A DNA stretch of 64,000 nt, from the NCBI RefSeq assembly GCF_011008905.1, contig NZ_JAAIVI010000017.1, forward strand, positions 1,465,750 to 1,529,749. The letters run 5' to 3'. Source of the DNA: Wenzhouxiangella sp. XN201. GTDB lineage: Bacteria; Pseudomonadota; Gammaproteobacteria; Xanthomonadales; Wenzhouxiangellaceae. The notes below the pieces were generated by a model that ran no database searches, had not been told where the DNA came from, and was given only the letters and a program-made list of their open reading frames with translations. Both the position numbers and the translations under genes were made by a program. Shown here in pieces: positions 1-64,000 of the stretch; position 1 is the first letter of the stretch, and each line of letters opens with the position of its first letter.

Positions 1-279
1 ACCGATGGCCAGCCAGATACCGGCGACCACGAACCAGATGACGTTGCCGACCACGCCCAGGCAGCCGGTGCCGATGTCTTCCTTGCCGGTCAGCATTCGC
101 CGATCGACTGCCACTCGGCCAAATGGCCAGAACATGAACTTGCCGATCACGAAGCAGGCGCGGCCCCACGGAATGCCGATGATGCTGATGAAGCAAAGCA
201 GGCCGTAGAACCACCAAGCCAGCCCCATGAAGAAGCCACCCAGTACGAACCAGATGATATTGCCGACCAGCCTGAGCAT
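1..279 (-). CDS. YccF-family inner membrane protein (3' part cut by window edge)
   Basis: Reading leftwards from an ATG at 279, the frame stays open to the window edge (93 codons), so the C-terminus is missing. The translation begins MLRLVGNIIWFVLGGFF and continues with strongly hydrophobic helices. It repeats the GNIIWFV / GNVIWFV pattern, as in the YccF domain, which occurs twice in these proteins, and contains the IIGIPWGRACF and FWPFGR stretches typical of the family. YccF proteins are integral inner membrane proteins of unknown function. The gene is followed upstream by another small membrane protein gene on the same strand. Family assignment is from motif recognition and function is unknown. 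Confidence 0.85.
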   Translation of the reverse strand, partial: MLRLVGNIIWFVLGGFFMGLAWWFYGLLCFISIIGIPWGRACFVIGKFMFWPFGRVAVDRRMLTGKEDIGTGCLGVVGNVIWFVVAGIWLAIG

Positions 280-332
280 GGTTCAATCGCTCCGTTGGGA
301 TGTCGGAACGCGCCAGCCCCCTTGCAATGACG

Positions 333-497
333 TCATACCGGCGGTCTACGGCCACCAATGAAGAATATCAGAGCCACGACCAAGCCGATGACGAACAGGA
401 TCCAGGCGATATTGGTTGCGGTCCCGGCTATGCCGCTCAGGCCCAGCGCGCCGGCGATGATTGCAATGATCAGGAATATCAGTGCCCAGGAAAGCAT
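333..497 (-). CDS. DUF1328 / YtjA-family small membrane protein
   Basis: A 54-codon gene whose product starts [20 protein letters not shown] and ends [10 protein letters not shown]. It has two hydrophobic helices separated by a short [11 protein letters not shown] turn, the standard DUF1328 (YtjA) layout and length. An AGGA Shine-Dalgarno lies 9 bases before the ATG. DUF1328 proteins are inner membrane peptides, often stress-induced and without a known biochemical role. It is transcribed in the same direction as the YccF-like gene about 50 bp downstream and may share its transcript. The ATG-rich rightward frames across this segment are shadows. Confidence 0.85.
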
Positions 498-633
498 ATT
501 GAAGTTCCTCATGCGTGCAAGGGGATACTAATCATACATTTGTCGGGGCATCATTGCATTGAGTCGGTTAGTGGACTTCTGAACTTTCCGCCCGTAGAGT
601 ATGGGTTTTGCAGATGAAGGAGTGGAGGAAGTC

Positions 634-840
634 ATGCAAAAGCTGACCAACAACAAGATTCTTAATGCCCTTTTCGCACTGTTGCTGGCCCTCTCGGTCG
701 GTGTGCTCGCCGGTTGCGAGGATCAGGGTCCGGCCGAAGAGGCGGGCGAGAACATCGACGAGGCTATGGAAGATGCCGCTGATGAAATGGAAGATGCCGC
801 TGACGAAGTTGAGGAAGAGATTGACGACAACAACGGTTGA
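634..840 (+). CDS. Small acidic lipoprotein
   Basis: A 68-residue product starting MQKLTNNKILNALFALLLAL. I chose the ATG at 634 because a strong GGAGGAAG ribosome site sits 6 bases before it. The N-terminus is a lipoprotein signal with a lipobox LAGC, so the mature protein would start at that cysteine with a lipid anchor. The mature part is almost all Glu, Asp and Ala, with a repeated AADEMEDAADEVEEE pattern that should form a charged amphipathic helix. It ends in a clear intrinsic terminator, so it is a single-gene unit. It resembles many small acidic envelope lipoproteins, and no function can be assigned. Confidence 0.75.
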   Translation: MQKLTNNKILNALFALLLALSVGVLAGCEDQGPAEEAGENIDEAMEDAADEMEDAADEVEEEIDDNNG

Positions 841-865
841 TCTCGATTGATTAGCGCTTTATCAG

Positions 866-896
866 CAATCCCGGCCGCGAGCCGGGATTGTTTTTT
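866..896 (+). terminator. Rho-independent terminator
   Basis: Ten-base-pair stem CAATCCCGGC / GCCGGGATTG with a 5-base loop, followed by six T residues. It lies 26 bp after the lipoprotein stop codon. Confidence 0.92.
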
Positions 897-926
897 CGGC
901 GGCAGACTCGACCGCGGCAAAGGAAT

Positions 927-1691
927 TCAGAGGCACTGCGGCCGGATCCCTTTGGCCACCAGCAGTTGCCAGTTCATGATGACCCCCGAAGAAAGATCAT
1001 TGCGAACGCCAAGTATCTCGTCCACCGCATCACGCAGGGTTGTGTCGTCGGCGCAGTCGATGCCGAACAGATCGCGAACGAAACCGAGCATCTCTGCCTC
1101 GCTGTCGAACCGCCAACCGATGTAGCAACGTTCTACGCTAATCGACTCGAGGCCGGCCCGGCCCAGCATATCGGCCACGGACTCGTCGAAGAACGAGCCC
1201 CGATGGCCGGCACTGCTGTGCCGGTCCACGAAACCATTGAGAAAGGTGTCGGGCGGGCTGCCGATCGCAACGTCCGCCATCGCGAAGCGACCGCCGGGTC
1301 GCAAGACCCTGAACAACTCGGAAAAGACGGCCGGCACATCGGGTTCGTGGTGCAAGCCGGCGAGGCTCACGACCGCATCGGCACAATGGTCGGGCAGGGG
1401 AATGCTCTTGAGCTCACCCCGCACCCTGCGCCGCATTTCGCCCCGCGGACAGCGCGCGAAGAACGAGCGGACCGGTTCGACGGCGATGTATTCGACATCC
1501 GGATCGAGGGCGCCGGCCAGATAGCCCCCACCGGCCGGCGCATCGATCAGCGTTTCGCCGGGGCGTATTTCGATGGCGCCCGGCAACAAGGCCAGTTCTT
1601 CCAGGCGAGCGTGCGGGCAACGCCGCATGGCGGCATGATACCGCTCGCCGCGCTGATCGAAGATATCCTGATAGCTGTCAGTCGAATACAT
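927..1691 (-). CDS. Class I SAM-dependent methyltransferase
   Basis: The product is 254 residues and has a Methyltransf_11-type Rossmann fold. The SAM-binding motif I is seen as LIDAPAGGGYLAGAL, the acidic residue after strand 2 as YIAVEP, and the LRPGGRFAMADV segment typical of the family near residue 135. The DAPAGGG motif replaces the usual DxGxGxG. The substrate cannot be deduced. The start ATG at 1691 has no strong ribosome site. It is a single gene between the lipoprotein terminator and copA. The long rightward frame across it (888-1874) is an antisense shadow. Confidence 0.8.
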   Translation of the reverse strand: MYSTDSYQDIFDQRGERYHAAMRRCPHARLEELALLPGAIEIRPGETLIDAPAGGGYLAGALDPDVEYIAVEPVRSFFARCPRGEMRRRVRGELKSIPLPDHCADAVVSLAGLHHEPDVPAVFSELFRVLRPGGRFAMADVAIGSPPDTFLNGFVDRHSSAGHRGSFFDESVADMLGRAGLESISVERCYIGWRFDSEAEMLGFVRDLFGIDCADDTTLRDAVDEILGVRNDLSSGVIMNWQLLVAKGIRPQCL

Positions 1692-1818
1692 GCTGGGGAC
1701 GAGTTCAACGCGGCGGTTTCGGAATCAGCACGCATCATAACGTTCATTGCTCGCTTGGCTGAACCGCGGGCCTCAAATACGGGCTGGCCGGCAATTGCGG
1801 CGGGGCTTCCAGCCCCGC

Positions 1819-4143
<2,325 letters not shown>

Positions 4144-4194
4144 TGCAAAGCTCGCAGATTGATTGGAAAGAAAGAGAAGGCGGGGCAGGGCGCT

Positions 4195-4473
4195 TCAGCG
4201 CCCGTAACGGGTGAGTACATCGATCAGCTCATCGATACGCTCGTTCGGTCCGGAAGTTCGACCTTTCGCCAGTTCATCCTGAATGCAGTGTTGAACGTGC
4301 GTGCGCAACACGCCGTCCTCCACCGCCCGCAAGGCGGATCGTGCGGCCCGGAGTTGGGTCAGGATGTCGACGCAATAGCGCCCCTCGTTGATCATTTTCA
4401 CCACGCCCTCGAGCTGTCCGCGGGCGCGGTTCAGTCGCCGAAGTTGATCGTGGTGGGAAGGGTGTTGTGCCAT
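4195..4473 (-). CDS. csoR: CsoR/FrmR-family copper-sensing repressor
   Basis: A 92-residue all-helical DUF156 protein beginning MAQHPSHHDQLRRLNRARGQ. It has the W-x-H-C-type ligand set of CsoR repressors: Cys in GRYCVDIL, then His and Cys in RTHVQHCIQDEL. It would bind operator DNA as an apo-tetramer and release it on binding Cu(I). The longer in-frame start 36 bp upstream lies inside the promoter, so I chose the ATG at 4473. That ATG is 7 bases after the -10 box, with no ribosome site, so the message looks leaderless. The gene is followed by copA, which it should control along with itself. Assignment to copper rather than formaldehyde or nickel sensing rests mainly on the copA neighbour. Confidence 0.9.
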   Translation of the reverse strand: MAQHPSHHDQLRRLNRARGQLEGVVKMINEGRYCVDILTQLRAARSALRAVEDGVLRTHVQHCIQDELAKGRTSGPNERIDELIDVLTRYGR

Positions 4474-4480
4474 GAGAATC

Positions 4481-4509
4481 AGTATACCCCTAGGGGGTAT
4501 ATAGTGCAA
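4481..4509 (-). promoter_or_regulatory. csoR-copA promoter with CsoR-type operator in the spacer
   Basis: On the minus strand, TTGCAC (-35, 4504-4509) and TATACT (-10, 4481-4486) are separated by exactly 17 bp. The spacer contains a palindrome around CCCCCTAGGGG (4483-4502 with its AT flanks), the typical G-tract CsoR operator. Bound repressor would cover both promoter boxes. Confidence 0.85.
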
Positions 4510-4695
4510 ATCGAACGAACTTGAGAATCTGTTTAAAGCTGTCTATTCAAACGGATATGGCATTAATATGAGATCCATTCTTGAATGTTCCACGGCGTGT
4601 GCAGGGGTATCCAAGCGCGAAGGGTTTGATTTTCAGATCCCAACAACGTCAATATCAGCCTGTACGGACGCACAGGTAACCAAAGGAATTTCCAG

Positions 4696-5325
4696 ATGAC
4701 CGACCTGATCCTCACGACCTTTGATTGGGTTCCAGAAGTGCCCCGAGGCTATGTGCGCGACCTGCGCATACGGTGGGCCCTGGAAGAAGCGGGATTGCAG
4801 TACCGTGTCGAGAGCGTGCCGTTTCGTGAGCGAACCGCCGAACATTTTTCGCATCAACCCTTCGGTCAGGTGCCATGGTTGACCGATGGTGAAGTCTCGC
4901 TGTTCGAGAGTGGCGCAATCCTGCTCTATCTTGGAGAGCGCAGCAGAGCGCTGCTGCCAACCGATCTACAAGGCCGCAGTAGAGTCCAGGAATGGTTATT
5001 CGCCGCGCTGAACTCAGTCGAGATGGCCAGTCTGCCCTGGTCCATCTTCAAGTTCTGTGGTGATACGGCTGAAACGCCTGGACGCAAACAGCTGGATGCC
5101 TTCCTCGATGCCCGCCTTCAGCACATGGAGACGGTTCTGGCGCAACGAGCGTGGTTATCCGATTCGTTCTCCATCGCAGACATCGCAATGGCGGATGTTC
5201 TGCGCCTTGTCGATCGCTTCGAGGGCCTGGCGGACTTCCCTGCCTGCCGTGAGTATGTTGACCGCGCCATCGCACGTCCGGGATTCGTCAAGGCGCATGC
5301 AGACCAGGTAGCTCACTTTTCGTGA
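4696..5325 (+). CDS. Glutathione S-transferase family protein
   Basis: The 209-residue product has the two-domain GST layout. The thioredoxin-like N-terminal half contains RIRWALEEAGLQYRVESVPF, the cis-proline segment FGQVPWLTDG and the glutathione-contacting LFESGAILLYLGE. The helical C-terminal half contains SIADIAMADVLRLVDRFEG, the N-capping box region of GSTs. An AAGGAA ribosome site precedes the ATG. The substrate is not predictable. It sits just upstream of, but is promoter-separated from, the ArsR/SRPBCC pair. Confidence 0.9.
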   Translation: MTDLILTTFDWVPEVPRGYVRDLRIRWALEEAGLQYRVESVPFRERTAEHFSHQPFGQVPWLTDGEVSLFESGAILLYLGERSRALLPTDLQGRSRVQEWLFAALNSVEMASLPWSIFKFCGDTAETPGRKQLDAFLDARLQHMETVLAQRAWLSDSFSIADIAMADVLRLVDRFEGLADFPACREYVDRAIARPGFVKAHADQVAHFS

Positions 5326-5331
5326 TCATTA

Positions 5332-5385
5332 AACCGTATGGTTGACAGACTATTCGCTTGGTAGTACATTCAACCTTATGGTTGA
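5332..5385 (+). promoter_or_regulatory. Promoter with two matching operators for the ArsR regulator
   Basis: A near-consensus promoter TTGACA (5342-5347) -17 bp- TACATT (5365-5370) is flanked by two copies of AACCnTATGGTTGA, at 5332-5345 and 5372-5385. The second is a perfect inverted repeat CAACC-TTAT-GGTTG. Their centres are 40 bp apart. One covers the -35 edge and the other the expected transcription start and the ATG. Confidence 0.82.
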
Positions 5386-5743
5386 ATTACAAGCTGAGCA
5401 ACTGAACGCCATCTTCCATGCCCTTGGCGATGCGACGCGCCGGCGCATGCTGCGCGACCTCGCCGATGGAGAGCGCACGGTTGGCCAACTTGCCGAGCCC
5501 TTCGACATGTCGCTGGCGGCCGCCTCCAAGCACGTCAAGACCCTCGAGCGGGCCGGGCTGATCCGGCGCGAGGTGCAGTGGCGTACGCACGTGTGCCGCC
5601 TCGAGCCCACGACGCTGGCGAGCGCGCACGAGTGGCTGAGCTTCTACGAACGCTTCTGGAACGAGCGCCTGGATGCACTCGAAGGCCTTCTACGTGCTGA
5701 GGGCGCTTCCAACCCCACGCCACCGAAAGGAGACAAATCATGA
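5378..5743 (+). CDS. ArsR-family winged-helix repressor
   Basis: The product is about 121 residues from MVELQAEQLNAIFHALGDATRRRML. It has the ArsR helix-turn-helix TVGQLAEPFDMSLAAASKHVKTLERAGLI and the wing RREVQWRTHVCRLEP. No metal-binding ELCVCDL motif is present, so it belongs to the non-metal ArsR group usually paired with SRPBCC genes. I chose the ATG at 5378 because it lies 7 bp after the -10 box. A longer ORF start at 5342 would fall in the promoter. The coding start overlaps an operator half, suggesting autorepression and a leaderless mRNA. Its stop overlaps the next start (ATGA), so the two are coupled. Confidence 0.9.
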   Translation: MVELQAEQLNAIFHALGDATRRRMLRDLADGERTVGQLAEPFDMSLAAASKHVKTLERAGLIRREVQWRTHVCRLEPTTLASAHEWLSFYERFWNERLDALEGLLRAEGASNPTPPKGDKS

Positions 5744-6273
5744 CCGAACTTGCCAATCCCGCCGACTACGGTGAACTGCTTCGGCCCGATACCCTGCAGA
5801 TTCAGCGCCTGTTGCCCGGACCGATCGAGCGCGTCTGGGCGTACCTCACCGAAAGCGATCTGCGCCGGCAATGGCTGGCGGCAGGCAAAATGAACCTGGG
5901 AGCCGGCGAGACCTTCGAGTTTGTCTGGCGCAACGATGAACTCACTGACCCGCCCGGACAGGGACCGGCTGAGCATTCCGGTGAGCATCGGATGGAAAGC
6001 CGGATCACCGAGCTGGAGCCGCCATTCAAGCTCAGCATCGAGTGGGGCAGTACCGGCGGCGTCACCTTTGAGCTCGAGCCCAAGGGCGATGAAGTGCTGC
6101 TGACCGTGACCCATCACCGCGTGAGCGATCGTTCGACTCTGCTGAGTGTGAGTAGCGGCTGGCATGCGCATCTCGATGTTCTGGTCGCCAGACTATCCGG
6201 TCAGGATCCGGATCCGTTCTGGGATAACGTCAATCGTGTCAGAAGCGAGTACGAGCGGCGATTGCCTGCCTGA
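5740..6273 (+). CDS. SRPBCC (AHSA1/START-like) domain protein
   Basis: The 177-residue product carries one AHSA1-type SRPBCC domain: IQRLLPGPIERVWAYLTESDLRRQWL at the N-terminus, the beta strand EHRMESRITELEPPFKLSIEW, and the C-terminal helix SSGWHAHLDVLVARLSG. Such domains form a hydrophobic ligand cavity. It overlaps the upstream ArsR gene by 4 bp, the common ArsR-SRPBCC pairing, and should be regulated by it. The ligand is unknown. Confidence 0.88.
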   Translation: MTELANPADYGELLRPDTLQIQRLLPGPIERVWAYLTESDLRRQWLAAGKMNLGAGETFEFVWRNDELTDPPGQGPAEHSGEHRMESRITELEPPFKLSIEWGSTGGVTFELEPKGDEVLLTVTHHRVSDRSTLLSVSSGWHAHLDVLVARLSGQDPDPFWDNVNRVRSEYERRLPA

Positions 6274-6510
6274 TTCGTACCCCGGAGATGGATCCGGCGC
6301 CCCTCCATGTGGGCCGGGTTCGATTGTTATGAAACCGTCGCAAAACCGAGGCATAATCCCTACTGCACCCGGGAGGAGGCCGTAGCCGAGCCCCTCTGAT
6401 CGGACGGTTTCCCGGCGCGGTCGCAAACGGCGGCCTGCGGTGTGTACCAGCAACCAGCAACCCACCAATGAAAGAGGCGCGGAAGAGGGCCACGCCGCAC
6501 GAGGGAAATC

Positions 6511-9348
6511 ATGATTCCGAATACCACCCGATTGGTGGCGCGTGTCCGCGTGACCGCGCTATTCGTGCTTGCCGTATCCTTCGCTTCGTTCGCATGGGCT
6601 CAGGAGGAGTCGTCCTACTATGAGACGGTGGATACATCTTCGCCGTCGGCCATGCGTGCCAGCCTGCATGCCATCATCGATGACCACACTCGCTACCCGT
6701 ACACCTCGAGCTCGATCGACACCTGGGACATTCTCGAGATCGCCGACGAGGATCAGGACAATACAGGCAACGTGATTACGGTCTATCGCAATGCCAGCTA
6801 CGCCAAGCAGGGCGGTGGCAACACCTTCTACAACCGGGAGCATTCATGGCCCAAGTCCTACGGCTTCCCGAATGACGGCTCTTCGAATTACCCGTACACC
6901 GACACGCACCATCTTTTCATCGCCGACTCTGGCTACAACTCTTCGCGCAGTAACAAACCTTTCGATACTTGCTCGAGCAGCTGTAGCGAGAAGACCACGG
7001 AGAACAATAACGGTCGCGGTGGCGAGGGTGGCGGTTATCCGGGAGACTCGAACTGGACGACCGGGTCCTACACGGCCGGAACATGGGAGGTCTGGGCCGG
7101 CCGGCGAGGCGACATCGCCAGAGCCATGATGTACATGGATGTGCGCTATGAGGGCGGCACGCACGGCATCACCGGTGTGGTCGAGCCCGATCTCGTCCTG
7201 ACCGATGATCGGGCGTTGATGGACGCGTCCAATACCGGAAGCAACGAGTTGGTCGCCTATATGGGGCTGCTGAGCGTACTGCTGCAGTGGCACGATGAAG
7301 ATCCGGTCGACCTCATCGAATTTCAGCGCAATGAGGCCATCGCCTCCTTCCAGGGCAATCGTAACCCCTTCATCGATCACCCCGAGTGGGTGGACTGCGT
7401 GTTTCGAAACCAGTGCGACGGAACCGCGGATACTACGCCACCGGCGGTTCCCGGCAGCCTGACGGCAACCGGTGGTCCGGGCCACATCAACCTTGACTGG
7501 GCCGACAACACCGAGAGCGACCTGGCCGGCTACAACGTCTACAGGTCCGCTACGTCCGGAGGATCTTACACCTTGATCGGCAGCGGGCTGGTTGCGGACT
7601 CCGCGTACCAGGACAAGGACGTGACCGCAGGTACGACCTACTTCTATGTCGTCACGGCAGTCGATTTCAGCAGCAATGAATCCTCGTCCAGCAACGAGGC
7701 TTCGGCGGTTGCCCAGGAAGGCGTCGCCGGAAGCGCCTGGATCAACGAGTTCCACTACGACAACGACGGCACCGATTCTGGCGAGTTCGTCGAGGTGGCC
7801 GGTCCCGCCGGTCTCGACCTGACCGGCTGGAGCGTCGTCGGGTACAACGGCAACGGTGGTACGGCCTACAACAGCATTTCCCTGTCGGGGACGATTGCCG
7901 ATCAGGGCGGCTGCACCGGAACACTGGCAGTCGACTTTACCGGCCTGCAGAACGGGGCGCCGGACGGCATTGCACTGATCGACAATGGCGGAGCGGTCGT
8001 CGAGTTCATCAGCTACGAAGGCACCATGACCGCCGCGGACGGCCCCGCTGCGGGCATGTCCTCGCAGGATGTGGGTGTGAGCGAATCGGCAAGCACCCCG
8101 GTCGGCTACTCCCTGCAGCTGGGGGGCACCGGATCTGGGGCAGTTGATTTCCACTGGCAGCCCGAACAGGCCGATACCTACGGTCAGGTTAACGCGGGTC
8201 AGCAGTTCGACGGTTGCGCTTCGGATACGACACCGCCGTCGGCCGTTTCCGACCTGTCGGCTTCCGGCCTGGATCAGCAGGTGCTGCTGGACTGGACAGC
8301 ACCTGCCGATGCCGACCTGGCTGGCTTCGACGTCTACCGTGCGACCTCGTCGGGAGGGCCATATGACCAGATCAACGGCAGCCTGGTGACCCTTTCGGAG
8401 TTCACCGATACCTCTGCCAGCAACGGCACCACCTACTATTACGTGGTGACGGCCGTCGACGACAGTGGAAATGTTTCGTCCAACAGCAACGAGGCCTCGG
8501 CGACTCCGCAAGCGGTGGGTACCGGTGGCGTGGCCTGGATCAATGAACTGCACTACGACAACGAGAGCACCGATGTGGGCGAGTTCGTCGAAATTGCCGC
8601 GGAGGCCGGTCTGGATCTGAACGGATGGCAGCTGGTGGCCTACAACGGCAACGGCGGGGCGGTCTACGACACGCTGAATCTGTCTGGAACGGTTCCCGAC
8701 CTCGACAACGGTTTCGGTGTCCTGGCCTTCGACCTGCCCGGCCTGCAGAATGGCTCGCCCGACGGAATCGCGCTGGTCGACGGCCTCGGTGATGTTGTCG
8801 AGTTTCTGAGTTACGAAGGATCCTTTACGGCCGTTGACGGTGCCGCGAACGGCATGAGCAGCGTCGACATCCTGGTTTCCGAAACGTCTTCGACACCGAT
8901 CGGCTGGTCACTACAGAGAACCGGCACGGGCCAGACGGCCGCGGAGTTCTCCTGGGCCGACCCACAAGCGGATACCTACGGCTCGGTTAACGCCGGTCAG
9001 TCATTCGGTTCGGACTCGACGCCGGTCAACGATCCGCCTGCGGCACCGACCGGGCTCACCGCCACGGCGGACCACAAGCGTGTCGAACTGACCTGGGATG
9101 CCAATGGCGAGTCGGATCTGGCCGGGTATCGTCTTTATCGGTCCCAGCAGTCCGGAGGCAGCTACCAGCTCATTGCATCGCTGGACGCGGCCGATACGGC
9201 CTACAGTGATACGGGACTGCAAAACGACCAGACCTACTACTACGTGCTGACGGCCGTGGATTCGGGTGGTCTTGAGAGTACGGCCAGCTCAGAGGTCAGC
9301 GCTGTGCCTGCCAAGGGCAGCAAGGGTGGTGGAAACGGCAAGCCTTAA
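6511..9348 (+). CDS. Secreted endonuclease I with fibronectin type III and lamin-tail-like modules
   Basis: The 945-residue product has an N-terminal signal peptide ending around FASFAWA. Residues about 35-300 are an endonuclease I (EndA/Dns-like) domain with the His motif NREHSWPKS and the TDTHHLFIAD segment. Then modules alternate: FN3 (from PPAVPGSLTA), a lamin-tail-like domain (AWINEFHYDNDGTDSGEFVEVA), FN3, a second lamin-tail-like domain (AWINELHYDNESTDVGEFVEIA), and a third FN3. The C-terminus is a short Gly/Lys tail. The FN3 and lamin-tail copies are closely similar, so they arose by internal duplication. The predicted role is extracellular DNA degradation for nutrient or phosphate supply. 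A GAGGGAAA ribosome site precedes the ATG. The stop overlaps the convergent reductase gene by 4 bp. Confidence 0.9.
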   Translation: MIPNTTRLVARVRVTALFVLAVSFASFAWAQEESSYYETVDTSSPSAMRASLHAIIDDHTRYPYTSSSIDTWDILEIADEDQDNTGNVITVYRNASYAKQGGGNTFYNREHSWPKSYGFPNDGSSNYPYTDTHHLFIADSGYNSSRSNKPFDTCSSSCSEKTTENNNGRGGEGGGYPGDSNWTTGSYTAGTWEVWAGRRGDIARAMMYMDVRYEGGTHGITGVVEPDLVLTDDRALMDASNTGSNELVAYMGLLSVLLQWHDEDPVDLIEFQRNEAIASFQGNRNPFIDHPEWVDCVFRNQCDGTADTTPPAVPGSLTATGGPGHINLDWADNTESDLAGYNVYRSATSGGSYTLIGSGLVADSAYQDKDVTAGTTYFYVVTAVDFSSNESSSSNEASAVAQEGVAGSAWINEFHYDNDGTDSGEFVEVAGPAGLDLTGWSVVGYNGNGGTAYNSISLSGTIADQGGCTGTLAVDFTGLQNGAPDGIALIDNGGAVVEFISYEGTMTAADGPAAGMSSQDVGVSESASTPVGYSLQLGGTGSGAVDFHWQPEQADTYGQVNAGQQFDGCASDTTPPSAVSDLSASGLDQQVLLDWTAPADADLAGFDVYRATSSGGPYDQINGSLVTLSEFTDTSASNGTTYYYVVTAVDDSGNVSSNSNEASATPQAVGTGGVAWINELHYDNESTDVGEFVEIAAEAGLDLNGWQLVAYNGNGGAVYDTLNLSGTVPDLDNGFGVLAFDLPGLQNGSPDGIALVDGLGDVVEFLSYEGSFTAVDGAANGMSSVDILVSETSSTPIGWSLQRTGTGQTAAEFSWADPQADTYGSVNAGQSFGSDSTPVNDPPAAPTGLTATADHKRVELTWDANGESDLAGYRLYRSQQSGGSYQLIASLDAADTAYSDTGLQNDQTYYYVLTAVDSGGLESTASSEVSAVPAKGSKGGGNGKP

Positions 9349-10118
9349 CTGACAAACGCCCGCTCGAACACGTAATCGCCCGCGTGGCCGATTGAGGGAC
9401 TGGCCTTGAATCCGCGCTGATCAAGCAGGTCGCGGAAGTCCTTCAGCATGGCGATGCTGCCGCAAAGCATGACGCGGTCGTTTTCCGGGTCCAGCGGTGG
9501 CAGGTTCAGATCGTCGGTGAGCTGGCCGGACTCGAGCAGGTGCGTCAGTCGGCCGCTGTGCTTGAAGGGTTCGCGGGAGACGGCCGGATAGTACAGCAGA
9601 CGATCCCGGATCACCTCTCCGAGGAGCTCGTGATGGGGCAGTTCATCGCAGATGGTTTCGCGGTAGGCCAGGTCCTCGATGAGACGCACACCATGGGCGA
9701 CGACGACGGTGTCGAAGCGCTCGTAGGTTTCGGGGTCCTTGATGATGGACAGGAACGGCGCCAGGCCGGTGCCGGTTGATAACAGGTAGAGGCGCTTGCC
9801 GGGGTGCAGATCGCTGATCAGCAGGGTGCCCGTGGGCTTCTTCGATAGCAGGATCTCGTCGCCGATTTTCAGATGCTGCAGGCGCGAGGTCAGCGGGCCA
9901 TCCGGAACCTTGATGGAGAAGAACTCCAGTTCTTCCTCCCAGGAGGCACTGGCGAAGGAGTAGGCGCGCATCAAGGGCTTGTCGCCAACGGGCAGCCCAA
10001 GCATGATGAACTGGCCGCTATCAAAACGAAGGCCGGGGTCGCGCGTGGTCCGAAAGCTGAACAGGCCGTCGTTCCAGTGGTGCACGCTGAGGACGCGCTC
10101 GCGGCGGAATTTATCCAT
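9345..10118 (-). CDS. fpr: Ferredoxin--NADP(+) reductase
   Basis: The 257-residue product has a FAD-binding barrel with RAYSFAS (RxYSxAS flavin motif) and an NADP domain with STGTGLAPFLSII and the late VMLCGSIAML segment. The C-terminus ends GDYVFERAFVS, the stacking-aromatic tail of bacterial Fpr enzymes (here followed by VS). It transfers electrons between NADPH and ferredoxin or flavodoxin in the cytoplasm, often for oxidative-stress defence and Fe-S repair. The gene is monocistronic and convergent with the nuclease gene. Confidence 0.93.
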   Translation of the reverse strand: MDKFRRERVLSVHHWNDGLFSFRTTRDPGLRFDSGQFIMLGLPVGDKPLMRAYSFASASWEEELEFFSIKVPDGPLTSRLQHLKIGDEILLSKKPTGTLLISDLHPGKRLYLLSTGTGLAPFLSIIKDPETYERFDTVVVAHGVRLIEDLAYRETICDELPHHELLGEVIRDRLLYYPAVSREPFKHSGRLTHLLESGQLTDDLNLPPLDPENDRVMLCGSIAMLKDFRDLLDQRGFKASPSIGHAGDYVFERAFVS

Positions 10119-10253
10119 GATCTGGGGTGGATCCTGTACCTGGCTAAGCGGTGCATGCTAACGAAGCAGCCAGGAAAGTCCTTGTCCCAAATCAAACGCA
10201 GTGACATCCGCGACGGACCAGGGGTCCGCCGCAGACGCATTACACTTCTCGAT

Positions 10254-10272
10254 CCGCCCGTGGACAGGGCGG
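10254..10272 (-). terminator. Possible weak terminator hairpin after rhlE
   Basis: A 6-bp CCGCCC/GGGCGG stem with a 7-base loop, 10 bp beyond the rhlE stop. It lacks a T tract, so it may only be a pause or 3'-end hairpin. Confidence 0.3.
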
Positions 10273-10281
10273 TCGGATTGA

Positions 10282-11574
10282 CTACGCAGCTTTGGCTTGC
10301 TGCCCACGCCGACCGCGATTGCGACTCTGATTATTGCCTCGGGCCGATTTCTGGCCGCGATTGCCGCTATTGTTGCCACGGTTACCGCCACCATTGCCGC
10401 GCCCGCGGCGAGCAGGTGTCTTGCCGGCTTCCCTGGACAGTGGTTCGGTGGGTTCGTAACCGTCGACCCCGTAGGTCGGAATCTCGGTCTTGACCAGCTT
10501 GCGGATATCTTCGAACAGCCCATGCTCGGAACCGGCCACCAGCGAGACGGCCAGGCCGTCGCGTCCGGCGCGTCCGGTGCGGCCGATGCGGTGGACGTAG
10601 TCTTCCGGCACGTTGGGGATATCGTAGTTGACCACGTGCGGCAACTGGTCGATATCCAGACCGCGAGCGGCGATATCGGTGGCAACCAGGACACGGATCT
10701 TGTTCTTCTTGAACTCGCTCAGGGCCTTGGTGCGCGCACCCTGGCTCTTGTTACCGTGGATGGCCGCGCTTGGCAGACCGTCGGTTTCGAGCTGCTTGGC
10801 CAGGCGGTTGGCGCCATGCTTGGTGCGGGTAAATACCAGCACCTGCTGCCAGTTGTTCGAGCCGATCAGGAATGACAGGACTTCGCGTTTCTGCTTCTGA
10901 TCGACCCGGAAGGCCTGCTGGGCAATCGCGTCGACCGTCGAGTTCGGCGGCGCGGTCTCGACACGCTCGGGGTTCTTGAGGAAGTTGTGCGCCATCTGGG
11001 TAATCTCTTTCGAGAACGTGGCGGAAAACAACAGGGTCTGGCGCTGCTTCGGCAGGACCTTGACGATGCGATCGATGGCCGGACGGAAGCCCATGTCAAG
11101 CATGCGGTCGGCTTCGTCGAGCACCAGGAACTCGATCCTGGACAGATCGACGGTGCCGCGCTGCATATGATCGATCAAGCGGCCCGGGGTGGCGACGAGT
11201 ACGTCGATGCCGCGCTGCAGCTTGGTGATCTGCGGGTTGATGTTGACACCGCCGAAGATCTCGAGCGATCGCAACTGGACATGACGACCGTAGGCGCGCA
11301 GGTTTTCATTGACCTGGGCAGCCAGTTCGCGCGTCGGTGCCAGAATCAGCGCACGCGGCTGCTTCTGGTGACCGCCGCGTTCGCTGAGGCGATGCAGCAG
11401 CGGCAGGGTAAAGGCGGCGGTTTTGCCGGTGCCGGTCTGGGCGCTGGCCATGATGTCACGGCCCTCAAGAATGACCGGAATGGCCTTGATCTGAACGGGC
11501 GTGGGCTTTGTGTAGCCCTGTTCGCTGACAGCACGCAGCAATTCGGCCTTGAGGCCGAGGGAATCGAAATTCAT
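10282..11574 (-). CDS. rhlE: DEAD-box ATP-dependent RNA helicase, RhlE type
   Basis: The 430-residue product starts [16 protein letters not shown]. All DEAD-box motifs are visible: the Q motif [24 protein letters not shown] (I), PTRELAAQV (Ia), GG, TPGRLID (Ib), [13 protein letters not shown] (II), SATF (III), [14 protein letters not shown] (V) and [10 protein letters not shown] (VI). After about residue 375 comes a basic tail rich in Gly, Asn and Arg, typical of RhlE. It remodels RNA and ribosome intermediates, and such genes are often cold-induced. The ATG at 11574 has an AAGGAA site; the longer upstream frame is leader sequence. The leader has alternative hairpins, described separately. 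Confidence 0.94.
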
Positions 11575-11581
11575 GGTGTTT

Positions 11582-11655
11582 CCTTGTGTAAACCAAGGCG
11601 AAGAAAAGCCCGTCAATCGGGCGAGCTACAAATCGGGGAGAGGCCTTGGTCTACA
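11582..11655 (-). promoter_or_regulatory. Structured 5' leader of rhlE with mutually exclusive pairings
   Basis: In transcript order on the minus strand there are four elements. Segment A (11655-11643) is followed by a GCCCG/CGGGC hairpin with a T-rich 3' flank (11622-11602). Segment B (11599-11587) matches the reverse complement of A at 12 of 13 positions, with a G-U wobble at the other. Segment C (11586-11582, CAAGG) contains the ribosome site. B can pair with A, leaving C free, or its CCTTG can pair with C, hiding the ribosome site. Confidence 0.5.
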
Positions 11656-11845
11656 TACTATCCGCGAGAGGGCATCGGTTTTTCCACTGCAGGTAAGCGC
11701 AGCAGCCCAATGCGGGGCGAACAATAGCACGAATCTTGTGTAAAGGGGAAAATCCGATACCTACGGGACATGCACCGGACGGCGCTTGAACCCGGCCGGT
11801 CATGGGCGCTACCCTCAGATGGCGGCTTGGAATGGAGGCGTTGCC

Positions 11846-12595
11846 ATGCCGAAAAACCGCCAGCACCTGACTGTCCTGCTCTTGCTGGGCCTGGGCTGCT
11901 CTGGTCTCGCTTCGCCCGTTAAAGATTTGACTCCAAATAGTTTCTCTTGCACCCAGGTGCTCGGCTTCTCCCAATCACTCGAGTGGTACGGAGGGCTGTC
12001 GCTTGCTGATTTCATGACAGGTGACGGGCCGCCGCGATCTCCATCGCTGGAAGCCGGGGTGTTCCTACCTACCTGGCAGGGTAGTTTCTACGTGGGCGCG
12101 AGCGTCGAAAAGTGGGCTGATCCCGAATTTCCGGCCTGGTCGGAAAATCATGGCACGACACACGAAAAGGCCGCGCACTGCGACCGTGAGCAGGTCGATC
12201 GGGTGGTATTCAACGTCTCCGGCGCGGCCCGGCCAGCGGATGAATGGGCCACTGCGATTGAGACTGTCGCGGATTTGATTCGGAATCACTTCCCGGCCGT
12301 TCGGCAGATCGTGATGCAGCCTGTGGTTGGGGCAGCCGTGGGAGAGTGCCAGGAAGTTCTTGCGGCCCGCAACCATCCCGATATTGCCGAAGGTATCCGT
12401 CGTGTTGCCGAGCGGAGCATGGTGGAAGCCGGGCCCGAGCCGAAAGTGAAAAGCTGCGACCAGTTTCGTGATGAGCTGGGGCACTTGACCAAAGTCGGCG
12501 CAAGGAACGTCCGAAACAAGCTTGAAAACCATTACCGCGATGAGACCGCCTTGCCCGAGGGCGAAGGCAGCAGAGGCGCTTCACCGGATACGTGA
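11846..12595 (+). CDS. Exported protein, possibly SGNH-hydrolase-like
   Basis: The product is 249 residues from MPKNRQHLTVLLLLGLGCSGLAS, a signal peptide. I chose the ATG at 11846 because TGGAGG precedes it. The body hints at an SGNH/GDSL fold. A first strand VLGFSQSLEWYGG is in the block I position, but with SQS instead of GDS. VVFNVSGAARPADEW follows, and a late DELGHLTKVGARNV resembles the block V D-x-x-H...G pattern. The four later Cys residues may form disulphides. No close family is recognised. Position just before a secreted peptidase pair suggests an envelope role. The function is uncertain, and catalytic residues are only partly conserved. Confidence 0.6.
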   Translation: MPKNRQHLTVLLLLGLGCSGLASPVKDLTPNSFSCTQVLGFSQSLEWYGGLSLADFMTGDGPPRSPSLEAGVFLPTWQGSFYVGASVEKWADPEFPAWSENHGTTHEKAAHCDREQVDRVVFNVSGAARPADEWATAIETVADLIRNHFPAVRQIVMQPVVGAAVGECQEVLAARNHPDIAEGIRRVAERSMVEAGPEPKVKSCDQFRDELGHLTKVGARNVRNKLENHYRDETALPEGEGSRGASPDT

Positions 12596-12632
12596 TTGCC
12601 GGAGTACCCAGAGACGAGTACGGGAGGGAATG

Positions 12633-14111
12633 ATGTCCTGGAAAGGAATCCTGGCGGCAATCACGATTGCCTTCTTTGGACTGATTGCCGTCATGATCTG
12701 GAATACGGCACGAATGCCGTCGACGCGAATCGATGCGGAACTGCCCGATGAGGAGATTGAGAAGCGGGTTAGTAGCATTGATGGCACCGAGGTTGCCACC
12801 CATCTCGCCGAGGCGGTGCGGTTTCGCACCATATCCAGCGACACTCAGCTGCCGAACAAAGCCGAATCTTTCCCGGCCTTTCATGACTGGCTCGAATCGA
12901 CCTATCCGGATGCCCATGCCGTGATGGAGCGCGAGCGTGTCAACGAACTATCGCTTCTTTATCGCTGGCCCGGCAGGTCCGATTGCAAGCCCATCGGCTT
13001 TATCAGCCATCTTGATGTGGTTCCCGTGGAAGAGGAGAGCATTGAGGACTGGACGCATCCACCCTTTGCCGGCGCCGTTGCCGATGGCTATGTGTGGGGA
13101 CGTGGGTCCGTCGACACCAAGTCGAATCTCGTCATGACCATGGAAGCGGTGGAGCGGCTGGCCGATGACGGTTTTACACCGTCCTGCGATGTCTATCTGC
13201 TTTTCGGCCATGACGAGGAAACGGGCGGCTCGGAGGGAGCTGGCGCTATGTCTCGAATCCTCACGGAGCAGGGCATCCACTTTGATTGGGTCCTTGACGA
13301 ATCAGGAGGCGGTTCGATCCATACCGACGGATCGAGCAAATGGGCGCAGATTACATTGTCCCAACGCGGCTATGTGACCTTCGAATTGACGGCAACCGGT
13401 GTCGGAGGACATTCCGCTGTGCCGCTCAGACCGAATGCCATCCTGGGTCTCTCGCGGGCGCTCATGCGGCTATCGAATTCAAGTATGCCGGGCGGCCTGG
13501 AAGGCCTGGCGCTGGAAATGGTCAAGGCCAGGGTTCAGCGTCGGTCCTACCTGGAGCGATTGCTCGTGGCAAACACGTGGATCACAAAACCAGTTGTCGA
13601 ATGGATTATCGAGTCGATGCCGGGAGGCGCCGCGATTCTCCGCACCACGCATTCACCGACCGTGATCGAGGGTGGCAAGAAAGATAATGTGCTTCCGAAG
13701 ACGGCACGCGCTCTTGTCAATTTCAGAGTGCATCCGCGCGACGACATCGAGTTTGTCCGACGCTGGGTCCGGGAAACTATCGATGATGATTCCATCAAGG
13801 TTTCCGTATACCAGGAGCGTGCATTTGAGGCACCCCCGGCGACCGATTCGTCCGCACCGCAAGTTACACGTTTCAAAGAAGTGATCGGAGCGGTTTATGG
13901 GCCGATCGATCCACTGATTCCCGGCTTCGGACTGGCGGCCTCCGATGCCAGGCATTACGCACCCATTGCGGATGCACTGCTGAAATTCGAGCCGGTCGTT
14001 ATCAGGGAGGGCGATGCGCTCAACCCGCATGACACGAATGAACGCCTGCCGATCGATTCGCTCGCCCGCGGGGTCGTGTTCTATCAGCGACTGATCGAGC
14101 GTCAGGAATGA
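12633..14111 (+). CDS. M20-family metallopeptidase (carboxypeptidase S / PM20D1-like), membrane-anchored
   Basis: The product is about 492 residues. An N-terminal helix GILAAITIAFFGLIAVMIW anchors it or acts as a signal. Zinc-site motifs of M20 enzymes are visible: SHLDVVPV (first His-Asp), GRGSVDTKSNLV (bridging Asp), and FGHDEETGGSEGA (catalytic Glu and zinc Glu). A dimerisation (lid) domain starts near GYVTFELTATGVGGHSAVP, and the C-terminal NPHDTNERLPIDSL carries the last zinc His. Of two adjacent ATGs I chose the second (12633), better spaced from GGGAGG. It probably hydrolyses peptides or N-acyl amino acids in the periplasm. The TAP-type hydrolase follows 33 bp later, probably in one operon. 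Confidence 0.9.
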   Translation: MSWKGILAAITIAFFGLIAVMIWNTARMPSTRIDAELPDEEIEKRVSSIDGTEVATHLAEAVRFRTISSDTQLPNKAESFPAFHDWLESTYPDAHAVMERERVNELSLLYRWPGRSDCKPIGFISHLDVVPVEEESIEDWTHPPFAGAVADGYVWGRGSVDTKSNLVMTMEAVERLADDGFTPSCDVYLLFGHDEETGGSEGAGAMSRILTEQGIHFDWVLDESGGGSIHTDGSSKWAQITLSQRGYVTFELTATGVGGHSAVPLRPNAILGLSRALMRLSNSSMPGGLEGLALEMVKARVQRRSYLERLLVANTWITKPVVEWIIESMPGGAAILRTTHSPTVIEGGKKDNVLPKTARALVNFRVHPRDDIEFVRRWVRETIDDDSIKVSVYQERAFEAPPATDSSAPQVTRFKEVIGAVYGPIDPLIPGFGLAASDARHYAPIADALLKFEPVVIREGDALNPHDTNERLPIDSLARGVVFYQRLIERQE

Positions 14112-14144
14112 AGGGCTCACTTGGGGATGCTTGAGGAGGCAGAT

Positions 14145-16115
14145 ATGACAACACGAATCATTCTTGCGCTGATTGGAGTTGCCGGACTGGCCGATGCATT
14201 GGCCCAGGAGGAGGTTCCGCGCTTCGAACGCACGGACTGTCATTTCGAAAGCGAAAAGCCGCTGGAAGGTGTCGACTGCGGCGAGCTGGTGGTGTGGGAG
14301 AACCGGCAAGACCACAAGGAGGGCACGCTTCGGCTGGCGGTGGCGATTCTCCGCAGCACGGCCGATGAGCCCGAACCGGATCCTCTCGTCTATCTATCCG
14401 GCGGACCCGGTGGTCGTTCCGTGCATCACATCCCGTCTCTTGTAGGTGGCAATTTCTCGAACCGGTTACGCGAAAAGCGTGATCTCGTCTACTACGACCA
14501 GCGCGGGACCGGATACTCCGATCCCAACTTCTGCGAAGAGCTGGACCAGGTTCTCTATACAACGCGTTTCCTCGGCCTTTCGCCCGAAGAAGCCAAGGCC
14601 CGTCGCGTTGATGCCACACGGGAATGTCGGGAGAAAATGCTGGAGAAAGGCATCGATTTTTCCGCCTACAACAGCGAGACCAGCGCGCGAGACCTGGACG
14701 ATCTCCGCCGGGCCCTGGGCTACGAGCAATGGAACCTGTATGGCATCTCCTATGGAACGAGACTCGCGCTGACAGCGATGCGGGAGACGCCTGCGGGAAT
14801 CCGGAGCGTCATCCTTGACTCGACGTCTCCCCCCAACGCCCGACTGTGGGTGGAGAGACCCGCAGTATTTGCCCGATCGCTTGAGCGCGTGTTTACGCAA
14901 TGTGCGGCGGACGAGGCTTGCCGTCGCGCCTATCCCGACCTGGAGTCGAAGTTCTACACCTGGCTCGATCGCCTGGAGCGGGACCCCGTAGAACTCGAAA
15001 TGCAGGACACGAACCGCTTCCCCGGCGGCCGGCTCGTGGTCGACCGAGCGCTGGCCATCTCGGGCGTATTTCAGGGCCTTTACAATCGTCGCTTCCCTTC
15101 GATTTTGCCGCTTCTGATCCAAGAAGGCGGGCCGGAAAACGAGCATGTATGGCGGGTTCTGGCTGACCGCCTGGTCCGACCGCCTGAGCAGATCAGTCGG
15201 GGTCTAAACCTGTCGGTGAACTGCTACGAGATTGCACCTTTCAACCCGCCGGACTTGCTTGATTCCGCCCGTATGGCGTACCCACGCCTCGATGAAATCG
15301 TGGACGAGGGAGACCGCCATGCGGAATGCGCAGCCTGGCATGGTGAAAGGGCGGATTCCTCGTACATTGAACCGGTTCGCAGCGGCTTACCGACCTTGAT
15401 TCTCGGTGGTGAGTTCGATCCCACCACGCCGCCCGAGTTCGGACGACTCGCCGCCGAGACACTGCCGAACAGTACGTTTGTCGAGGTTCCGGCTCACGGC
15501 CACGGGGTGATTGCGAGCACCACGTGTACCCGTGAGTTGGCGTTGCGTTTTCTTGAGGATCCTGACAGGGCGCAGGACACGAGCTGCGTGTCGGAAATTC
15601 CGTCAGTATCCTTCGTGACCGACGTCCATGTGAGTCGAGGCGTCTATCCGATTGCACGAAGCATTCAGCAGGGTCCGGCCAGTCCAGCACTTGCGGGCGC
15701 GGGGCTTATCGGGCTCGTCCTTCTATCCGGCATTGTCGCCTGGCCTGTAGGCGCATCCGTTCGCCGGTTGCGTAATGCCCACGACTTGCCGGAGCCCGGA
15801 GTGCAGCGGATTGCGCGCCCGACCGCGGCGCTGGCCGCACTGTTGGCAGCGATTTTTGCCGCGGGACTCCTGTTCGCAATCCGGGGCGCGGCCTCGATCA
15901 ATCCGTTCCTGCTAGCTTTCGGGGTGTCGGGCGACTTCAGGTGGATCTTCTACCTGCCATGGCTCATCGCGGCATTGACCGTGGTGAGCGTCTTCGCCGC
16001 AATCCATTCGTGGCGACAGCAGTGGTGGAACACTGGGCAACGAATCCACTACAGCCTTGTAGCCGCTTCGTGCGTGGTGTTTGTGGCCATCACCGCATGG
16101 CTGGGTCTGTTTTAA
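14145..16115 (+). CDS. TAP-type alpha/beta hydrolase (prolyl/tripeptidyl aminopeptidase-like) with C-terminal membrane domain
   Basis: The 656-residue product begins with a signal peptide (MTTRIILALIGVAGLADALA), preceded by GAGGAGG. The alpha/beta hydrolase core has the oxyanion GGPGGRS, the YDQRGTGYSDP strand, nucleophile Ser in GISYGTRL, and the TAP C-terminal segment LPTLILGGEFDPTTPPE...HGHG with the acid Asp and catalytic His. After about residue 500 come four hydrophobic helices, ending with ASCVVFVAITAWLGLF. Standard TAP peptidases of about 480-500 residues lack these, so this one is probably tethered facing the periplasm. Pairing with the M20 peptidase suggests stepwise peptide breakdown. 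The stop overlaps the convergent TPMT gene by 4 bp. Confidence 0.88.
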   Translation: MTTRIILALIGVAGLADALAQEEVPRFERTDCHFESEKPLEGVDCGELVVWENRQDHKEGTLRLAVAILRSTADEPEPDPLVYLSGGPGGRSVHHIPSLVGGNFSNRLREKRDLVYYDQRGTGYSDPNFCEELDQVLYTTRFLGLSPEEAKARRVDATRECREKMLEKGIDFSAYNSETSARDLDDLRRALGYEQWNLYGISYGTRLALTAMRETPAGIRSVILDSTSPPNARLWVERPAVFARSLERVFTQCAADEACRRAYPDLESKFYTWLDRLERDPVELEMQDTNRFPGGRLVVDRALAISGVFQGLYNRRFPSILPLLIQEGGPENEHVWRVLADRLVRPPEQISRGLNLSVNCYEIAPFNPPDLLDSARMAYPRLDEIVDEGDRHAECAAWHGERADSSYIEPVRSGLPTLILGGEFDPTTPPEFGRLAAETLPNSTFVEVPAHGHGVIASTTCTRELALRFLEDPDRAQDTSCVSEIPSVSFVTDVHVSRGVYPIARSIQQGPASPALAGAGLIGLVLLSGIVAWPVGASVRRLRNAHDLPEPGVQRIARPTAALAALLAAIFAAGLLFAIRGAASINPFLLAFGVSGDFRWIFYLPWLIAALTVVSVFAAIHSWRQQWWNTGQRIHYSLVAASCVVFVAITAWLGLF

Positions 16116-16759
16116 GGATTCTGCCTGACGAGCCACGCGCATTCGTGCAGGGCGGTCAGTCCACGTTCGGCAAAACGCGCATGCTCGGCCAATACGTCGC
16201 GGCGTTCGAGTAACTGGAACTGGAGGCCGGCGTAGTCCACCAGTTCATCCTCGAGGACGGCGAAGGGCGGGCCGTCCATTTCCGTCTGGTCGTACTCGAA
16301 AGTGACCAGTAAGCCGCGGGCGTGGTCGCCCAGCAAGGATCGTAAATGATCGAGATAACCCGGGCGCATCTCCCGGGGCAGGGCGGCCAAGGCTGCGCGA
16401 TCGTAGAGCAGTTCGAATGCTTCGCCTGATTTGAAATCGAAGAACTCGCCCTCGAACAGTTCGATGTTCTCGGCCTGCCAATGGATTAGCGGACCCGCTG
16501 GCATACGCGTTGGTGTCTGTCCCCATTCCTTGTAGAACTCGCTCACCGCTTGGGCGCTGAGTTCGATCCCCACCACGCCATGACCCTGCCGCGCCAACCA
16601 GTGCAGATCAAGGCTCTTGCCACAAAGGGGTACCAGAACGCGGCCGGCATGGCCATCCGCTACTGCAGCCCAGTGACGCTTGAGTGCCCAGTGGATTTCG
16701 GATTGATGAAATCCGATCTCCTGCCGCTTCCAGCGTTCATTCCAGAAGTTCCTGTCCAT
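16112..16759 (-). CDS. tpm: Thiopurine S-methyltransferase family protein
   Basis: The 215-residue product starts MDRNFWNERWKRQEIGFHQ, the classic bacterial Tpm start. It contains VLVPLCGKSLDLHWLARQGHGVVGIE (SAM site) and YDRAALAALPREMRPGYLDHL. Bacterial Tpm methylates tellurite, selenium or thiopurine compounds with SAM; which substrate matters here is unknown. Length is that of the family (about 215-220). It is divergent from the Ton operon with a 178-bp gap and convergent with the TAP hydrolase gene. Confidence 0.93.
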   Translation of the reverse strand: MDRNFWNERWKRQEIGFHQSEIHWALKRHWAAVADGHAGRVLVPLCGKSLDLHWLARQGHGVVGIELSAQAVSEFYKEWGQTPTRMPAGPLIHWQAENIELFEGEFFDFKSGEAFELLYDRAALAALPREMRPGYLDHLRSLLGDHARGLLVTFEYDQTEMDGPPFAVLEDELVDYAGLQFQLLERRDVLAEHARFAERGLTALHECAWLVRQNP

Positions 16760-16937
16760 GACTCACTTGAACCCTTCCGATTCTCGATGAATTGTGGCGC
16801 CAAGATCGTGCGAAGCATTTCAGTTCAATGACGGCGCTTGAAACAGGCTCGTCACATTTGCGTCACCGACATGCAATGAAGCATCGCTAATGTAACCAGC
16901 ATCGTTCAACGCCACACACATCGCGGGTGGAGCTTTC

Positions 16938-17726
16938 ATGTACAGGCGAGTCTATCAGCCCGGACTGTTGATCGGGTTGCTGCTGTTTCCCCTGATCCTG
17001 GCGGCCCAGTCGTCGGCAGAGGGTGACAATCTCGAGGCACTGGCCGAGGAGCTGGTGCGCATTCGCGGAGAAGTCGAGTCGCTGAATGCCGAACTCAATC
17101 GCAAGCAGGACCAGCACCGCAATGAAATGAGCTCGCTGGCCGCCCAGAAGGGCGAGCTGGAAGCCACGTTACGACGCGAGCAGTTGCGCGTGGACCAGCT
17201 CGAAGAGGAGCTCACAAGCAATCGCGAACGGGCCGAACAGGCCGGCATCGCCGGTGAGTCGCTGGTTCCTGTCGCCCAGGAAGCGATCGACGCGCTGCGG
17301 CGCCACATCGAAACCTCCCTGCCGTTCAAGCCGCAGGAGCGCATGGCCGCGCTTGACGAAATCCAGACGCAGCTCGAGACCGGTTCGCTGGCGCCACCGC
17401 GGGCCGTCAATCGTCTCTGGGGCTTCTACGAAGACGAACTTAGGCTTACGAGAGAGAACGGCCTCTACAGCCAGGTCATCGAGCTCGACGACGAACAGGT
17501 CCTGGCCGACGTGGCACGCCTGGGCACGGTCGCGATGTACTTCCAGACCCGCGACGGCGAGTACGGGCAGGCCCAGCGCAGCGGTGAGGACTGGCGCTTT
17601 GTCCGCCTGGACGAGCGCGCGGCCATCCAGCGCATCGACAAGCTGTTCGAGTCGCTCAAGAAGCAGATCCGCACCGGCTACTTCGAATTGCCCAACGGCG
17701 CCATCCGGCTGGAGTCCGAACAATGA
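16938..17726 (+). CDS. DUF3450 periplasmic coiled-coil protein of the Ton operon
   Basis: The 262-residue product has a signal peptide (GLLIGLLLFPLILAAQSSA) and a coiled coil at about residues 30-105 with heptads of Glu, Leu and Arg. A globular DUF3450 region follows (RAVNRLWGFYEDELRLTRENGLYSQVIELDDEQ...). DUF3450 genes accompany TtpC/ExbB-type Ton systems in marine gammaproteobacteria, and the product is periplasmic with a presumed accessory role. It is the first gene of the operon, has a GTGGAG ribosome site, and its stop overlaps the next start (ATGA). Confidence 0.9.
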   Translation: MYRRVYQPGLLIGLLLFPLILAAQSSAEGDNLEALAEELVRIRGEVESLNAELNRKQDQHRNEMSSLAAQKGELEATLRREQLRVDQLEEELTSNRERAEQAGIAGESLVPVAQEAIDALRRHIETSLPFKPQERMAALDEIQTQLETGSLAPPRAVNRLWGFYEDELRLTRENGLYSQVIELDDEQVLADVARLGTVAMYFQTRDGEYGQAQRSGEDWRFVRLDERAAIQRIDKLFESLKKQIRTGYFELPNGAIRLESEQ

Positions 17727-19132
17727 GCATCCGCATTCCTCACATTCTGATCCTGCTCGCCGCCGCCTGGCTGGCGGCGCCGGCGACCGCGCAGGAGTCC
17801 GAGTCGGCGCAGCCCGAAGCTGAACCCGAATCCCCGCCCGTAGCCGCCCAGACCCCGTCGCTGGAACAGGCCTACCAGCGGGAGTTCGCCTTTCTTCAGG
17901 GACAGAAGCGAGACCTCGAACGTCGCCTCGCAGAATTCGAGGAAACCAGCCAAGCCGATCGGCAACAGCTTGAGTCGGATATTCGCTCGCTCGAACGCCG
18001 CGTGGTCGATCGGACCAGCCGCGGCGATCGACTCGACGAACAGGTGTTCGAATCCGAGCGCTCGGTCGAGTCGGCCCGCGACAACGTCAACCTGCTGGCC
18101 AATACCTTCCTCCAGGCCGAAGCGACCCTCGAGGGCTGGGAAGCACCCGCGCTGGAAGGCGACGAGGTACCGCAGGCCGGGGACGTGACCGCCATGTTCG
18201 AAACCGTCCGGGAAGAGCTGGACCGACGCGGTGAAGTCCGTCGCGACAGCGGTGAGTTTTTCCTGGCCAACGGCACGCGCGTCGATGGCGAGATCATTCA
18301 CGTCGGCCGCATCGCCAGTTTCGGTATCAGCGAGCGTGGCGCCGGCGCCCTGGCTCCGGCCGGTGAGGGCGAACTCAAGCTCTGGAACGAAGAGTCAGCC
18401 GAAGCTGCCCGCGCCCTGGTGGCCGGGACGATGGTCTCGCCCCTGCCGATCTTCATCTACGAGACGCTCAGCTCGGAAGTGGAAGAGCGGGGCGCCAAGG
18501 GGGTTTTCGAAACCATTTCCAGCGGCGGCGTGATCGGCTGGATCATCTTCTTCCTGGGCCTGCTGGCTGCAACGCTTGTTGCGCTGCGCGCCATGTTCCT
18601 GTGGCGCGCCGGAACCTCGACCGGACGGATCCTCGATGATGTGTCCGCACCGGTACGCCGCGGCGACCGGGATGCCGCACTGTCGATGCTCAAGAAGCGC
18701 CAGGGCGCAACCGCTCGCGTGGTGGCCTCGGCCATCCGCAACCTCGATCGCGATCGCGAGCATCTCGAGGACATCGTCTCCGAGTCGATTCTGCACGAAT
18801 CCGGGCATCTCAACCGCTTCGGCGCCTTCATCATGGTGATTGCCGCGGTCTCGCCGCTGCTGGGCCTGCTCGGCACGGTCACCGGCATGATCTCGACCTT
18901 TGATGTCATTACCGAATTCGGCACCGGCGATCCCAAGCTGCTCTCGGGTGGTATCTCGATCGCCCTGGTCACCACCGAACTGGGCCTGATCGTTGCCATT
19001 CCGACATTGTTGTTCGGCAACCTGCTCTCGAGCTGGGCAGAGCGCATCAAGGACGACATGGAGAAGGCCACGCTGCGCGTGACCAACCAGTATCTCGAAG
19101 CCCGGGGCGAAACGGAGCAGGTCGGCGGCTGA
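17723..19132 (+). CDS. ttpC: MotA/TolQ/ExbB channel protein with long periplasmic N-terminus (TtpC-like)
   Basis: The 469-residue product starts with a cleavable signal (ILILLAAAWLAAPATAQ) and has a coiled coil at about residues 50-115 plus a globular periplasmic part to about residue 265. Then come three TolQ-type helices: GVIGWIIFFLGLLAATLVAL, a second around MVIAAVSPLLGLLGTVTGMI, and a third around ISIALVTTELGLIVAIPTLL. This is the TtpC arrangement known from Vibrio TonB2 systems, where TtpC is needed along with ExbB2, ExbD2 and TonB2. The extended periplasmic part may reach peptidoglycan or the receptor. It overlaps both neighbouring genes. Confidence 0.88.
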   Translation: MSIRIPHILILLAAAWLAAPATAQESESAQPEAEPESPPVAAQTPSLEQAYQREFAFLQGQKRDLERRLAEFEETSQADRQQLESDIRSLERRVVDRTSRGDRLDEQVFESERSVESARDNVNLLANTFLQAEATLEGWEAPALEGDEVPQAGDVTAMFETVREELDRRGEVRRDSGEFFLANGTRVDGEIIHVGRIASFGISERGAGALAPAGEGELKLWNEESAEAARALVAGTMVSPLPIFIYETLSSEVEERGAKGVFETISSGGVIGWIIFFLGLLAATLVALRAMFLWRAGTSTGRILDDVSAPVRRGDRDAALSMLKKRQGATARVVASAIRNLDRDREHLEDIVSESILHESGHLNRFGAFIMVIAAVSPLLGLLGTVTGMISTFDVITEFGTGDPKLLSGGISIALVTTELGLIVAIPTLLFGNLLSSWAERIKDDMEKATLRVTNQYLEARGETEQVGG

Positions 19133-19740
19133 TGTTCGACGAACTGGTCAATGACTTCCGGTTCTACTTCGACGTGGGCGGCTACGTCATGCCGCCGCTG
19201 GTGCTGGCCACGGTGGTGCTGTGGTTTGCGATCGGCTACCGCTTCGCCGCGCTCAAGCGGGGCAACCTGCGCTCGGTCCGCCGGATCATCCAGAAGCATC
19301 CCGAAGGCCTCGACTACCCGCCTCGCGGCGTGATCGAGAAGGCCATCGAGCAGGGTTTGAAGATTGCGCGCTCGCATCACGGCGACTTGAGGCGCCTGCT
19401 CGACGACGCCTTCTGGCCAATCGAGCGCGACGTCAAGCGCTTCCACAAGCTGATCATGACCATCGTTGCCGTCGCCCCCCTGATGGGCCTGCTCGGCACG
19501 GTTGTGGGGATGATCGAAACCTTCGACTCGCTTGGGGACATGTCGCTGTTCGCCCAGTCCGGCGGTATTGCCGGCGGCATTTCCCAGGCGCTTTTCACGA
19601 CCCAGATGGGCCTGGCCGTGGCCATTCCCGGCCTGATCGTCGGCGGGGTGCTCGAAAAGCGCGCCGCGGTGATCCGGATCGAGCTGGCCCAGGTCAAGGA
19701 CATTCTCTGCGCACGCGTGCACAAAGGTAGCCCGGCATGA
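19132..19740 (+). CDS. exbB: ExbB-type proton channel subunit
   Basis: The 202-residue MotA/TolQ/ExbB protein has three helices: YVMPPLVLATVVLWFAIGY, then LIMTIVAVAPLMGLLGTVVGMI, then ALFTTQMGLAVAIPGLIVGGV. The conserved GLLGTVVGMIETF signature and late TTQMGLAVAIP segment define the family. It is the second TolQ-like gene in the operon and the standard-length partner of ExbD, forming the inner membrane proton-driven motor. The start codon overlaps the ttpC stop by one base, and its stop overlaps the exbD start by 4. Confidence 0.93.
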   Translation: MFDELVNDFRFYFDVGGYVMPPLVLATVVLWFAIGYRFAALKRGNLRSVRRIIQKHPEGLDYPPRGVIEKAIEQGLKIARSHHGDLRRLLDDAFWPIERDVKRFHKLIMTIVAVAPLMGLLGTVVGMIETFDSLGDMSLFAQSGGIAGGISQALFTTQMGLAVAIPGLIVGGVLEKRAAVIRIELAQVKDILCARVHKGSPA

Positions 19741-20147
19741 GATTCCGCGAGCGCTCCAATACCGAACAGGCCGTCGACATATCGCCCCTGATCGACATGG
19801 TGTTCATCCTGCTGATCTTCTTCATGGTTTCGACGACCTTCGTCAAGGACATGAAGCTCGATCTCGAGCGTCCCAGCGCCACGACTTCGGAGCAGGCCTC
19901 GACCAAGGCCATTCGTCTTTATATAGACAACAGCGGCGAGACCTGGCTCGACGGCCAGCCAATCCGCACCTGGGTGATCCAGAGCAAGCTCAGGGACATG
20001 CTCCAGGGCGCCGCTTCGCAATCCGTGCTGGTCGTCACCGACAGCAATGTACCGGCCAGCAAGCTGGTCGAGGTCGTCGACCAGGCGCGCCGTTCCGGTG
20101 CCGCCGACGTCGGTGTGGCCACGGTCGAAGAAGCCGGCCGCGGCTGA
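19737..20147 (+). CDS. exbD: ExbD/TolR-type subunit
   Basis: The 136-residue single-span protein has a cytoplasmic N-terminus, then the membrane helix ISPLIDMVFILLIFFMVSTTF, whose Asp is the proton-carrying residue. A periplasmic TolR/ExbD domain follows, ending VVDQARRSGAADVGVAT. It completes the ExbB-ExbD motor. The TonB gene starts 24 bp downstream. Confidence 0.94.
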   Translation: MRFRERSNTEQAVDISPLIDMVFILLIFFMVSTTFVKDMKLDLERPSATTSEQASTKAIRLYIDNSGETWLDGQPIRTWVIQSKLRDMLQGAASQSVLVVTDSNVPASKLVEVVDQARRSGAADVGVATVEEAGRG

Positions 20148-20170
20148 ATCGAATATTAGGAGGACAACGC

Positions 20171-20803
20171 ATGACTTCAGAAATCAGGAAATGGACGTAC
20201 GGGCTGGCATTCATGCTGGCCGGGTCGGTCCTGATCATCGGCACCCTGCTGATGATCAACCGCCTGGCCAAGGGTCCCGAAGCGCAGGAACTGGCCCGGC
20301 AGACCAGCTTCCAGGTCGAGCGCAAACCCGAGCCCCCGCCGAAAAAGGTGGTCAAGCGTGAACAGCCCGAGCCCAGGCGCTCGCGCGATATCAATCCACC
20401 GATGGTCGATCTCGACACCTCGCTGTCGGGCATCGACATGGGTATCCCCGGTGTGACGGCCGATGACCTGGGCAGCATGCGCGATGAACTGCTGGGTGAC
20501 ACCCGGGACGTGGTCATGACCGACGATTCCGTCGACCACCCGCCGCGACCGACCCGCCAGACGCCGCTGCCGTATCCGTCTTCGGCGCGCAAGGAGGGCG
20601 TCGAAGGCTACGTGTTGCTGTCACTGCTGATCAGCGCCGCCGGCGAGATCGAGAAAGTCCAGGTGCTGGAATCCAGCCCGGCCGGCCGCTTCGAGGATTC
20701 GGCTGTACAGGGCGTCCGAAACTGGCGCTTCGAGCCCGCCCAGTACCAGGGCCGCAACGTGCGCGTGTGGGCCAAGCAGCGCATTCGCTTCGATCTCAGC
20801 TGA
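20171..20803 (+). CDS. tonB: TonB energy transducer
   Basis: The 210-residue product has an N-terminal membrane anchor (LAFMLAGSVLIIGTLLMI), a Pro/Glu/Lys-rich linker (KPEPPPKKVVKREQPEPR) and a C-terminal TonB domain (PYPSSARKEGVEGYVLLSLL ... VRNWRFEPA ... IRFDLS). The linker is short compared with E. coli TonB, as in TonB2-type proteins that work with TtpC. It transmits the proton-motive force to outer membrane receptors. It has an AGGAGG site before its ATG. Confidence 0.93.
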   Translation: MTSEIRKWTYGLAFMLAGSVLIIGTLLMINRLAKGPEAQELARQTSFQVERKPEPPPKKVVKREQPEPRRSRDINPPMVDLDTSLSGIDMGIPGVTADDLGSMRDELLGDTRDVVMTDDSVDHPPRPTRQTPLPYPSSARKEGVEGYVLLSLLISAAGEIEKVQVLESSPAGRFEDSAVQGVRNWRFEPAQYQGRNVRVWAKQRIRFDLS

Positions 20804-20830
20804 GCGCTGGTCAAGGAGCTTCCCGCCATC

Positions 20831-22003
20831 ATGCGCATCTTCTGGCTTCTGTTGATCCTGGCGCTGAGCGCAACCGCCGGTGCCCAGGAACAACCGGCGT
20901 CGCTGCCGGAAGACGGAGTCGAGCGCCTGTCCCTGGCAGCGCTCTTGATCGGTGACGGCAACTACGAACGAGCGCGCGCCGTGCTGGCGGCGATCGACCT
21001 GGACGATCCCGATCTCGACCGGGTCCGCTACCACAGCCTCGACGGGCTGGTGGCGCTCAACCTCGACGAGTTGGCCCGGGCCGAAGCCGCCTTTGTGCGT
21101 GCGCTGGAGGCGGGTCGCGAGCAGGCGGAGCCGCCCGCCGACGTCATCTGGCTATACCTGGCCCAGGCCCGTTTCGGCCAGGAGGATTATGCCGGCACCC
21201 TGGCAGCACTCGACGGCGCCGACCCCGAGACCACCGACCTGCCTTCGGTCCATCTCATGCGCGCCCAGTCGCACTGGCAGATGGGGGAACTGGAGTCTGC
21301 CTGGCGGGTGCTTTCGAATGCGGCCGGGCGCTTTCCGGATCGCGCCGGGGATTTCACGCGTCAGCAGGTCTACCTTCTGGTCGAGCAGGGGCTCTACCAG
21401 GAGGCGGCCGCACTGGGTCAGGCATTCATGCTGCGGGGCAAGGCCACGGCGAATGATGCCCTGGCCATCGGCAACGCGCTGCGCGAGGCCGGTGAATACG
21501 ACCAGGCCCTGAGAATTCTCGAAGCGGCCAGGCTCGAGGACAGCGACAACATCCGCCTGGCGCGGGTGCTGGCCCAGACCTGGCTGGATCTCGACAAGAT
21601 CCTGCCGGCCGCCGACATTCTTCACGATGCCGCACGGCTGGATCCCTCGCTGATGGCCGAAGCGGCCGAACTCTATCGCCGGGCAGGTTGGCTGATGCAG
21701 GCGCTCACGCTCAACGCCCGCGTTATCGACCAGCCAAAGAAGCTCAAGCAGCGCCTGGCCGTCTTCATCGAGCTGGGGCGCTTCGACCAGGCGGCCGGCA
21801 TGGAGTCGGACCTGGTTCGAACCGGCCTGCTCAACGAAGAAGACATCCGCTATGCGTTGGCCTACGCATTATTCAAGACGGGCCGTTACGAGCAGGCCGA
21901 GTCTCACCTGACCCGCTTGACGCGAGACGACCTGTTCCGCAAGGCCAACGAACTCAGACGTGCCATGGAGCAGTGCCGCGATGAGCCGTGGTTCTGCACC
22001 TGA
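20831..22003 (+). CDS. Periplasmic TPR-repeat protein of the Ton operon
   Basis: The 390-residue product starts with a signal peptide (IFWLLLILALSATAGAQ). The rest is helical and built from degenerate TPR pairs, such as LIGDGNYERARAVLAAIDL and DALAIGNALREAGEYDQALRIL, with the last at YALFKTGRYEQAESHLTRL. A TPR protein in this position is a regular member of TtpC-type Ton operons and may scaffold the periplasmic machinery. It ends CRDEPWFCT, with a possible disulphide. The receptor gene starts 26 bp downstream. Confidence 0.88.
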   Translation: MRIFWLLLILALSATAGAQEQPASLPEDGVERLSLAALLIGDGNYERARAVLAAIDLDDPDLDRVRYHSLDGLVALNLDELARAEAAFVRALEAGREQAEPPADVIWLYLAQARFGQEDYAGTLAALDGADPETTDLPSVHLMRAQSHWQMGELESAWRVLSNAAGRFPDRAGDFTRQQVYLLVEQGLYQEAAALGQAFMLRGKATANDALAIGNALREAGEYDQALRILEAARLEDSDNIRLARVLAQTWLDLDKILPAADILHDAARLDPSLMAEAAELYRRAGWLMQALTLNARVIDQPKKLKQRLAVFIELGRFDQAAGMESDLVRTGLLNEEDIRYALAYALFKTGRYEQAESHLTRLTRDDLFRKANELRRAMEQCRDEPWFCT

Positions 22004-22028
22004 TCCGCCCATGTTTCCGAGGTATTCG

Positions 22029-25000
22029 ATGACCAGCTGGCGCACCCTGGCATTCTGTCTGGCGACGGGACTCCTTCTGTTCATTGCGGAGCAGGCCAGG
22101 GCCCAGAATGACCAGTCAGGCGATATCACCGTGCTGGTCTTCGAAAGCGGCCGTCCGGTGCCCGGCCTTCGCATCGAGATCGGCAAGCAATTCGGGCTGA
22201 CCGATGCAGACGGCGCCTGGCGTGGCCGCGTCGAACCCGGCCGCACGCGCCTGGCCGTCTATGAACACGCCCTGGGGCTGGCGGCCCTGCCGCTGGAAGT
22301 GCACCAAGGCGAGGTTGCCCGCTACATCATCACCCTCGCCGGACCCCAGCGGCGGGCCCAGGTCAGCATCGAGAGCTCCCACGAAGGCGAACAGCAGCCC
22401 GCGCTGCGGGGAACCCCCGAAGTACCGACAGGCGAAGAAGGCAGCGGCCTGCTCGTCGGGCGGGTCGTTTCGACCGAGGATGGCTCGCCGGTGAGCGGCG
22501 CGCGCGTGTTCGTCAGCGGCACCCCGGTCGAGGCGCGTACCGACGAGGACGGTCAGTTCAGCGTCGAGGTGCCGACCGGTGACTACGCCGTGTCCGTTCT
22601 GCACAGCGAGTTCGCTACGCGGACCGTCGACGCCGTCGCGATCCGGGAAGACAGCGAAACCCGACGGGACTTCGAGTTGCCGCCGGCGGGCCTGGAGCTG
22701 GCCGAGTACGTCGTGGTCGAGCCCTATATCGAGGGCAGCGTGACCTCGGTAATCGCCGAGCAGCGCGATTCATCGGGGGTTGCCAATATCATCGGCACCG
22801 AGCAGTTCTCGCGTTCGGGTGATGGTGATGCCGGTAGCGCGCTGGCCCGGGTAACCGGGCTGACCCTGGTCGGCGGCGAGTTCATCTTCATTCGCGGTCT
22901 CGGCGAACGCTATTCGAGCACGCTGCTCAATGGCGCCAACGTGCCCAGCCCCGACCCGACGCGCAAGGTCGTGCCGCTTGATCTGTTCCCGACCGGCGTG
23001 ATCGAGTCGATTCGCGTCCAGAAGAGTTATTCGCCGGACCTGCCGGGAGATTTCGGCGGCGGTGTCGTCGAAATCCGCACCCGTGGCATCCCGGAGGAAG
23101 ACTTCCTAGAGATGAGCGTGTCCGTCGGTGGCCGCGAGGGAACGACGTTCAGCGATGGCCTGACCTATGAAGGTGGCGATCGGGATTTCCTGGGCATGGA
23201 CGACGGAACCCGTGAGCTGCCGACCGCGATCGCCGAAGCCGTCGAGGATGGTGGAACGCTGACGGCCGCAGGGCCGTTCAATCCCGACGGCTTGTCGCCT
23301 GAAGAGCTCGAGATGCTGGGAGAGTCCTTTCCCGCCATCTACGAAGTGGATCGCAGGCAAGTCGGGCCGGACCTGGGACTGTCGGTCGAAGGGGGCAAGC
23401 TGTTCGAATTCAGCGATGACTGGACGGCCGGTATCACCACGGCGGTGATGTGGTCTGATGCCTATCAAACCCGGATCGAGGAGCGCCGGAGTTTTATCCC
23501 CCTGGGAGACGGCAGTCTTCGACCCAACGACGACTACGAAATAGAGCGCTCCACGCGCGATATCGAGCTCAGTGGTTTCCTCACCGCCGGCCTGCAGTAC
23601 TCCGAGAATCACCGTATCGACCTGACTTCGATGCTTTTGCGGCAGACCCAGGACGAGACCTTCATCCAGGAGGGCTTCAACCTCGACGAGGACGGAATCG
23701 TCCGCTTTACCGAACTGGAATGGGAGGAACGCGAGCTCCTTTCCCAACAGCTTCGCGGCGAACACACGTTCGGATTTCTTGGCGACACCACGCTGGAGTG
23801 GGACTACGCGGACTCGCGCGCCCGGCGCGACGTGCCCGACCAGCGCCGCTATCGATACGATCCTGACAACGTCTCCGATTTCATTTTCTCGCGCCGCTCC
23901 GACAATCTCGTCCGGCGCTTCTCCAAACTGGAGGACGATGCCACTGATTACGGCATCGACCTGGCTGTGCCTTTCGGTGTCGACGGGTTCACCGGCAATG
24001 TCAGCTTCGGTGGACGGCGTCTGGACAAGTCACGCGACTCGAGCATCCGCCGTTTCCAGTTCGATGGTGTAAACCGACTCCCATTCGACCTGCGTCGGAA
24101 CGAGAATCCCGAGACCTTCTTTAACCCGGACTTCATCGGACCGGGCGCTGTGGTGATCAAGGAGTCCACGCGCGAGACGGACAACTACACCGCATTGCTT
24201 GAAGTGGACGCCCGCTACGCCAACCTCGACATGACCTTCTTCGAGCGTCTGCGGGTGACCGGCGGCATTCGGATCGAGGACTGGGAGCAGAACGTTACGA
24301 CTTTTCAACTGCTCAACCCAGGCGCCACACCGGTTGTCGCCGAACTCGCCGATGAAGATCGGCTTCCGGCCTTTTCTGCCACCTGGTACATGACCGAGAA
24401 CCAGCAGATTCGTGCCAGCTACGCCGAAACACTCGTGCGCCCGGACTTCAAGGAACTTTCGCCAGCGCCTTTTACCGACCCGGTTCTCAATCGTGAGGTG
24501 ATTGGCAACGCGGAACTCGTGCCATCCCAGATCGAGCACATGGACCTGCGCTGGGAATACTATCCCGAGCCGTCCGAGTTGATTTCGCTCGGGATCTTCC
24601 ACAAGTCGATCATCAACCCGATCGAGGTAACTGTTGAAGCCGGGGTCGAGCAACGGCTGACTTACGCCAATGCCGACGAAGCCGAGAACTACGGCGCCGA
24701 ACTCGAGTGGCGAAAGAGTCTCGGATTCCTGGGTGAATTCCTCGAAATCGGCCCCGTCTGGAACCGGCTCTACCTCGCAGGCAACTACTCCTGGGTCGAA
24801 TCAGAAATCTTCATCGAAGACCTGGGCATCCTGACCAATGAATTCCGTCCCTTGCAGGGGCAATCGCCCTATGTGGCCAACGTCCAGATCGGCTATGACG
24901 ACGAGGAGCGGGACTTTTCCGCCACCCTGCTGCTCAATGCCGTGGGTGAGCGCATTGTCGAAGTCGGGGTGCTGGGCGCACCCGACAAGAAGGAACAGCC

Positions 25001-25172
25001 TGCGCCCGACCTTGACCTGGTGATCCAGTGGCGCTGGTTCGATCTGCTCGATTTCAAGGCCGAGTTCAGCAACCTGCTGGATTCTGCATTCGAGGTTCGC
25101 CAGGGCAAGGAGATCACACAACGCTACACGCGTGGCCGGGAATTCAGCCTGGGTGTGAGCTGGGAGTACTGA
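22029..25172 (+). CDS. TonB-dependent outer membrane receptor with two CarboxypepD-like N-terminal domains
   Basis: The product is about 1047 residues. The ATG at 22029 is preceded by GAGGT and gives a signal peptide ending EQARAQ. Two carboxypeptidase-regulatory-like domains follow (ITVLVFESGRPVPGLRIEIG; GLLVGRVVSTEDGSPVSGARV). Then come a possible TonB box (AEYVVVEP) and a plug domain with FIFIRGLGERYSSTLLNGA and SYSPDLPGDFGGGVVEIRTR. The rest is the beta barrel, ending with an aromatic (LGVSWEY). The linked TtpC-ExbB-ExbD-TonB genes should energise it. The ligand is unknown; the CarboxypepD domains are more typical of receptors for large polymers or proteins than of siderophore receptors. 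Confidence 0.92.
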   Translation: MTSWRTLAFCLATGLLLFIAEQARAQNDQSGDITVLVFESGRPVPGLRIEIGKQFGLTDADGAWRGRVEPGRTRLAVYEHALGLAALPLEVHQGEVARYIITLAGPQRRAQVSIESSHEGEQQPALRGTPEVPTGEEGSGLLVGRVVSTEDGSPVSGARVFVSGTPVEARTDEDGQFSVEVPTGDYAVSVLHSEFATRTVDAVAIREDSETRRDFELPPAGLELAEYVVVEPYIEGSVTSVIAEQRDSSGVANIIGTEQFSRSGDGDAGSALARVTGLTLVGGEFIFIRGLGERYSSTLLNGANVPSPDPTRKVVPLDLFPTGVIESIRVQKSYSPDLPGDFGGGVVEIRTRGIPEEDFLEMSVSVGGREGTTFSDGLTYEGGDRDFLGMDDGTRELPTAIAEAVEDGGTLTAAGPFNPDGLSPEELEMLGESFPAIYEVDRRQVGPDLGLSVEGGKLFEFSDDWTAGITTAVMWSDAYQTRIEERRSFIPLGDGSLRPNDDYEIERSTRDIELSGFLTAGLQYSENHRIDLTSMLLRQTQDETFIQEGFNLDEDGIVRFTELEWEERELLSQQLRGEHTFGFLGDTTLEWDYADSRARRDVPDQRRYRYDPDNVSDFIFSRRSDNLVRRFSKLEDDATDYGIDLAVPFGVDGFTGNVSFGGRRLDKSRDSSIRRFQFDGVNRLPFDLRRNENPETFFNPDFIGPGAVVIKESTRETDNYTALLEVDARYANLDMTFFERLRVTGGIRIEDWEQNVTTFQLLNPGATPVVAELADEDRLPAFSATWYMTENQQIRASYAETLVRPDFKELSPAPFTDPVLNREVIGNAELVPSQIEHMDLRWEYYPEPSELISLGIFHKSIINPIEVTVEAGVEQRLTYANADEAENYGAELEWRKSLGFLGEFLEIGPVWNRLYLAGNYSWVESEIFIEDLGILTNEFRPLQGQSPYVANVQIGYDDEERDFSATLLLNAVGERIVEVGVLGAPDKKEQPAPDLDLVIQWRWFDLLDFKAEFSNLLDSAFEVRQGKEITQRYTRGREFSLGVSWEY

Positions 25173-25302
25173 GATCCGGCAGAGGCTTGTAAGGAATTGG
25201 TCATGTCGAAGTCACGCGACTGAAACCAGGGCTCAATAGGATGAGCATGATGACGGTAGTTCATCGTCCTTAACTCGCTAAATGGAAGCAGAGGAAACAA
25301 AC

Positions 25303-26988
25303 ATGCTCATGAATATGAAGCGCAATTTGCTGGCGCTTGCGGCCGGATCCCTGGTGATCGGCTCGGCAAACGCCTTCGTGGTGAATGAGCAATTCACCGG
25401 CAACTACTTTGAACAGGGCAAGAGCGGCCGTGGGGTGATCGTTGATATCGTTCCCTCCAACAACCAGGAATTTGGAAATGCCGTGATTGCCCAGTGGTTT
25501 ACCTTCCGTGATGGAGTCCCGCTGTGGCTGACGGGCTTCGGCTCGATCGATCAGAATACCAATATCGCCGAGCTCGACTTCTACGAACTCGAAGGTGGCG
25601 TATTTGGCCCGGAATTCACCGAAGCTGATGCCAGCCAGTCGATCTGGGGCACCGGCACGCTGAGCTTCGACAGCTGCGAACAGTTGACCCTGGACTACAA
25701 CGGAGACGATGGAACCGGCACGCTGGATCTCTCGCCCGTTTCCCAGGGTGCTGAATGCATCGTCAAACGTGAATTCGACGGCTGTCCCGAGTTTGCCAGC
25801 GCCGGACCGCTCGAGGGCTCGTGCATCGTCGGCGGCGAAGTCAATTCCGACATCGCACTGAGCAATGAAATTACCTGGCTGATCCAGGGTCAGTTGATCG
25901 TCAATGACGGTGCCTCTCTCACGATCGAACCCAACACCGAATTGGTCGGCGGCACCCTCGGCGACACCGACACGCTGGTGGTCAAGCAGGGCGGCAAGGT
26001 CTTCGCCGAAGGCACGGCCAGCAATCCCATCATCATGCGTGGTCCGGATGCTGAAACCCGGGCCGAGTGGGGCGGGGTGGTGATCAACGGTTTCGCCCCT
26101 ATCAACGGTTGCTCGGAAGGCACCGACCCTTGCACCGCGCAGGGCGAAGGCAACTCCGGTACTTACGGCGGCAACGATCCGCACGACAGCAGTGGCGTGA
26201 TGCGATACGTGGTCGTTTCCAACGCCGGCCGTCAGTTCAGCGAAGAAAACGAACTTAACGGCATCGCCTTCCAGGGCGTGGGTGACGGCACCGTCGTCGA
26301 GTACATCCAGGTTCATCTGAATGAAGACGATGGTGTCGAGTTCTTCGGCGGCACGGTCAACGCCAAGTATCTGGTTCTGACCGGCATCGGCGATGACAGC
26401 CTCGACTGGACGCAAGGCTGGCAGGGCAAGGTGCAGTACGTGCTCGCCAAGCAGTACACCGACAACGGCGACCAGGGCATCGAGGCCGATAACAACGGCG
26501 ATGCCAACGACTCCCTGCCGCGCGCCAAGCCGATGCTGGCCAACATGACCTACATCGGCCAGTCCAACACCGACATCGGCATTCTGCTGCGTGAAGGCAC
26601 CGGTGCCAACATCGCCAACAGCGTCGTGACCGGGTTCGGCGAGTTCTGTCTCGACATCGACAACGAGTCGACCTTCCAGAACGAAGAGAATCTGACCATC
26701 GTCAACAGTGTTGTCGGCGGCTGCGGCGAAACCTTCAGCGAAGACGGCGGAGACCTGTTTGCCGTGTCGGACTGGTTCTTCAGCTTCCCGGGCAACGTCG
26801 AAGCAAACCCGAACCTGTCCAACTACGCCCCGAACGCCAGTTCACCGGCACTCGGTATCGGCAACATCCCGTTCGAAGACGGCTTCTTCGATAACGTCGA
26901 CTATGCTGGCGCGATTTCGGGCACGGGTGCCGACTGGACCAAGGGCTGGACGGTCGGGCTCGACCGCACCGCGCCCCTGGGACAGTAA
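25303..26988 (+). CDS. Secreted beta-helix-like protein linked to the TonB receptor
   Basis: The 561-residue product is read from the ATG at 25303, which has GAGGAA 6 bases upstream, giving a signal peptide ending IGSANA. Residues about 25-165 contain a domain with SGRGVIVDIVP...AQWFTFRDGVPLWLTGFG, a pattern common in secreted proteins of this group. The remainder has short Asn/Gly/Val-rich strands (ITWLIQGQLIVNDGASLTIEPNT, MRYVVVSNAG, GANIANSVVTGFG) suggesting a right-handed beta helix. It follows the receptor by 130 bp and ends at a strong terminator. It may be a partner or cargo of the receptor; no enzymatic residues are identifiable. Confidence 0.8.
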   Translation: MLMNMKRNLLALAAGSLVIGSANAFVVNEQFTGNYFEQGKSGRGVIVDIVPSNNQEFGNAVIAQWFTFRDGVPLWLTGFGSIDQNTNIAELDFYELEGGVFGPEFTEADASQSIWGTGTLSFDSCEQLTLDYNGDDGTGTLDLSPVSQGAECIVKREFDGCPEFASAGPLEGSCIVGGEVNSDIALSNEITWLIQGQLIVNDGASLTIEPNTELVGGTLGDTDTLVVKQGGKVFAEGTASNPIIMRGPDAETRAEWGGVVINGFAPINGCSEGTDPCTAQGEGNSGTYGGNDPHDSSGVMRYVVVSNAGRQFSEENELNGIAFQGVGDGTVVEYIQVHLNEDDGVEFFGGTVNAKYLVLTGIGDDSLDWTQGWQGKVQYVLAKQYTDNGDQGIEADNNGDANDSLPRAKPMLANMTYIGQSNTDIGILLREGTGANIANSVVTGFGEFCLDIDNESTFQNEENLTIVNSVVGGCGETFSEDGGDLFAVSDWFFSFPGNVEANPNLSNYAPNASSPALGIGNIPFEDGFFDNVDYAGAISGTGADWTKGWTVGLDRTAPLGQ

Positions 26989-27034
26989 GCACAAGCGTCA
27001 AGTTTTTCAGACAAACTCATTGCAGCATCTTTCG

Positions 27035-27061
27035 GCCCCGCTTCGGCGGGGCTTTCTTTTT
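27035..27061 (+). terminator. Strong Rho-independent terminator of the Ton/beta-helix region
   Basis: A perfect 7-bp stem GCCCCGC / GCGGGGC with a TTCG tetraloop, followed by TTTCTTTTT. It lies 46 bp after the beta-helix gene. Its T tract runs into the stop codon of the convergent regulator gene. Confidence 0.95.
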
Positions 27062-29270
27062 ATGCGCTGCTGCCTGCCTGCGAACGTTGCATCAGAATTT
27101 CTGGCAGGGACTCCAGCGGACTTGGCTTATCCACGAGATAGCCCTGCATCAGGTCGACACCAACCCGCAGCAGTTGTGCTCGCACGGCTTCGGTTTCAAC
27201 GCATTCGGCAATCGTAATCTTGTCCATGGCCTGGCCGAGACGGTTGATTTCGCTGATGAACTCGAATGCCTCGCTGTCACGGTCGATGTCATTGACAAAG
27301 CTGCCATCGATCTTGAGGTAGTCGACTGGCAACTGGCGCAGGTAATTCATCGAGGAAACGCCCGTCCCGAAATCGTCCAGCGCAATTCGGCAACCTCGTG
27401 AATGCGCGTGCTCGAGTACCTGCCTGGCCTGCTCCAGGTTGGAGATCAGGGCGGTTTCCGTCACCTCCAGGCAAAGCTTTGGCAGGAGACTTCGATGCCG
27501 ATCCAGGCTGTGTTTCAAGAATGACAGAAAATGCTGATCGCCCAGACTTCTTCCCGACAGATTGACGTTGATCCGATCCAGTTGATCGATCACCCGGGCA
27601 TGCGCACGCATCCAGTCCAGTACGCTGGTGAGCATCCAGCGATCGATCTGCGAAGTCATGAAGTAGCGTTCGGCGGCCGGCATGAACCGACCGGCCGCAA
27701 TCGGTTCATCCCCGGGATCTTCCGGGAGCATTCGAACCAGGATCTCGATGGCCACCGTGCGGAAGGGAGGCCCCTGGAGCGGAACGATCGACTGCCAGTG
27801 CATCGCCAGGCGGTCCTGCTGGAGTGCCGACTGGATTCTCGCCACCCAGCCCAGTTCACCGAATTTTTCGGCCAGCCGCAGATCGTCTGGGTGCCAGGCA
27901 TGAACCTGATTGCCGCCGTCCTCCTTGGCCGCCAGGCAGGCACAATCGGCGCGTCTGAGGATGGTTTCGATACCATCGCTCGGCTGATCGAATGTCACCA
28001 CCCCGATACTCAGCGTGGGCACGCGGTTCTTGCCGGCAATATCCAGGGGTTCGTTTTCCAGACTGGCCAGCACCATGCGTCCCGCAGCCAGTGCGGTTTC
28101 TTCGCCAGTGTCGTGGAGAAGCACTGCAAATTCATCGGCGCCGAGCCTTGCAACCGCGGCATCGGCAGGCAGCAACTCTCGCAGTCGATGACCTATCGCC
28201 TTGAGCAGACGATCGGCGGTTGAGTGACCGAGCGTTTCGTTGATGAGCCGAAACTGATCGACATTGATATTGAGCAGACTGTGTTTTCCGGATCCCTGGG
28301 GCCCGCACAGAAAAGCCAAACGGTTCTCCAGAGCGGTACGCGACATCAATCCCGTCAGCGCATCATGTTCCCTCAGGTAGGCAAGCTCGACGCGGGCTTG
28401 ATGCATGGTGCGCCGATAGCGCAGCAGCTTCCACACCAGCCAGGTAAAGGCGCCGATCAAAAGCAAGCCGCCTGCCACGAGCAGGGCGATCTGTCCCGGT
28501 CCGAAACGAACCGCGCCATCCTTGTCGAGTGGCTGCAGCCAGCGTTCATAAATCTGGTCGAATTCGCCTGACGCCAAGACTTCGTCGAGGCCATCGTTGA
28601 GTACTGCCAGCATTTCCTCGTTGCCCTCGCGCACGGCAAATGCGTATTCGACCGGCAGCACCGGTGGTCCGGAAACCGTGAGATTGTCCAGCCCGGTCTG
28701 GCGCATTGTGTGGCGACTGCGATGCTCGGTCAGCAGCGCGGCATCGTGGTGGTTCTGGGCCAGCAAACGAAGTCCTTCGGAGTCGGAATCGACGAGAATC
28801 AGTTCCACGTCCAGATCAGCGTCGAGCAGAAATTCGTGGCTCCAGGCTTCCCGCTGGACGATCACCGTTTTTCCGGCAAGTTCATCGATCCGTGTAATCG
28901 GCTCGCCGCCGGCCGGAATGAAAATCCGGTGATGAACGATGATGTGCGGACGGGCGAAATCGACCGTATCTCGACGGTCTTTGGAAACAAACATGCCCAG
29001 CACATCGATCTCACCCGCCTGCAATGCCTCACGGATGGTGTCCCAGGAACCCAGTCGAAAGCGGACTTCATGGCCCGATGCGCGGCCGATGGCGCGCATC
29101 AGGTCGACGTTGAAGCCGACCGGGTCACCGGAGGCATTCAGCGTTTCATAAGGCTGGTAGCCATCTTCGCCCCCGACGACGATCACTTCGGCGTATGCCA
29201 TGAAACTCGTGACGAGAAGGATTCCGGCCAGCGCCGGATTTCGCACGAAATGACTTCCCCGGTTCAGCAA
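27060..29270 (-). CDS. Periplasmic-binding-domain sensor with degenerate GGDEF and EAL domains
   Basis: The 736-residue product has a signal or anchor (ALAGILLVTSFMAYA), an SBP_bac_3 solute-binding domain at about 28-250, a membrane helix (IALLVAGGLLLIGAFTWLVW), a GGDEF domain and an EAL domain. The GGDEF signature reads RLGADEF, with the second Gly replaced by Ala, so cyclase activity is doubtful. The EAL domain keeps EILVR, NVNLSGRS, EVTETALIS, LDDFGTG and LKIDGSFV, consistent with an active c-di-GMP phosphodiesterase. The ligand domain resembles amino-acid binding proteins, so a periplasmic amino acid or similar small molecule may control c-di-GMP breakdown. Confidence 0.9.
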   Translation of the reverse strand: MLNRGSHFVRNPALAGILLVTSFMAYAEVIVVGGEDGYQPYETLNASGDPVGFNVDLMRAIGRASGHEVRFRLGSWDTIREALQAGEIDVLGMFVSKDRRDTVDFARPHIIVHHRIFIPAGGEPITRIDELAGKTVIVQREAWSHEFLLDADLDVELILVDSDSEGLRLLAQNHHDAALLTEHRSRHTMRQTGLDNLTVSGPPVLPVEYAFAVREGNEEMLAVLNDGLDEVLASGEFDQIYERWLQPLDKDGAVRFGPGQIALLVAGGLLLIGAFTWLVWKLLRYRRTMHQARVELAYLREHDALTGLMSRTALENRLAFLCGPQGSGKHSLLNINVDQFRLINETLGHSTADRLLKAIGHRLRELLPADAAVARLGADEFAVLLHDTGEETALAAGRMVLASLENEPLDIAGKNRVPTLSIGVVTFDQPSDGIETILRRADCACLAAKEDGGNQVHAWHPDDLRLAEKFGELGWVARIQSALQQDRLAMHWQSIVPLQGPPFRTVAIEILVRMLPEDPGDEPIAAGRFMPAAERYFMTSQIDRWMLTSVLDWMRAHARVIDQLDRINVNLSGRSLGDQHFLSFLKHSLDRHRSLLPKLCLEVTETALISNLEQARQVLEHAHSRGCRIALDDFGTGVSSMNYLRQLPVDYLKIDGSFVNDIDRDSEAFEFISEINRLGQAMDKITIAECVETEAVRAQLLRVGVDLMQGYLVDKPSPLESLPEILMQRSQAGSSA

Positions 29271-29342
29271 ACCCAGCGCTCCCCTGTTCCTATGGCACCA
29301 GCCTACCTTGTACGCGCAGCTATCGCCAGAGATGGCGGGGGA

Positions 29343-29750
29343 TCAATCGCTTAAATTATCGGGGCCGAATGAATCGGGAAGAAGCTGTGAGAGCGTCCGC
29401 TCGAGCAGGATATTGCCACTGTCGTCGACGGCGTATACAAGCGTGGCGTCCTCCCCGAACTCGCGCAGGCGTTGGCGGCAATCACCGCAGGGTGCGCAGG
29501 GTATTGCCCTGGGACCGAGGATCCAGACATGTTTGATGTCGTGATCACCGGCGCCGATCATGGCCGAAATGGCCGAGGCTTCGGCGCACTGGCTCTTGAA
29601 GTGCGCAACCTCGACGTTGGTGCCGCCGAAGCGCTCGCCTGAGGCCGCTTCGACGATGACGGCCACGGGGTGGTCAGAGTAGGGCGCGTAGGCGCGGGAA
29701 CGGAGCGTCTTGAGTCGTTCGAGCAATTCAGTATCGATGGTCCTGGTCAT
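29343..29750 (-). CDS. cdd: Cytidine deaminase
   Basis: The 135-residue product has the zinc-dependent deaminase signatures CAEASAI (the catalytic Glu next to a zinc Cys) and [12 protein letters not shown]. This is the short tetrameric type with three Cys ligands. It converts (deoxy)cytidine to (deoxy)uridine, feeding DeoA. It is the last gene of the deoC-A-B-cdd operon and overlaps deoB by 4 bp. Confidence 0.93.
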
Positions 29751-30985
29751 GCCTGCGTCTTCGCCGTTGCTTGAGTGGAAAGAAATGCCCGGCCTTCCGG
29801 CAGGGGATCGAGCCTGAAGAATGTCGCCAGGGTCTGGCCGATATCGGCAAAGGTTGCCCGCTCACCGATGCTTCCCGGCGGCAGACCGCCGCCCAGGGCG
29901 AGCACCGGCACGTGTTCGCGGGTGTGGTCACTGCCGGAGAATGTGGGATCGCAACCATGATCGGCCGTCAGAATCATCAGGTCATCATTCGACAGTTTTT
30001 CAATAAGTTGTGGTAGCTTTTGATCAAAATACATGAGCGCCTCGGCATAGCCGTCCGGGTCGCGGCGATGGCCGTGGATCATGTCAAAATCGACCAGGTT
30101 GGTGATCACCAGGCTGCGCTCTTCGGCGGTCTCCAGCGCGGCCAGCGTGGCCTCGATCAGCGCGGCATTGCCGTCGGCCTTGATCGTGCTGCTGATGCCG
30201 CGCTGGGCGAAGATGTCGGCAATCTTGCCAATGGCGATGACCTCGCCGCCATCGTCGACCAGGCGCTCGAGCAGCGTCGGAGCGGGGGGCGGCACGCTGT
30301 AGTCGCGACGATTGCCCGTGCGCTTGAAATCGCCGGCATGATTGCCAACGAAAGGCCGGGAGATGACGCGGCCGATGGGATGGTCATCGCAATAGTCGTC
30401 GACCAGCTCACGTGCGATCCGGCACACGCGGTCCAGTCGCTCGAGCCCGAAGAACTGCTCGTGGACGGCGATCTGTAAGACCGAATCGGCCGAGGTGTAG
30501 ACGATGGGCTTGCCCGACTCGATGTGCTCGACACCCAGGCGAGCGATGATCTCGGTGCCCGAGGCATGGCAGTTGCCGAGCACACCCGGCAGGTCGGCGC
30601 GCTCGATCAGTGCGGTAAGCAGTTCCGGCGGGAAGCTGTTCTCCTTGTCGCGGAAGTAACCCCATTCGAAGCGCACCGGCACGCCGGCCATTTCCCAGTG
30701 CCCGGAGGGCGTGTCCTTGCCGCTGGAGATTTCCCGCGCGTAACCCCAGGCACCCTCGACCTGATCGGGCAGGGTGATGCCGGCAGCGACCTGGCCGGTG
30801 CTGGCCCGATGGGCGTGGAACAGGCCCAGGCCAGCCAGATTGGGCAGCTCCAGCGGCCGGCCGGCGCGCAGCCGGTGTTCGGCGATATGGCCCAGCGTAT
30901 CGGCACCGGTGTCGCCAAAGCGATCGGCGTCGGCGGCCGCGCCGATACCGAAGGAATCCAGCTCGATCAGCAGGGCTTTGGGCAT
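29747..30985 (-). CDS. deoB: Phosphopentomutase
   Basis: The 412-residue product starts [20 protein letters not shown] and shows the alkaline-phosphatase-superfamily metal sites: the N-terminal Asp in [19 protein letters not shown] with the phosphorylated Thr, and [19 protein letters not shown]. It interconverts (deoxy)ribose-1-phosphate and -5-phosphate, between DeoA and DeoC in the pathway. Length is normal. It starts one base after the deoA stop and overlaps cdd by 4 bp. Confidence 0.95.
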
Positions 30986-30986
30986 G

Positions 30987-32318
30987 TCAGTCGTCTCCGC
31001 TTGTCAGACGTTCGCCGATCAGCACCGGCGGCGCCGGGCGCTGTGGACCGATGCGGCAGGCACGCCGGATAGTTTCGGCGGCACGCTCGGCTTCATCGGC
31101 CGTACGGGCATGCACCCGTGCCAGGGGTCGATCCGGACCGGCATCCTCGCCGATCTGGATCAGTCCCGACAGACCCACGGCCGGATCGATTCGATCCCCG
31201 GCGCGGCGGCGACCGCCGCCCAGATCGACCACGGCCAGACCGATGGCGCGGACGTCTATGTCAGTGACGTAACCGCTTTGTCCGGCTTCGACATCCCGGA
31301 TCACCGGCGCTTCCGGCAGGTACTGGTCGGGATGATCAAGCAGATCCGACGGCCCACCCAGGGCGCTCACCATGGCGGCGAAGCGTTCAGCAGCACGGCC
31401 GCTGGAGACGGCCTCGTCAACTTTTCGCCGGGCCGTATCCCGATCGTCGGCCAGGCCGCCGGCCACGAGCGTTTCGACCGCCAGTTCCCGGCTGAGTGCC
31501 ATCAGCGAATCCCGCCGCGGCCGGTCCTGCAGACAGTCGATCACTTCCGAGATTTCCAGGGCGTTGCCGGCACAATCGGCCAGGGGTTGACTCATGTCGG
31601 TCAGGAGCGCATGGGTCCGGACCCCGGCCAGGGTGCCGACTTCGCTCAAGCTTCGGGCCAGTTGTCGCGCCTGCCCGGAATCGGTCATGACCGCACCGTT
31701 GCCGGTCTTGACGTCGAGCACCAGGCCGTCGAGGCCTTCGGCCAGCTTCTTCGACAGGATCGAGGCAACAATCAGCGGAATGGATTCCACCGTGGCCGTG
31801 ACATCGCGCACGGCATAGAGGCGGCGGTCGGCCGGGGCCAGCTCGTCCGTCTGGCCGATGATGGCGCAGCCCGTTTTCCGCACGATGGCCTGAAAGCGCT
31901 CGGCGGCCGGCGAAACCTCGTAGCCCGGAATGGCTGCGAGCTTGTCGACCGTGCCGCCCGTATGACCCAGACCGCGACCGGCGATCATCGGAACGAAACC
32001 GCCGCAGGCGGCAACGATCGGTGCGAGGATCAAGGACGTGACGTCGCCGATCCCGCCCGTCGAATGCTTGTCGAGCACGGGACCGGGCAGGGCGGGATCG
32101 TCCCAGCGCAGCACCCGGCCGGAATCGCGCATGGCCTGCGTCAGGGCCACGCACTCGTCATCATCCATGCCGTTGAGAAACACGGCCATGACAAAGGCGC
32201 CGAGCTGCTCGTCGCCGACCGAGCCATCGGTGATGCCGGAAACCAGCGCCTGGATGGCCGCGGCATCAAGCGCCTGTCCGTCGCGTTTGTGCTGCAGGAT
32301 CTTCCGGATCGACATCAT
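30987..32318 (-). CDS. deoA: Thymidine phosphorylase
   Basis: The product is about 443 residues. The ATG at 32318 shares its A with the deoC stop (TGATG), so translation is coupled. Family signatures are [20 protein letters not shown] (phosphate loop) and [23 protein letters not shown], then LDVKTGNGA. It splits thymidine or deoxyuridine into base plus deoxyribose-1-phosphate. A longer TTG-started reading at 32321 is less likely. It is the second gene of the deo operon. Confidence 0.95.
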
Positions 32319-33091
32319 CAAGCATCCTGGCCCGGTTCAGTGTGGCTGCTGTCCTCAAGCGTGGCCAGCAGATCGTCGAGCAGCCCCGAGGCACCGAAAC
32401 GGAAGTGCCGCGGCGTGATCCAGGCCGCTCCCATGATTTCCGCCGCAAGATTCAGGTATTGCCGAGCCTGTTCGGTGGTCCGGACGCCGCCAGAGACCTT
32501 GCAGCCCACGTCCCGGCCGCTGTCGCGGATGGTCTCGAGCAAGGTTCGCACAGCTTCCGGCGTGGCGTTGACCGCCACCTTGCCGGTCGAGGTCTTGAGA
32601 AAATCGGCACCACCCTCGATTGCGATCTCGGCAGCGGTTTTAATCAGTTGAGGGTCGGCCAGCTCACCGGTTTCGAGGATGACCTTGAGTAAATGCTTCC
32701 CACAAGTTTCCCGGGCAGCCATAACCAGGCTGCGGCCGGCTTCCGCATCGCCCTCGAGAAACGCGCGCCAGGGAAAGACCAGGTCGATTTCATCGGCCCC
32801 GGCTGCGAGTGCTTCGCGCACCTCCGAAACGACTTGATCGGGCGTCTCGTTGCCGCCTGGAAAATTGACGACGGTGGCAATCCGCACCCGCCTGGCCTGT
32901 TGCTGCTCGTCCAGCACCTCGCGCGCAGCGCCAATGAAGCGGGGGTAGACGCAGACCGCTGCCACCGACCCGAATGGTGTTCGGGCGCGATCACACAGGG
33001 CCCGGACCGCCGATTCGTCGTCGTCCACTTCCAGGCGTGTGAGGTCCACCAGTCCCAGGGCGAGTCGGGCTGCTGATGCCGCTTCAGTCAT
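32318..33091 (-). CDS. deoC: Deoxyribose-phosphate aldolase
   Basis: The 257-residue TIM-barrel enzyme has the Schiff-base Lys166 in FLKTSTGK, preceded by KVILETG, and the general-acid region GCKVSGGVRT. It cleaves deoxyribose-5-phosphate to glyceraldehyde-3-phosphate and acetaldehyde. It is the first gene of the four-gene deo operon, so the operon promoter should lie in 33092-33316. No DeoR- or CytR-type operator stood out there, and no nucleoside transporter gene is nearby. Confidence 0.95.
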   Translation of the reverse strand: MTEAASAARLALGLVDLTRLEVDDDESAVRALCDRARTPFGSVAAVCVYPRFIGAAREVLDEQQQARRVRIATVVNFPGGNETPDQVVSEVREALAAGADEIDLVFPWRAFLEGDAEAGRSLVMAARETCGKHLLKVILETGELADPQLIKTAAEIAIEGGADFLKTSTGKVAVNATPEAVRTLLETIRDSGRDVGCKVSGGVRTTEQARQYLNLAAEIMGAAWITPRHFRFGASGLLDDLLATLEDSSHTEPGQDA

Positions 33092-33316
33092 TCAGGGTCT
33101 GCCATTGATCAGGTTAACGAAAGGATAACGGATGCCGGGGTTTGCCATGCCCGAATCTGACCGCGATGTGTGATTCAGACAAGAAGCCAGTGCGACCAGC
33201 ACATAGTGTGCGATAACGTACAGAGGCATTAGATTTGGCTCATTTAATCTATTTGTCCGTTCAAAAACGACAGGGGCCCCGCATTGGCATGAGCGCCCCC
33301 ACGAGGCAGGCTATTC

Positions 33317-34114
33317 ATGGGATTTATCGGCGGCAAACTGGGGAGCGTTCTTCTCAGGACAATCGCGCCGGCCCCTCCGGAAAGGGGAGGCGACGCCGAG
33401 TCAGGCCAGGACCAGAAGCTGGAGCGCTACTTCGGGCCTGAATTCCCGCACCGTCTGCAAGGTAAGACGGTCATTGATTTCGGCTGTGGCGACGGTGTTC
33501 AGGCAGTCATGATCGCCACGCAGGTGCCGGACTGCCGAGTGATCGGACTCGACATCCAGCCCCGCTTCCTGGCAGAAGCCCGGGCCCGTGCTGCCCGATG
33601 CGGAGTCGCCGATCGCTGCCATTTCGCGGAAACCACCACCGAGCGGGCCGACGTCATCATGAGTATCGATGCCTTCGAGCACTTCAGCGATCCGGGCAGC
33701 ATTCTCGAGACCATGAGCGAGCTGCTCAAGCCCGGCGGCGAAGTCATGGCGTCCTTCGGCCCGACCTGGCTGCATCCCTACGGGGGACATCTCTTTTCGG
33801 TTTTTCCCTGGGCCCACCTGATCTTCACCGAAGCCGCGCTGATCCGCTGGCGCGCCGGCTTCCGCCACGATGGCGCCATCCACTTTTCCGAAGTGGAAGG
33901 GGGGCTCAATCAGATTCGCATCGCCGAATTCGAGCGACTGGTCGCGGACAGCTCGCTGGCCGTCGACTGGCTCGAAAGTGTGCCGATTCGAAATCTCTCT
34001 TTCCTGCGCTCGAAGCCCCTGCGCGAGTTCGGCTCCAGCATCGTGCGCTGTCGCCTGGTTCGCAGGAAAGACCTTCAAGGGGCACCCCAAGCAACTGAGG
34101 AGTTGGCAGCATGA
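33317..34114 (+). CDS. SAM-dependent methyltransferase coupled to a Crp-type regulator
   Basis: The 265-residue class I methyltransferase has VIDFGCGDGVQAVMIA (motif I), VIGLDIQPRFLAEARARA (motif II), DVIMSIDAFEHFSDP and LLKPGGEVMASFGP. The substrate is unknown. The C-terminus, rich in Arg, ends just before and overlaps the start of the Crp-type gene (ATGA), so the two are translationally coupled. This is an unusual pairing for a global regulator. It is divergent from the deo operon. Confidence 0.85.
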   Translation: MGFIGGKLGSVLLRTIAPAPPERGGDAESGQDQKLERYFGPEFPHRLQGKTVIDFGCGDGVQAVMIATQVPDCRVIGLDIQPRFLAEARARAARCGVADRCHFAETTTERADVIMSIDAFEHFSDPGSILETMSELLKPGGEVMASFGPTWLHPYGGHLFSVFPWAHLIFTEAALIRWRAGFRHDGAIHFSEVEGGLNQIRIAEFERLVADSSLAVDWLESVPIRNLSFLRSKPLREFGSSIVRCRLVRRKDLQGAPQATEELAA

Positions 34115-34872
34115 AAACGTCTTCAGCCCGGATTTCAGCACATGAGCAGGAGTTTCGACGCTCCGACACAGGATCCATTGAGTTGGAGAGCAACCGGATT
34201 CTTCGTGGCATGCACCCGGTTGATCTCGCCTGCATTCTTCCTCATCTGGACCTTGTCGATTGGGAACGCGGGCAAGTCATCCACGAAACCAGCACCCCGC
34301 AAAGATACGCATACTTCCCGGTGGATGCCCTCGCATCGATCGTGTTATTCCTCGAGGACGGGCACAGCTGTGAGGTCGCGATCGTCGGCAATGACGGTCT
34401 TCTGGGAATGTCGATCTTCACCCAGACGGAATCAATGCCCGGCTACTCGATCGTACAGGTCGCCGGCAGGGCATACCGGCTGAAAGCATCGGTTTTGCGG
34501 GAACGCTTCAGCCGGAGTGAATCCTTCCGCGCACTTCTGCTTCGATATGCCCAGACGTTTCTGACGCAGATCGGACAGTCGGTAAGCTGTAATCGCTATC
34601 ACACGATTTACCAGCAGTTGGCGCGCTGGCTCCTGATTGCCGCGGACCATCTGCCGCACAACCAACTCGAGTTGACCCAGGAGCAGATTGCACACAGCCT
34701 GGGCGTGCGACGGGAAGGTGTCACCGAGGCTGCCGGCCGGCTGCAGAAAGCCGGGCTGATCGACTACCGGCGCGGGCACATCAGCCTGGTCGATCGGCTG
34801 GGCCTCGAGCGCGCGTGTTGCGAATGCTACGAGGTGGTCAAGCGCGAGACCGCGCGTCTCCTGCCTGAATGA
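34111..34872 (+). CDS. Crp/Fnr-family transcription regulator (copy 1)
   Basis: The 253-residue product has a cNMP-binding-like beta roll (EVAIVGNDGLLGMSIFTQTESMPGYSIVQVAG) and a winged helix with TQEQIAHSLGVRREGVTEAAGRLQKAGLIDYRRGHISLVDR. It ends CCECYEVVKRETARL. It lacks FNR-type N-terminal cysteines, and cAMP contacts are not conserved, so the signal is unknown. It is paralogous to the regulator at 47869-48567, sharing the RREGVTE recognition region and the CECY tail. It overlaps the upstream methyltransferase gene. Confidence 0.9.
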   Translation: MKTSSARISAHEQEFRRSDTGSIELESNRILRGMHPVDLACILPHLDLVDWERGQVIHETSTPQRYAYFPVDALASIVLFLEDGHSCEVAIVGNDGLLGMSIFTQTESMPGYSIVQVAGRAYRLKASVLRERFSRSESFRALLLRYAQTFLTQIGQSVSCNRYHTIYQQLARWLLIAADHLPHNQLELTQEQIAHSLGVRREGVTEAAGRLQKAGLIDYRRGHISLVDRLGLERACCECYEVVKRETARLLPE

Positions 34873-34975
34873 TGGCAGAAGCTGCCGGCGCTCTTTCGGC
34901 CAGTCTCGGGATGACCCTTCGAACCGAGCGGAAATTGTGCGGTCTCAAACAATAGCCCAAACGGGGAGTCTGCTC

Positions 34976-35791
34976 GTGTCTACACGCATTGTCGTCATCT
35001 GCATTGCCGTCGCCGTCTTGCTGGGATTCCTGCTGTGGCCACGGTCGCCCGAAAGGACACCCCCAGAGCAGGCGGAAGTGCCGGCCTTCGAGGAACAAGA
35101 GCAGGCCGAACCCCCGCGCTACCCGGTTCCCGAGCGGACCGAATCGGTCGAATCACGGCCCCAATCCGACGATGAGGGGGACCAAGCGCCCGAACTACCG
35201 CCGCTGGACGAAAGCGATCCGGCCGTTGTCGAGGCCCTGACCGAAAACCTGGGCGAGAATCTGGTCGAGCGCTGGCTGGTGGCCGACCGCGTCGTCGAAC
35301 GCGCGGTGGTGCTGGTCAACAGCCTGGACGGCTCGGCCATTCCGCTGAGATTGCGTCCGCTGCGACCAACGGACGAGGAACCGATCGTCGATGAATCGGG
35401 TGATGAGCAGCTTGCCTGGTCGCCGGCCAATGCAGATCGCTACACCCCCCAGGTCGATGCACTGTTGTCGATCGAACCCGACAGGGCCGCGGAACTGTAC
35501 CAGCGCCACTACCCACTGTTCCAGGAAGCCTGGTCGGCCCTGGGCGAGAACGAGCCCTACTTCAACGACCGCCTGGTCGAAGTTCTGGACCGCCTGATCG
35601 ATACGCCCGAAGTCGAGCTGCCGGTGCCTGTAGAGCCCTATGAGGGCCATTACCGGTTTGCCGACGAGACCCTGGAAGAACAATCCTGGGGCCAGAAGGC
35701 ATTGATCCGCACCGGTCCGGACAACGCCCGGCGCATCCGGGAATGGTTACGCGAATTCCGGGAGGCGGTGACCGCAACCGAAGACTCGTGA
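34976..35791 (+). CDS. DUF3014 membrane-anchored protein
   Basis: The product is 271 residues from a GTG at 34976, with GGGGAG 7 bases upstream; an alternative GTG at 34937 would add 13 residues. It has an N-terminal membrane helix (IVVICIAVAVLLGFLLW), an acidic Pro/Glu-rich linker and a DUF3014 domain (NLVERWLVADRVVERAVVLVNSLDGSAIPLRLRPLRP ... EPYEGHYRFADETLEEQSWGQKALIRTGPDNARRI). DUF3014 proteins are of unknown function and would face the periplasm. It is adjacent to the solenoid gene 72 bp downstream. Confidence 0.85.
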   Translation: MSTRIVVICIAVAVLLGFLLWPRSPERTPPEQAEVPAFEEQEQAEPPRYPVPERTESVESRPQSDDEGDQAPELPPLDESDPAVVEALTENLGENLVERWLVADRVVERAVVLVNSLDGSAIPLRLRPLRPTDEEPIVDESGDEQLAWSPANADRYTPQVDALLSIEPDRAAELYQRHYPLFQEAWSALGENEPYFNDRLVEVLDRLIDTPEVELPVPVEPYEGHYRFADETLEEQSWGQKALIRTGPDNARRIREWLREFREAVTATEDS

Positions 35792-35863
35792 CCTATGGCA
35801 GATGCCGCGGACCCGGCGGTGTGCTCCAATAAAGCTCCCTTTTCGGGAACGGAGAATACGGAC

Positions 35864-36739
35864 ATGAAATTGAAATCTGCCTTGTGGGTTGTCGTGCTGC
35901 TCAGCGGTGTCGCCGTTGCCGGCAATGAAGGCTTCGAGCTCGAGGCCGGGAGTGTGCACGAAGGGTCGGTGACGACCCGAAACGGCGCCATCCGGATCGG
36001 TGACGACGCGACGGTCAAGGGTGATATTGAAAGCCGCAACGGCCTGATCGACATTGGCCGCGGCGTGACGGCCGCCAACGTTGGCGCGCGCAATGGCCCC
36101 ATCCGCCTCGGCCCTGAGAGCCGGGTTGGCAATGTGGAGTCCAGAAACGGCGCAATCACGCTCGAGGAAGACGGTCAGGCCGGCCGCATTGAAACCCGAA
36201 ACGGGGCGATCAGGATCGGTGCCAATGCCCAGGCCGCTGATGTGCATTCGCGCAACGGCAGTGTCCATATCGCCGAAGCCGCCGTCATCGAGGGCCATGC
36301 CGAAACACGCAATGGCAGCATCGATCTGGCGGCCGAGAGCCACGTCAAGGGCCTGATCACGACCCGCAACGGCGCCGTCGAACTCAACGATGCGCGGGTG
36401 GGGCAGGGCATCAGTACCGTCGCTGGCGACATCGTGCTGCGCGGCGCCAGCCATTCGGGCGGTGACCTCGTGATCGAGATCGAAGAGAACAGCAATGGCG
36501 GTGGCCTGTTCGGGTTCATCGGTAAATCTTCGCGCGAAGCTGGAGATATTCGCGTGCTCGATTCGAGCGAAGTGGACGGCGACGTGATGCTGTTGCTGCC
36601 GGCCGACTTCGATGGCGAAATCCCGACCCTCGAAATTGCTGCCGACGCGCGCGTGACGGGCAACCTGCGCATCGACCACCGTGTCGAGCTGAAGATCGAC
36701 GGGACGGTTGAAGGCGAGGTCGAACGCATCACGCATTGA
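35864..36739 (+). CDS. Exported beta-solenoid protein with eight RNG repeats
   Basis: The product is 291 residues from the ATG at 35864, which lies after GGAG; this start gives a clean signal peptide (LWVVVLLSGVAVA). Residues 39-185 consist of eight 18-19 residue repeats, each starting R-N-G-x-[IV] (R39, 58, 76, 94, 112, 130, 149, 168). They follow the pattern RNGxIxIGxxAxVxGxxEs, which predicts a tight beta-solenoid with an Asn/Gly turn per coil. The rest has similar but less regular strands, resembling bactofilin or DUF4097-type folds. No function is known. Location should be periplasmic or surface. Confidence 0.8.
   Translation: MKLKSALWVVVLLSGVAVAGNEGFELEAGSVHEGSVTTRNGAIRIGDDATVKGDIESRNGLIDIGRGVTAANVGARNGPIRLGPESRVGNVESRNGAITLEEDGQAGRIETRNGAIRIGANAQAADVHSRNGSVHIAEAAVIEGHAETRNGSIDLAAESHVKGLITTRNGAVELNDARVGQGISTVAGDIVLRGASHSGGDLVIEIEENSNGGGLFGFIGKSSREAGDIRVLDSSEVDGDVMLLLPADFDGEIPTLEIAADARVTGNLRIDHRVELKIDGTVEGEVERITH
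35978..36421 (+). repeat. Tandem coding repeats (8 x about 54-57 bp)
   Basis: Eight in-frame units encode RNG-x-[IV] at each start, spaced 19, 18, 18, 18, 18, 19 and 19 codons. The DNA has diverged between units while the R-N-G codons (CGN AAY GGN) persist, so protein-level selection maintains the pattern. Confidence 0.85.
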
Positions 36740-36775
36740 GACCCGCGCAGCGCGCGGATAGTCTCGGTCCAATTT

Positions 36776-36803
36776 GCTCCGGGCGTCTCACCGCGCCCGG
36801 AGC
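36776..36803 (+). terminator. GC-rich hairpin, possible terminator
   Basis: A 10-bp perfect stem GCTCCGGGCG / CGCCCGGAGC with an 8-base loop, 37 bp after the solenoid gene. There is no T tract, so termination would be weak or Rho-assisted. Confidence 0.4.
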
Positions 36804-36857
36804 GTGCATATGCGTGTAAAGTAGGGATTGAGCGCATACGCCACTACAGGTGGACCA

Positions 36858-38414
36858 ATGAGCGTGGCAACCGGGGAAACGACAGTTCCGCAGGCCCTTG
36901 ACAAGGATCTGCTGCAAGCCTTGCTCGATGTTTCCGGACTGCTCGTCGTCATGCTCGACGAGGTGGGACGAATTCAGCTGTTCAATCGGGCCTGCGAGGA
37001 ATTGACCGGCTTTTCCGCCACAGATGTGATCGGGCACCCCATCTGGTCCTGCCTGATTCCAGAAGACGAACTCACGGACGTGAAGGACGTTCATGGACGG
37101 CTCCAGAGAGACGAGACGAGTAATATCCATGTCAACCACTGGCTGACGAAGGACGGCAACAAACGGCTGATCCAGTGGCGCAATGTCTCATTGCGTGATG
37201 ACGAAGGCAGGCTGTGCGGCTTGGTCGGCACCGGAATCGACATGACCGAGCAGGAGCGTGCACTTCGGGTGCGCCGGCACTGGGAAGCTGAACGCCACTA
37301 CCTGCTCGACGCCCTTCCCATTCTGATCGCGCATGTCGATGAAGATTTTCGTATTCGTTTTGCCAACAACGGCTATCGCCATTGGTTCGGGCTGGATGCC
37401 GACGACCTGGCCGGAAAGCCCATTGTCGATGTAATCGGAGACGCGGCCTTCGCAACGCTTGAACCGCACTTCCGCACAGCGTTGGGCGGGCGCCGATCCA
37501 TTTACCACGGCGAGATGGAATACCTGCACGGGCCGAAACGTTTCATCCACGGCACCTACATTCCGGCCTTTGACGAAGCAACGCGCATTGACGGTTTCTA
37601 TATCGTGGTCGTGGATCTCAGCGAGCAGCATCACCTGCGCGAGACGCTGGTACAGGAACGGCTCAACGCGCAGCGCGAGGCGCAGGCGCACCTACTGGAA
37701 CTGTCACACGTTACCCGCGTGGCAGCCCTGAGCGAGGTAGCCGCCGGCCTGGCGCACGAGATCAGCCAGCCCCTGACGGCCATTGCCGCATCGGCCGAAG
37801 CCTGCCTGATGCAGCTCTCCAGAACCCCCGAATCGGCCGAGCGGCTGCGACCGGCCATTGACGAGATTGCGAAGCAGGGGCAACGTGCACGGCAGATCAT
37901 TCAGCAGCTGCGCAGCTTCCTGCACAAGGAGCAGGAGGACAGTCGCAGTGACTGTGATATCCGCGAACTGATCGACGATGTTTTGCTGCTACTGAAGACG
38001 GAGCTCGTTGCGGAAGATATCGTCATGGAGCGTGATCTCGACCCGGAGCTGTGCCGGCTTCGGGTCAACCGCGTCCAGGTCGAGCAAGTGCTGTTCAACC
38101 TGCTTCGCAACGCCATCGAGGTACTCTCCATCACTGAAGGCGACCGCCGAGTCGTCATCCGCAGTCGTTGTGTGCCGGAGCAGGGCCGATACCGCATCGA
38201 AGTCTCGGACTCGGGTCCCGGGCTTGACGAGGCGGCCATCCCCAAGCTATTCCATCCCTTCTACACCACCAAGACCGAGGGGTTGGGGCAGGGCCTGTCG
38301 ATCTGCCGCTCGATCATCGACCGCCACGGCGGCGAGCTCGAGGCCGCCAACAGTCCGGACGGCGGCGCAGTCTTCAGCTTTACGCTTCCCCTGTGCAACA
38401 ACTGTGACAACTGA
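36858..38414 (+). CDS. FixL-like PAS-PAS histidine kinase
   Basis: The 518-residue soluble kinase has two PAS domains (about 12-140, with IQLFNRACEELTGFSATDVIG; about 150-270, with RIRFANNGYRHWFGLDADDLAG). A HisKA helix follows with phospho-accepting His300 in GLAHEISQPLTAI, the FixL-type H box. The ATPase domain shows NLLRNAIEVLS (N), DSGPGLDEA (G1) and GLGQGLSICRSII (G2). No membrane helices are present. A His in DVKDVHGRLQ of PAS1 could be a haem ligand as in FixL, but the spacing differs. The start at 36858 follows AGGTGG. It overlaps the FixJ-like gene by 11 bp. Confidence 0.9.
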   Translation: MSVATGETTVPQALDKDLLQALLDVSGLLVVMLDEVGRIQLFNRACEELTGFSATDVIGHPIWSCLIPEDELTDVKDVHGRLQRDETSNIHVNHWLTKDGNKRLIQWRNVSLRDDEGRLCGLVGTGIDMTEQERALRVRRHWEAERHYLLDALPILIAHVDEDFRIRFANNGYRHWFGLDADDLAGKPIVDVIGDAAFATLEPHFRTALGGRRSIYHGEMEYLHGPKRFIHGTYIPAFDEATRIDGFYIVVVDLSEQHHLRETLVQERLNAQREAQAHLLELSHVTRVAALSEVAAGLAHEISQPLTAIAASAEACLMQLSRTPESAERLRPAIDEIAKQGQRARQIIQQLRSFLHKEQEDSRSDCDIRELIDDVLLLLKTELVAEDIVMERDLDPELCRLRVNRVQVEQVLFNLLRNAIEVLSITEGDRRVVIRSRCVPEQGRYRIEVSDSGPGLDEAAIPKLFHPFYTTKTEGLGQGLSICRSIIDRHGGELEAANSPDGGAVFSFTLPLCNNCDN

Positions 38415-39045
38415 AACACCGAGCAAAAGCGGTACTGTCGTGATCGTCGACGACGACGGCCCGGTGCGCGAATCGCTGGCACTGCTGCTCGATGCCGCCG
38501 GGTTCGGTACGCGTTGCCATCGCGGCGGCGAGGAGTTGCTCGATTACGGGCCGCCGCCCGGCCCGGCCTGCTTGTTGCTGGATCTTGAAATGCCCGGCAT
38601 GAACGGCACCGAGGTGCAGAGAAGGTTGGCCGATGCGGGCTGGAATATTCCGATCGTATTCCTGACGGGTCATGGGGACGTCCCGGCTGCGGTCAAGGCT
38701 CTCAAGGGCGGCGCCGTCGATTTCCTGCAGAAGAGCGAGATGCAGCCGTCGGAGCTTCTGGAAATGATCGAACAGTGTGTGGCCGACCATCGTCGCCGAC
38801 TGATGGAACGACAAGCACGGGAGCGTCAGAAACAGCGGTTCGATCACCTGACCGAGCGGGAGTTTGAAGTGGCAAGCCTGGCGTCCTCGGGCATGACCAA
38901 CAAGGCGATCGGTCTGGAACTCGGCATTAGTGAGCGCACGGTCGAGATTCACCGCGGGCGTGCCATGAAGAAGCTGGGCTTGCGCACGGTTGCCGAGCTG
39001 GCTCGCCTGAAACCGATCTTCGACAGGCTTGCTTCGACGGAGTAA
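38404..39045 (+). CDS. FixJ-like response regulator (receiver plus LuxR-type HTH)
   Basis: The product is about 213 residues from GTG at 38404, which lies inside the kinase gene; a second GTG at 38440 is possible. The receiver has VVIVDDDGPVRES, phospho-accepting Asp60 in LLLDLEMPGMNG and FLTGHGD. The final lysine region reads DFLQKSE rather than xxKP, a mild departure. The C-terminal LuxR-type HTH has LTEREFEVASLASSGMTNKAIGLELGISERTVEIHRGRAMKKLG. It is the FixJ/NarL architecture and surely the partner of the overlapping kinase. Confidence 0.92.
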   Translation: MTTETPSKSGTVVIVDDDGPVRESLALLLDAAGFGTRCHRGGEELLDYGPPPGPACLLLDLEMPGMNGTEVQRRLADAGWNIPIVFLTGHGDVPAAVKALKGGAVDFLQKSEMQPSELLEMIEQCVADHRRRLMERQARERQKQRFDHLTEREFEVASLASSGMTNKAIGLELGISERTVEIHRGRAMKKLGLRTVAELARLKPIFDRLASTE

Positions 39046-39068
39046 CCTCAATACGCTCCATCGAATCG

Positions 39069-39110
39069 TTGATCCGTATCACCATGTCCTGCCAGTTTTC
39101 GTGCTCCAAT
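39069..39110 (+). promoter_or_regulatory. FNR/FixK-type box and -10 upstream of the lone receiver gene
   Basis: TTGAT-CCGT-ATCAC (39069-39082) matches the TTGAT-N4-ATCAA box at 9 of 10 positions. It is followed after 22 bp by TCCAAT (39105-39110), a poor but correctly placed -10. The predicted transcription start is near 39117. Confidence 0.6.
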
Positions 39111-39154
39111 TGAATCCCGTTCCTGCTGGTGTGGTCCACCAACCGGGAATAAGT

Positions 39155-39544
39155 ATGGATATTCAACTGGAGCAGGCCTTGGTTCACGTCGTCGATGACG
39201 ACGAGGCCGTCCGAAGCAGCCTGAGGCTGCTCGGAGAGGCCCGGGGCTGGCAGATAAAAACTTATGCCAGCGCTCACGACTACCTGGCCGAGCCGCCATC
39301 ACCGCAGGGCCGGCTGGAATGCCTGGTTCTGGACCTGCAGTTGCCCGGCATGAACGGCACGCAGCTGCTGGAGATGCTGCGGGCATCGGATCGACAGCCT
39401 GCCACCATCGTCCTGACAGCCTGGCCCGATAGCGAGCTCGCCCGGCGTGCCCTGGCTGCCGGTGCCAGCCAGATCATTCCAAAACCCTTCGTGCCCGGTG
39501 CATGGCTACGCGCCGTCGAAGAATCTCTATCCCCCGCCAACTAA
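39155..39544 (+). CDS. Single-domain response regulator
   Basis: The 129-residue product consists only of a receiver: VHVVDDDEAVRSSLRLL, Asp60 in LVLDLQLPGMNG, VLTAW and the lysine in IPKPF. It is closest in style to FixJ/TodT-type receivers (LPGMNGTQLL). With no output domain it may act as a phosphate sink or a competitor for the adjacent FixL-like kinase. The ATG at 39155 follows GGGAATAAG. It has its own FNR/FixK-type promoter. Confidence 0.88.
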   Translation: MDIQLEQALVHVVDDDEAVRSSLRLLGEARGWQIKTYASAHDYLAEPPSPQGRLECLVLDLQLPGMNGTQLLEMLRASDRQPATIVLTAWPDSELARRALAAGASQIIPKPFVPGAWLRAVEESLSPAN

Positions 39545-39666
39545 TCCGGTCTCGAGTAAGGGAGTTCCCTTATTGGCTAATCCCCCGGATCCCGCTAGAT
39601 TGTTACACAGGCACTCAATGCCGAATGTTGTTGGCACAATCCGATTGATCCCGTTTGGGAGCGGAG

Positions 39667-40371
39667 ATGACACACGGGCTAGGAAATTTGCGGGGGGACG
39701 CGCAATACGCCTCGGCGCAGCCGGCATCCTGGACTGGAGGAACCCGGAACGGACGCGCGCCGCGCCGGATACTCCAGGCCGGGGATCATGTGTTCGAGAC
39801 GGGCGACGCACAGAGCGAAGCTTATATCGTCCGTTGCGGTCACCTCAAAAGTTATCGCGTTCATCGAGATGGCGAGGAGCAGATCCTGGGCATGCTCGGT
39901 CCGGGCGACGTGTTGGGCTTCGATGCCCTGACCGGGCGGCCCGCCAGCTACAGCGTCGTGGCATTGGAGATTGCCAGCCTCGAACGCATCCCCCTGGGTC
40001 GGGATGGAATCGGGGAAGGGGATAGCGCCGGCTACATGAACGTCGTGGAAGGCATGTACCGCGAGTTGCAGCGGTTCAGTAGATTGCTGTATATGGACCG
40101 CCACCCGGCCGAACGCCGACTGGCCGAATTTCTCCTCGATTTTTCGCGCGAGGAAGGCGAGCGGGGCAGGAGCCGTATTGACCTGATGCTTCCCTTCAAC
40201 CGTCGCGACCTGGCATGCTTCCTGGGCCTGGCGCCCGAAACCCTGTCCAGGACATTCAGCCGGTTTCAGGAGCAGGGCATTCTTTCGGTCGACAATCGGG
40301 AAATTCACATTCTCGAATACGAAGCCCTCTTACTCACCGCCGGCGAGCAACCAGATTCAGTCCCTTCATAG
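39667..40371 (+). CDS. FNR/FixK-type regulator lacking the N-terminal Fe-S cysteines
   Basis: The 234-residue product has a beta roll very like FNR (VFETGDAQSEAYIVRCGHLKSYRVHRDGEEQILGMLGPGDVLGFDAL). Its HTH has E191, S194 and R195 in PETLSRTFSRFQEQG, the E-xx-SR set that reads TTGAT half-sites. It starts at 39667 after GGAG. There is no CxxC cluster at the N-terminus, so it cannot bind the oxygen-sensing [4Fe-4S] of FNR; Cys57 and Cys184 (in the HTH) are the only obvious cysteines. This is the FixK rather than FNR arrangement, and it lies beside a FixL-FixJ-like pair. Confidence 0.9.
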   Translation: MTHGLGNLRGDAQYASAQPASWTGGTRNGRAPRRILQAGDHVFETGDAQSEAYIVRCGHLKSYRVHRDGEEQILGMLGPGDVLGFDALTGRPASYSVVALEIASLERIPLGRDGIGEGDSAGYMNVVEGMYRELQRFSRLLYMDRHPAERRLAEFLLDFSREEGERGRSRIDLMLPFNRRDLACFLGLAPETLSRTFSRFQEQGILSVDNREIHILEYEALLLTAGEQPDSVPS

Positions 40372-40508
40372 CGATCTGCCGACCTGGCTGCCGAGCACAA
40401 GTCCGAGCACGCCGACGATTCCCGACACGCTCCCCGAAACCGCGCGCTCCCAAGCCGAGCCCACCCTAAAACAGCCGTGCCCGGTCACGCGAAGAACGCG
40501 CGGTTTAA

Positions 40509-40550
40509 GTGATCGAGGTCAAACCGGCTAAGGCGGGAAGTGGCTACTAT
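40509..40550 (+). promoter_or_regulatory. FNR/FixK-type box and -10 upstream of the DUF3775 gene
   Basis: GTGAT-CGAG-GTCAA (40509-40522), one mismatch from TTGAT-N4-GTCAA, is followed after 22 bp by TACTAT (40545-40550), a near-consensus -10. The predicted start is near 40557, giving a 38-base leader. Confidence 0.72.
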
Positions 40551-40594
40551 CTCAGACAGCTACGCAACATCACACCGATGCGAGGAGGCCGCCC

Positions 40595-41023
40595 GTGGAC
40601 GACAGCGAGCAACCCGCCAAAGGGATCGAAACTGCGGCAACACTCCAGGTCAATCCTGACGATGTCTGCCAGTTGATCCAGCTGGCGCGCGACTTCCACG
40701 CTCAGGACTCCGTCGTTTTAGAAGACGAGCCCGAGAGCCTGACCGACGATCTGGTTTTCGATGCACTCGAGTCTCATGGCGAGGATCCCATTGTGGCCGA
40801 GTTCAGAAACATCATTGCCGATCTCGATCGCGAGCAGCAGGTGCAGGTCGTTAGCCTGCTTTGGGTGGGGCGAGGCGACTACGACCTGTCCGAGTGGCAG
40901 GAGGCGGTCAGCGACGCGGACGATCAATGGACCGACTACACCGCCGATTACCTGTTGGCCCATCCACTACTCGCCGACTACCTCGGTGACGGGCTGGAAA
41001 TGCTGGGTTATCACTGCGAGTAA
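40595..41023 (+). CDS. DUF3775 family protein
   Basis: The 142-residue acidic protein is read from GTG 40595, with AGGAGG 6 bases upstream. It matches DUF3775: VCQLIQLARDFHAQDSVV at the N-terminus, then QVVSLLWVGRGDYDLSEWQEAV and the tail TADYLLAHPLLADYLGDGLEMLGYHCE. Function is unknown. It has a promoter with an FNR/FixK-type box and sits tail-to-tail with the host-attachment gene of the Hsp20 operon, 10 bp apart, consistent with a shared stress role. Confidence 0.85.
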   Translation: MDDSEQPAKGIETAATLQVNPDDVCQLIQLARDFHAQDSVVLEDEPESLTDDLVFDALESHGEDPIVAEFRNIIADLDREQQVQVVSLLWVGRGDYDLSEWQEAVSDADDQWTDYTADYLLAHPLLADYLGDGLEMLGYHCE

Positions 41024-41033
41024 CGGCTAACCG

Positions 41034-41468
41034 CTATAGGTACTCGGGCAACTGGTTGCGAATGGCTGCGGGATCCAGTCTCGAAAGGTTCTTGGCTGTC
41101 TCGCTGCGGATCAATTCCTGGGTTTCGTCATCCAGGTGATTGCGAAGCTCACCCATGAAATGCGGCGCGGCCAGCACGTGCAGCCGGTCCAGGCTGCCGT
41201 CCAAACGAGCCTGGCGCAAGCGCCCGGCCAGTTTCGCTGCCATTGCCTTCTCGGAATGCTCGCGCTGGCTTTCCGATTCGGACATCGAAAAACGTCCGGC
41301 ACGGGAACGATTCAAGCCCCGGCCGGGCCTATCGGACACGAGATCCTGTTCGCGCAGGCGCGAGTCCGGATTGAGCATTACATCGAATTCCTCGAGTGTC
41401 TCCCCGGCACCCTTGCGAAATAGCCGCACGCGCGAACTGTCGGCAACGACCACCCAGCAATCGCTCAC
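41034..41468 (-). CDS. Host-attachment family protein (PF10116-like)
   Basis: The 144-residue product starts MSDCWVVVADSSRVRLFRKG and includes a Ser/Arg-rich loop (GRGLNRSRAGRFSMSESES), then LDRLHVLAAPHFMGELRNHL and SETAKNLSRL. This pattern is that of the Host_attach family, related to the archaeal release-factor-like baeRF group. The name comes from an Agrobacterium phenotype and says little about mechanism. It is the last gene of the Hsp20-dodecin operon, starting 17 bp after dodecin. Confidence 0.85.
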   Translation of the reverse strand: MSDCWVVVADSSRVRLFRKGAGETLEEFDVMLNPDSRLREQDLVSDRPGRGLNRSRAGRFSMSESESQREHSEKAMAAKLAGRLRQARLDGSLDRLHVLAAPHFMGELRNHLDDETQELIRSETAKNLSRLDPAAIRNQLPEYL

Positions 41469-41484
41469 AGGCGCTGTACTCTGC

Positions 41485-41685
41485 CTATTCGAGAACGAAG
41501 CTGACGCGCATGTTCACCCGGTAACGGATGATGTTGCCGTCTTCGACCATAACCTTCTGCTCGGCGATCCACGCGCCACGCACATTCTTGAGCGATTTTT
41601 CGGCGCGCTCGATACCACGACGGATGGCGTCTTCGAAACTCTCGGTGGAGCTGGACGTGATTTCTACGACCTTTGCGACACTCAT
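41485..41685 (-). CDS. Dodecin
   Basis: The 66-residue product MSVAKVVEITSSSTESFEDA... has the dodecin fold pattern: strand, helix (AIRRGIERAEKSLKNVRGAWI) and two strands, with the flavin-stacking Trp in RGAWIAEQKVMVE. Dodecins form dodecamers that store flavin or CoA and protect against photochemical or redox damage. It lies between Hsp20 and the host-attachment gene in one likely operon. Confidence 0.93.
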   Translation of the reverse strand: MSVAKVVEITSSSTESFEDAIRRGIERAEKSLKNVRGAWIAEQKVMVEDGNIIRYRVNMRVSFVLE

Positions 41686-41727
41686 GGATCTATCTCCTCG
41701 AATTGAGCCCGGTCCTTGCCGTTTACC

Positions 41728-42174
41728 TCAGCCCTTGATTTCAATCTTGCGGGCTACAGCTTTCTCGGACTTTGGAATGTGAATCTCCAGCACGCCGTCC
41801 TTCATTTTTGCTTCAACGCCGTCATCGGCTGCGTCGGGCAGCGAGAACTGACGGGAAAAGCTCCCGGAGAATCGCTCGATCCGGTGAAAATTGTCACCTT
41901 CATCGCGACTTTCCTCCGTGCGGCTGCCCCGGATCGTCAGAATCCCCTTGTCCAGGGTGACATCGATATCCTTGGGCTCGACGCCGGGGATATCGGCATG
42001 GACGACGTAGCCCTTCTTGTTTTCCTTGAGATCAACGGCCGGGGCCCAGGATTCGCTGAAGAGTGCCTCGTCCGGGAACTCCTCGAACGGCCAGTCGGCC
42101 ATGGACATCAGGCGGCGCAGGGCGTTGCCTGTCGTGGATGGGTTACTGCGTGTGTGTTTGCGGGGAAGTGCCAT
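41728..42174 (-). CDS. Small heat shock protein (Hsp20/alpha-crystallin)
   Basis: The 148-residue product starts MALPRKHTRSNPSTTGNALRR; the ATG at 42174 has GGAGGA upstream. The alpha-crystallin domain runs from APAVDLKENKKGYVVHADIPGV to DGVLEIHIPKSE, including GILTIRGSR and FHRIERFSGSFSRQF. It holds unfolding proteins in an ATP-independent way. It is the first gene of an operon with dodecin and a host-attachment gene, under an FNR/FixK-type box, rather than a visible sigma-32 promoter. Confidence 0.94.
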   Translation of the reverse strand: MALPRKHTRSNPSTTGNALRRLMSMADWPFEEFPDEALFSESWAPAVDLKENKKGYVVHADIPGVEPKDIDVTLDKGILTIRGSRTEESRDEGDNFHRIERFSGSFSRQFSLPDAADDGVEAKMKDGVLEIHIPKSEKAVARKIEIKG

Positions 42175-42212
42175 GATGAATCCTCCTTGCCTGGATTCCA
42201 CACCACATCCTG

Positions 42213-42254
42213 AGAATACGCCGGCTCAAGCCACAGCGCATTGATACGGGTCAA
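42213..42254 (-). promoter_or_regulatory. FNR/FixK-type box and -10 of the Hsp20-dodecin operon
   Basis: The box reads TTGAT-ACGG-GTCAA on the plus strand (42241-42254), so both half-sites are intact. On the minus strand, TATTCT (42213-42218) lies 22 bp downstream. The predicted start is near 42206, with a 31-base leader. Confidence 0.82.
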
Positions 42255-42390
42255 TGAAGCCGCAGGCTTTTCCGGGGGTAAACGGCCCGTGACCTCTGGC
42301 ACGCGTGTCTGGCGCCCCGCATGTGCTTGAATCTATTTACATCTGGGGGAATTCCGGTAGGCTTGTCGAAGAGGGAGGTGCAAGGACGGT

Positions 42391-45300
42391 ATGAGCTGCT
42401 CGGCACGATCGAAACGTTCGATGTTCCATGGGCTCTGCTGCCTCCTTTGGCTGCAGGCGGGCATCGCACAGTCAGCGGAGGTGAAATTCCACTCGCTGCC
42501 GCTGGACAATGCGCTGAGCCAGAATACGGTCGTCGACATGGTCCAGGATCAGCGCGGCCTGATGTGGTTTGCCACGCTGGGCGGGCTGGATGTTTACGAC
42601 GGCTATGAGTTCCGCACGATCCCCAGCGACCCGCGTCGCGCAGACAGCCTGACCGGCGTTCACGTCAGCCGGCTGTACGAGGATCGCCAGGGAAATATCT
42701 GGGTCGCGGGCTTTCAGGGTTGGCTCAATCGCATCGCTCCCGATTCCGGACGAATTGACCACTATTCGCCGGAGCTGTATGGCGGGCAGGATGGCCTGAT
42801 CTCGGGACCGTCGGCGTTTCTCGAAACGGCCGACGGTACGCTCTACCTCGGGACGGTCACGGGGCTGCATCGCTACGACGCGGAAAACAATCGCTTTGTG
42901 CGCAATGTCGATGTCGGGCCGAATTCCGACCCGGTGGGCGCGGTCCGCAGCATGGCCGCGGCCAGCCAAGGGCGAATCTGGCTCGGGACCAATCAGGGGC
43001 TGTTCCGCCTGAACCCCGCAAGCGGCGAGCGTGAACACTGGCGTCATGAGGCCGAGCGATCCGATTCTCTGCCTTCCAGTTCGATCCTGAGCCTGCTGGT
43101 CGACTCATCGGGGCGATTATGGATCGGAACGCCGGTCGACGGCTTGGCCCGGCTCGATCCCGCGAGCGGCGATATCGTGCGATTTAGCGCTGACCCCGAT
43201 CGCTCCGATTCACTCGCGAGCAATCAGGTCACGGACATTCTCCAGGATAGCGAAGGCCAGGTCTGGGTCGCCAACCAGTCAGGCGGGCTGAGCCGGTTCT
43301 TGTCGGAATCCGGAGGGTTCGAGGTCTATAGAAACGACCCCGACAACCCCGAATCGATTCCCGCCAACGATGTCTGGAGTCTTTACGAGGATCGTTCGGG
43401 GCTGCTCTGGATCGGGACTGCAGGAAGCGGCGTCAGCCAGATCAACCCCGCGCGCAACCGCTTCGATGTCTTGCGGCATATTCCATTCAACGACAACAGC
43501 TTGAGCAGCCAATTCGTGTGGGATCTGACGCAGACCGCGGATGGCCGCATCTGGATGGCGACGCTCGCCGGACTGGAGTCGTATTCCCCGCGGACACAAC
43601 GCTACAGCCATTTCCAGCCCGCCGTCGATTCGATCGCCTCGGTCCAGATGCAGTCGGTCACGGCGGATGCGGACGGCTACATCTGGCTGGGGGGCGTGGA
43701 TGGCACGCTCTATCGTTTCGATCCCGCACGGGAAGCGTTCTCCGCGGTTGGGCAAGACCTCAGGGACGGGCAGGGCCTGGGGCCCGGTCGGATCTGGAAT
43801 CTCCTGGCCGACGGCGATCTCATCTGGGTCACGACGCCATCCGGGCTGTACGGTCTCGATCGACACTCGCATGTACTTGTCGAGGCGTTGCCTGCTGGCG
43901 AACGTCTGCCGATGGGCGGAACACCCTTTCGCGTCATGCTGCCGGCAAAGCCGGAGGGCTTCTGGCTGGGTGGCGGCGGCCTGGGACTGATGCGCTACGT
44001 GCCAGGGCAGGGCATCGTTGAATCCTGGACGCACCGGCTCGATCAGCCCGACTCGCTCAGCCACTCCATGGTGCGCGCCATTCACGTGGACGAGTCCGGC
44101 GGAATCTGGGTGGGCACACTCAACGGTTTGAACTACCTCTCGCCCGAAAGCCGTCGCCTCGAGCGTGAGCAATTCAGGCTATTCACGACGAGCGACGGCC
44201 TGCCCAGCAATACCATCTATGGCATTCTCCCCGGGGTCGATGGAGCGCTCTGGCTGTCGACACCCCAGGGCCTGGCCCGCTTTGATCGGAGCCGGGAGAC
44301 TTTCGAGGCTTTCGACGTATCCGATGGTCTGCCCTCGAATGAATTCAATGGCGGCGCGGAGCTCGTCACCCGGGACGGCCAACTCTACTTCGGCGGCGTG
44401 GCCGGCGTCGCCATCGTCAGGCCGGAAGCATTGTGGCGAAACGACCATGTGCCGACCGTGGCCATCACCGGCGTCGAAGTTCGCGGAGAGCGTGTTGCAC
44501 GTGAGGACTTCGGATCGAACACGCCTCTCTCGATTCCCTACGCGGAGAATGATCTCACCGTCGAGTTTGCGGTCATGGACTTTCATCAGCCCGAGAAGAA
44601 TCGCTTCGAATACCGCCTCGTCGGCGGAAGCAAGGCCTGGACGCCAAGCAGCCTGCGGAGAATCAGCTTCCACCGCCTGAGCCCGGGGCAATATCGCTTC
44701 GAAGTGCGTGGCGCCAATAACGACGGTGTCTGGAGTGAATCACCCGCAACCCTCGATCTGAGCATCTTGCCCCCCTGGTGGCGCACCAACCTGGCCTATA
44801 CGGGCTACCTCATCATCGGGCTTGCCTTGTTGCTGGCTTACCATCTGCGCCAGCAGCGACGTTTGGCCGAAGAACGGCGCATCAGTGACGAGTTGCAGCA
44901 GGCCCATTCATTGGCCGAAGCGAATCACCAGATGGCCCTGCGCCATGCCCAGTCCGATCAACTCACGCAACTGCCCAACCGCGGGGCGCTGCTCGAAGCG
45001 CTGGCCAGACACATGCGCAAGGCCCGGCCGGAGAAGCCGCTGGCGGTACTGCAGATCAACCTGGATCGGTTCCAGAGGATCAACGATTCATTCGGACATG
45101 CGATCGGCGATCGCGTACTGCAGTTGCTCGCACGCCGTTTCGAGGATGCACTCGAGGAGGGCGATTTTCTGGCCCGAACCGGCTCGGACGAATTCGTCTG
45201 GCTGACCAACCTGGAGGAGGGCGTAGAGCCAGAACAATGGCTGAAGGATCGTTGCCTGCTGATCAACCGCATTGTCGGGGAACGCATGGAATACCTGCAG

Positions 45301-46284
45301 CCCGGTGTCGTCATGACCGCGAGTGTCGGAGCCGCGATCCACGACACCGAAACCTCATCATTGTCTGCTACGGATCTCTTGAGCTGCGCCGATATTGCGC
45401 TTCATCAGGCGAAGAAAAGGAGCGAACCACCGCGCTCGCAGCTTTACCAGCGCGGCATGGACGAAGCGGCACGGCAACATCTGGCAATCGAAGCACGTCT
45501 GAAGTCAGCGCTGGAGCAGGATGAATTCAGTCTTCGCTTCCAGCCGTTGATTGCGATTGAAAGCGGCCGGGTGCGAGCCCTCGAGGTTCTTTTACGATGG
45601 CAGACGGGGGAGGGCGAATTCATTCCCCCGGACCGATTCATTCCGATCGCCGAACAGAGCGGTCTGATCGTGGATATCGGCGCCTGGACCATCCGTGCAT
45701 GCTGCCGCCAGATCTCCGAGTGGCTTCGAGCCGGCCACCCAGCCGACTTTCGCGTTGCCGTCAACGTCTCGATGCGTCAGCTACGCGGCGGTGGCTTTGC
45801 CAGCGTGTTGCAGGAAGCCACAAAGGAATTCGACGTACCGCCCTCCATGCTCAAGGTCGAAATCACCGAAAGCATGATGATGGAACACGTGGAGGATACC
45901 GCCGATCAACTCGAGGAAATCGCACGCCTGGGCGTGGAGATCTCCGTCGACGATTTCGGCACAGGCTTTTCATCACTCAGTCATCTCAAGCTGCTTCCGG
46001 TCAGCGAACTCAAGATCGACCGCGCATTCGTGATCGATGTGATGAGTTCCGAACAGAGCCGGACAATCGTTCAATCCATCGTGCGGCTCGGTCACGAATT
46101 GAATCTCCGTGTCGTTGCAGAAGGCGTAGAAGATTCCGACTCACTGGAATGGCTGGGCCAGGTCGGATGCGACTACGCCCAGGGCTATTACTTTGCACGG
46201 CCACTGACCGCCGGTGAGCTTGTCGGCCAGGGCTGGTTAACGCCGGTAGCAAAAGCCAGGAAACGAGTCAGGCAGACATCCTGA
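42391..46284 (+). CDS. Two-component-type propeller sensor with GGDEF and EAL domains
   Basis: The 1297-residue product has an N-terminal signal (LCCLLWLQAGIAQSAE) and repeated beta-propeller blades with W-x-G/A-T-x-x-G-L patterns to about residue 690. A Y_Y_Y domain follows, then a membrane helix near residue 805 (LAYTGYLIIGLALLLAYHL), a GGDEF domain (about 855-1010) and an EAL domain. The GGDEF signature is GSDEF at residues 930-934, so cyclase activity is doubtful. The EAL domain keeps EVLLRW, NVSMRQL, EITESMMM and DDFGTGFSSL and is probably an active c-di-GMP phosphodiesterase. AAGGA precedes the ATG. The propeller should sense a periplasmic ligand. Confidence 0.9.
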   Translation: MSCSARSKRSMFHGLCCLLWLQAGIAQSAEVKFHSLPLDNALSQNTVVDMVQDQRGLMWFATLGGLDVYDGYEFRTIPSDPRRADSLTGVHVSRLYEDRQGNIWVAGFQGWLNRIAPDSGRIDHYSPELYGGQDGLISGPSAFLETADGTLYLGTVTGLHRYDAENNRFVRNVDVGPNSDPVGAVRSMAAASQGRIWLGTNQGLFRLNPASGEREHWRHEAERSDSLPSSSILSLLVDSSGRLWIGTPVDGLARLDPASGDIVRFSADPDRSDSLASNQVTDILQDSEGQVWVANQSGGLSRFLSESGGFEVYRNDPDNPESIPANDVWSLYEDRSGLLWIGTAGSGVSQINPARNRFDVLRHIPFNDNSLSSQFVWDLTQTADGRIWMATLAGLESYSPRTQRYSHFQPAVDSIASVQMQSVTADADGYIWLGGVDGTLYRFDPAREAFSAVGQDLRDGQGLGPGRIWNLLADGDLIWVTTPSGLYGLDRHSHVLVEALPAGERLPMGGTPFRVMLPAKPEGFWLGGGGLGLMRYVPGQGIVESWTHRLDQPDSLSHSMVRAIHVDESGGIWVGTLNGLNYLSPESRRLEREQFRLFTTSDGLPSNTIYGILPGVDGALWLSTPQGLARFDRSRETFEAFDVSDGLPSNEFNGGAELVTRDGQLYFGGVAGVAIVRPEALWRNDHVPTVAITGVEVRGERVAREDFGSNTPLSIPYAENDLTVEFAVMDFHQPEKNRFEYRLVGGSKAWTPSSLRRISFHRLSPGQYRFEVRGANNDGVWSESPATLDLSILPPWWRTNLAYTGYLIIGLALLLAYHLRQQRRLAEERRISDELQQAHSLAEANHQMALRHAQSDQLTQLPNRGALLEALARHMRKARPEKPLAVLQINLDRFQRINDSFGHAIGDRVLQLLARRFEDALEEGDFLARTGSDEFVWLTNLEEGVEPEQWLKDRCLLINRIVGERMEYLQPGVVMTASVGAAIHDTETSSLSATDLLSCADIALHQAKKRSEPPRSQLYQRGMDEAARQHLAIEARLKSALEQDEFSLRFQPLIAIESGRVRALEVLLRWQTGEGEFIPPDRFIPIAEQSGLIVDIGAWTIRACCRQISEWLRAGHPADFRVAVNVSMRQLRGGGFASVLQEATKEFDVPPSMLKVEITESMMMEHVEDTADQLEEIARLGVEISVDDFGTGFSSLSHLKLLPVSELKIDRAFVIDVMSSEQSRTIVQSIVRLGHELNLRVVAEGVEDSDSLEWLGQVGCDYAQGYYFARPLTAGELVGQGWLTPVAKARKRVRQTS

Positions 46285-46386
46285 AAGACTCCCGGCAAGA
46301 TGATGTGCTAATGTGACTTTGATCCGGCTGAATTCTTGGGAAGGGGCAGGCCGGATCGACTGACAATAAGAAAAAGGAGGGTGATC

Positions 46387-47631
46387 GTGACCAAGCACGA
46401 TCATGCATCGCGCGCAGACATTGGCAGAATGCGCGAGGAGATCCTCGCTTACCGCGCGCTTAGAGCTTCCGTCGGCCTGTCGCGCCGAGCGTCCCTGAGC
46501 CTGATCTTCATCGGCCTGCTTGTCTCGTGGCTGCTGAGCTATGTCACCGGCGGTGCCGAAGTTCTCGCACCGCATTGGTACTACCTGCCGATTCTGTTCG
46601 CGGCGACCCGGTTCGGGCCGCTGGCGGCCCTGATCGTTGCCTGCATGGCCGGCGTGATCGCCGGGCCGCTCACGCCGGCCGATGTCGAAACCGGCCGACC
46701 CCAGGAGTTGGTGCAGTGGTTGTCCCGGGCCGGTTTCTTCATCCTGATCGGACAGGTCTCCGGATGGCTGCTCTCGCCACTGATTCGGCACCCGCTGGCC
46801 GAGGAAGTGCGGCGCCTGAGCATCGAACATCGCATCCGTTCGGCCATTCATCAACGCGAATTCCACCTGGTCTACCAGCCCATCCACTCGATTGCGCAGG
46901 GGCGGCATGTCGGCGTCGAGGCGCTGATCCGCTGGATTCACCCCACACTGGGCATGATTGCGCCGGATGAGTTCATGAGTGTGGCCGAAGAGACCGACCT
47001 GATTCACGCCATCAGCGATTTCGTGCTCGAGGAAGCCTGCCGACAGGCCGCCGAGTGGCGACGGCTCGCCCACTCCAAAGGCTGTGAACCCTGGCAGATT
47101 GCCGTCAACCTGTCTGCACGCGACATGGATCGCCCGGAACTCGCTCGGGTGATCGAAGAGGTGCTGGCGCGCCATGAGCTGCCACCCGAGCTGCTGATTC
47201 TGGAACTGACCGAATCCGCGCTGGCGTTGGACGGCTCCAGTTTCCAGCTCTACCAGCTGCGGAAGCTCGGAATCAGGCTCGCCGTTGACGACTTCGGCAC
47301 AGGCTACTCGTCACTGTCCTACCTGGATCGCTTCCCGGTCGACATCCTGAAGATCGACCAGACGCTCGTCGCCAAGCTCGGGCCCGAAGAATCGAGCCAG
47401 CGCCTGACCCGCGCCATTGTCGGCCTGGCCAATGCAATGGAATTGACCACCATCGCTGAAGGCATCGAAACCGCCGAACAACTCGAAATCGGTCGCCAGA
47501 TCGGCTTCGACCTGGTCCAGGGCTATCACTTCGAGCGCCCGCAGGCCGGCGAAGATATTCCCGCCCTCATGCTCGCGCCCGGAACGCCGGCCAGCAACGC
47601 GGCGAATCCAGGACGAGATCGTCATCCATGA
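46387..47631 (+). CDS. Membrane EAL-domain c-di-GMP phosphodiesterase
   Basis: The product is about 414 residues from GTG at 46387, 6 bases after AGGAGG. The N-terminus has several membrane helices (LSLIFIGLLVSWLLSYVTGG; PLAALIVACMAGVIAG; FFILIGQVSGWLLS) in a small MASE-like sensor. The EAL domain has VEALIRW, NLSARDM, ELTESAL, VDDFGTGYSSL and LKIDQTLV, all catalytic residues present, and no GGDEF. It probably degrades c-di-GMP. It follows the propeller-GGDEF-EAL gene by 102 bp. Confidence 0.92.
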   Translation: MTKHDHASRADIGRMREEILAYRALRASVGLSRRASLSLIFIGLLVSWLLSYVTGGAEVLAPHWYYLPILFAATRFGPLAALIVACMAGVIAGPLTPADVETGRPQELVQWLSRAGFFILIGQVSGWLLSPLIRHPLAEEVRRLSIEHRIRSAIHQREFHLVYQPIHSIAQGRHVGVEALIRWIHPTLGMIAPDEFMSVAEETDLIHAISDFVLEEACRQAAEWRRLAHSKGCEPWQIAVNLSARDMDRPELARVIEEVLARHELPPELLILELTESALALDGSSFQLYQLRKLGIRLAVDDFGTGYSSLSYLDRFPVDILKIDQTLVAKLGPEESSQRLTRAIVGLANAMELTTIAEGIETAEQLEIGRQIGFDLVQGYHFERPQAGEDIPALMLAPGTPASNAANPGRDRHP

Positions 47632-47760
47632 CTTCGCCATGCAAGCCCGGTATACATCGTGGGCTCGACTCTAAGTTGCTTTATCTGCTCACGTATCCGA
47701 CCAGGGCGGTGGTTGGCGCCGACGAAGTTGCAACAAGCGGTTCATAATTCGAACGAGTTC

Positions 47761-47802
47761 TTGACCTTGATCAAGGACTCAAGCGATCCTGCTAACTAGC
47801 AT
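47761..47802 (+). promoter_or_regulatory. FNR/FixK-type box and -10 of the second Crp-type gene
   Basis: TTGAC-CTTG-ATCAA (47761-47774) is followed after 22 bp by TAGCAT (47797-47802), the same -10 as at the Usp promoter. The predicted start is near 47809, with a 60-base leader. Confidence 0.82.
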
Positions 47803-47844
47803 GAAGTGGGTGATTGGCAAATGGGGGCCGATCTCTCCGTATCA

Positions 47845-47858
47845 TTGATCCGGATCAG
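47845..47858 (+). promoter_or_regulatory. Second FNR/FixK-type box, inside the leader
   Basis: TTGAT-CCGG-ATCAG, one mismatch from the box, lies downstream of the predicted start and 10 bp before the ATG. Binding here should block transcription, giving repression at high regulator levels. Confidence 0.6.
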
Positions 47859-47868
47859 GAGAAGGGCT

Positions 47869-48567
47869 ATGCAGACCGGCCCGGAACGAAATCACTTACT
47901 CACTCTTTTTCCTCAACGGACAAAAGATCGGATTTTCCCGCTGTTGCGCGCGATCGAGCTGCCGGCGGGCAGTGAAATCTACGCCGCTGGTCAAGTAGAG
48001 GAGTACGTCTATTTCCCGGCTGATTGCATTATTTCTCTGCTCTACGTCATTTACGACGGCCATTCCACCGAAATTTCGGTCGTGGGCCGCGACGGCATTC
48101 TGGGCGTCGCGGCGCTCATGGGCGGAGAAAGCACAAACAGTCAGGCCGTTGTGCAGGTTGCCGGCACGGCCTACCGAATGAACGCCGCCGACCTCAAGCG
48201 CGAATTCCGCAACGATGCCATCTTGCGCATGCTGATGCTGCGCTACACCCAGGCCCTGATCACCCAGATGGGCCAGACGGCGGCGTGTAACCGGCATCAC
48301 CGCGTCGACCAACAACTGGCCCGCTGGCTGCTGCTTTGCCTGGACCGACTGCCGACCAACGAACTGACCATGACGCAGGAACAGATCTCGAACATGCTGG
48401 GCGTGCGCCGGGAAGGGGTAACCGAATCGGCCCGCAAATTGGCAAGTCTGGGTGTCATCAAATACCAGCGCAGGCGGATCACCGTACTTGACCGTTGGAA
48501 GCTGGAACAACTCAGCTGCGAGTGCTACGGCGTAGTCAAGAAGGAGACGGATCGCCTGGTGGCTTGA
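47869..48567 (+). CDS. Crp/Fnr-family transcription regulator (copy 2)
   Basis: The product is 232 residues from the ATG at 47869, which has AGGAGAAGGG upstream. It has a beta roll (EISVVGRDGILGVAALMGGESTNSQAVVQVAG) and a winged helix with TQEQISNMLGVRREGVTESARKLASLGVIKYQRRRITVLDR, ending SCECYGVVKKETDRL. It is closely similar throughout to the regulator at 34111-34872, but lacks that protein's N-terminal extension and coupled methyltransferase. No Fe-S cysteines are present. Its promoter carries two FNR/FixK-type boxes, so it probably acts below the FNR-type regulator in a cascade. Confidence 0.92.
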   Translation: MQTGPERNHLLTLFPQRTKDRIFPLLRAIELPAGSEIYAAGQVEEYVYFPADCIISLLYVIYDGHSTEISVVGRDGILGVAALMGGESTNSQAVVQVAGTAYRMNAADLKREFRNDAILRMLMLRYTQALITQMGQTAACNRHHRVDQQLARWLLLCLDRLPTNELTMTQEQISNMLGVRREGVTESARKLASLGVIKYQRRRITVLDRWKLEQLSCECYGVVKKETDRLVA

Positions 48568-48729
48568 ATGCACCCCCCAGGTAGCAATCCTTTAGTTCGC
48601 ATAATGTATATTATGTAAAGTTATCGCCCAGAGCCCAAATCAAGCAGATCCGGAAGCCTTAGATCCTATCTTCCACTGAATATTGGCTTTTCAATACGTT
48701 ACATCACTTTCCTTCGGCCTTTTCTCGTT

Positions 48730-51700
48730 TCATACAGGCCTCGGCTGCTGAAAGCGCTTGATGACCACGACAACGTGATGGGCGTCGCCGTCGTCGACGA
48801 AGTCGATCATATTGCCCTCGATGGACCGCCCGTCCATTTCAATGCCTGTTTGTGCTTGCTCAGGCGCTGAAGAAAACTGCCGGTACTCCACGACATAGGT
48901 TGAAGCGCCGGTCCTGAGCGTGACGCGGCAGCGATCCCAGGCGGGCGGCAGGCAGGGGTCGATACGCAACTGATCGCCCAGCCGGCGCAGTCCGAATACG
49001 GCTTCCACGGCCCCTCGCCAGGCCCATGCCGCCGCTCCGGTATACCAGCTCCACCCGCCCCGGCCACGGTTCTCGCCCTGACTGTAGATATCGCCCGACA
49101 GGACATAAGGCTCCAGGCGGTAATGTCGGCAATCGGCCTCGGTCGAACTTTGCTTGACCGGGTCGAGAATTCCCAACAGCCGTTCGACCTGATCCGGCCA
49201 TCCCAGGCGGGCCGCCGCCCACAGCGCCCAGGTGGCGGCGTGCGTGTACTGCGCGCCATTTTCACGAATGCCGGGCGGGTAGCCGCGGATGTAGCCCGGA
49301 TCATGCTGGATGCGATTGAATGGCGGCCTCAGCAACAGGATCAGGCGGGCGTCGTCGTCGACCAGTTGCTCCAGGGCGGCCATCATGGCACCGGCGGCTT
49401 GCTCGGGCGGCTGTTCGGGCCCGAGAACCGACCAGGCCTGAGCGATCAGGTCGATACGGCATTCCTCGCTGTCTTTCGAGCCCAGTGCCAGGCCATCGTC
49501 GAACCAGGCGCGCAGGTACCAGTCTCCGTCCCAGGCATGGATCGCCACCCGCCCGACAAGCAGTTCGGCCAGTTGCCGATATTGCGCGGCACTTTCGGTC
49601 TCGCCGCGGGATTCGCAGATCGGGGCGAACTCCCTGAGCACCCGCACCAGGAACCAGGCCAACCAGACGCTTTCGCCACGCCCGGTGGTACTGACACGGT
49701 TGAGACCGTCGTTCCAGTCGCCGCTGCCGATCACCGGCAGCCCGTGCGGGCCGACCGTGCTGGCCCGGTCGATGGCCCGGCAGCAATGTTCGAACAGGCT
49801 GGCCCGGTGCCCGCTCTGGGCGAACTCGGCATAGCGTTCGGCCTCACCCGAGGCCAGCGGCGCGCCATCGAGCCAGGCCAATTCCTCGTCCAGGATGCCG
49901 TGGTCGCCCGTGGCCTCGACATAATGCGCCGTCACGAAGGGCAGCCACAGCAAGTCGTCGGAGCAGCGCGTTCTGACTCCGCGCAACGGCGACTCGTGCC
50001 ACCAGTGCAGAACGTCGCCTTCCCGAAACTGTCGCGACGCCGCGTGCAGGATGTGTTGCCGGGTTGCTTCGGGCGCCAGCCAGGTCATGGCCATGACGTC
50101 CTGTAGCTGATCGCGAAATCCGAAGCCGCCGCTGGACTGGTAGTAGCCAGTGCGCCCCCAAAGCCTGGAGGTAATCGCCTGGTACGGCAGCCAGTGGTTA
50201 TAGAGAATGTTGAATGACTCGTCCGGCGTTTCGAACTCGACGCCCGAAAGCAGCTGATCCCAGTGCTGGCGACTTTGCTTTCGGCTACGCTCGCCCTGCC
50301 CCTCACTGATGTATTGCTCGGCCAGGGCCAGGGCCGCCTCACGCGTGGCGCCGTGTCCGATCACGAAGTGCACGACACGCGTCTCGCCGGGCGGCAAATC
50401 GAGGTGGACCTGAAGCGCAGCGCAGGGATCGCAGCCCGCCGCCAGTGAACCACTCAGGCCGATGCGCCAGAGGGCGGCGGGCTGATCAATACTGCCGCCC
50501 TGCCCCAGGAACTCCCTGCGGTCGGTGGTGAACCCATGCACCGGTTGATCGCTGGCGACGAAGGCATGGCCCCGTCCGGCGAAGCGCTCATAGCCATTGC
50601 TCGCCAGCAGCGCATGATGCTCGAGATCCAGCTCGCAGTCGAGATGCAGCGCGGTGTCGCCGCGGCGGTTACCCAGTACCCATTCGAGGTAGCACGTAGC
50701 GGTAATCCGGCGCGTCCAGTCGCAGTGGTTCGTCAGGGCCAGCCGACAGATCTTGACTGCATCGGTTTTATCGACGTGGAGAGCCAGTTCCTGTTCGAGG
50801 CCACTGTCATGGCGCAGGAAACGGCTGTAGCCGATCCCGTGGTAGACCTGGCAGGCGCCCGGCCCAGGTCGGGGACCCGGCGTGGGCGTCCAGACGCGTC
50901 CGGTCTCTTCGTCGCGCAGGTAGATGACCTCACCGGAAGGATCGGTGACCGGATCGTCGGGCCAGGCGGTCAGGCGGTACTCGCTGCTGTTGCCCGCCCA
51001 GGTGAAGCTGCTGCCGGATTCGGTCACCAGCGTGCCGAAATCGGGGTTGGCCAACACGTTGGACCAGGGTGCCGGCGTGAACTGTCCCGGCTCGAGGTGA
51101 ATGACGTACTCACGACCGTCGGCGCTGAAACTGCCGATGCCGTTGTCGTGGACCAGGTCATCGGGTCGCGCCAGCGGCTGGAGCGTCTGATCGACCTCCT
51201 GGGCGTCGCGTGACGGTACCAGCGGTGGCAGCCGGGCGGGCCTGGGCGCCAGCAGCTGGCTGTGCAAATCGGGCCGGTCGAGATCCAGGACCACGCTGGC
51301 CGCAGCCAGCAACGCACGGCGCTGGTCGGCGGAGAGTTCGCGCCCGGGGATCACCGTGACCTGGCCGAGCAGCACCCGCTGGGTCCGGGAGCGCACGGAC
51401 TCGACCAATTCCTGCAGCCGGTCCCGGCCGGTCTGCTCGTAGCCGCCGGCCGTTTCGTCGATCAGCAGCAGGTCCGATCGCAACTGCCGCCCGGAAATCA
51501 GGGTGTGCGCCCGGACCAGTCGTTCGATCTGTTCGAGGTTGCCGCGGTTGTTCACCAGCCCGGCGATGATGGGCCAGTCCCCGGAGATGCCGCGCGACCA
51601 CAGCAACGACTGCAGCGCCTCGTCGGGCCGCTCGCCCATCCACCGCCATTCCGGCTGCGGTTCGAGCATGGCCGACATCAACAGCATGGCGAACTGCACC

Positions 51701-54700
51701 TCGCCGGGCGGCATCTGCAAGTGATGCAGTTCGAGCGCGGTCTGCATGCGAGCCTGTTCGAACAACCAGTTGATCCGGCTTGGCGAACCATAATGGCCCA
51801 TGGCGCTGATCAGTTCCGCCTGCGAGCGGGCCGCAGCCGTCAGCAGGCCGATCTCGATGCGACCGTAGGGCTCGATCGTGATCTCCAGCGCCATCGTGCT
51901 GGAGGGATTGATCACCGCGCCGGTCGTTCCGCTCAAGCTCTCGAGACCGTCTGCCAAGCCTGCCGGCCGCCGCAGGTTTCCGCCGCGACCGACAAAGCGA
52001 TCGCGGTCGGTCTCCCAGCCGAAACGGGCGGTCAAACCCGGCGGTGGAATGAGTGCATGGCCGACGTAGAGCGACATCTCCTCGTCGCTTCGTGGCCGAC
52101 GCCGGAACACCAGGGTCCGGTCGTTTGGCAGGCATTCGCTTTCGACGAACAGGCGGGCAAAGGCCGGATGCCGCTCGAAATCCCGCGCCGGCGCCATGGC
52201 CAGCTCGGAAAAACTGGCGATGACCAGGCGCCGGGGCGTTCCCGACTCGTTGTTGATGACCAGCCGACGCGCCTCGACGTCGTGTTGGCCGGCAATGGCG
52301 ACGTCCAGCCGGCAGAGCAGCGCATGACGCCGGCGCCGGAATTCGACCCGGTGAGGCGCCTGTACGATCTGGGTCTCGCCGACTTCGTCCCACGAGGCTG
52401 GATCGGCCGCAACCGTGAACAGTCGGTCTTCGTCGGGTTCGGCGATATAGACCCGCGACACGTCTCGCCGGGTCGTGATATCTGCCTGCCAGCGGTTGAT
52501 GGCAATGCCCTGCCACCAGCTGCCACCGCCGCCGCAAGCGTCAAGGGTGGTGCTGAGAGTGCCATTCGACAACAGGCAATAGCGCGCTGCTGTCGAGTCC
52601 CGGGGTGCGACCGTCCATTCCACCGGGCTAGCGGCAACAGCCAGGGTGCGTTCGGGCTGAAGGCGCATGCGGATTGCCAGCTCGGGACTGGTCCGAGGCA
52701 GGCGTTCGTGCAGCAGCATCGAGACGCCGGCAATATGCCGGTCAGCCATGAAGCGCCGCGCCATGATGTCATTGTTGAGGTAGTTGTCGATGGCGGCAAG
52801 GATCATGCCCTGGTGATGACTCATCCAGGCCCTGACCACCCGGGCTCGGCGCGGCTTGTCACTGGTGCGGCGCCCGAAGTCGACGGCCTCGTAACAGCCG
52901 AACAGACCGATGGCGTGCATTCCGGCTAGCTTTTCGAGGTTATCGATTACAGCAGCCGGGCGGTAAGGCAATGCCATCACGCTGGCATACGGTGCCACCA
53001 CCAGTCGCTCACCCAGGTCGCGGCGGAAACCCAGGCCGGGTACGCCGAAGCTGCGATAGGCATAGTGGCGTTCTTCATTGAGCTGGTAGTAGGCCGACTC
53101 CGAAACACCCCATGGAATGCCGCCATGCGCGTCGGCGAAATCCCGGTGCAGATCGATGGCATTGACGCTGGCCGTCTCCAGCAGCCCGGTCACCGGCGTC
53201 GGACAGTAGAGTCGGGGCATCAGGTATTCGAACAGGGTCGCGCCCCAGGACATCAACAGGCGGCGTCCGCCGTAGCGTCGAAAGGGTCGACCCAGGTGCA
53301 ACCAGTGGCGCATCGGGACCTGGCCGCGCGATATGGCCAACAGGCTGGTCAGGCGGGCCTCGGAGGCCAGCAGGTCGTAGCAGCCGGAGTCGAGTGCCGC
53401 GTTGTCGACGTCGAAGCCGATGCGAAACTGATGCCGCTCGGCGTCGTAGAGAAACCCGAAGTCCATTTCGGTCACCCAGCACTCGGCCAGCCGGGCCAGG
53501 TCCGCACAGTCTTCGGCCAGATGCTGATTGGCCTCGCGGGCCTGCTCGAGGTGGTGTTGCATACGCTTGGCCAGGGGTGCCGGAAGCCCTGCCCCATCAC
53601 ATCGTGCGGCATTCATCAGACGTTCGGCGCGTCGGCACTGGGTCACATGCGCTTGCGGACACCATCCGGTCTCCATCAACCTGGCCAGTTGCGCCAGCGG
53701 CCGGCTGCCGCTGTCTTCGGCATGTTTCTTGAGCGCAGGCAGCTCGGGTAGCCAGGGCTGCAGGGACTTGATCGCACGTCGGGCCTGGCGTACCTGCCCG
53801 ATCAATTGTGTCAGCCAGGTTCGCAGTTCGGCGATGAGGTCGGCGCTGACGTCGAGGGTCTGGTCCTCGGCCAATTCGATGATGGCCTCGGCCAGTTCGT
53901 CGAGCTGGTATTCGTGCCACTTGTCGAGGAGCTCGCAACATTTGCCGGGACTGGCTGCCAGCGCCTGGCGGTACTGCCCATCGATACGATCGAGCCATTT
54001 CGCCAACGCGTGATCTCGCGGCGACTGTTTGGCCAGCGGGCGCGCAGTTCGTTCGATCAAGTCGAGAGTGTCGGCCAGGCCACGCGCCAGTTGCGTCAGG
54101 GCCAGCGGCTTGCTTCTGATTTCGTCGAGTGAACGCGCCAGCGTGACCAGGGCGACCGCCAGGTTGCCGCTGTCGACGGTGGAGACGTAGGCCGGCGGAA
54201 GCCGTTCGAGATCGTCAATCTCGTACCAGTTGAACCAGTGACCCCGATAGCGCTCCAGTTGCGCCATGCCTTCCATGCTGTTGCGCAGCCAGGCGGTAAG
54301 CGTGTGTGGGTCGATCCAGCCGAAGTCGTGGGCGACCAGGGCTGAATTCAGTGCCATGCCCATATTGGTCGGCGAGGTGCGCGCCGCCAGCGCGACCCTG
54401 GGATCGTCCTGATAGTTGTCGGGCGGCAGCCAGTGAGTATCGGGCCCGACAAAGTGATCGAAGAACAACCAGGTGCGCCGGGCGATGCGCCGCAGCAGTC
54501 GCTCGGCGTCGGGATGCGGGCGCTCGAACTTGCGCCGGCGTTCTCTCTCCACGCGCTGAACGATTGCGGGTGCGGCCAGCCAGGCGGACGCCAATGGCGC
54601 GGCCACGAGCAACAATACGGGCTGTGACAGGCTCACGCCCGCGAGCACGGCCGCGCCCAATAGTGGACAGGGCCACAGCTCACGCCACAGGCTCTTGCGG

Positions 54701-57216
54701 GCCTGGCCGAGGCTCCGGTGGACATGGGCAGCCGTGGTCCATTCGAGCAGGTGTCGGTGGGTGATAAATAGTCGGACCAGTGTGCGGACGACGGCATCGC
54801 CGATCACCAGGCTCTGGTACGGCAGCAGAACCAGGCTTAACAGCCAGTGCTGGGCCTGCAATCGCAATCCGTGCAGCGTGGGTCGCAGTCTCAGGACGGC
54901 CGCTCGCGGTGCGGCCAGCAGGTGGCTGGCCGAACCAAGCAGTTCGCTCAACAAACCCGCGGCCAGCAGGAGGAGAAAGACCAGCGACCACAGCAGGTCA
55001 TTGCCAGGCAGGATGCCGCTGAAACCGATCAGGATCAGCAGCAGCGAGACCGGCGGCTGCAAGCTGCGGCGCAGGTTGTCGACAATCATCCACCGGTGGA
55101 CGAGAGAGAGCCGGTTGCGATGCCGCTCGCCGTCAGTGCCCCGCGGGCTGTGGCCGAGCCAGGGCAGGAGCTGCCAATCGCCGCGTACCCAGCGATGCTG
55201 CCGGCGTGTCCAGGCGGTCACACTGGGCGGGAACTGCTCCATGAGCACGATGTCGGTAGCCAGGCCGACGCGGGCAAAGATGCCCTCGAGCAGGTCGTGA
55301 CTGAGCAAACTGTTGTCGGGGATGCGCCCTTCCAGCGTCGCCTCGATAGCACGCCAATCGTAGATGCCCTTGCCGGCGAAGATGCCTTCGCCGAATAGAT
55401 CCTGGTAGACATCCGAGCTGGCGTGGGTGTAGAGATCAACAGTCGTGTCGCCGGAAAAGGCGCGCGTGAAGGCGTTGTTGCGCGTGGTGTCCGGATCGAT
55501 CTCGACACGTGGCTGGATGATGCCGTAGCCGGCCTTCAGTGAGCGGCCGTCGCCACTGTAGACAGCGCGGCTGAGTGGATGGGCCAGCGTGCCCACCAGC
55601 CGTCTGGCGCCCCCCGGCGGCAGGCGGGTGTCGGCGTCCAGCGTGATCACGTAACGCACGTCGTCGAGTCGTTCGCGCTCGCCGAAGGCCTCGACAAAAC
55701 CTGAATCTTCGTGACCGGCCAGCAGCCGATTGAAGGCCATCAGCTTGCCGCGCTTGCGCTCGCGCCCCATCCAGCAGCCTTCCCGCTCGTTGAATTCTCG
55801 CGAGCGGCACAGGAACAGAAAATCGGCTTGGGGGTATTGCTTCGCCAGGCGCTCGATCTGCAGCCGGGCCCTTCGCAGGATGGTCCGGTCCGAGTCCAGC
55901 GTGGCCTCGTCGGCATCGTGCAGGTCGCCCAGTACGACCCACACCAGCTCCGGATCATCATTGGCGAGGAAATTGACTTCCAGGTGCTCGAAGACAGGGG
56001 CGACATCCTCGGGGCCGGAAAATATCACCGGTACAGCGACCGCGCTGCGGTATGGGGCCGGAATGCCTGACTCGAAGTCCAGGCGCGCCAGCGTGCGCGG
56101 CGGCACCAGGCGGGTCAATAGCCCGTTGGCGAGAGTCACGGCCAGGCCGAGGGCTGGCACAAGCAGCAACACAAGGAATGCGGCCGACAGCGCTACAGAG
56201 GCCTGATGATGACTGAGATAGACGGTCGGAAGCGCAAGAGCCGCGCCGGCCAGTGCAAATACCAGCATGAAGTAGACCGACCCGGGCCGGCGCCGGGCGA
56301 AGTCCAGGAAGCGCCGTCCCGGACGTGGCCGATAGCCGATCTTCTGTTCGGTCTGCCGCCGTCCACCGCCGACCAGCCAGTAGCCAACATGACCATGACG
56401 GGCATCTTGCGGCGAGGCGCGTGCCAGGGACAGGCAGTGATCGGCAATAGTCACCTCGTCGAGTCGGCTGCTGCGCGCGAGTTCTTCCACCACGCGCCGG
56501 TAGCGGTCACGGGACTCGAAATCCATTTGCGGATAGGCACCGGAAGGATCGTCACGAAGCAGGCGCTCGACCGCACTCAACCGTTCGAAGCTCAGGCGCC
56601 AGTCATGCGCCGACAGCGTTCGCAGGCTGATGACGCCGCTGGCAATTCGTTCGACCAGGCCGCTCTCCTCCTCGCGCCCGGCCCGCACCTGCTCGACCAG
56701 AACCTCACCGGCTTCGATCAGCTGGCGGGTTTCGGCCAGGATCACGAAAGCCGGCAGGGCCCAGAGCTCGCCGATGCTCAGGGATCGCTCCGACTGATAG
56801 AGATCGATGGCGTGCTCCATCCAGGCCGGGTCGACAGGCTGGCCGCCCTGCTGCACCAGGATGGCGGCCAGGGCCTCGACCGCGGGAACGGAGGGCTCGC
56901 CCTTGTCTTCGACCCCGGGCAGGCTTTGTACATAGGCTTTGGGGAGGTCACGCTTGACTCCGGCGAGCGCATCCTCGATCACATGCCGGTTGTCGAGCAG
57001 CCATTCCTCGCCGCGCGAGGCATAGCGACGGCCGGCCAGGAGGACATCGAGATTCGTGTAAAGTCCGCTCAGCCGCTTGCGCTGTCGATCCAGCTGCCGA
57101 CGGAACCGCCGGCCATCGGACTTTCTTAAACGTCCGTTTCGCGCCAGCGTATACAGGGCATGTTGCAGCGACTGATGGTCAATCTCCGGGCTGCCGGTCG
57201 GCTGGGAGCTCGACAC
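48730..57216 (-). CDS. ndvB: Cyclic beta-glucan synthase (NdvB/ChvB-like)
   Basis: The 2828-residue product has the length and architecture of NdvB. It has an N-terminal region, a pair of membrane helices (SVYFMLVFALAGAALALPTV) and a GT84 transferase domain with TLDADTRLPPGG and RRQHRWVRGDW. More membrane helices (SLLLILIGFSGILPG) follow, then the glycoamylase-like segment (GGIPWGVSESAYY, GMHAIGLFGCYEAVDF, WMSHHQGMILAAI) and a C-terminal GH94 phosphorylase domain with the acid Asp in GDWNDGLN. It makes periplasmic cyclic beta-1,2-glucan from UDP-glucose, with osmotic and envelope roles. It is cotranscribed with the Usp gene 10 bp upstream, under an FNR/FixK-type box. Confidence 0.92.
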   Translation of the reverse strand: MSSSQPTGSPEIDHQSLQHALYTLARNGRLRKSDGRRFRRQLDRQRKRLSGLYTNLDVLLAGRRYASRGEEWLLDNRHVIEDALAGVKRDLPKAYVQSLPGVEDKGEPSVPAVEALAAILVQQGGQPVDPAWMEHAIDLYQSERSLSIGELWALPAFVILAETRQLIEAGEVLVEQVRAGREEESGLVERIASGVISLRTLSAHDWRLSFERLSAVERLLRDDPSGAYPQMDFESRDRYRRVVEELARSSRLDEVTIADHCLSLARASPQDARHGHVGYWLVGGGRRQTEQKIGYRPRPGRRFLDFARRRPGSVYFMLVFALAGAALALPTVYLSHHQASVALSAAFLVLLLVPALGLAVTLANGLLTRLVPPRTLARLDFESGIPAPYRSAVAVPVIFSGPEDVAPVFEHLEVNFLANDDPELVWVVLGDLHDADEATLDSDRTILRRARLQIERLAKQYPQADFLFLCRSREFNEREGCWMGRERKRGKLMAFNRLLAGHEDSGFVEAFGERERLDDVRYVITLDADTRLPPGGARRLVGTLAHPLSRAVYSGDGRSLKAGYGIIQPRVEIDPDTTRNNAFTRAFSGDTTVDLYTHASSDVYQDLFGEGIFAGKGIYDWRAIEATLEGRIPDNSLLSHDLLEGIFARVGLATDIVLMEQFPPSVTAWTRRQHRWVRGDWQLLPWLGHSPRGTDGERHRNRLSLVHRWMIVDNLRRSLQPPVSLLLILIGFSGILPGNDLLWSLVFLLLLAAGLLSELLGSASHLLAAPRAAVLRLRPTLHGLRLQAQHWLLSLVLLPYQSLVIGDAVVRTLVRLFITHRHLLEWTTAAHVHRSLGQARKSLWRELWPCPLLGAAVLAGVSLSQPVLLLVAAPLASAWLAAPAIVQRVERERRRKFERPHPDAERLLRRIARRTWLFFDHFVGPDTHWLPPDNYQDDPRVALAARTSPTNMGMALNSALVAHDFGWIDPHTLTAWLRNSMEGMAQLERYRGHWFNWYEIDDLERLPPAYVSTVDSGNLAVALVTLARSLDEIRSKPLALTQLARGLADTLDLIERTARPLAKQSPRDHALAKWLDRIDGQYRQALAASPGKCCELLDKWHEYQLDELAEAIIELAEDQTLDVSADLIAELRTWLTQLIGQVRQARRAIKSLQPWLPELPALKKHAEDSGSRPLAQLARLMETGWCPQAHVTQCRRAERLMNAARCDGAGLPAPLAKRMQHHLEQAREANQHLAEDCADLARLAECWVTEMDFGFLYDAERHQFRIGFDVDNAALDSGCYDLLASEARLTSLLAISRGQVPMRHWLHLGRPFRRYGGRRLLMSWGATLFEYLMPRLYCPTPVTGLLETASVNAIDLHRDFADAHGGIPWGVSESAYYQLNEERHYAYRSFGVPGLGFRRDLGERLVVAPYASVMALPYRPAAVIDNLEKLAGMHAIGLFGCYEAVDFGRRTSDKPRRARVVRAWMSHHQGMILAAIDNYLNNDIMARRFMADRHIAGVSMLLHERLPRTSPELAIRMRLQPERTLAVAASPVEWTVAPRDSTAARYCLLSNGTLSTTLDACGGGGSWWQGIAINRWQADITTRRDVSRVYIAEPDEDRLFTVAADPASWDEVGETQIVQAPHRVEFRRRRHALLCRLDVAIAGQHDVEARRLVINNESGTPRRLVIASFSELAMAPARDFERHPAFARLFVESECLPNDRTLVFRRRPRSDEEMSLYVGHALIPPPGLTARFGWETDRDRFVGRGGNLRRPAGLADGLESLSGTTGAVINPSSTMALEITIEPYGRIEIGLLTAAARSQAELISAMGHYGSPSRINWLFEQARMQTALELHHLQMPPGEVQFAMLLMSAMLEPQPEWRWMGERPDEALQSLLWSRGISGDWPIIAGLVNNRGNLEQIERLVRAHTLISGRQLRSDLLLIDETAGGYEQTGRDRLQELVESVRSRTQRVLLGQVTVIPGRELSADQRRALLAAASVVLDLDRPDLHSQLLAPRPARLPPLVPSRDAQEVDQTLQPLARPDDLVHDNGIGSFSADGREYVIHLEPGQFTPAPWSNVLANPDFGTLVTESGSSFTWAGNSSEYRLTAWPDDPVTDPSGEVIYLRDEETGRVWTPTPGPRPGPGACQVYHGIGYSRFLRHDSGLEQELALHVDKTDAVKICRLALTNHCDWTRRITATCYLEWVLGNRRGDTALHLDCELDLEHHALLASNGYERFAGRGHAFVASDQPVHGFTTDRREFLGQGGSIDQPAALWRIGLSGSLAAGCDPCAALQVHLDLPPGETRVVHFVIGHGATREAALALAEQYISEGQGERSRKQSRQHWDQLLSGVEFETPDESFNILYNHWLPYQAITSRLWGRTGYYQSSGGFGFRDQLQDVMAMTWLAPEATRQHILHAASRQFREGDVLHWWHESPLRGVRTRCSDDLLWLPFVTAHYVEATGDHGILDEELAWLDGAPLASGEAERYAEFAQSGHRASLFEHCCRAIDRASTVGPHGLPVIGSGDWNDGLNRVSTTGRGESVWLAWFLVRVLREFAPICESRGETESAAQYRQLAELLVGRVAIHAWDGDWYLRAWFDDGLALGSKDSEECRIDLIAQAWSVLGPEQPPEQAAGAMMAALEQLVDDDARLILLLRPPFNRIQHDPGYIRGYPPGIRENGAQYTHAATWALWAAARLGWPDQVERLLGILDPVKQSSTEADCRHYRLEPYVLSGDIYSQGENRGRGGWSWYTGAAAWAWRGAVEAVFGLRRLGDQLRIDPCLPPAWDRCRVTLRTGASTYVVEYRQFSSAPEQAQTGIEMDGRSIEGNMIDFVDDGDAHHVVVVIKRFQQPRPV

Positions 57217-57226
57217 GACCGGCCTC

Positions 57227-58162
57227 TCAGTCGCCGCCCTGCAGCAATTCCTGCCCCACCCGCATGCCGTCCTGCAGCGCGAGAACGGGCGTGGTAATGC
57301 GAGTCAGCAATACCTGGCGCACGGCCTCGCTGCTCCAGCCGCTACTGCCCTCGCCGTGGTGTACGGCCAGCACCAGCAAGTCGGGATGATCCTGCTGGCA
57401 GACCTCGGCAATGGTCTCCACCGGCCGTGTAGAGGCCTCGAGACGGGTTCGGATTTCGTGATGGGATCCCAGGCGATCACGCAACTCCTCGAGATAGCCG
57501 GCGGCAACACGTCGATTACACTCGAGCAGTTCTGACTTGAGTGAATGCTCGTGGGCCGTCAGCGGTCGGCGCCGTGGCATCAGGGGTTCGCTGACCAGGT
57601 GCAGAAGCTCGATCGTCGTGCCGCCACCGGCATCCAACGCGCTGGCCACGTGCAAGGCCACCTCCGCCGGTTGGGAGCCATCCAGCGACACCATGACATG
57701 ACGATAGGGCTCGCCGGGTTTCGCCTCGTCGGCCTGGCCGCGAACGATCAGGTAGGGAATGCGCGTACTGGCCAGCACCTTGTGCACGGTGCCACCGTAA
57801 GGCAGACCGAAAGCACCCCCGGCGCCCCAGGCAGACAACACCACCAGGCGGATCTCATGATGTTCGATGAACTGTGCAATCGCATCGGCCGGACGCCCGT
57901 CCAGCACTTCGATCTCGGTCGGTGCCCCGGCCAGGCGCTCATCGCCGATCAACTTCTGCAGGTATCGCTGCGCCTCGGCCTTGCGCAGCCGCCAGTCGAC
58001 ACTGCCCGCACAGTGCTCCCCGTCCGTATCAGGCCGCTCTTGCAGCACCCGCAAGAGGAACACCCGACTGGAAAACGCTCGCGCCATCCGTCCGGCATGC
58101 ACCAGCGCCTGCTCGGCATAATCCGAACCGTCGAGTGGAACCAGGATGCGGGAAAAGGGCAT
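57227..58162 (-). CDS. Tandem universal stress protein
   Basis: The 311-residue protein has two UspA domains. The first starts FSRILVPLDGSDYAEQALVHAGRMA and ends with WGAGGAFGLPYGGTVHKVLA...PYLIVRG. The second starts HVMVSLDGSQPAEVALHVASALD and ends HHGEGSSGWSSEAVRQVLLTRITTPVLAL. Parts of the ATP-binding G-rich segments are visible in both. Usp proteins help survive starvation and low oxygen. It is the first gene of the operon with the glucan synthase and has an FNR/FixK-type promoter with a 29-base leader. Confidence 0.93.
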   Translation of the reverse strand: MPFSRILVPLDGSDYAEQALVHAGRMARAFSSRVFLLRVLQERPDTDGEHCAGSVDWRLRKAEAQRYLQKLIGDERLAGAPTEIEVLDGRPADAIAQFIEHHEIRLVVLSAWGAGGAFGLPYGGTVHKVLASTRIPYLIVRGQADEAKPGEPYRHVMVSLDGSQPAEVALHVASALDAGGGTTIELLHLVSEPLMPRRRPLTAHEHSLKSELLECNRRVAAGYLEELRDRLGSHHEIRTRLEASTRPVETIAEVCQQDHPDLLVLAVHHGEGSSGWSSEAVRQVLLTRITTPVLALQDGMRVGQELLQGGD

Positions 58163-58197
58163 GACGTGGCTGCAAGCACCTCATGAGAGATGCTTTC

Positions 58198-58239
58198 ATG
58201 CTAACCACCGCCCCTTCTGCAAGCGTTGATTCAGGTCAA
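58198..58239 (-). promoter_or_regulatory. FNR/FixK-type box and -10 of the Usp-glucan synthase operon
   Basis: The box reads TTGAC-CTGA-ATCAA on the minus strand (58226-58239), with both half-sites intact. After 22 bp comes TAGCAT (58198-58203), identical to the -10 of the copy 2 Crp gene. The predicted start is near 58191. Confidence 0.85.
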
Positions 58240-58292
58240 CGGTATGGTCATCACCCATACCGCTTGATCAGCAGAGGGTCAGCGAGGGCGGC

Positions 58293-59063
58293 TTAGCCGC
58301 ACTTTGAATAGCCGCAGGCCAGGCAGGTCTGGCAGCCGTCGAGCAGGACCATCGCCTTGGTGTAGCACTTGTGACACAGGGTGGCCGAGGCCGGGTAGGA
58401 GGCTTCGGCGCCCTGCCCCGCGTCTGTCGGCGTCGTCGTGCTGCCTGGTGCCGCCAGGGGTAATCCTTCCGCTTCGGCCTGCTGCTGTTCGCGGGCTTCG
58501 GCCTCCGCGCGCTTTTGTTCGAGGATGAGCTGCTGCTGCTCGGACAACTCGTCGGGCTCGATCATGCCGATGCGCTTGAGGTGGTTTTCGACCACCGCGC
58601 CGATGTCGGCCACGATCGACGGCACGAAGCGGCCTCCGGGCTTGAAGTAGCCGCCCTTGGGGTCGAACACGGCCTGCAGTTCTTCGGCCAGGAAGACGAC
58701 ATCGCCGCCCTTGCGGAACACGGCCGACATCACGCGCGTCAGCGCCACGATCCACTGAAAGTGGTCCATGTTCTTCGAGTTGATGAAGATCTCGAAGGGC
58801 CGGCGCTGCTCATGCTCGGTGCCCTGGTTGAGAATGATGTCGTTGATGGTCACGTACAGGGCGTGGTCATCGAGCGGCGTGCGGATCTTGTAGGTCGCGC
58901 CTTCCAGGCACTCCATGCCCTCCGGACGCTCGAGCTTCTCGTGCATCCGGATGATGTCGGCCTTCTCGCGACCGCCCTCCTTCTTGGCGGCCGCCTTCAA
59001 GTCTTCCTTTTCCTTGTCCTGGACTTGATAGTCCACGATCTTCTTGTCGATTCTGATGGTCAT
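58293..59063 (-). CDS. nrdJb: Class II ribonucleotide reductase, small C-terminal subunit
   Basis: The 256-residue product corresponds to the C-terminal part of B12-dependent reductases, split off as a separate subunit as in Pseudomonas aeruginosa NrdJb. It has the TSCPD-like region (CLEGATYKIRTPLDDHALYVTIND ... NQGTEHEQRRPFEIFINSKNMDHFQWIVALTRVMSAVFRKG), a linker rich in Glu and Gln, and a Cys-rich end CHKCYTKAMVLLDGCQTCLACGYSKCG that carries the electron-relay cysteines. It begins 24 bp after nrdJa and is cotranscribed. GGGAGC precedes the ATG. Confidence 0.93.
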   Translation of the reverse strand: MTIRIDKKIVDYQVQDKEKEDLKAAAKKEGGREKADIIRMHEKLERPEGMECLEGATYKIRTPLDDHALYVTINDIILNQGTEHEQRRPFEIFINSKNMDHFQWIVALTRVMSAVFRKGGDVVFLAEELQAVFDPKGGYFKPGGRFVPSIVADIGAVVENHLKRIGMIEPDELSEQQQLILEQKRAEAEAREQQQAEAEGLPLAAPGSTTTPTDAGQGAEASYPASATLCHKCYTKAMVLLDGCQTCLACGYSKCG

Positions 59064-59087
59064 TTCAATGCTCCCGAACTGCCTTGA

Positions 59088-61232
59088 TTAAAATTTTCCG
59101 TAGTAGCCTTCTTTCAAGGCATCGAAGAGGTTCGCGGCTGTGTGCAATTCGCCGTCGTATTCGACTTCCTCGTTACCCTGGAGCTCGACCTTGGAGCCGT
59201 CTTCGAGTTCGAACACGTAAGTGGTCGACTCCAGGTCCTTGTCGGTGACCAGCACCCCCTGGAAAGCCTGCGGATTGAAGCGGAAGGTCGTGCAGCCCTT
59301 CAGGCCCTGCTCCCAGGCGAACAGGTAGATGTCCTTGAAGTCCTCGTACGGATAGTCGGTCGGGACATTGGCCGTCTTGGAGATCGACGAGTCGATCCAC
59401 TTCTGCGCGGCGGCCTGGATGCCGACATGTTCCTTTGGCGTGATCGATTCGGCCGTGACGAAATAGTCCGGCAGCTGCTCGTCGGCCTCTTCGGAATACG
59501 GCATGGCGGCCGCATTGACCAGGGTGCGATAGGCCAGCAGCTCGTAGGAATAGACGCTGACCTTCTCCTTGCTCTTGCGGCCTTCGCGGATCACGTTGCG
59601 GTTGTAGTGATGGGCGAAGCTCGGCTCGATACCGTTCGAGGCATTGTTGGCCAGCGACAGCGAGATGGTGCCGGTCGGCGCGATCGAGGTGTGGTGCGTG
59701 AAGCGCGCACCGGTTTCGGCCAGCTTGTCGACCAGCTCGGGCGCAACCTCGGCCACCTTCTGCATGTAGCGGCTGTAGCGCGCATGCAGGATGCGGCCGG
59801 GTACCTTGTCGCCGGGCTTGTAGCCGTCGCGCTTCATCTCGGGGCGCTTGCGCAGCATCTCGGGCGTGACTTCGAACTCGTCGCTCATGATCGGCGCCGG
59901 GCCCTTTTCCTCGGCCAGTTCGGCGGCGGTTTCCCAGCCCGCAACGGCCATCTCGCGCGAGACACGCTCGGTAAACTCGAGCGACTCGGGGTGGCCGTAC
60001 TGCTTGCGCAACATGGTCAGCGTCGAGCCCAGGCCCAGGAAGCCCATGCCGTGGCGGCGCTTGTACATGATTTCCTTGCGCTGCTTCTCCAGTGGCAGGC
60101 CATTGATCTCGACCACGTTGTCGAGCATGCGCGTGAAAATCTGTACGGTGCGGCGGTACTCGTCCCAGTTGAAGCGTGCGTTCTCGGTGAATGGTTCTTC
60201 GACAAAGCGCGTCAGGTTGACCGAACCGAGCAGGCAGGCGCCATAGGGCGGCAACGGCTGTTCGCCGCACGGGTTGGTGGCGCGGATGGTTTCGCACCAC
60301 CAGTTGTTGTTCTGTTCGTTGATGCGATCGACCAGCACGAAGCCCGGTTCGGCATAGTCGTAAGTGCTGCTCATGATCATGTTCCACAGGCGCTTGGCCG
60401 GCACCTTGCGATAGATCTTGCAGGCCACCAGGCCCTCGTCGTTGCTGACGTAACCCTCGGTGGTCGGCCATTCTCGCCAGATCACCTGCTCGGGGTCGTT
60501 GACATCGATCTCCTCGGTCTCGCTGTCGAGTACCGGGAAGACCAGCGGCCAATCGGTATCGTCGATGACGGCCTGGACGAAGTCGTCGGTGATCAGCAGC
60601 GAACAGTTGAACTGTCGCAGTACGCCGTTCTCGCGCTTGGCGCGGATGAAATCCATGACGTCCGGGTGCGAGACGTCGAAGGTGGCCATCTGCGCACCGC
60701 GACGGCCGCCGGCCGAGGAAACGGTGAAGCACATCTTGTCGTAGATATCCATGAACGACATCGGGCCGGAGGTATAGGCGCCCGCCCCCGACACATAGGC
60801 CCCCTTGGGCCTGAGCGTGGAAAACTCATAGCCAATGCCGCAACCGGCCTTGAGCGTCAGCCCGGCTTCGTGCACCTTGCCGAGAATGTCGTTCATCGAG
60901 TCGCGGATGGTGCCCGACACGGTGCAGTTGATGGTCGAGGTGGCCGGCTTGTGCGCCAGTGCGCCTGCGTTGGATGTGATGCGCCCGGCCGGAATCGCTC
61001 CGCGCCTGAGCGCCCAGAGGAATTCGCGATACCAGTGATCCTGCTTGTCCTTGCCTTTCTCCACTTCGGCCAGGGCCCGGGCGACACGCTTGTAAGTGTC
61101 GTCGATCTCCTGGTCGATGATTTCCCCCGTTTTAGCCTTGAGACGATATTTCTTGTCCCAGATGTCCAGCGACGCTTCCTGAAAGGCGATATCCGGAAGC
61201 GCAGCGGTCAAAGCTTCTGCCGAAACGCTCAT
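59088..61232 (-). CDS. nrdJa: Class II (adenosylcobalamin-dependent) ribonucleotide reductase, catalytic subunit
   Basis: The 714-residue product contains the ten-stranded barrel core of class II reductases with TSNAGALAHKPATSTINCTVSGT (substrate Cys region) and the active-site RATNPCGEQPLPPYGACLLGSVNL loop with its Asn-x-Cys-x-Glu. It ends without the usual C-terminal relay cysteines, which are in nrdJb. It makes deoxyribonucleotides independently of oxygen, requiring vitamin B12. GAGG precedes the ATG. Two NrdR boxes lie upstream. With nrdJb it gives a complete enzyme. Confidence 0.96.
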   Translation of the reverse strand: MSVSAEALTAALPDIAFQEASLDIWDKKYRLKAKTGEIIDQEIDDTYKRVARALAEVEKGKDKQDHWYREFLWALRRGAIPAGRITSNAGALAHKPATSTINCTVSGTIRDSMNDILGKVHEAGLTLKAGCGIGYEFSTLRPKGAYVSGAGAYTSGPMSFMDIYDKMCFTVSSAGGRRGAQMATFDVSHPDVMDFIRAKRENGVLRQFNCSLLITDDFVQAVIDDTDWPLVFPVLDSETEEIDVNDPEQVIWREWPTTEGYVSNDEGLVACKIYRKVPAKRLWNMIMSSTYDYAEPGFVLVDRINEQNNNWWCETIRATNPCGEQPLPPYGACLLGSVNLTRFVEEPFTENARFNWDEYRRTVQIFTRMLDNVVEINGLPLEKQRKEIMYKRRHGMGFLGLGSTLTMLRKQYGHPESLEFTERVSREMAVAGWETAAELAEEKGPAPIMSDEFEVTPEMLRKRPEMKRDGYKPGDKVPGRILHARYSRYMQKVAEVAPELVDKLAETGARFTHHTSIAPTGTISLSLANNASNGIEPSFAHHYNRNVIREGRKSKEKVSVYSYELLAYRTLVNAAAMPYSEEADEQLPDYFVTAESITPKEHVGIQAAAQKWIDSSISKTANVPTDYPYEDFKDIYLFAWEQGLKGCTTFRFNPQAFQGVLVTDKDLESTTYVFELEDGSKVELQGNEEVEYDGELHTAANLFDALKEGYYGKF

Positions 61233-61294
61233 GCCGCAACCTCTTGATTATTGTGTAATACCGTTACTTATGCACAGGCTGTCAACCACTCTAT

Positions 61295-61342
61295 CCACAA
61301 CCTGTTGTGCCAAACCGTGCTGCCGGACACAAGATATTGTGC
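61295..61342 (-). promoter_or_regulatory. Tandem NrdR boxes upstream of nrdJab
   Basis: Two 16-bp sites, 61295-61310 (CCACAACCTGTTGTGC) and 61327-61342 (ACACAAGATATTGTGC), are separated by 16 bp, giving a 32-bp centre spacing (three helical turns). The second matches the ACACwAtATaTwGTGT consensus at 14 of 16 positions. A TTGACA -35-like hexamer for nrdJa lies at 61280-61285 on the minus strand. Confidence 0.82.
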
Positions 61343-61403
61343 CCAGTGCGAATACCTTACGCCTTTCCCCGGAGCGATTCAAGCATCATGTCGGCCTCGA
61401 AAT

Positions 61404-61430
61404 CGTGCCAAAAAGAGGCCGAAAGACCTT
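61404..61430 (-). terminator. Possible weak terminator beyond gpsA
   Basis: On the minus strand, AGGTC/GGCCT stem arms around a TTTC loop are followed by CTTTTTGG, about 93 bp past the gpsA stop. Only five pairs including one G-U, so weak. The rest of 61343-61522 holds nothing I can identify. Confidence 0.35.
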
Positions 61431-61522
61431 GAGCCCCTGGGGTCAGGGACCTGCGGCCGTCGGCCTTCGAAAATGAAAAAATACAGGGGTAAAACGGGTC
61501 GCGATTTCGACCGTGAGCGGGG

Positions 61523-62524
61523 CTACTCGGTTTCGCGTTTGAGGTCGCGCTCCATCAGCACTTGCACACCCTTGCGGGCGTTCCAGCCGCGGAACAGGAT
61601 GCCGTGGACCTGCTCGGCAATGGGCATTTCCACGCCCGCGCGTTCGGCCAGGCGCATGACTTCCTCGGCCGTCTTGATGCCTTCGACGACCTGGCCGATC
61701 TCGGCTACCGCTTCGTCGACCGAACGCCCCTGCCCCAGCGCCAGACCCAGCCGACGGTTGCGCGACTGATTGCCGGTGCAGGTCAGCACCAGGTCACCGA
61801 TGCCGGCCAGGCCCATCAGCGTCCGATCGTCGGCACCCAGGTCGCGGCCCAGGCGCATCATCTCGGCCAGCCCGCGCGTGATCAGTGCGGCGCGCGCATT
61901 TTCGCCCAGGCCCAGACCATCGGCCATCCCGCAAGCCACTGCCAGCACGTTCTTGATGGCGCCGCCGAGTTCGGCACCGACCAGGTCGGCCGTGTAGTAG
62001 GCGCGGAAATTGTGGCCGTGCAGCAAGGCTGCCCAGGCGTGACCGAATGCCGGTTGCGTGGCCGCCACCGTCACCGCCGTGGGCAAGGCCTCGGCCACCT
62101 CGCGAGCGAACGAAGGGCCGGTGATCAGCGCCAGCGGGATGTCGGCGCCGAGGCGCTCGCGCGCGACCTCGTGTAGCAGGCGGCCGGTGCCCGGCTCGAA
62201 GCCCTTGCTGGCCCAGACCAGGCCCGTCTCGGCCGTGACGTAAGGTGCCAGCCGATCGACGGTTTCACTGAAGGCGTGACTGGGGGTGGCCACCAGCAGG
62301 TGCTGCGCGCCCTCGCACACCGCCGCAAAGTCGCTGCTGACGTGCAGCGACTCGGGGAACGGGCTGTCGGGGAGGTAGCGCTGGTTGACGCGATCGCGCT
62401 CCATGGCCTCGGCGCGATCGGCATCGCGCGCCCACAGGCGCACGTCATGGCCCATGCGAGCCAGTTGCATGCCCAGCGCCGTCCCCCAGGAGCCGGCGCC
62501 GAACACCGCGATCACCGTGGCCAT
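61523..62524 (-). CDS. gpsA: Glycerol-3-phosphate dehydrogenase [NAD(P)+]
   Basis: The 333-residue product starts MATVIAVFGAGSWGTALGMQLARMGHDVRLW, with the GxGSWGTA nucleotide site, and contains VWASKGFEPGTGRLLHE, ITGPSFAREVAEALPTAVTVA, GGAIKNVLAVACGMADGLGLGENARAALITRGL with the catalytic Lys, and the ending IAEQVHGILF. It makes sn-glycerol-3-phosphate for phospholipid synthesis. It follows secB by 12 bp; the order rhodanese-secB-gpsA is common in gammaproteobacteria. Confidence 0.96.
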   Translation of the reverse strand: MATVIAVFGAGSWGTALGMQLARMGHDVRLWARDADRAEAMERDRVNQRYLPDSPFPESLHVSSDFAAVCEGAQHLLVATPSHAFSETVDRLAPYVTAETGLVWASKGFEPGTGRLLHEVARERLGADIPLALITGPSFAREVAEALPTAVTVAATQPAFGHAWAALLHGHNFRAYYTADLVGAELGGAIKNVLAVACGMADGLGLGENARAALITRGLAEMMRLGRDLGADDRTLMGLAGIGDLVLTCTGNQSRNRRLGLALGQGRSVDEAVAEIGQVVEGIKTAEEVMRLAERAGVEMPIAEQVHGILFRGWNARKGVQVLMERDLKRETE

Positions 62525-62536
62525 GGCTGCGGCCGC

Positions 62537-63076
62537 TTACTGTTCGGTTTCGGGCGGATTCTGGCCGTTGCCAGCGGACGCTTCTTCCTGCTGGCCTTCC
62601 TGCTGCTGGCGGGCCTCTTCCATGCGCTGGCGAAACACCGCTTCGAAGTTGACCGCCTGCAGCGGCGGCAGGAAGAATCCGCCGGCGGAGACCATGTTGC
62701 CGATCTGCGACCGGCAGTAGGGAAACAGGGTGTTCGGACAAAGCACGTTGAGCACGTAGGACACCTGCTGCTCGCTGAACCCGACCAACTGGAAGAAGCC
62801 GGCGTAGTGCACTTCACACAGAAACGCTGTCTTCTCGCCCTGCTTGGCCGTCACGGTGACCGTCAGCACCACATGGTAGCGATCGTCGCTGACCGGATCG
62901 GTCCGCTGCGACAGGTTGAGGTTGATCTCGGGCTCGCTGCCGCTCTGATCGAGTTCCATCACGTTGGGTGCCTCGAAAGACGCATCCTTGAGATAGACGT
63001 GCTGGACGACCATCCGGGCTTCCTGGGTGCCTTCCTGGTTGGCGCCTGCCGCGCCTTGCTGATTCTCTTCTGCCAT
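62537..63076 (-). CDS. secB: Protein-export chaperone SecB
   Basis: The 179-residue product has MVVQHVYLKDASFEAPNV, QPEINLNL-like EPEINLNLSQR, YHVVLTVTVTAKQGEKTAFLCEVHYAGFF, VLNVLCPNTLFPYCRSQIGNMVSAGGFFLPPLQAVNFEAVF. It keeps preproteins unfolded and delivers them to SecA. The C-terminal tail (about 25 residues, Glu/Gln-rich, QEEASAGNGQ) is longer than in E. coli SecB (155 residues). It lies in the conserved yibN-secB-gpsA block. Confidence 0.95.
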   Translation of the reverse strand: MAEENQQGAAGANQEGTQEARMVVQHVYLKDASFEAPNVMELDQSGSEPEINLNLSQRTDPVSDDRYHVVLTVTVTAKQGEKTAFLCEVHYAGFFQLVGFSEQQVSYVLNVLCPNTLFPYCRSQIGNMVSAGGFFLPPLQAVNFEAVFRQRMEEARQQQEGQQEEASAGNGQNPPETEQ

Positions 63077-63108
63077 GATCTGTATGAATCCTTGTTGGTA
63101 AGTGGGTT

Positions 63109-63594
63109 TTACTTGTCCGCTTTCGATTTCTTGCGCTGCTGCTTGCCCTCACCGCTCTTGGCGGCGCCCTTCTGACGGGTGACCGGTTGCTGATCGCTGA
63201 TCCACTGCGTCAGCCCGCCGGCCAGCACGTTGACATTGCTGAAACCGAGCTTGACCAGGCGTCCGGCCATCTGGGGCGACACCTGGCTGTTACGGCAGTA
63301 GACCAGGATCGGGCGGTCACGGTACTTGAGCAGTTGCTGGTTGCCCGACTCGATCCGCGAGGGCGGCATGTGCAGCGCGCCCTGGATATGCCCCTTGGCG
63401 TAGTCGGCACTGTTGGAAACATCCAGGACCACCGGATCCTCGCGGTTGAGCAGCTGCACTGCATCGAGCGTGCCCAGCTCGCGCCACTTGCGCGTCAGCC
63501 GGCTGATTTCGTAGACAACCAGGGCGCCGACCGCAACGCCCAGCGCGCCGGTCAGCAAGGGATGGTTGCCGATGAACTCGAATATCTGTTCCAT
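63109..63594 (-). CDS. Membrane-anchored rhodanese-like protein (YibN-type)
   Basis: The 161-residue product has an N-terminal membrane helix (LLTGALGVAVGALVVYEI) and a single rhodanese domain with VVLDVSNSADYAKGHIQGALHMPPSRI and the active Cys in ILVYCRNSQVSPQMAGRL. A basic C-terminal tail (KSGEGKQQRKKSKADK) follows. It is the YibN position and architecture, upstream of secB; sulphur transfer is likely but the partner is unknown. A glutaredoxin gene often found between yibN and secB is absent here. Confidence 0.92.
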   Translation of the reverse strand: MEQIFEFIGNHPLLTGALGVAVGALVVYEISRLTRKWRELGTLDAVQLLNREDPVVLDVSNSADYAKGHIQGALHMPPSRIESGNQQLLKYRDRPILVYCRNSQVSPQMAGRLVKLGFSNVNVLAGGLTQWISDQQPVTRQKGAAKSGEGKQQRKKSKADK

Positions 63595-63718
63595 GAATGC
63601 TCGAAGCAGCTTGGGTCAAAGCCGCCCATTATCCTAGATTAAGGCTCTCGTTGCCAGCATGGTGGGCCACGCTGTGGGATAATCGTTTCCGGTTTTCAAC
63701 ACTCCGGAATCACGCTTC

Positions 63719-64000
63719 ATGGCACGACCCAGGCCGCTCATGCTCCTCATTCTCGATGGCTGGGGGCACCGCGATGCCGCGCCCGACAATGCCATCACGG
63801 TCGGCGATACGCCCAACTGGGACCGGCTCTGGGCCGGGCATCCCCATACCCTGCTGGACACCTCCGGCGAGTCGGTTGGCCTGCCGGCCGGACAGATGGG
63901 TAATTCCGAAGTCGGTCATATGAACCTGGGTGCCGGCCGCATCGTCTACCAGGAACTGACGCGTATTGGCAAAGCCATCGCCGATGGCAGCTTCCGGGAC
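63719..64000 (+). CDS. gpmI: 2,3-bisphosphoglycerate-independent phosphoglycerate mutase (start only)
   Basis: The first 94 codons run to the window edge: [20 protein letters not shown], with the metal-binding Asp in LILDGWG, then [43 protein letters not shown] with the catalytic Ser in GNSEVGH. This is the invariant start of GpmI. It performs the glycolytic 3-PG to 2-PG step and needs Mn. It is divergent from the rhodanese gene, the usual gammaproteobacterial context. Confidence 0.96.

Follow-up and report, generated by a model that had tools for sequence, protein, structure and literature searches.

The window analyzed here is a stretch of 64,000 nt from Wenzhouxiangella sp. XN201 (assembly GCF_011008905.1, contig NZ_JAAIVI010000017.1, positions 1,465,750-1,529,749 of the forward strand). 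Five sites within it resemble the FNR-type box TTGAY-N4-RTCAA. As can be seen from the following list, these boxes adjoin a block of four genes in the order FixL-FixJ-receiver-FixK, which was missed in the preliminary description of the locus.

36858..38414, +, FixL-like histidine kinase, PAS-PAS-HisKA-HATPase, without a heme PAS domain
38440..39045, +, FixJ-like response regulator, receiver plus LuxR-type HTH (Pfam; its actual start may be a little further upstream)
39069..39082, +, imperfect FNR-type box preceding the lone-receiver gene
39105..39110, +, -10-like TCCAAT, 22 bp from the receiver box
39155..39544, +, stand-alone receiver domain, resembling FixT in position and control (Pfam, alignment)
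39557..39574, +, putative FixJ-type operator TAAGGGAGTTCCCTTATT upstream of fixK
39596..39601, +, -10-like TAGATT of the fixK promoter
39667..40371, +, FixK-like Crp/Fnr regulator, ETLSR recognition helix, without Fe-S cysteines
40509..40522, +, FNR-type box of the DUF3775 gene, one mismatch
40545..40550, +, -10-like TACTAT, 22 bp from the DUF3775 box
40595..41023, +, DUF3775 protein
41034..41468, -, Host_attach / baeRF family 12 protein
41485..41685, -, dodecin
41728..42174, -, Hsp20-family small heat-shock protein (Pfam)
42213..42218, -, -10-like TATTCT, 22 bp from the Hsp20 box
42241..42254, -, perfect FNR-type box of hsp20-dodecin-host_attach (pattern search)
47761..47774, +, perfect FNR-type box, candidate site for the 47869 Crp-type gene
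47797..47802, +, -10-like TAGCAT, 22 bp from the 47761 box
47845..47858, +, second box, one mismatch, without a -10 at 22 bp, downstream of the predicted start site and just ahead of the 47869 start codon
47869..48567, +, Crp-type regulator, recognition helix EGVTE
48730..57216, -, cyclic-glucan-synthase-like protein, 2828 aa, named from its domains (GT2-like, glycoamylase, GH94)
57227..58162, -, universal stress protein, two Usp stretches
58198..58203, -, -10-like TAGCAT, 22 bp from the Usp box
58226..58239, -, perfect FNR-type box ahead of usp-cyclic glucan synthase, kept in orthologous promoters

All five boxes of the preliminary description were located at the positions it had given; those at 42241, 47761, and 58226 are perfect, and those at 39069 and 40509 carry one mismatch each. 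The gap from the box edge to the -10-like hexamer is 22 bp in all five, with the hexamers it had named, and this combination of box and spacing supports the proposed FNR-family class II geometry. The predicted start sites lie near 39117, 40557, 42206, 47809, and 58191. A TANNNT hexamer at gap 22 is present in four of the five promoters (local rate 0.0068). The probability of finding at least four among the 20 box orientations of the window is ∼1e-5, or ∼3e-5 if a gap of 21, 22, or 23 is allowed.

With up to one mismatch, the pattern has 10 matches in the window, as compared to a mean of 4.04 and a maximum of 11 in 100 shuffles, one of which gave 10 or more. The window listing of boxes with flanking hexamers shows one-mismatch boxes outside genes only. 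A one-mismatch box at 10182, absent from the preliminary description, has a minus-strand TAGCAT 21 bp away. The remaining one-mismatch matches (9016, 23455, and 26692) all fall within called genes.

Genome-wide distribution and conservation of the boxes

Perfect boxes occur 19 times in the genome versus 4 times for the reversed pattern. Across 43 genomes of the family the corresponding numbers are 1007 and 138, with the box outnumbering the control in every genome (43/43). Sixteen of the 19 lie outside the window, several of them adjoining anaerobic-respiration genes; boxed genes scoring above the NCBIfam cut-offs include those for the fumarate reductase flavoprotein (frd), cbb3 oxidase subunit I, hemN, and UbiU. 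The view that the five promoters define a local regulon thus finds no support, and a purely local regulon was rejected on account of this genome-wide spread, the preliminary interpretation as a whole holding only in part. Rather, the five promoters are probably the local portion of a genome-wide FNR-box regulon.

The spacing was likewise evaluated on these 16 boxes beyond the window, each read in both directions (32 orientations). Among gaps of 6-44, the best mean match to TATAAT was at gap 22, with a value of 1.97 versus 1.59 for the second-best gap. Seven of the 32 hexamers at gap 22 have A at position 2 together with T at position 6 (p ∼3e-4), and just two display a complete TANNNT. The box followed after 22 bp by TANNNT occurs without mismatch five times in the genome, three of these within the window. 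When up to two mismatches are tolerated, 44 forward and 35 reverse matches are obtained, and the reversed pattern yields 33 and 23 (79 versus 56 in total); hence the loose pattern is not specific. Of the 17 perfect boxes called intergenic, two (C17:36004 and C17:778543) extend over a gene's called start.

Conservation of the box at orthologous promoters had been set beforehand as the test by which the proposal could be refuted, and it was observed for the Usp, receiver, Hsp20, and DUF3775 promoters, but not for that of 47869. The Usp promoter has a perfect box in 12/12 orthologues, with the -10 at 22 bp in 10 and at 21 bp in two; this count leaves out L095, where a Usp fragment lies at a contig end and the upstream DNA is missing. 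L097 (a repeat of G017) and L099 (a repeat of G027) were each counted once. The receiver box is found in 10/10 FixLJ-receiver-FixK blocks as TTGAY-N4-RTCA[C/T/G], its last base being imperfect in all of them. These blocks include that of an Ectothiorhodospiraceae MAG (L130), the FixK of which is 43% identical. The receiver -10 is weak, namely TNNAAT at 22 bp in nine blocks and at 21 bp in one. A perfect box precedes hsp20 in all four of the promoters among the fetched loci, and five of seven DUF3775 promoters have a box, those of G027 and G014 being the exceptions.

For the 47869 gene, no box with one mismatch or less was present in any of 14 homologue loci, searched over the preceding 320 bp (195 bp for L115); the test is weak in that several of these may be paralogues. 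Its membership in the regulon, as had been put forward, is accordingly not supported. The 47869 protein was also rejected as a reader of the boxes, given that its EGVTE recognition helix is not of the FNR type.

Searches across the class were conducted with 369 genomes drawn from a larger group. For the Usp protein (E 1e-50, at most six candidates scored per genome), only the window's own genome was returned. For the receiver, with at most 11 candidates scored per genome, matches came from seven other genomes; FixJ itself accounts for six of them, and the seventh (G404, L138) repeats the L130 block. An NCBIfam search with the cyclic-glucan-synthase-like protein gave no match.

The FixLJ-receiver-FixK block

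A FixJ-type regulator positioned beside a FixL-type kinase is the arrangement of the FixLJ-FixK cascade, a relative of which is known from nitrogen-fixing bacteria. The top NCBIfam models for the two proteins are indeed FixJ (169 bits, under the cut-off of 255) and FixL (also below its cut-off). The 39667 protein does not reach its NCBIfam cut-off, and its similarity to FNR (84 bits) exceeds that to FixK2 (52 bits). It carries an FNR-type recognition helix, ETLSR. The ET-SR core is retained in nine of the 10 FixK sequences with a visible helix, that of L130 reading ETLCR. The N-terminal Fe-S cysteine motif was found in 0/11 FixK-clade sequences from 10 genomes, with the N-terminus of the L044 sequence being cut off.

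Judging from sequence, fixK is served by a promoter of its own that contains a conserved FixJ-type operator. The putative operator lies upstream of fixK in 10/10 loci, with a divergent copy in L130, and a TANNNT hexamer follows at a common distance in 9/10, L130 again being the exception. The FixK gene of G039 begins at a contig end in L075, and its upstream region was taken from L127. Within the genome, the derived operator pattern has a single perfect match, namely that upstream of fixK. Compared by eye, 13 of 16 bases of the window copy are identical to the S. meliloti FixJ site in the available portion of PMC4999443.

The lone receiver resembles FixT in being a single receiver domain located beside fixLJ under an FNR/FixK-type box, and it retains the phospho-acceptor residues. 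None of eight aligned receivers contains the Caulobacter-type four-cysteine Fe-S motif; there is one invariant Cys. The lone receiver probably restrains FixL in the manner of FixT, which would mean inhibition of FixL autophosphorylation.

The heme PAS of the cascade is absent from FixL in the window clade (G000, G017, G016, and G039). Here PAS2 and HisKA are separated by 41-45 residues, and by 161-162 in six relatives (G027, G029, G031, G036, G037, and L130). In the five relatives belonging to the genus, the intervening stretch is a third PAS domain carrying the F-helix His; L130 has a Tyr in its place. The third PAS of G036 matches FixL heme-PAS structures in the PDB with E values of 1.7e-30 to 4.3e-28. 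The PAS-less clade has a bootstrap value of 100 and is nested within the PAS-bearing relatives, with weak support along the tree backbone (59-82). Direct oxygen sensing by the FixLJ-FixK branch is thus doubtful in the window clade.

We tentatively suggest that in this one clade of the genus the heme PAS of FixL may have been lost in a single event with FixJ, the operator, FixK, and the boxed receiver all retained. In such a rewired circuit oxygen would enter via FNR at the shared boxes, and FixL would use the two PAS domains left to it to report another signal. In three of the four PAS-less genomes (G017, G016, and G039, not the window genome) oxygen might perhaps also enter at a one-mismatch FNR-type box upstream of fixL. 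G027 and G031, both of which have kept the heme PAS, carry such a box as well, there without a -10, and for this reason the idea that it replaces the lost domain is a weak one. Apart from this suggestion, the locus presents a natural loss of the oxygen-sensing domain alone with the output wiring retained, such that a change of input at constant targets could be tested by comparing close relatives. Another locus of the genome (C19:46187) encodes a heme-PAS-like domain (32% identity, E 8.1e-17), and thus another heme sensor is possible.

Candidate regulators and relationship to known systems

Three regulators of the genome contain the ET-SR recognition helix, namely FNR, a DNR-like protein, and the 39667 protein, and by this feature any of them could read the box. 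The genome's FNR has the Fe-S cysteines and scores 191.8 of 228 bits with NCBIfam, its gene call being N-terminally short. From the box alone, FixK, FNR, and the DNR-like protein cannot be told apart as readers.

On balance, we favor as likely the reading that the boxes belong to FNR/FixK class II promoters within the genome-wide regulon, lying beside a Fix-type circuit. According to this scheme, a dimer of the FNR family would bind TTGAY-N4-RTCAA, the center of which is ∼41.5 bp upstream of the start site, and activate RNA polymerase. FixL would phosphorylate FixJ, which would bind the operator at 39557-39574 and switch on the FixK-like gene. FixK would then act at the boxes together with, or in place of, FNR and the DNR-like protein. 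One box would drive the lone receiver next to fixJ, which probably brakes FixL in a FixT-like manner. The others would drive hsp20-dodecin-host_attach, the DUF3775 gene, and usp-cyclic glucan synthase, genes that probably serve survival when the cells do not grow. Given that FixL lacks the heme PAS kept by its relatives, FNR is the most likely route by which oxygen acts on the promoters, and a different signal would come in by the FixLJ-FixK branch.

Alternatively, the boxes could be ordinary FNR targets, with the neighboring FixLJ-FixK block incidental and the 39667 protein acting on other sites. Orthologues of 39667 (≥45% identity) occur in just 9 of the 43 family genomes, its own included, and the Fe-S cysteine motif is present in 21/22 of the other FNR-like matches. 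In addition, the box adjoins classical anaerobic genes, and a perfect Usp box is found in five genomes in which no 39667 orthologue was detected (G012, G013, G019, G024, and G026). Only G012 and G013 of these are more than 90% complete, and a second match to 39667 in G013 is closer to FNR. Whereas these observations are in keeping with FNR alone, the retention of the receiver box in every FixLJ-receiver-FixK block, the ET-SR core of FixK, and the placement of the Hsp20 and DUF3775 genes beside fixK in several genomes speak against it, and we regard this alternative as unlikely.

More improbable still is the dedicated dormancy or low-oxygen regulon under the 39667 regulator that was originally envisioned. 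The gene content (Hsp20, dodecin, and Usp) and the adjacency would suit it, and a dormancy or low-oxygen role may be suggested for the boxed genes. The genome-wide spread of the box, the Usp box in the five genomes without a detected FixK, and the missing heme PAS of FixL all weigh against it. Control by the 39667 gene alone is not supported, with FNR and the DNR-like protein also being present. Chance matches within AT-richer intergenic DNA would account for about four one-mismatch sites in the window, and the 47869 box is not conserved, but the excess of perfect boxes, their preferred spacing, and the conservation of orthologous sites render this explanation exceedingly improbable, and conservation rules it out for the Usp, receiver, and Hsp20 boxes.

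The FixLJ-FixK2 cascade is known in Bradyrhizobium, Sinorhizobium, and Caulobacter, as described in the accessible sections of PMC9104804 and PMC4999443. These likewise include FixL, FixJ, fixK, FNR-type boxes, and a FixJ operator, TAAG....TTCCCTTA, upstream of fixK, with fixK the sole gene found to have a perfect operator, as it is here. The present system differs in its gammaproteobacterial host, the FNR-like sequence of FixK, the absence of the heme PAS from the window-clade FixL, and the boxed neighbors encoding Hsp20, dodecin, Usp, and the cyclic-glucan-synthase-like protein. A FixLJ-receiver-FixK circuit that includes a FixJ-type operator is hereby seen in the Gammaproteobacteria, and the boxes tie these stress-survival genes to the FNR-box network of the genus. 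A literature search yielded no paper on a Fix circuit in Wenzhouxiangella, which does not prove that none exists, and FixL is not mentioned in the available text of PMC7691419, one of the papers in which Wenzhouxiangella and denitrification both occur.

FixT of Caulobacter and S. meliloti, to the extent covered by the consulted part of PMC7078487, is also a single receiver domain linked to FixLJ and controlled by the downstream output. The receivers described here differ in lacking the four-cysteine motif, in keeping the phospho-acceptors, and in being encoded between fixJ and fixK. In Burkholderia, according to portions of PMC5234846 and PMC9104464, FixLJ induces fixK under low oxygen, and the lxa locus contains, near a Crp/Fnr regulator, Usp genes that are induced when oxygen is low and have been linked to survival under anoxia. 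Both the FixLJ/fixK pair and this placement of Usp genes have counterparts in the window. The Burkholderia system is betaproteobacterial, however, with a predicted heme pocket in FixL and another gene cluster. Herbaspirillum seropedicae, in the sections of PMC5934665 at hand, has three Fnr proteins, the paralogues of which share targets including universal stress protein genes, and its fnr1 has a class II promoter with the site centered at -42. The genome studied here is similar in having several FNR paralogues, with usp among the boxed genes and class II promoters; the word FixL is absent from that paper. In H. seropedicae, the final base of the box contributes to distinguishing the Fnr paralogues (PMC5934665, same sections), and it is our guess that the imperfect base conserved at the end of the receiver box might do likewise in this genome.

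Box conservation and spacing

The preliminary description held that five FNR-type boxes (TTGAY-N4-RTCAA) each lie exactly 22 bp from a -10-like hexamer. All of them (5/5) were recovered with their hexamers by a pattern scan and by reading of the hexamers, which conform to TANNNT at four of the five sites, the TCCAAT of the receiver being weaker. The boxes are as follows.

39069, lone receiver
40509, DUF3775
42241, Hsp20-dodecin-host attachment
47761, Crp-type regulator gene at 47869
58226, Usp-cyclic glucan synthase

The original observation is right, and it is conserved for four of the five promoters. Its interpretation should be widened to a genome-wide FNR-box network with three possible readers, and deepened to what would be a FixLJ-FixK circuit that has an operator of its own and a receiver resembling FixT.

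With up to one mismatch, the window contains 10 boxes versus 4.04 expected. The whole genome (3.13 Mb in 22 contigs, 64 kb of it in the window) contains 19 perfect boxes versus four for the reversed pattern that served as control; 17 of the 19 fall outside genes, two of these overlapping a start from a simple gene call. Summed over 43 family genomes, boxes outnumber control matches by 1007 to 138, with an excess in 43/43. Around the 16 perfect boxes that lie elsewhere in the genome, gaps of 6-44 bp were compared, and the hexamer at 22 bp resembles TATAAT most closely on average; a hexamer with A at position 2 and T at position 6 occurs there in 7 of 32 orientations (p ~3e-4), and the full TANNNT in 2 of 32. 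Five places in the genome, three of them inside the window, combine a perfect box with TANNNT at a gap of exactly 22 bp. When two mismatches are permitted, the combination is barely more frequent in the genome than the control (79 versus 56). A possible sixth site is the one-mismatch box at 10182-10195 (minus strand), which has TAGCAT at 21 bp and is separated by 64 bp from the FAD/NAD-binding oxidoreductase gene that it precedes (9345-10118).

Conservation at orthologous promoters, whose absence the preliminary description named as a refutation, was seen for Usp, the receiver, Hsp20 and DUF3775 and not for the 47869 promoter. The Usp protein was found at E 1e-30 in 13 of 43 genomes, this one included, and upstream DNA was at hand for 12; the box is perfect in 12/12, with TANNNT at 22 bp in ten and at 21 bp in two. 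The lone-receiver promoter carries a box in 10/10, its last base imperfect in all ten, followed by TNNAAT at 22 bp in 9/10 and at 21 bp in 1/10. The Hsp20 box is perfect in 4/4 fetched loci (gap 22 bp in three, 21 bp in one). Upstream of DUF3775, a box is present in five of the seven genomes compared, its distance to the match start varying from 30 to 174 bp, and was not found in the relatives G027 and G014; in G027 the gene begins ~90 bp past the end of the fixK match. Because 0/14 homologue loci of the 47869 gene have a box, and the genome holds several paralogues, the box at 47761 may have arisen lately or by chance. Past its predicted start site and ahead of its start codon, the 47869 gene has another box, with one mismatch (47845-47858); our guess is a possible repressor site that would make the gene self-limiting. 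Two c-di-GMP genes (propeller-GGDEF-EAL and EAL) lie between boxed operons at 42391-47631, the first divergent from the Hsp20 box.

A genome-wide network and its candidate readers

Boxed genes above NCBIfam cut-offs encode the fumarate reductase flavoprotein, cbb3 oxidase subunit I, HemN and UbiU; under the cut-offs are a NapC/NirT cytochrome, a copper nitrite reductase-like protein (locus L039, 3105-4256) and an NADH dehydrogenase subunit A-like protein. A NorC and NorB pair, read by eye, lies at C17:1361349 (locus L033, 1141-2965), where NCBIfam gives only weak cytochrome oxidase matches. Since boxes also stand beside respiratory genes, the five sites are not a separate local regulon, as had been proposed, but part of a network that takes in anaerobic respiration. 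Other boxed genes are seemingly outside respiration, for example those for an Hcp-like protein, a peptidase and DUF2868. Nitrite reductase-like and NorCB-like genes are present although, according to PMC7691419 (2020), strain AB-CW3 is the only one in the genus with complete denitrification. A second cluster, with five perfect boxes, spans C17:33367-71307; its neighbors, by eye, are heme-copper oxidase, DNR-like, FNR, UbiD and UbiU genes.

Nine HTH_Crp_2 matches were found in the genome, and three of the proteins carry an ET-SR core in the recognition helix.

C17:60806, FNR, with a Cx2Cx5C cysteine motif and the ET-SR core
C17:35246, DNR-like protein (named by eye; weak NCBIfam matches to FtrB and Fnr), with the ET-SR core
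39667..40371 (+), FixK-like regulator, with the ET-SR core

Control by the 39667 gene, as originally suggested, agrees with the core of its protein, but FNR and the DNR-like protein share it. The cysteine motif occurs in 21 of 22 other FNR-like matches read and in 0/11 sequences of the 39667 clade (10 genomes; one N-terminus cut off). The helix reads EGVTE in the Crp-type proteins encoded at 34111 and 47869. Three further Crp-type genes, related to that at 47869, lie in tandem at C20:460-2824, and both of those whose helix was read have EGVTE as well. Five relatives (G012, G013, G019, G024 and G026, of which only the first two are >90% complete) keep the Usp box with no detected 39667 orthologue, and on this basis the Usp promoter of these genomes should be within reach of FNR or the DNR-like protein. 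The second match in G013 shares 46% identity with FNR and 36% with the 39667 protein.

The fixK operator and the lone receiver

The genes directly upstream of the first box encode a kinase resembling FixL and a regulator resembling FixJ. The order FixL-FixJ-receiver-39667 recurs in 7/7 relatives whose fetched region spans it, in G039 and in L130, an Ectothiorhodospiraceae MAG. The promoter of the 39667 gene itself has no FNR box; upstream lies a conserved palindrome (window copy, TAAGGGAGTTCCCTTA), present before fixK in 10/10 loci, the L130 copy being divergent. TANNNT follows 18 bp past the 22-bp motif in 9/10. Compared by eye, the window palindrome equals 13 of 16 bases of the experimentally found S. 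meliloti FixJ site, TAAGTAATTTCCCTTA, as quoted in PMC4999443; the likeness of the G036 copy is lower. A pattern derived from the copies has one perfect genome match, which its construction makes expected; with two mismatches allowed it matches at the control rate, so that no second FixJ target was seen in the genome scan. The 39667 protein, with FNR as its closest solved relative (84 bits) followed by FixK2 (52 bits), is FixK-like by its predicted control. Among named relatives, its closest homologues come from Wenzhouxiangella, the genus to which the window most likely belongs.

FixT of S. meliloti and Caulobacter is described in PMC7078487 as a single-domain receiver, induced by the FixLJ pathway, that inhibits FixL. 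The window receiver resembles FixT in position and box, which suggests that it may have the same role, inhibition of FixL; whereas Caulobacter FixT has a four-cysteine motif, the window receiver does not. The acidic pair, phospho-acceptor Asp and Lys are kept in 8/8 aligned receivers. G005, of another genus, has FixLJ with a heme-PAS-like domain (60%) at L153 (G005:C213); its fixJ is still followed by a box, TTGACCCCCGTCAT (L153 3680-3693), that has TGCAAT at a gap of 22 bp, though the receiver and FixK were not found in G005.

Loss of the heme PAS from FixL

In the low-oxygen reading of the preliminary description, a signal through the 39667 gene is the least secure step, judged from sequence, because the sensor domain of FixL is missing. 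In G027, G029, G031, G036 and G037, FixL contains a third PAS whose F-helix position is occupied by His; in L130 this residue is Tyr. For the G036 domain, matches to FixL heme-PAS structures have E-values from 1.7e-30 to 4.3e-28, with identity over LMPEPDRSRHDSYI. A third PAS with a heme-type match is absent from FixL of the window, G017, G016 and G039, where PAS2 to HisKA spans 41-45 residues versus 161-162 in six others. The two remaining PAS domains of the window FixL have no significant heme-PAS structure match (best FixL E 0.055, residues 28-72), the best structures being RpfR (7.5e-8) and BvgS (2.2e-6). The four PAS-less genomes form one clade (bootstrap 100) nested among PAS-bearing ones (L130 as outgroup; weak backbone supports of 59-82), which points to a single loss.

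Upstream of fixL, at L071, L073 and L127, an FNR-type box with one mismatch stands 22-23 bp from a -10-like hexamer. Such a box with hexamer is absent before fixL in the window genome and present in three of the four PAS-less genomes (G017, G016 and G039); the heme-PAS genomes G027 and G031 have one-mismatch boxes there without a -10. Elsewhere in the own genome are three weaker heme-PAS matches, the best at 32% identity in a 951-residue frame on contig C19 (E 8.1e-17), and another heme sensor may be present.
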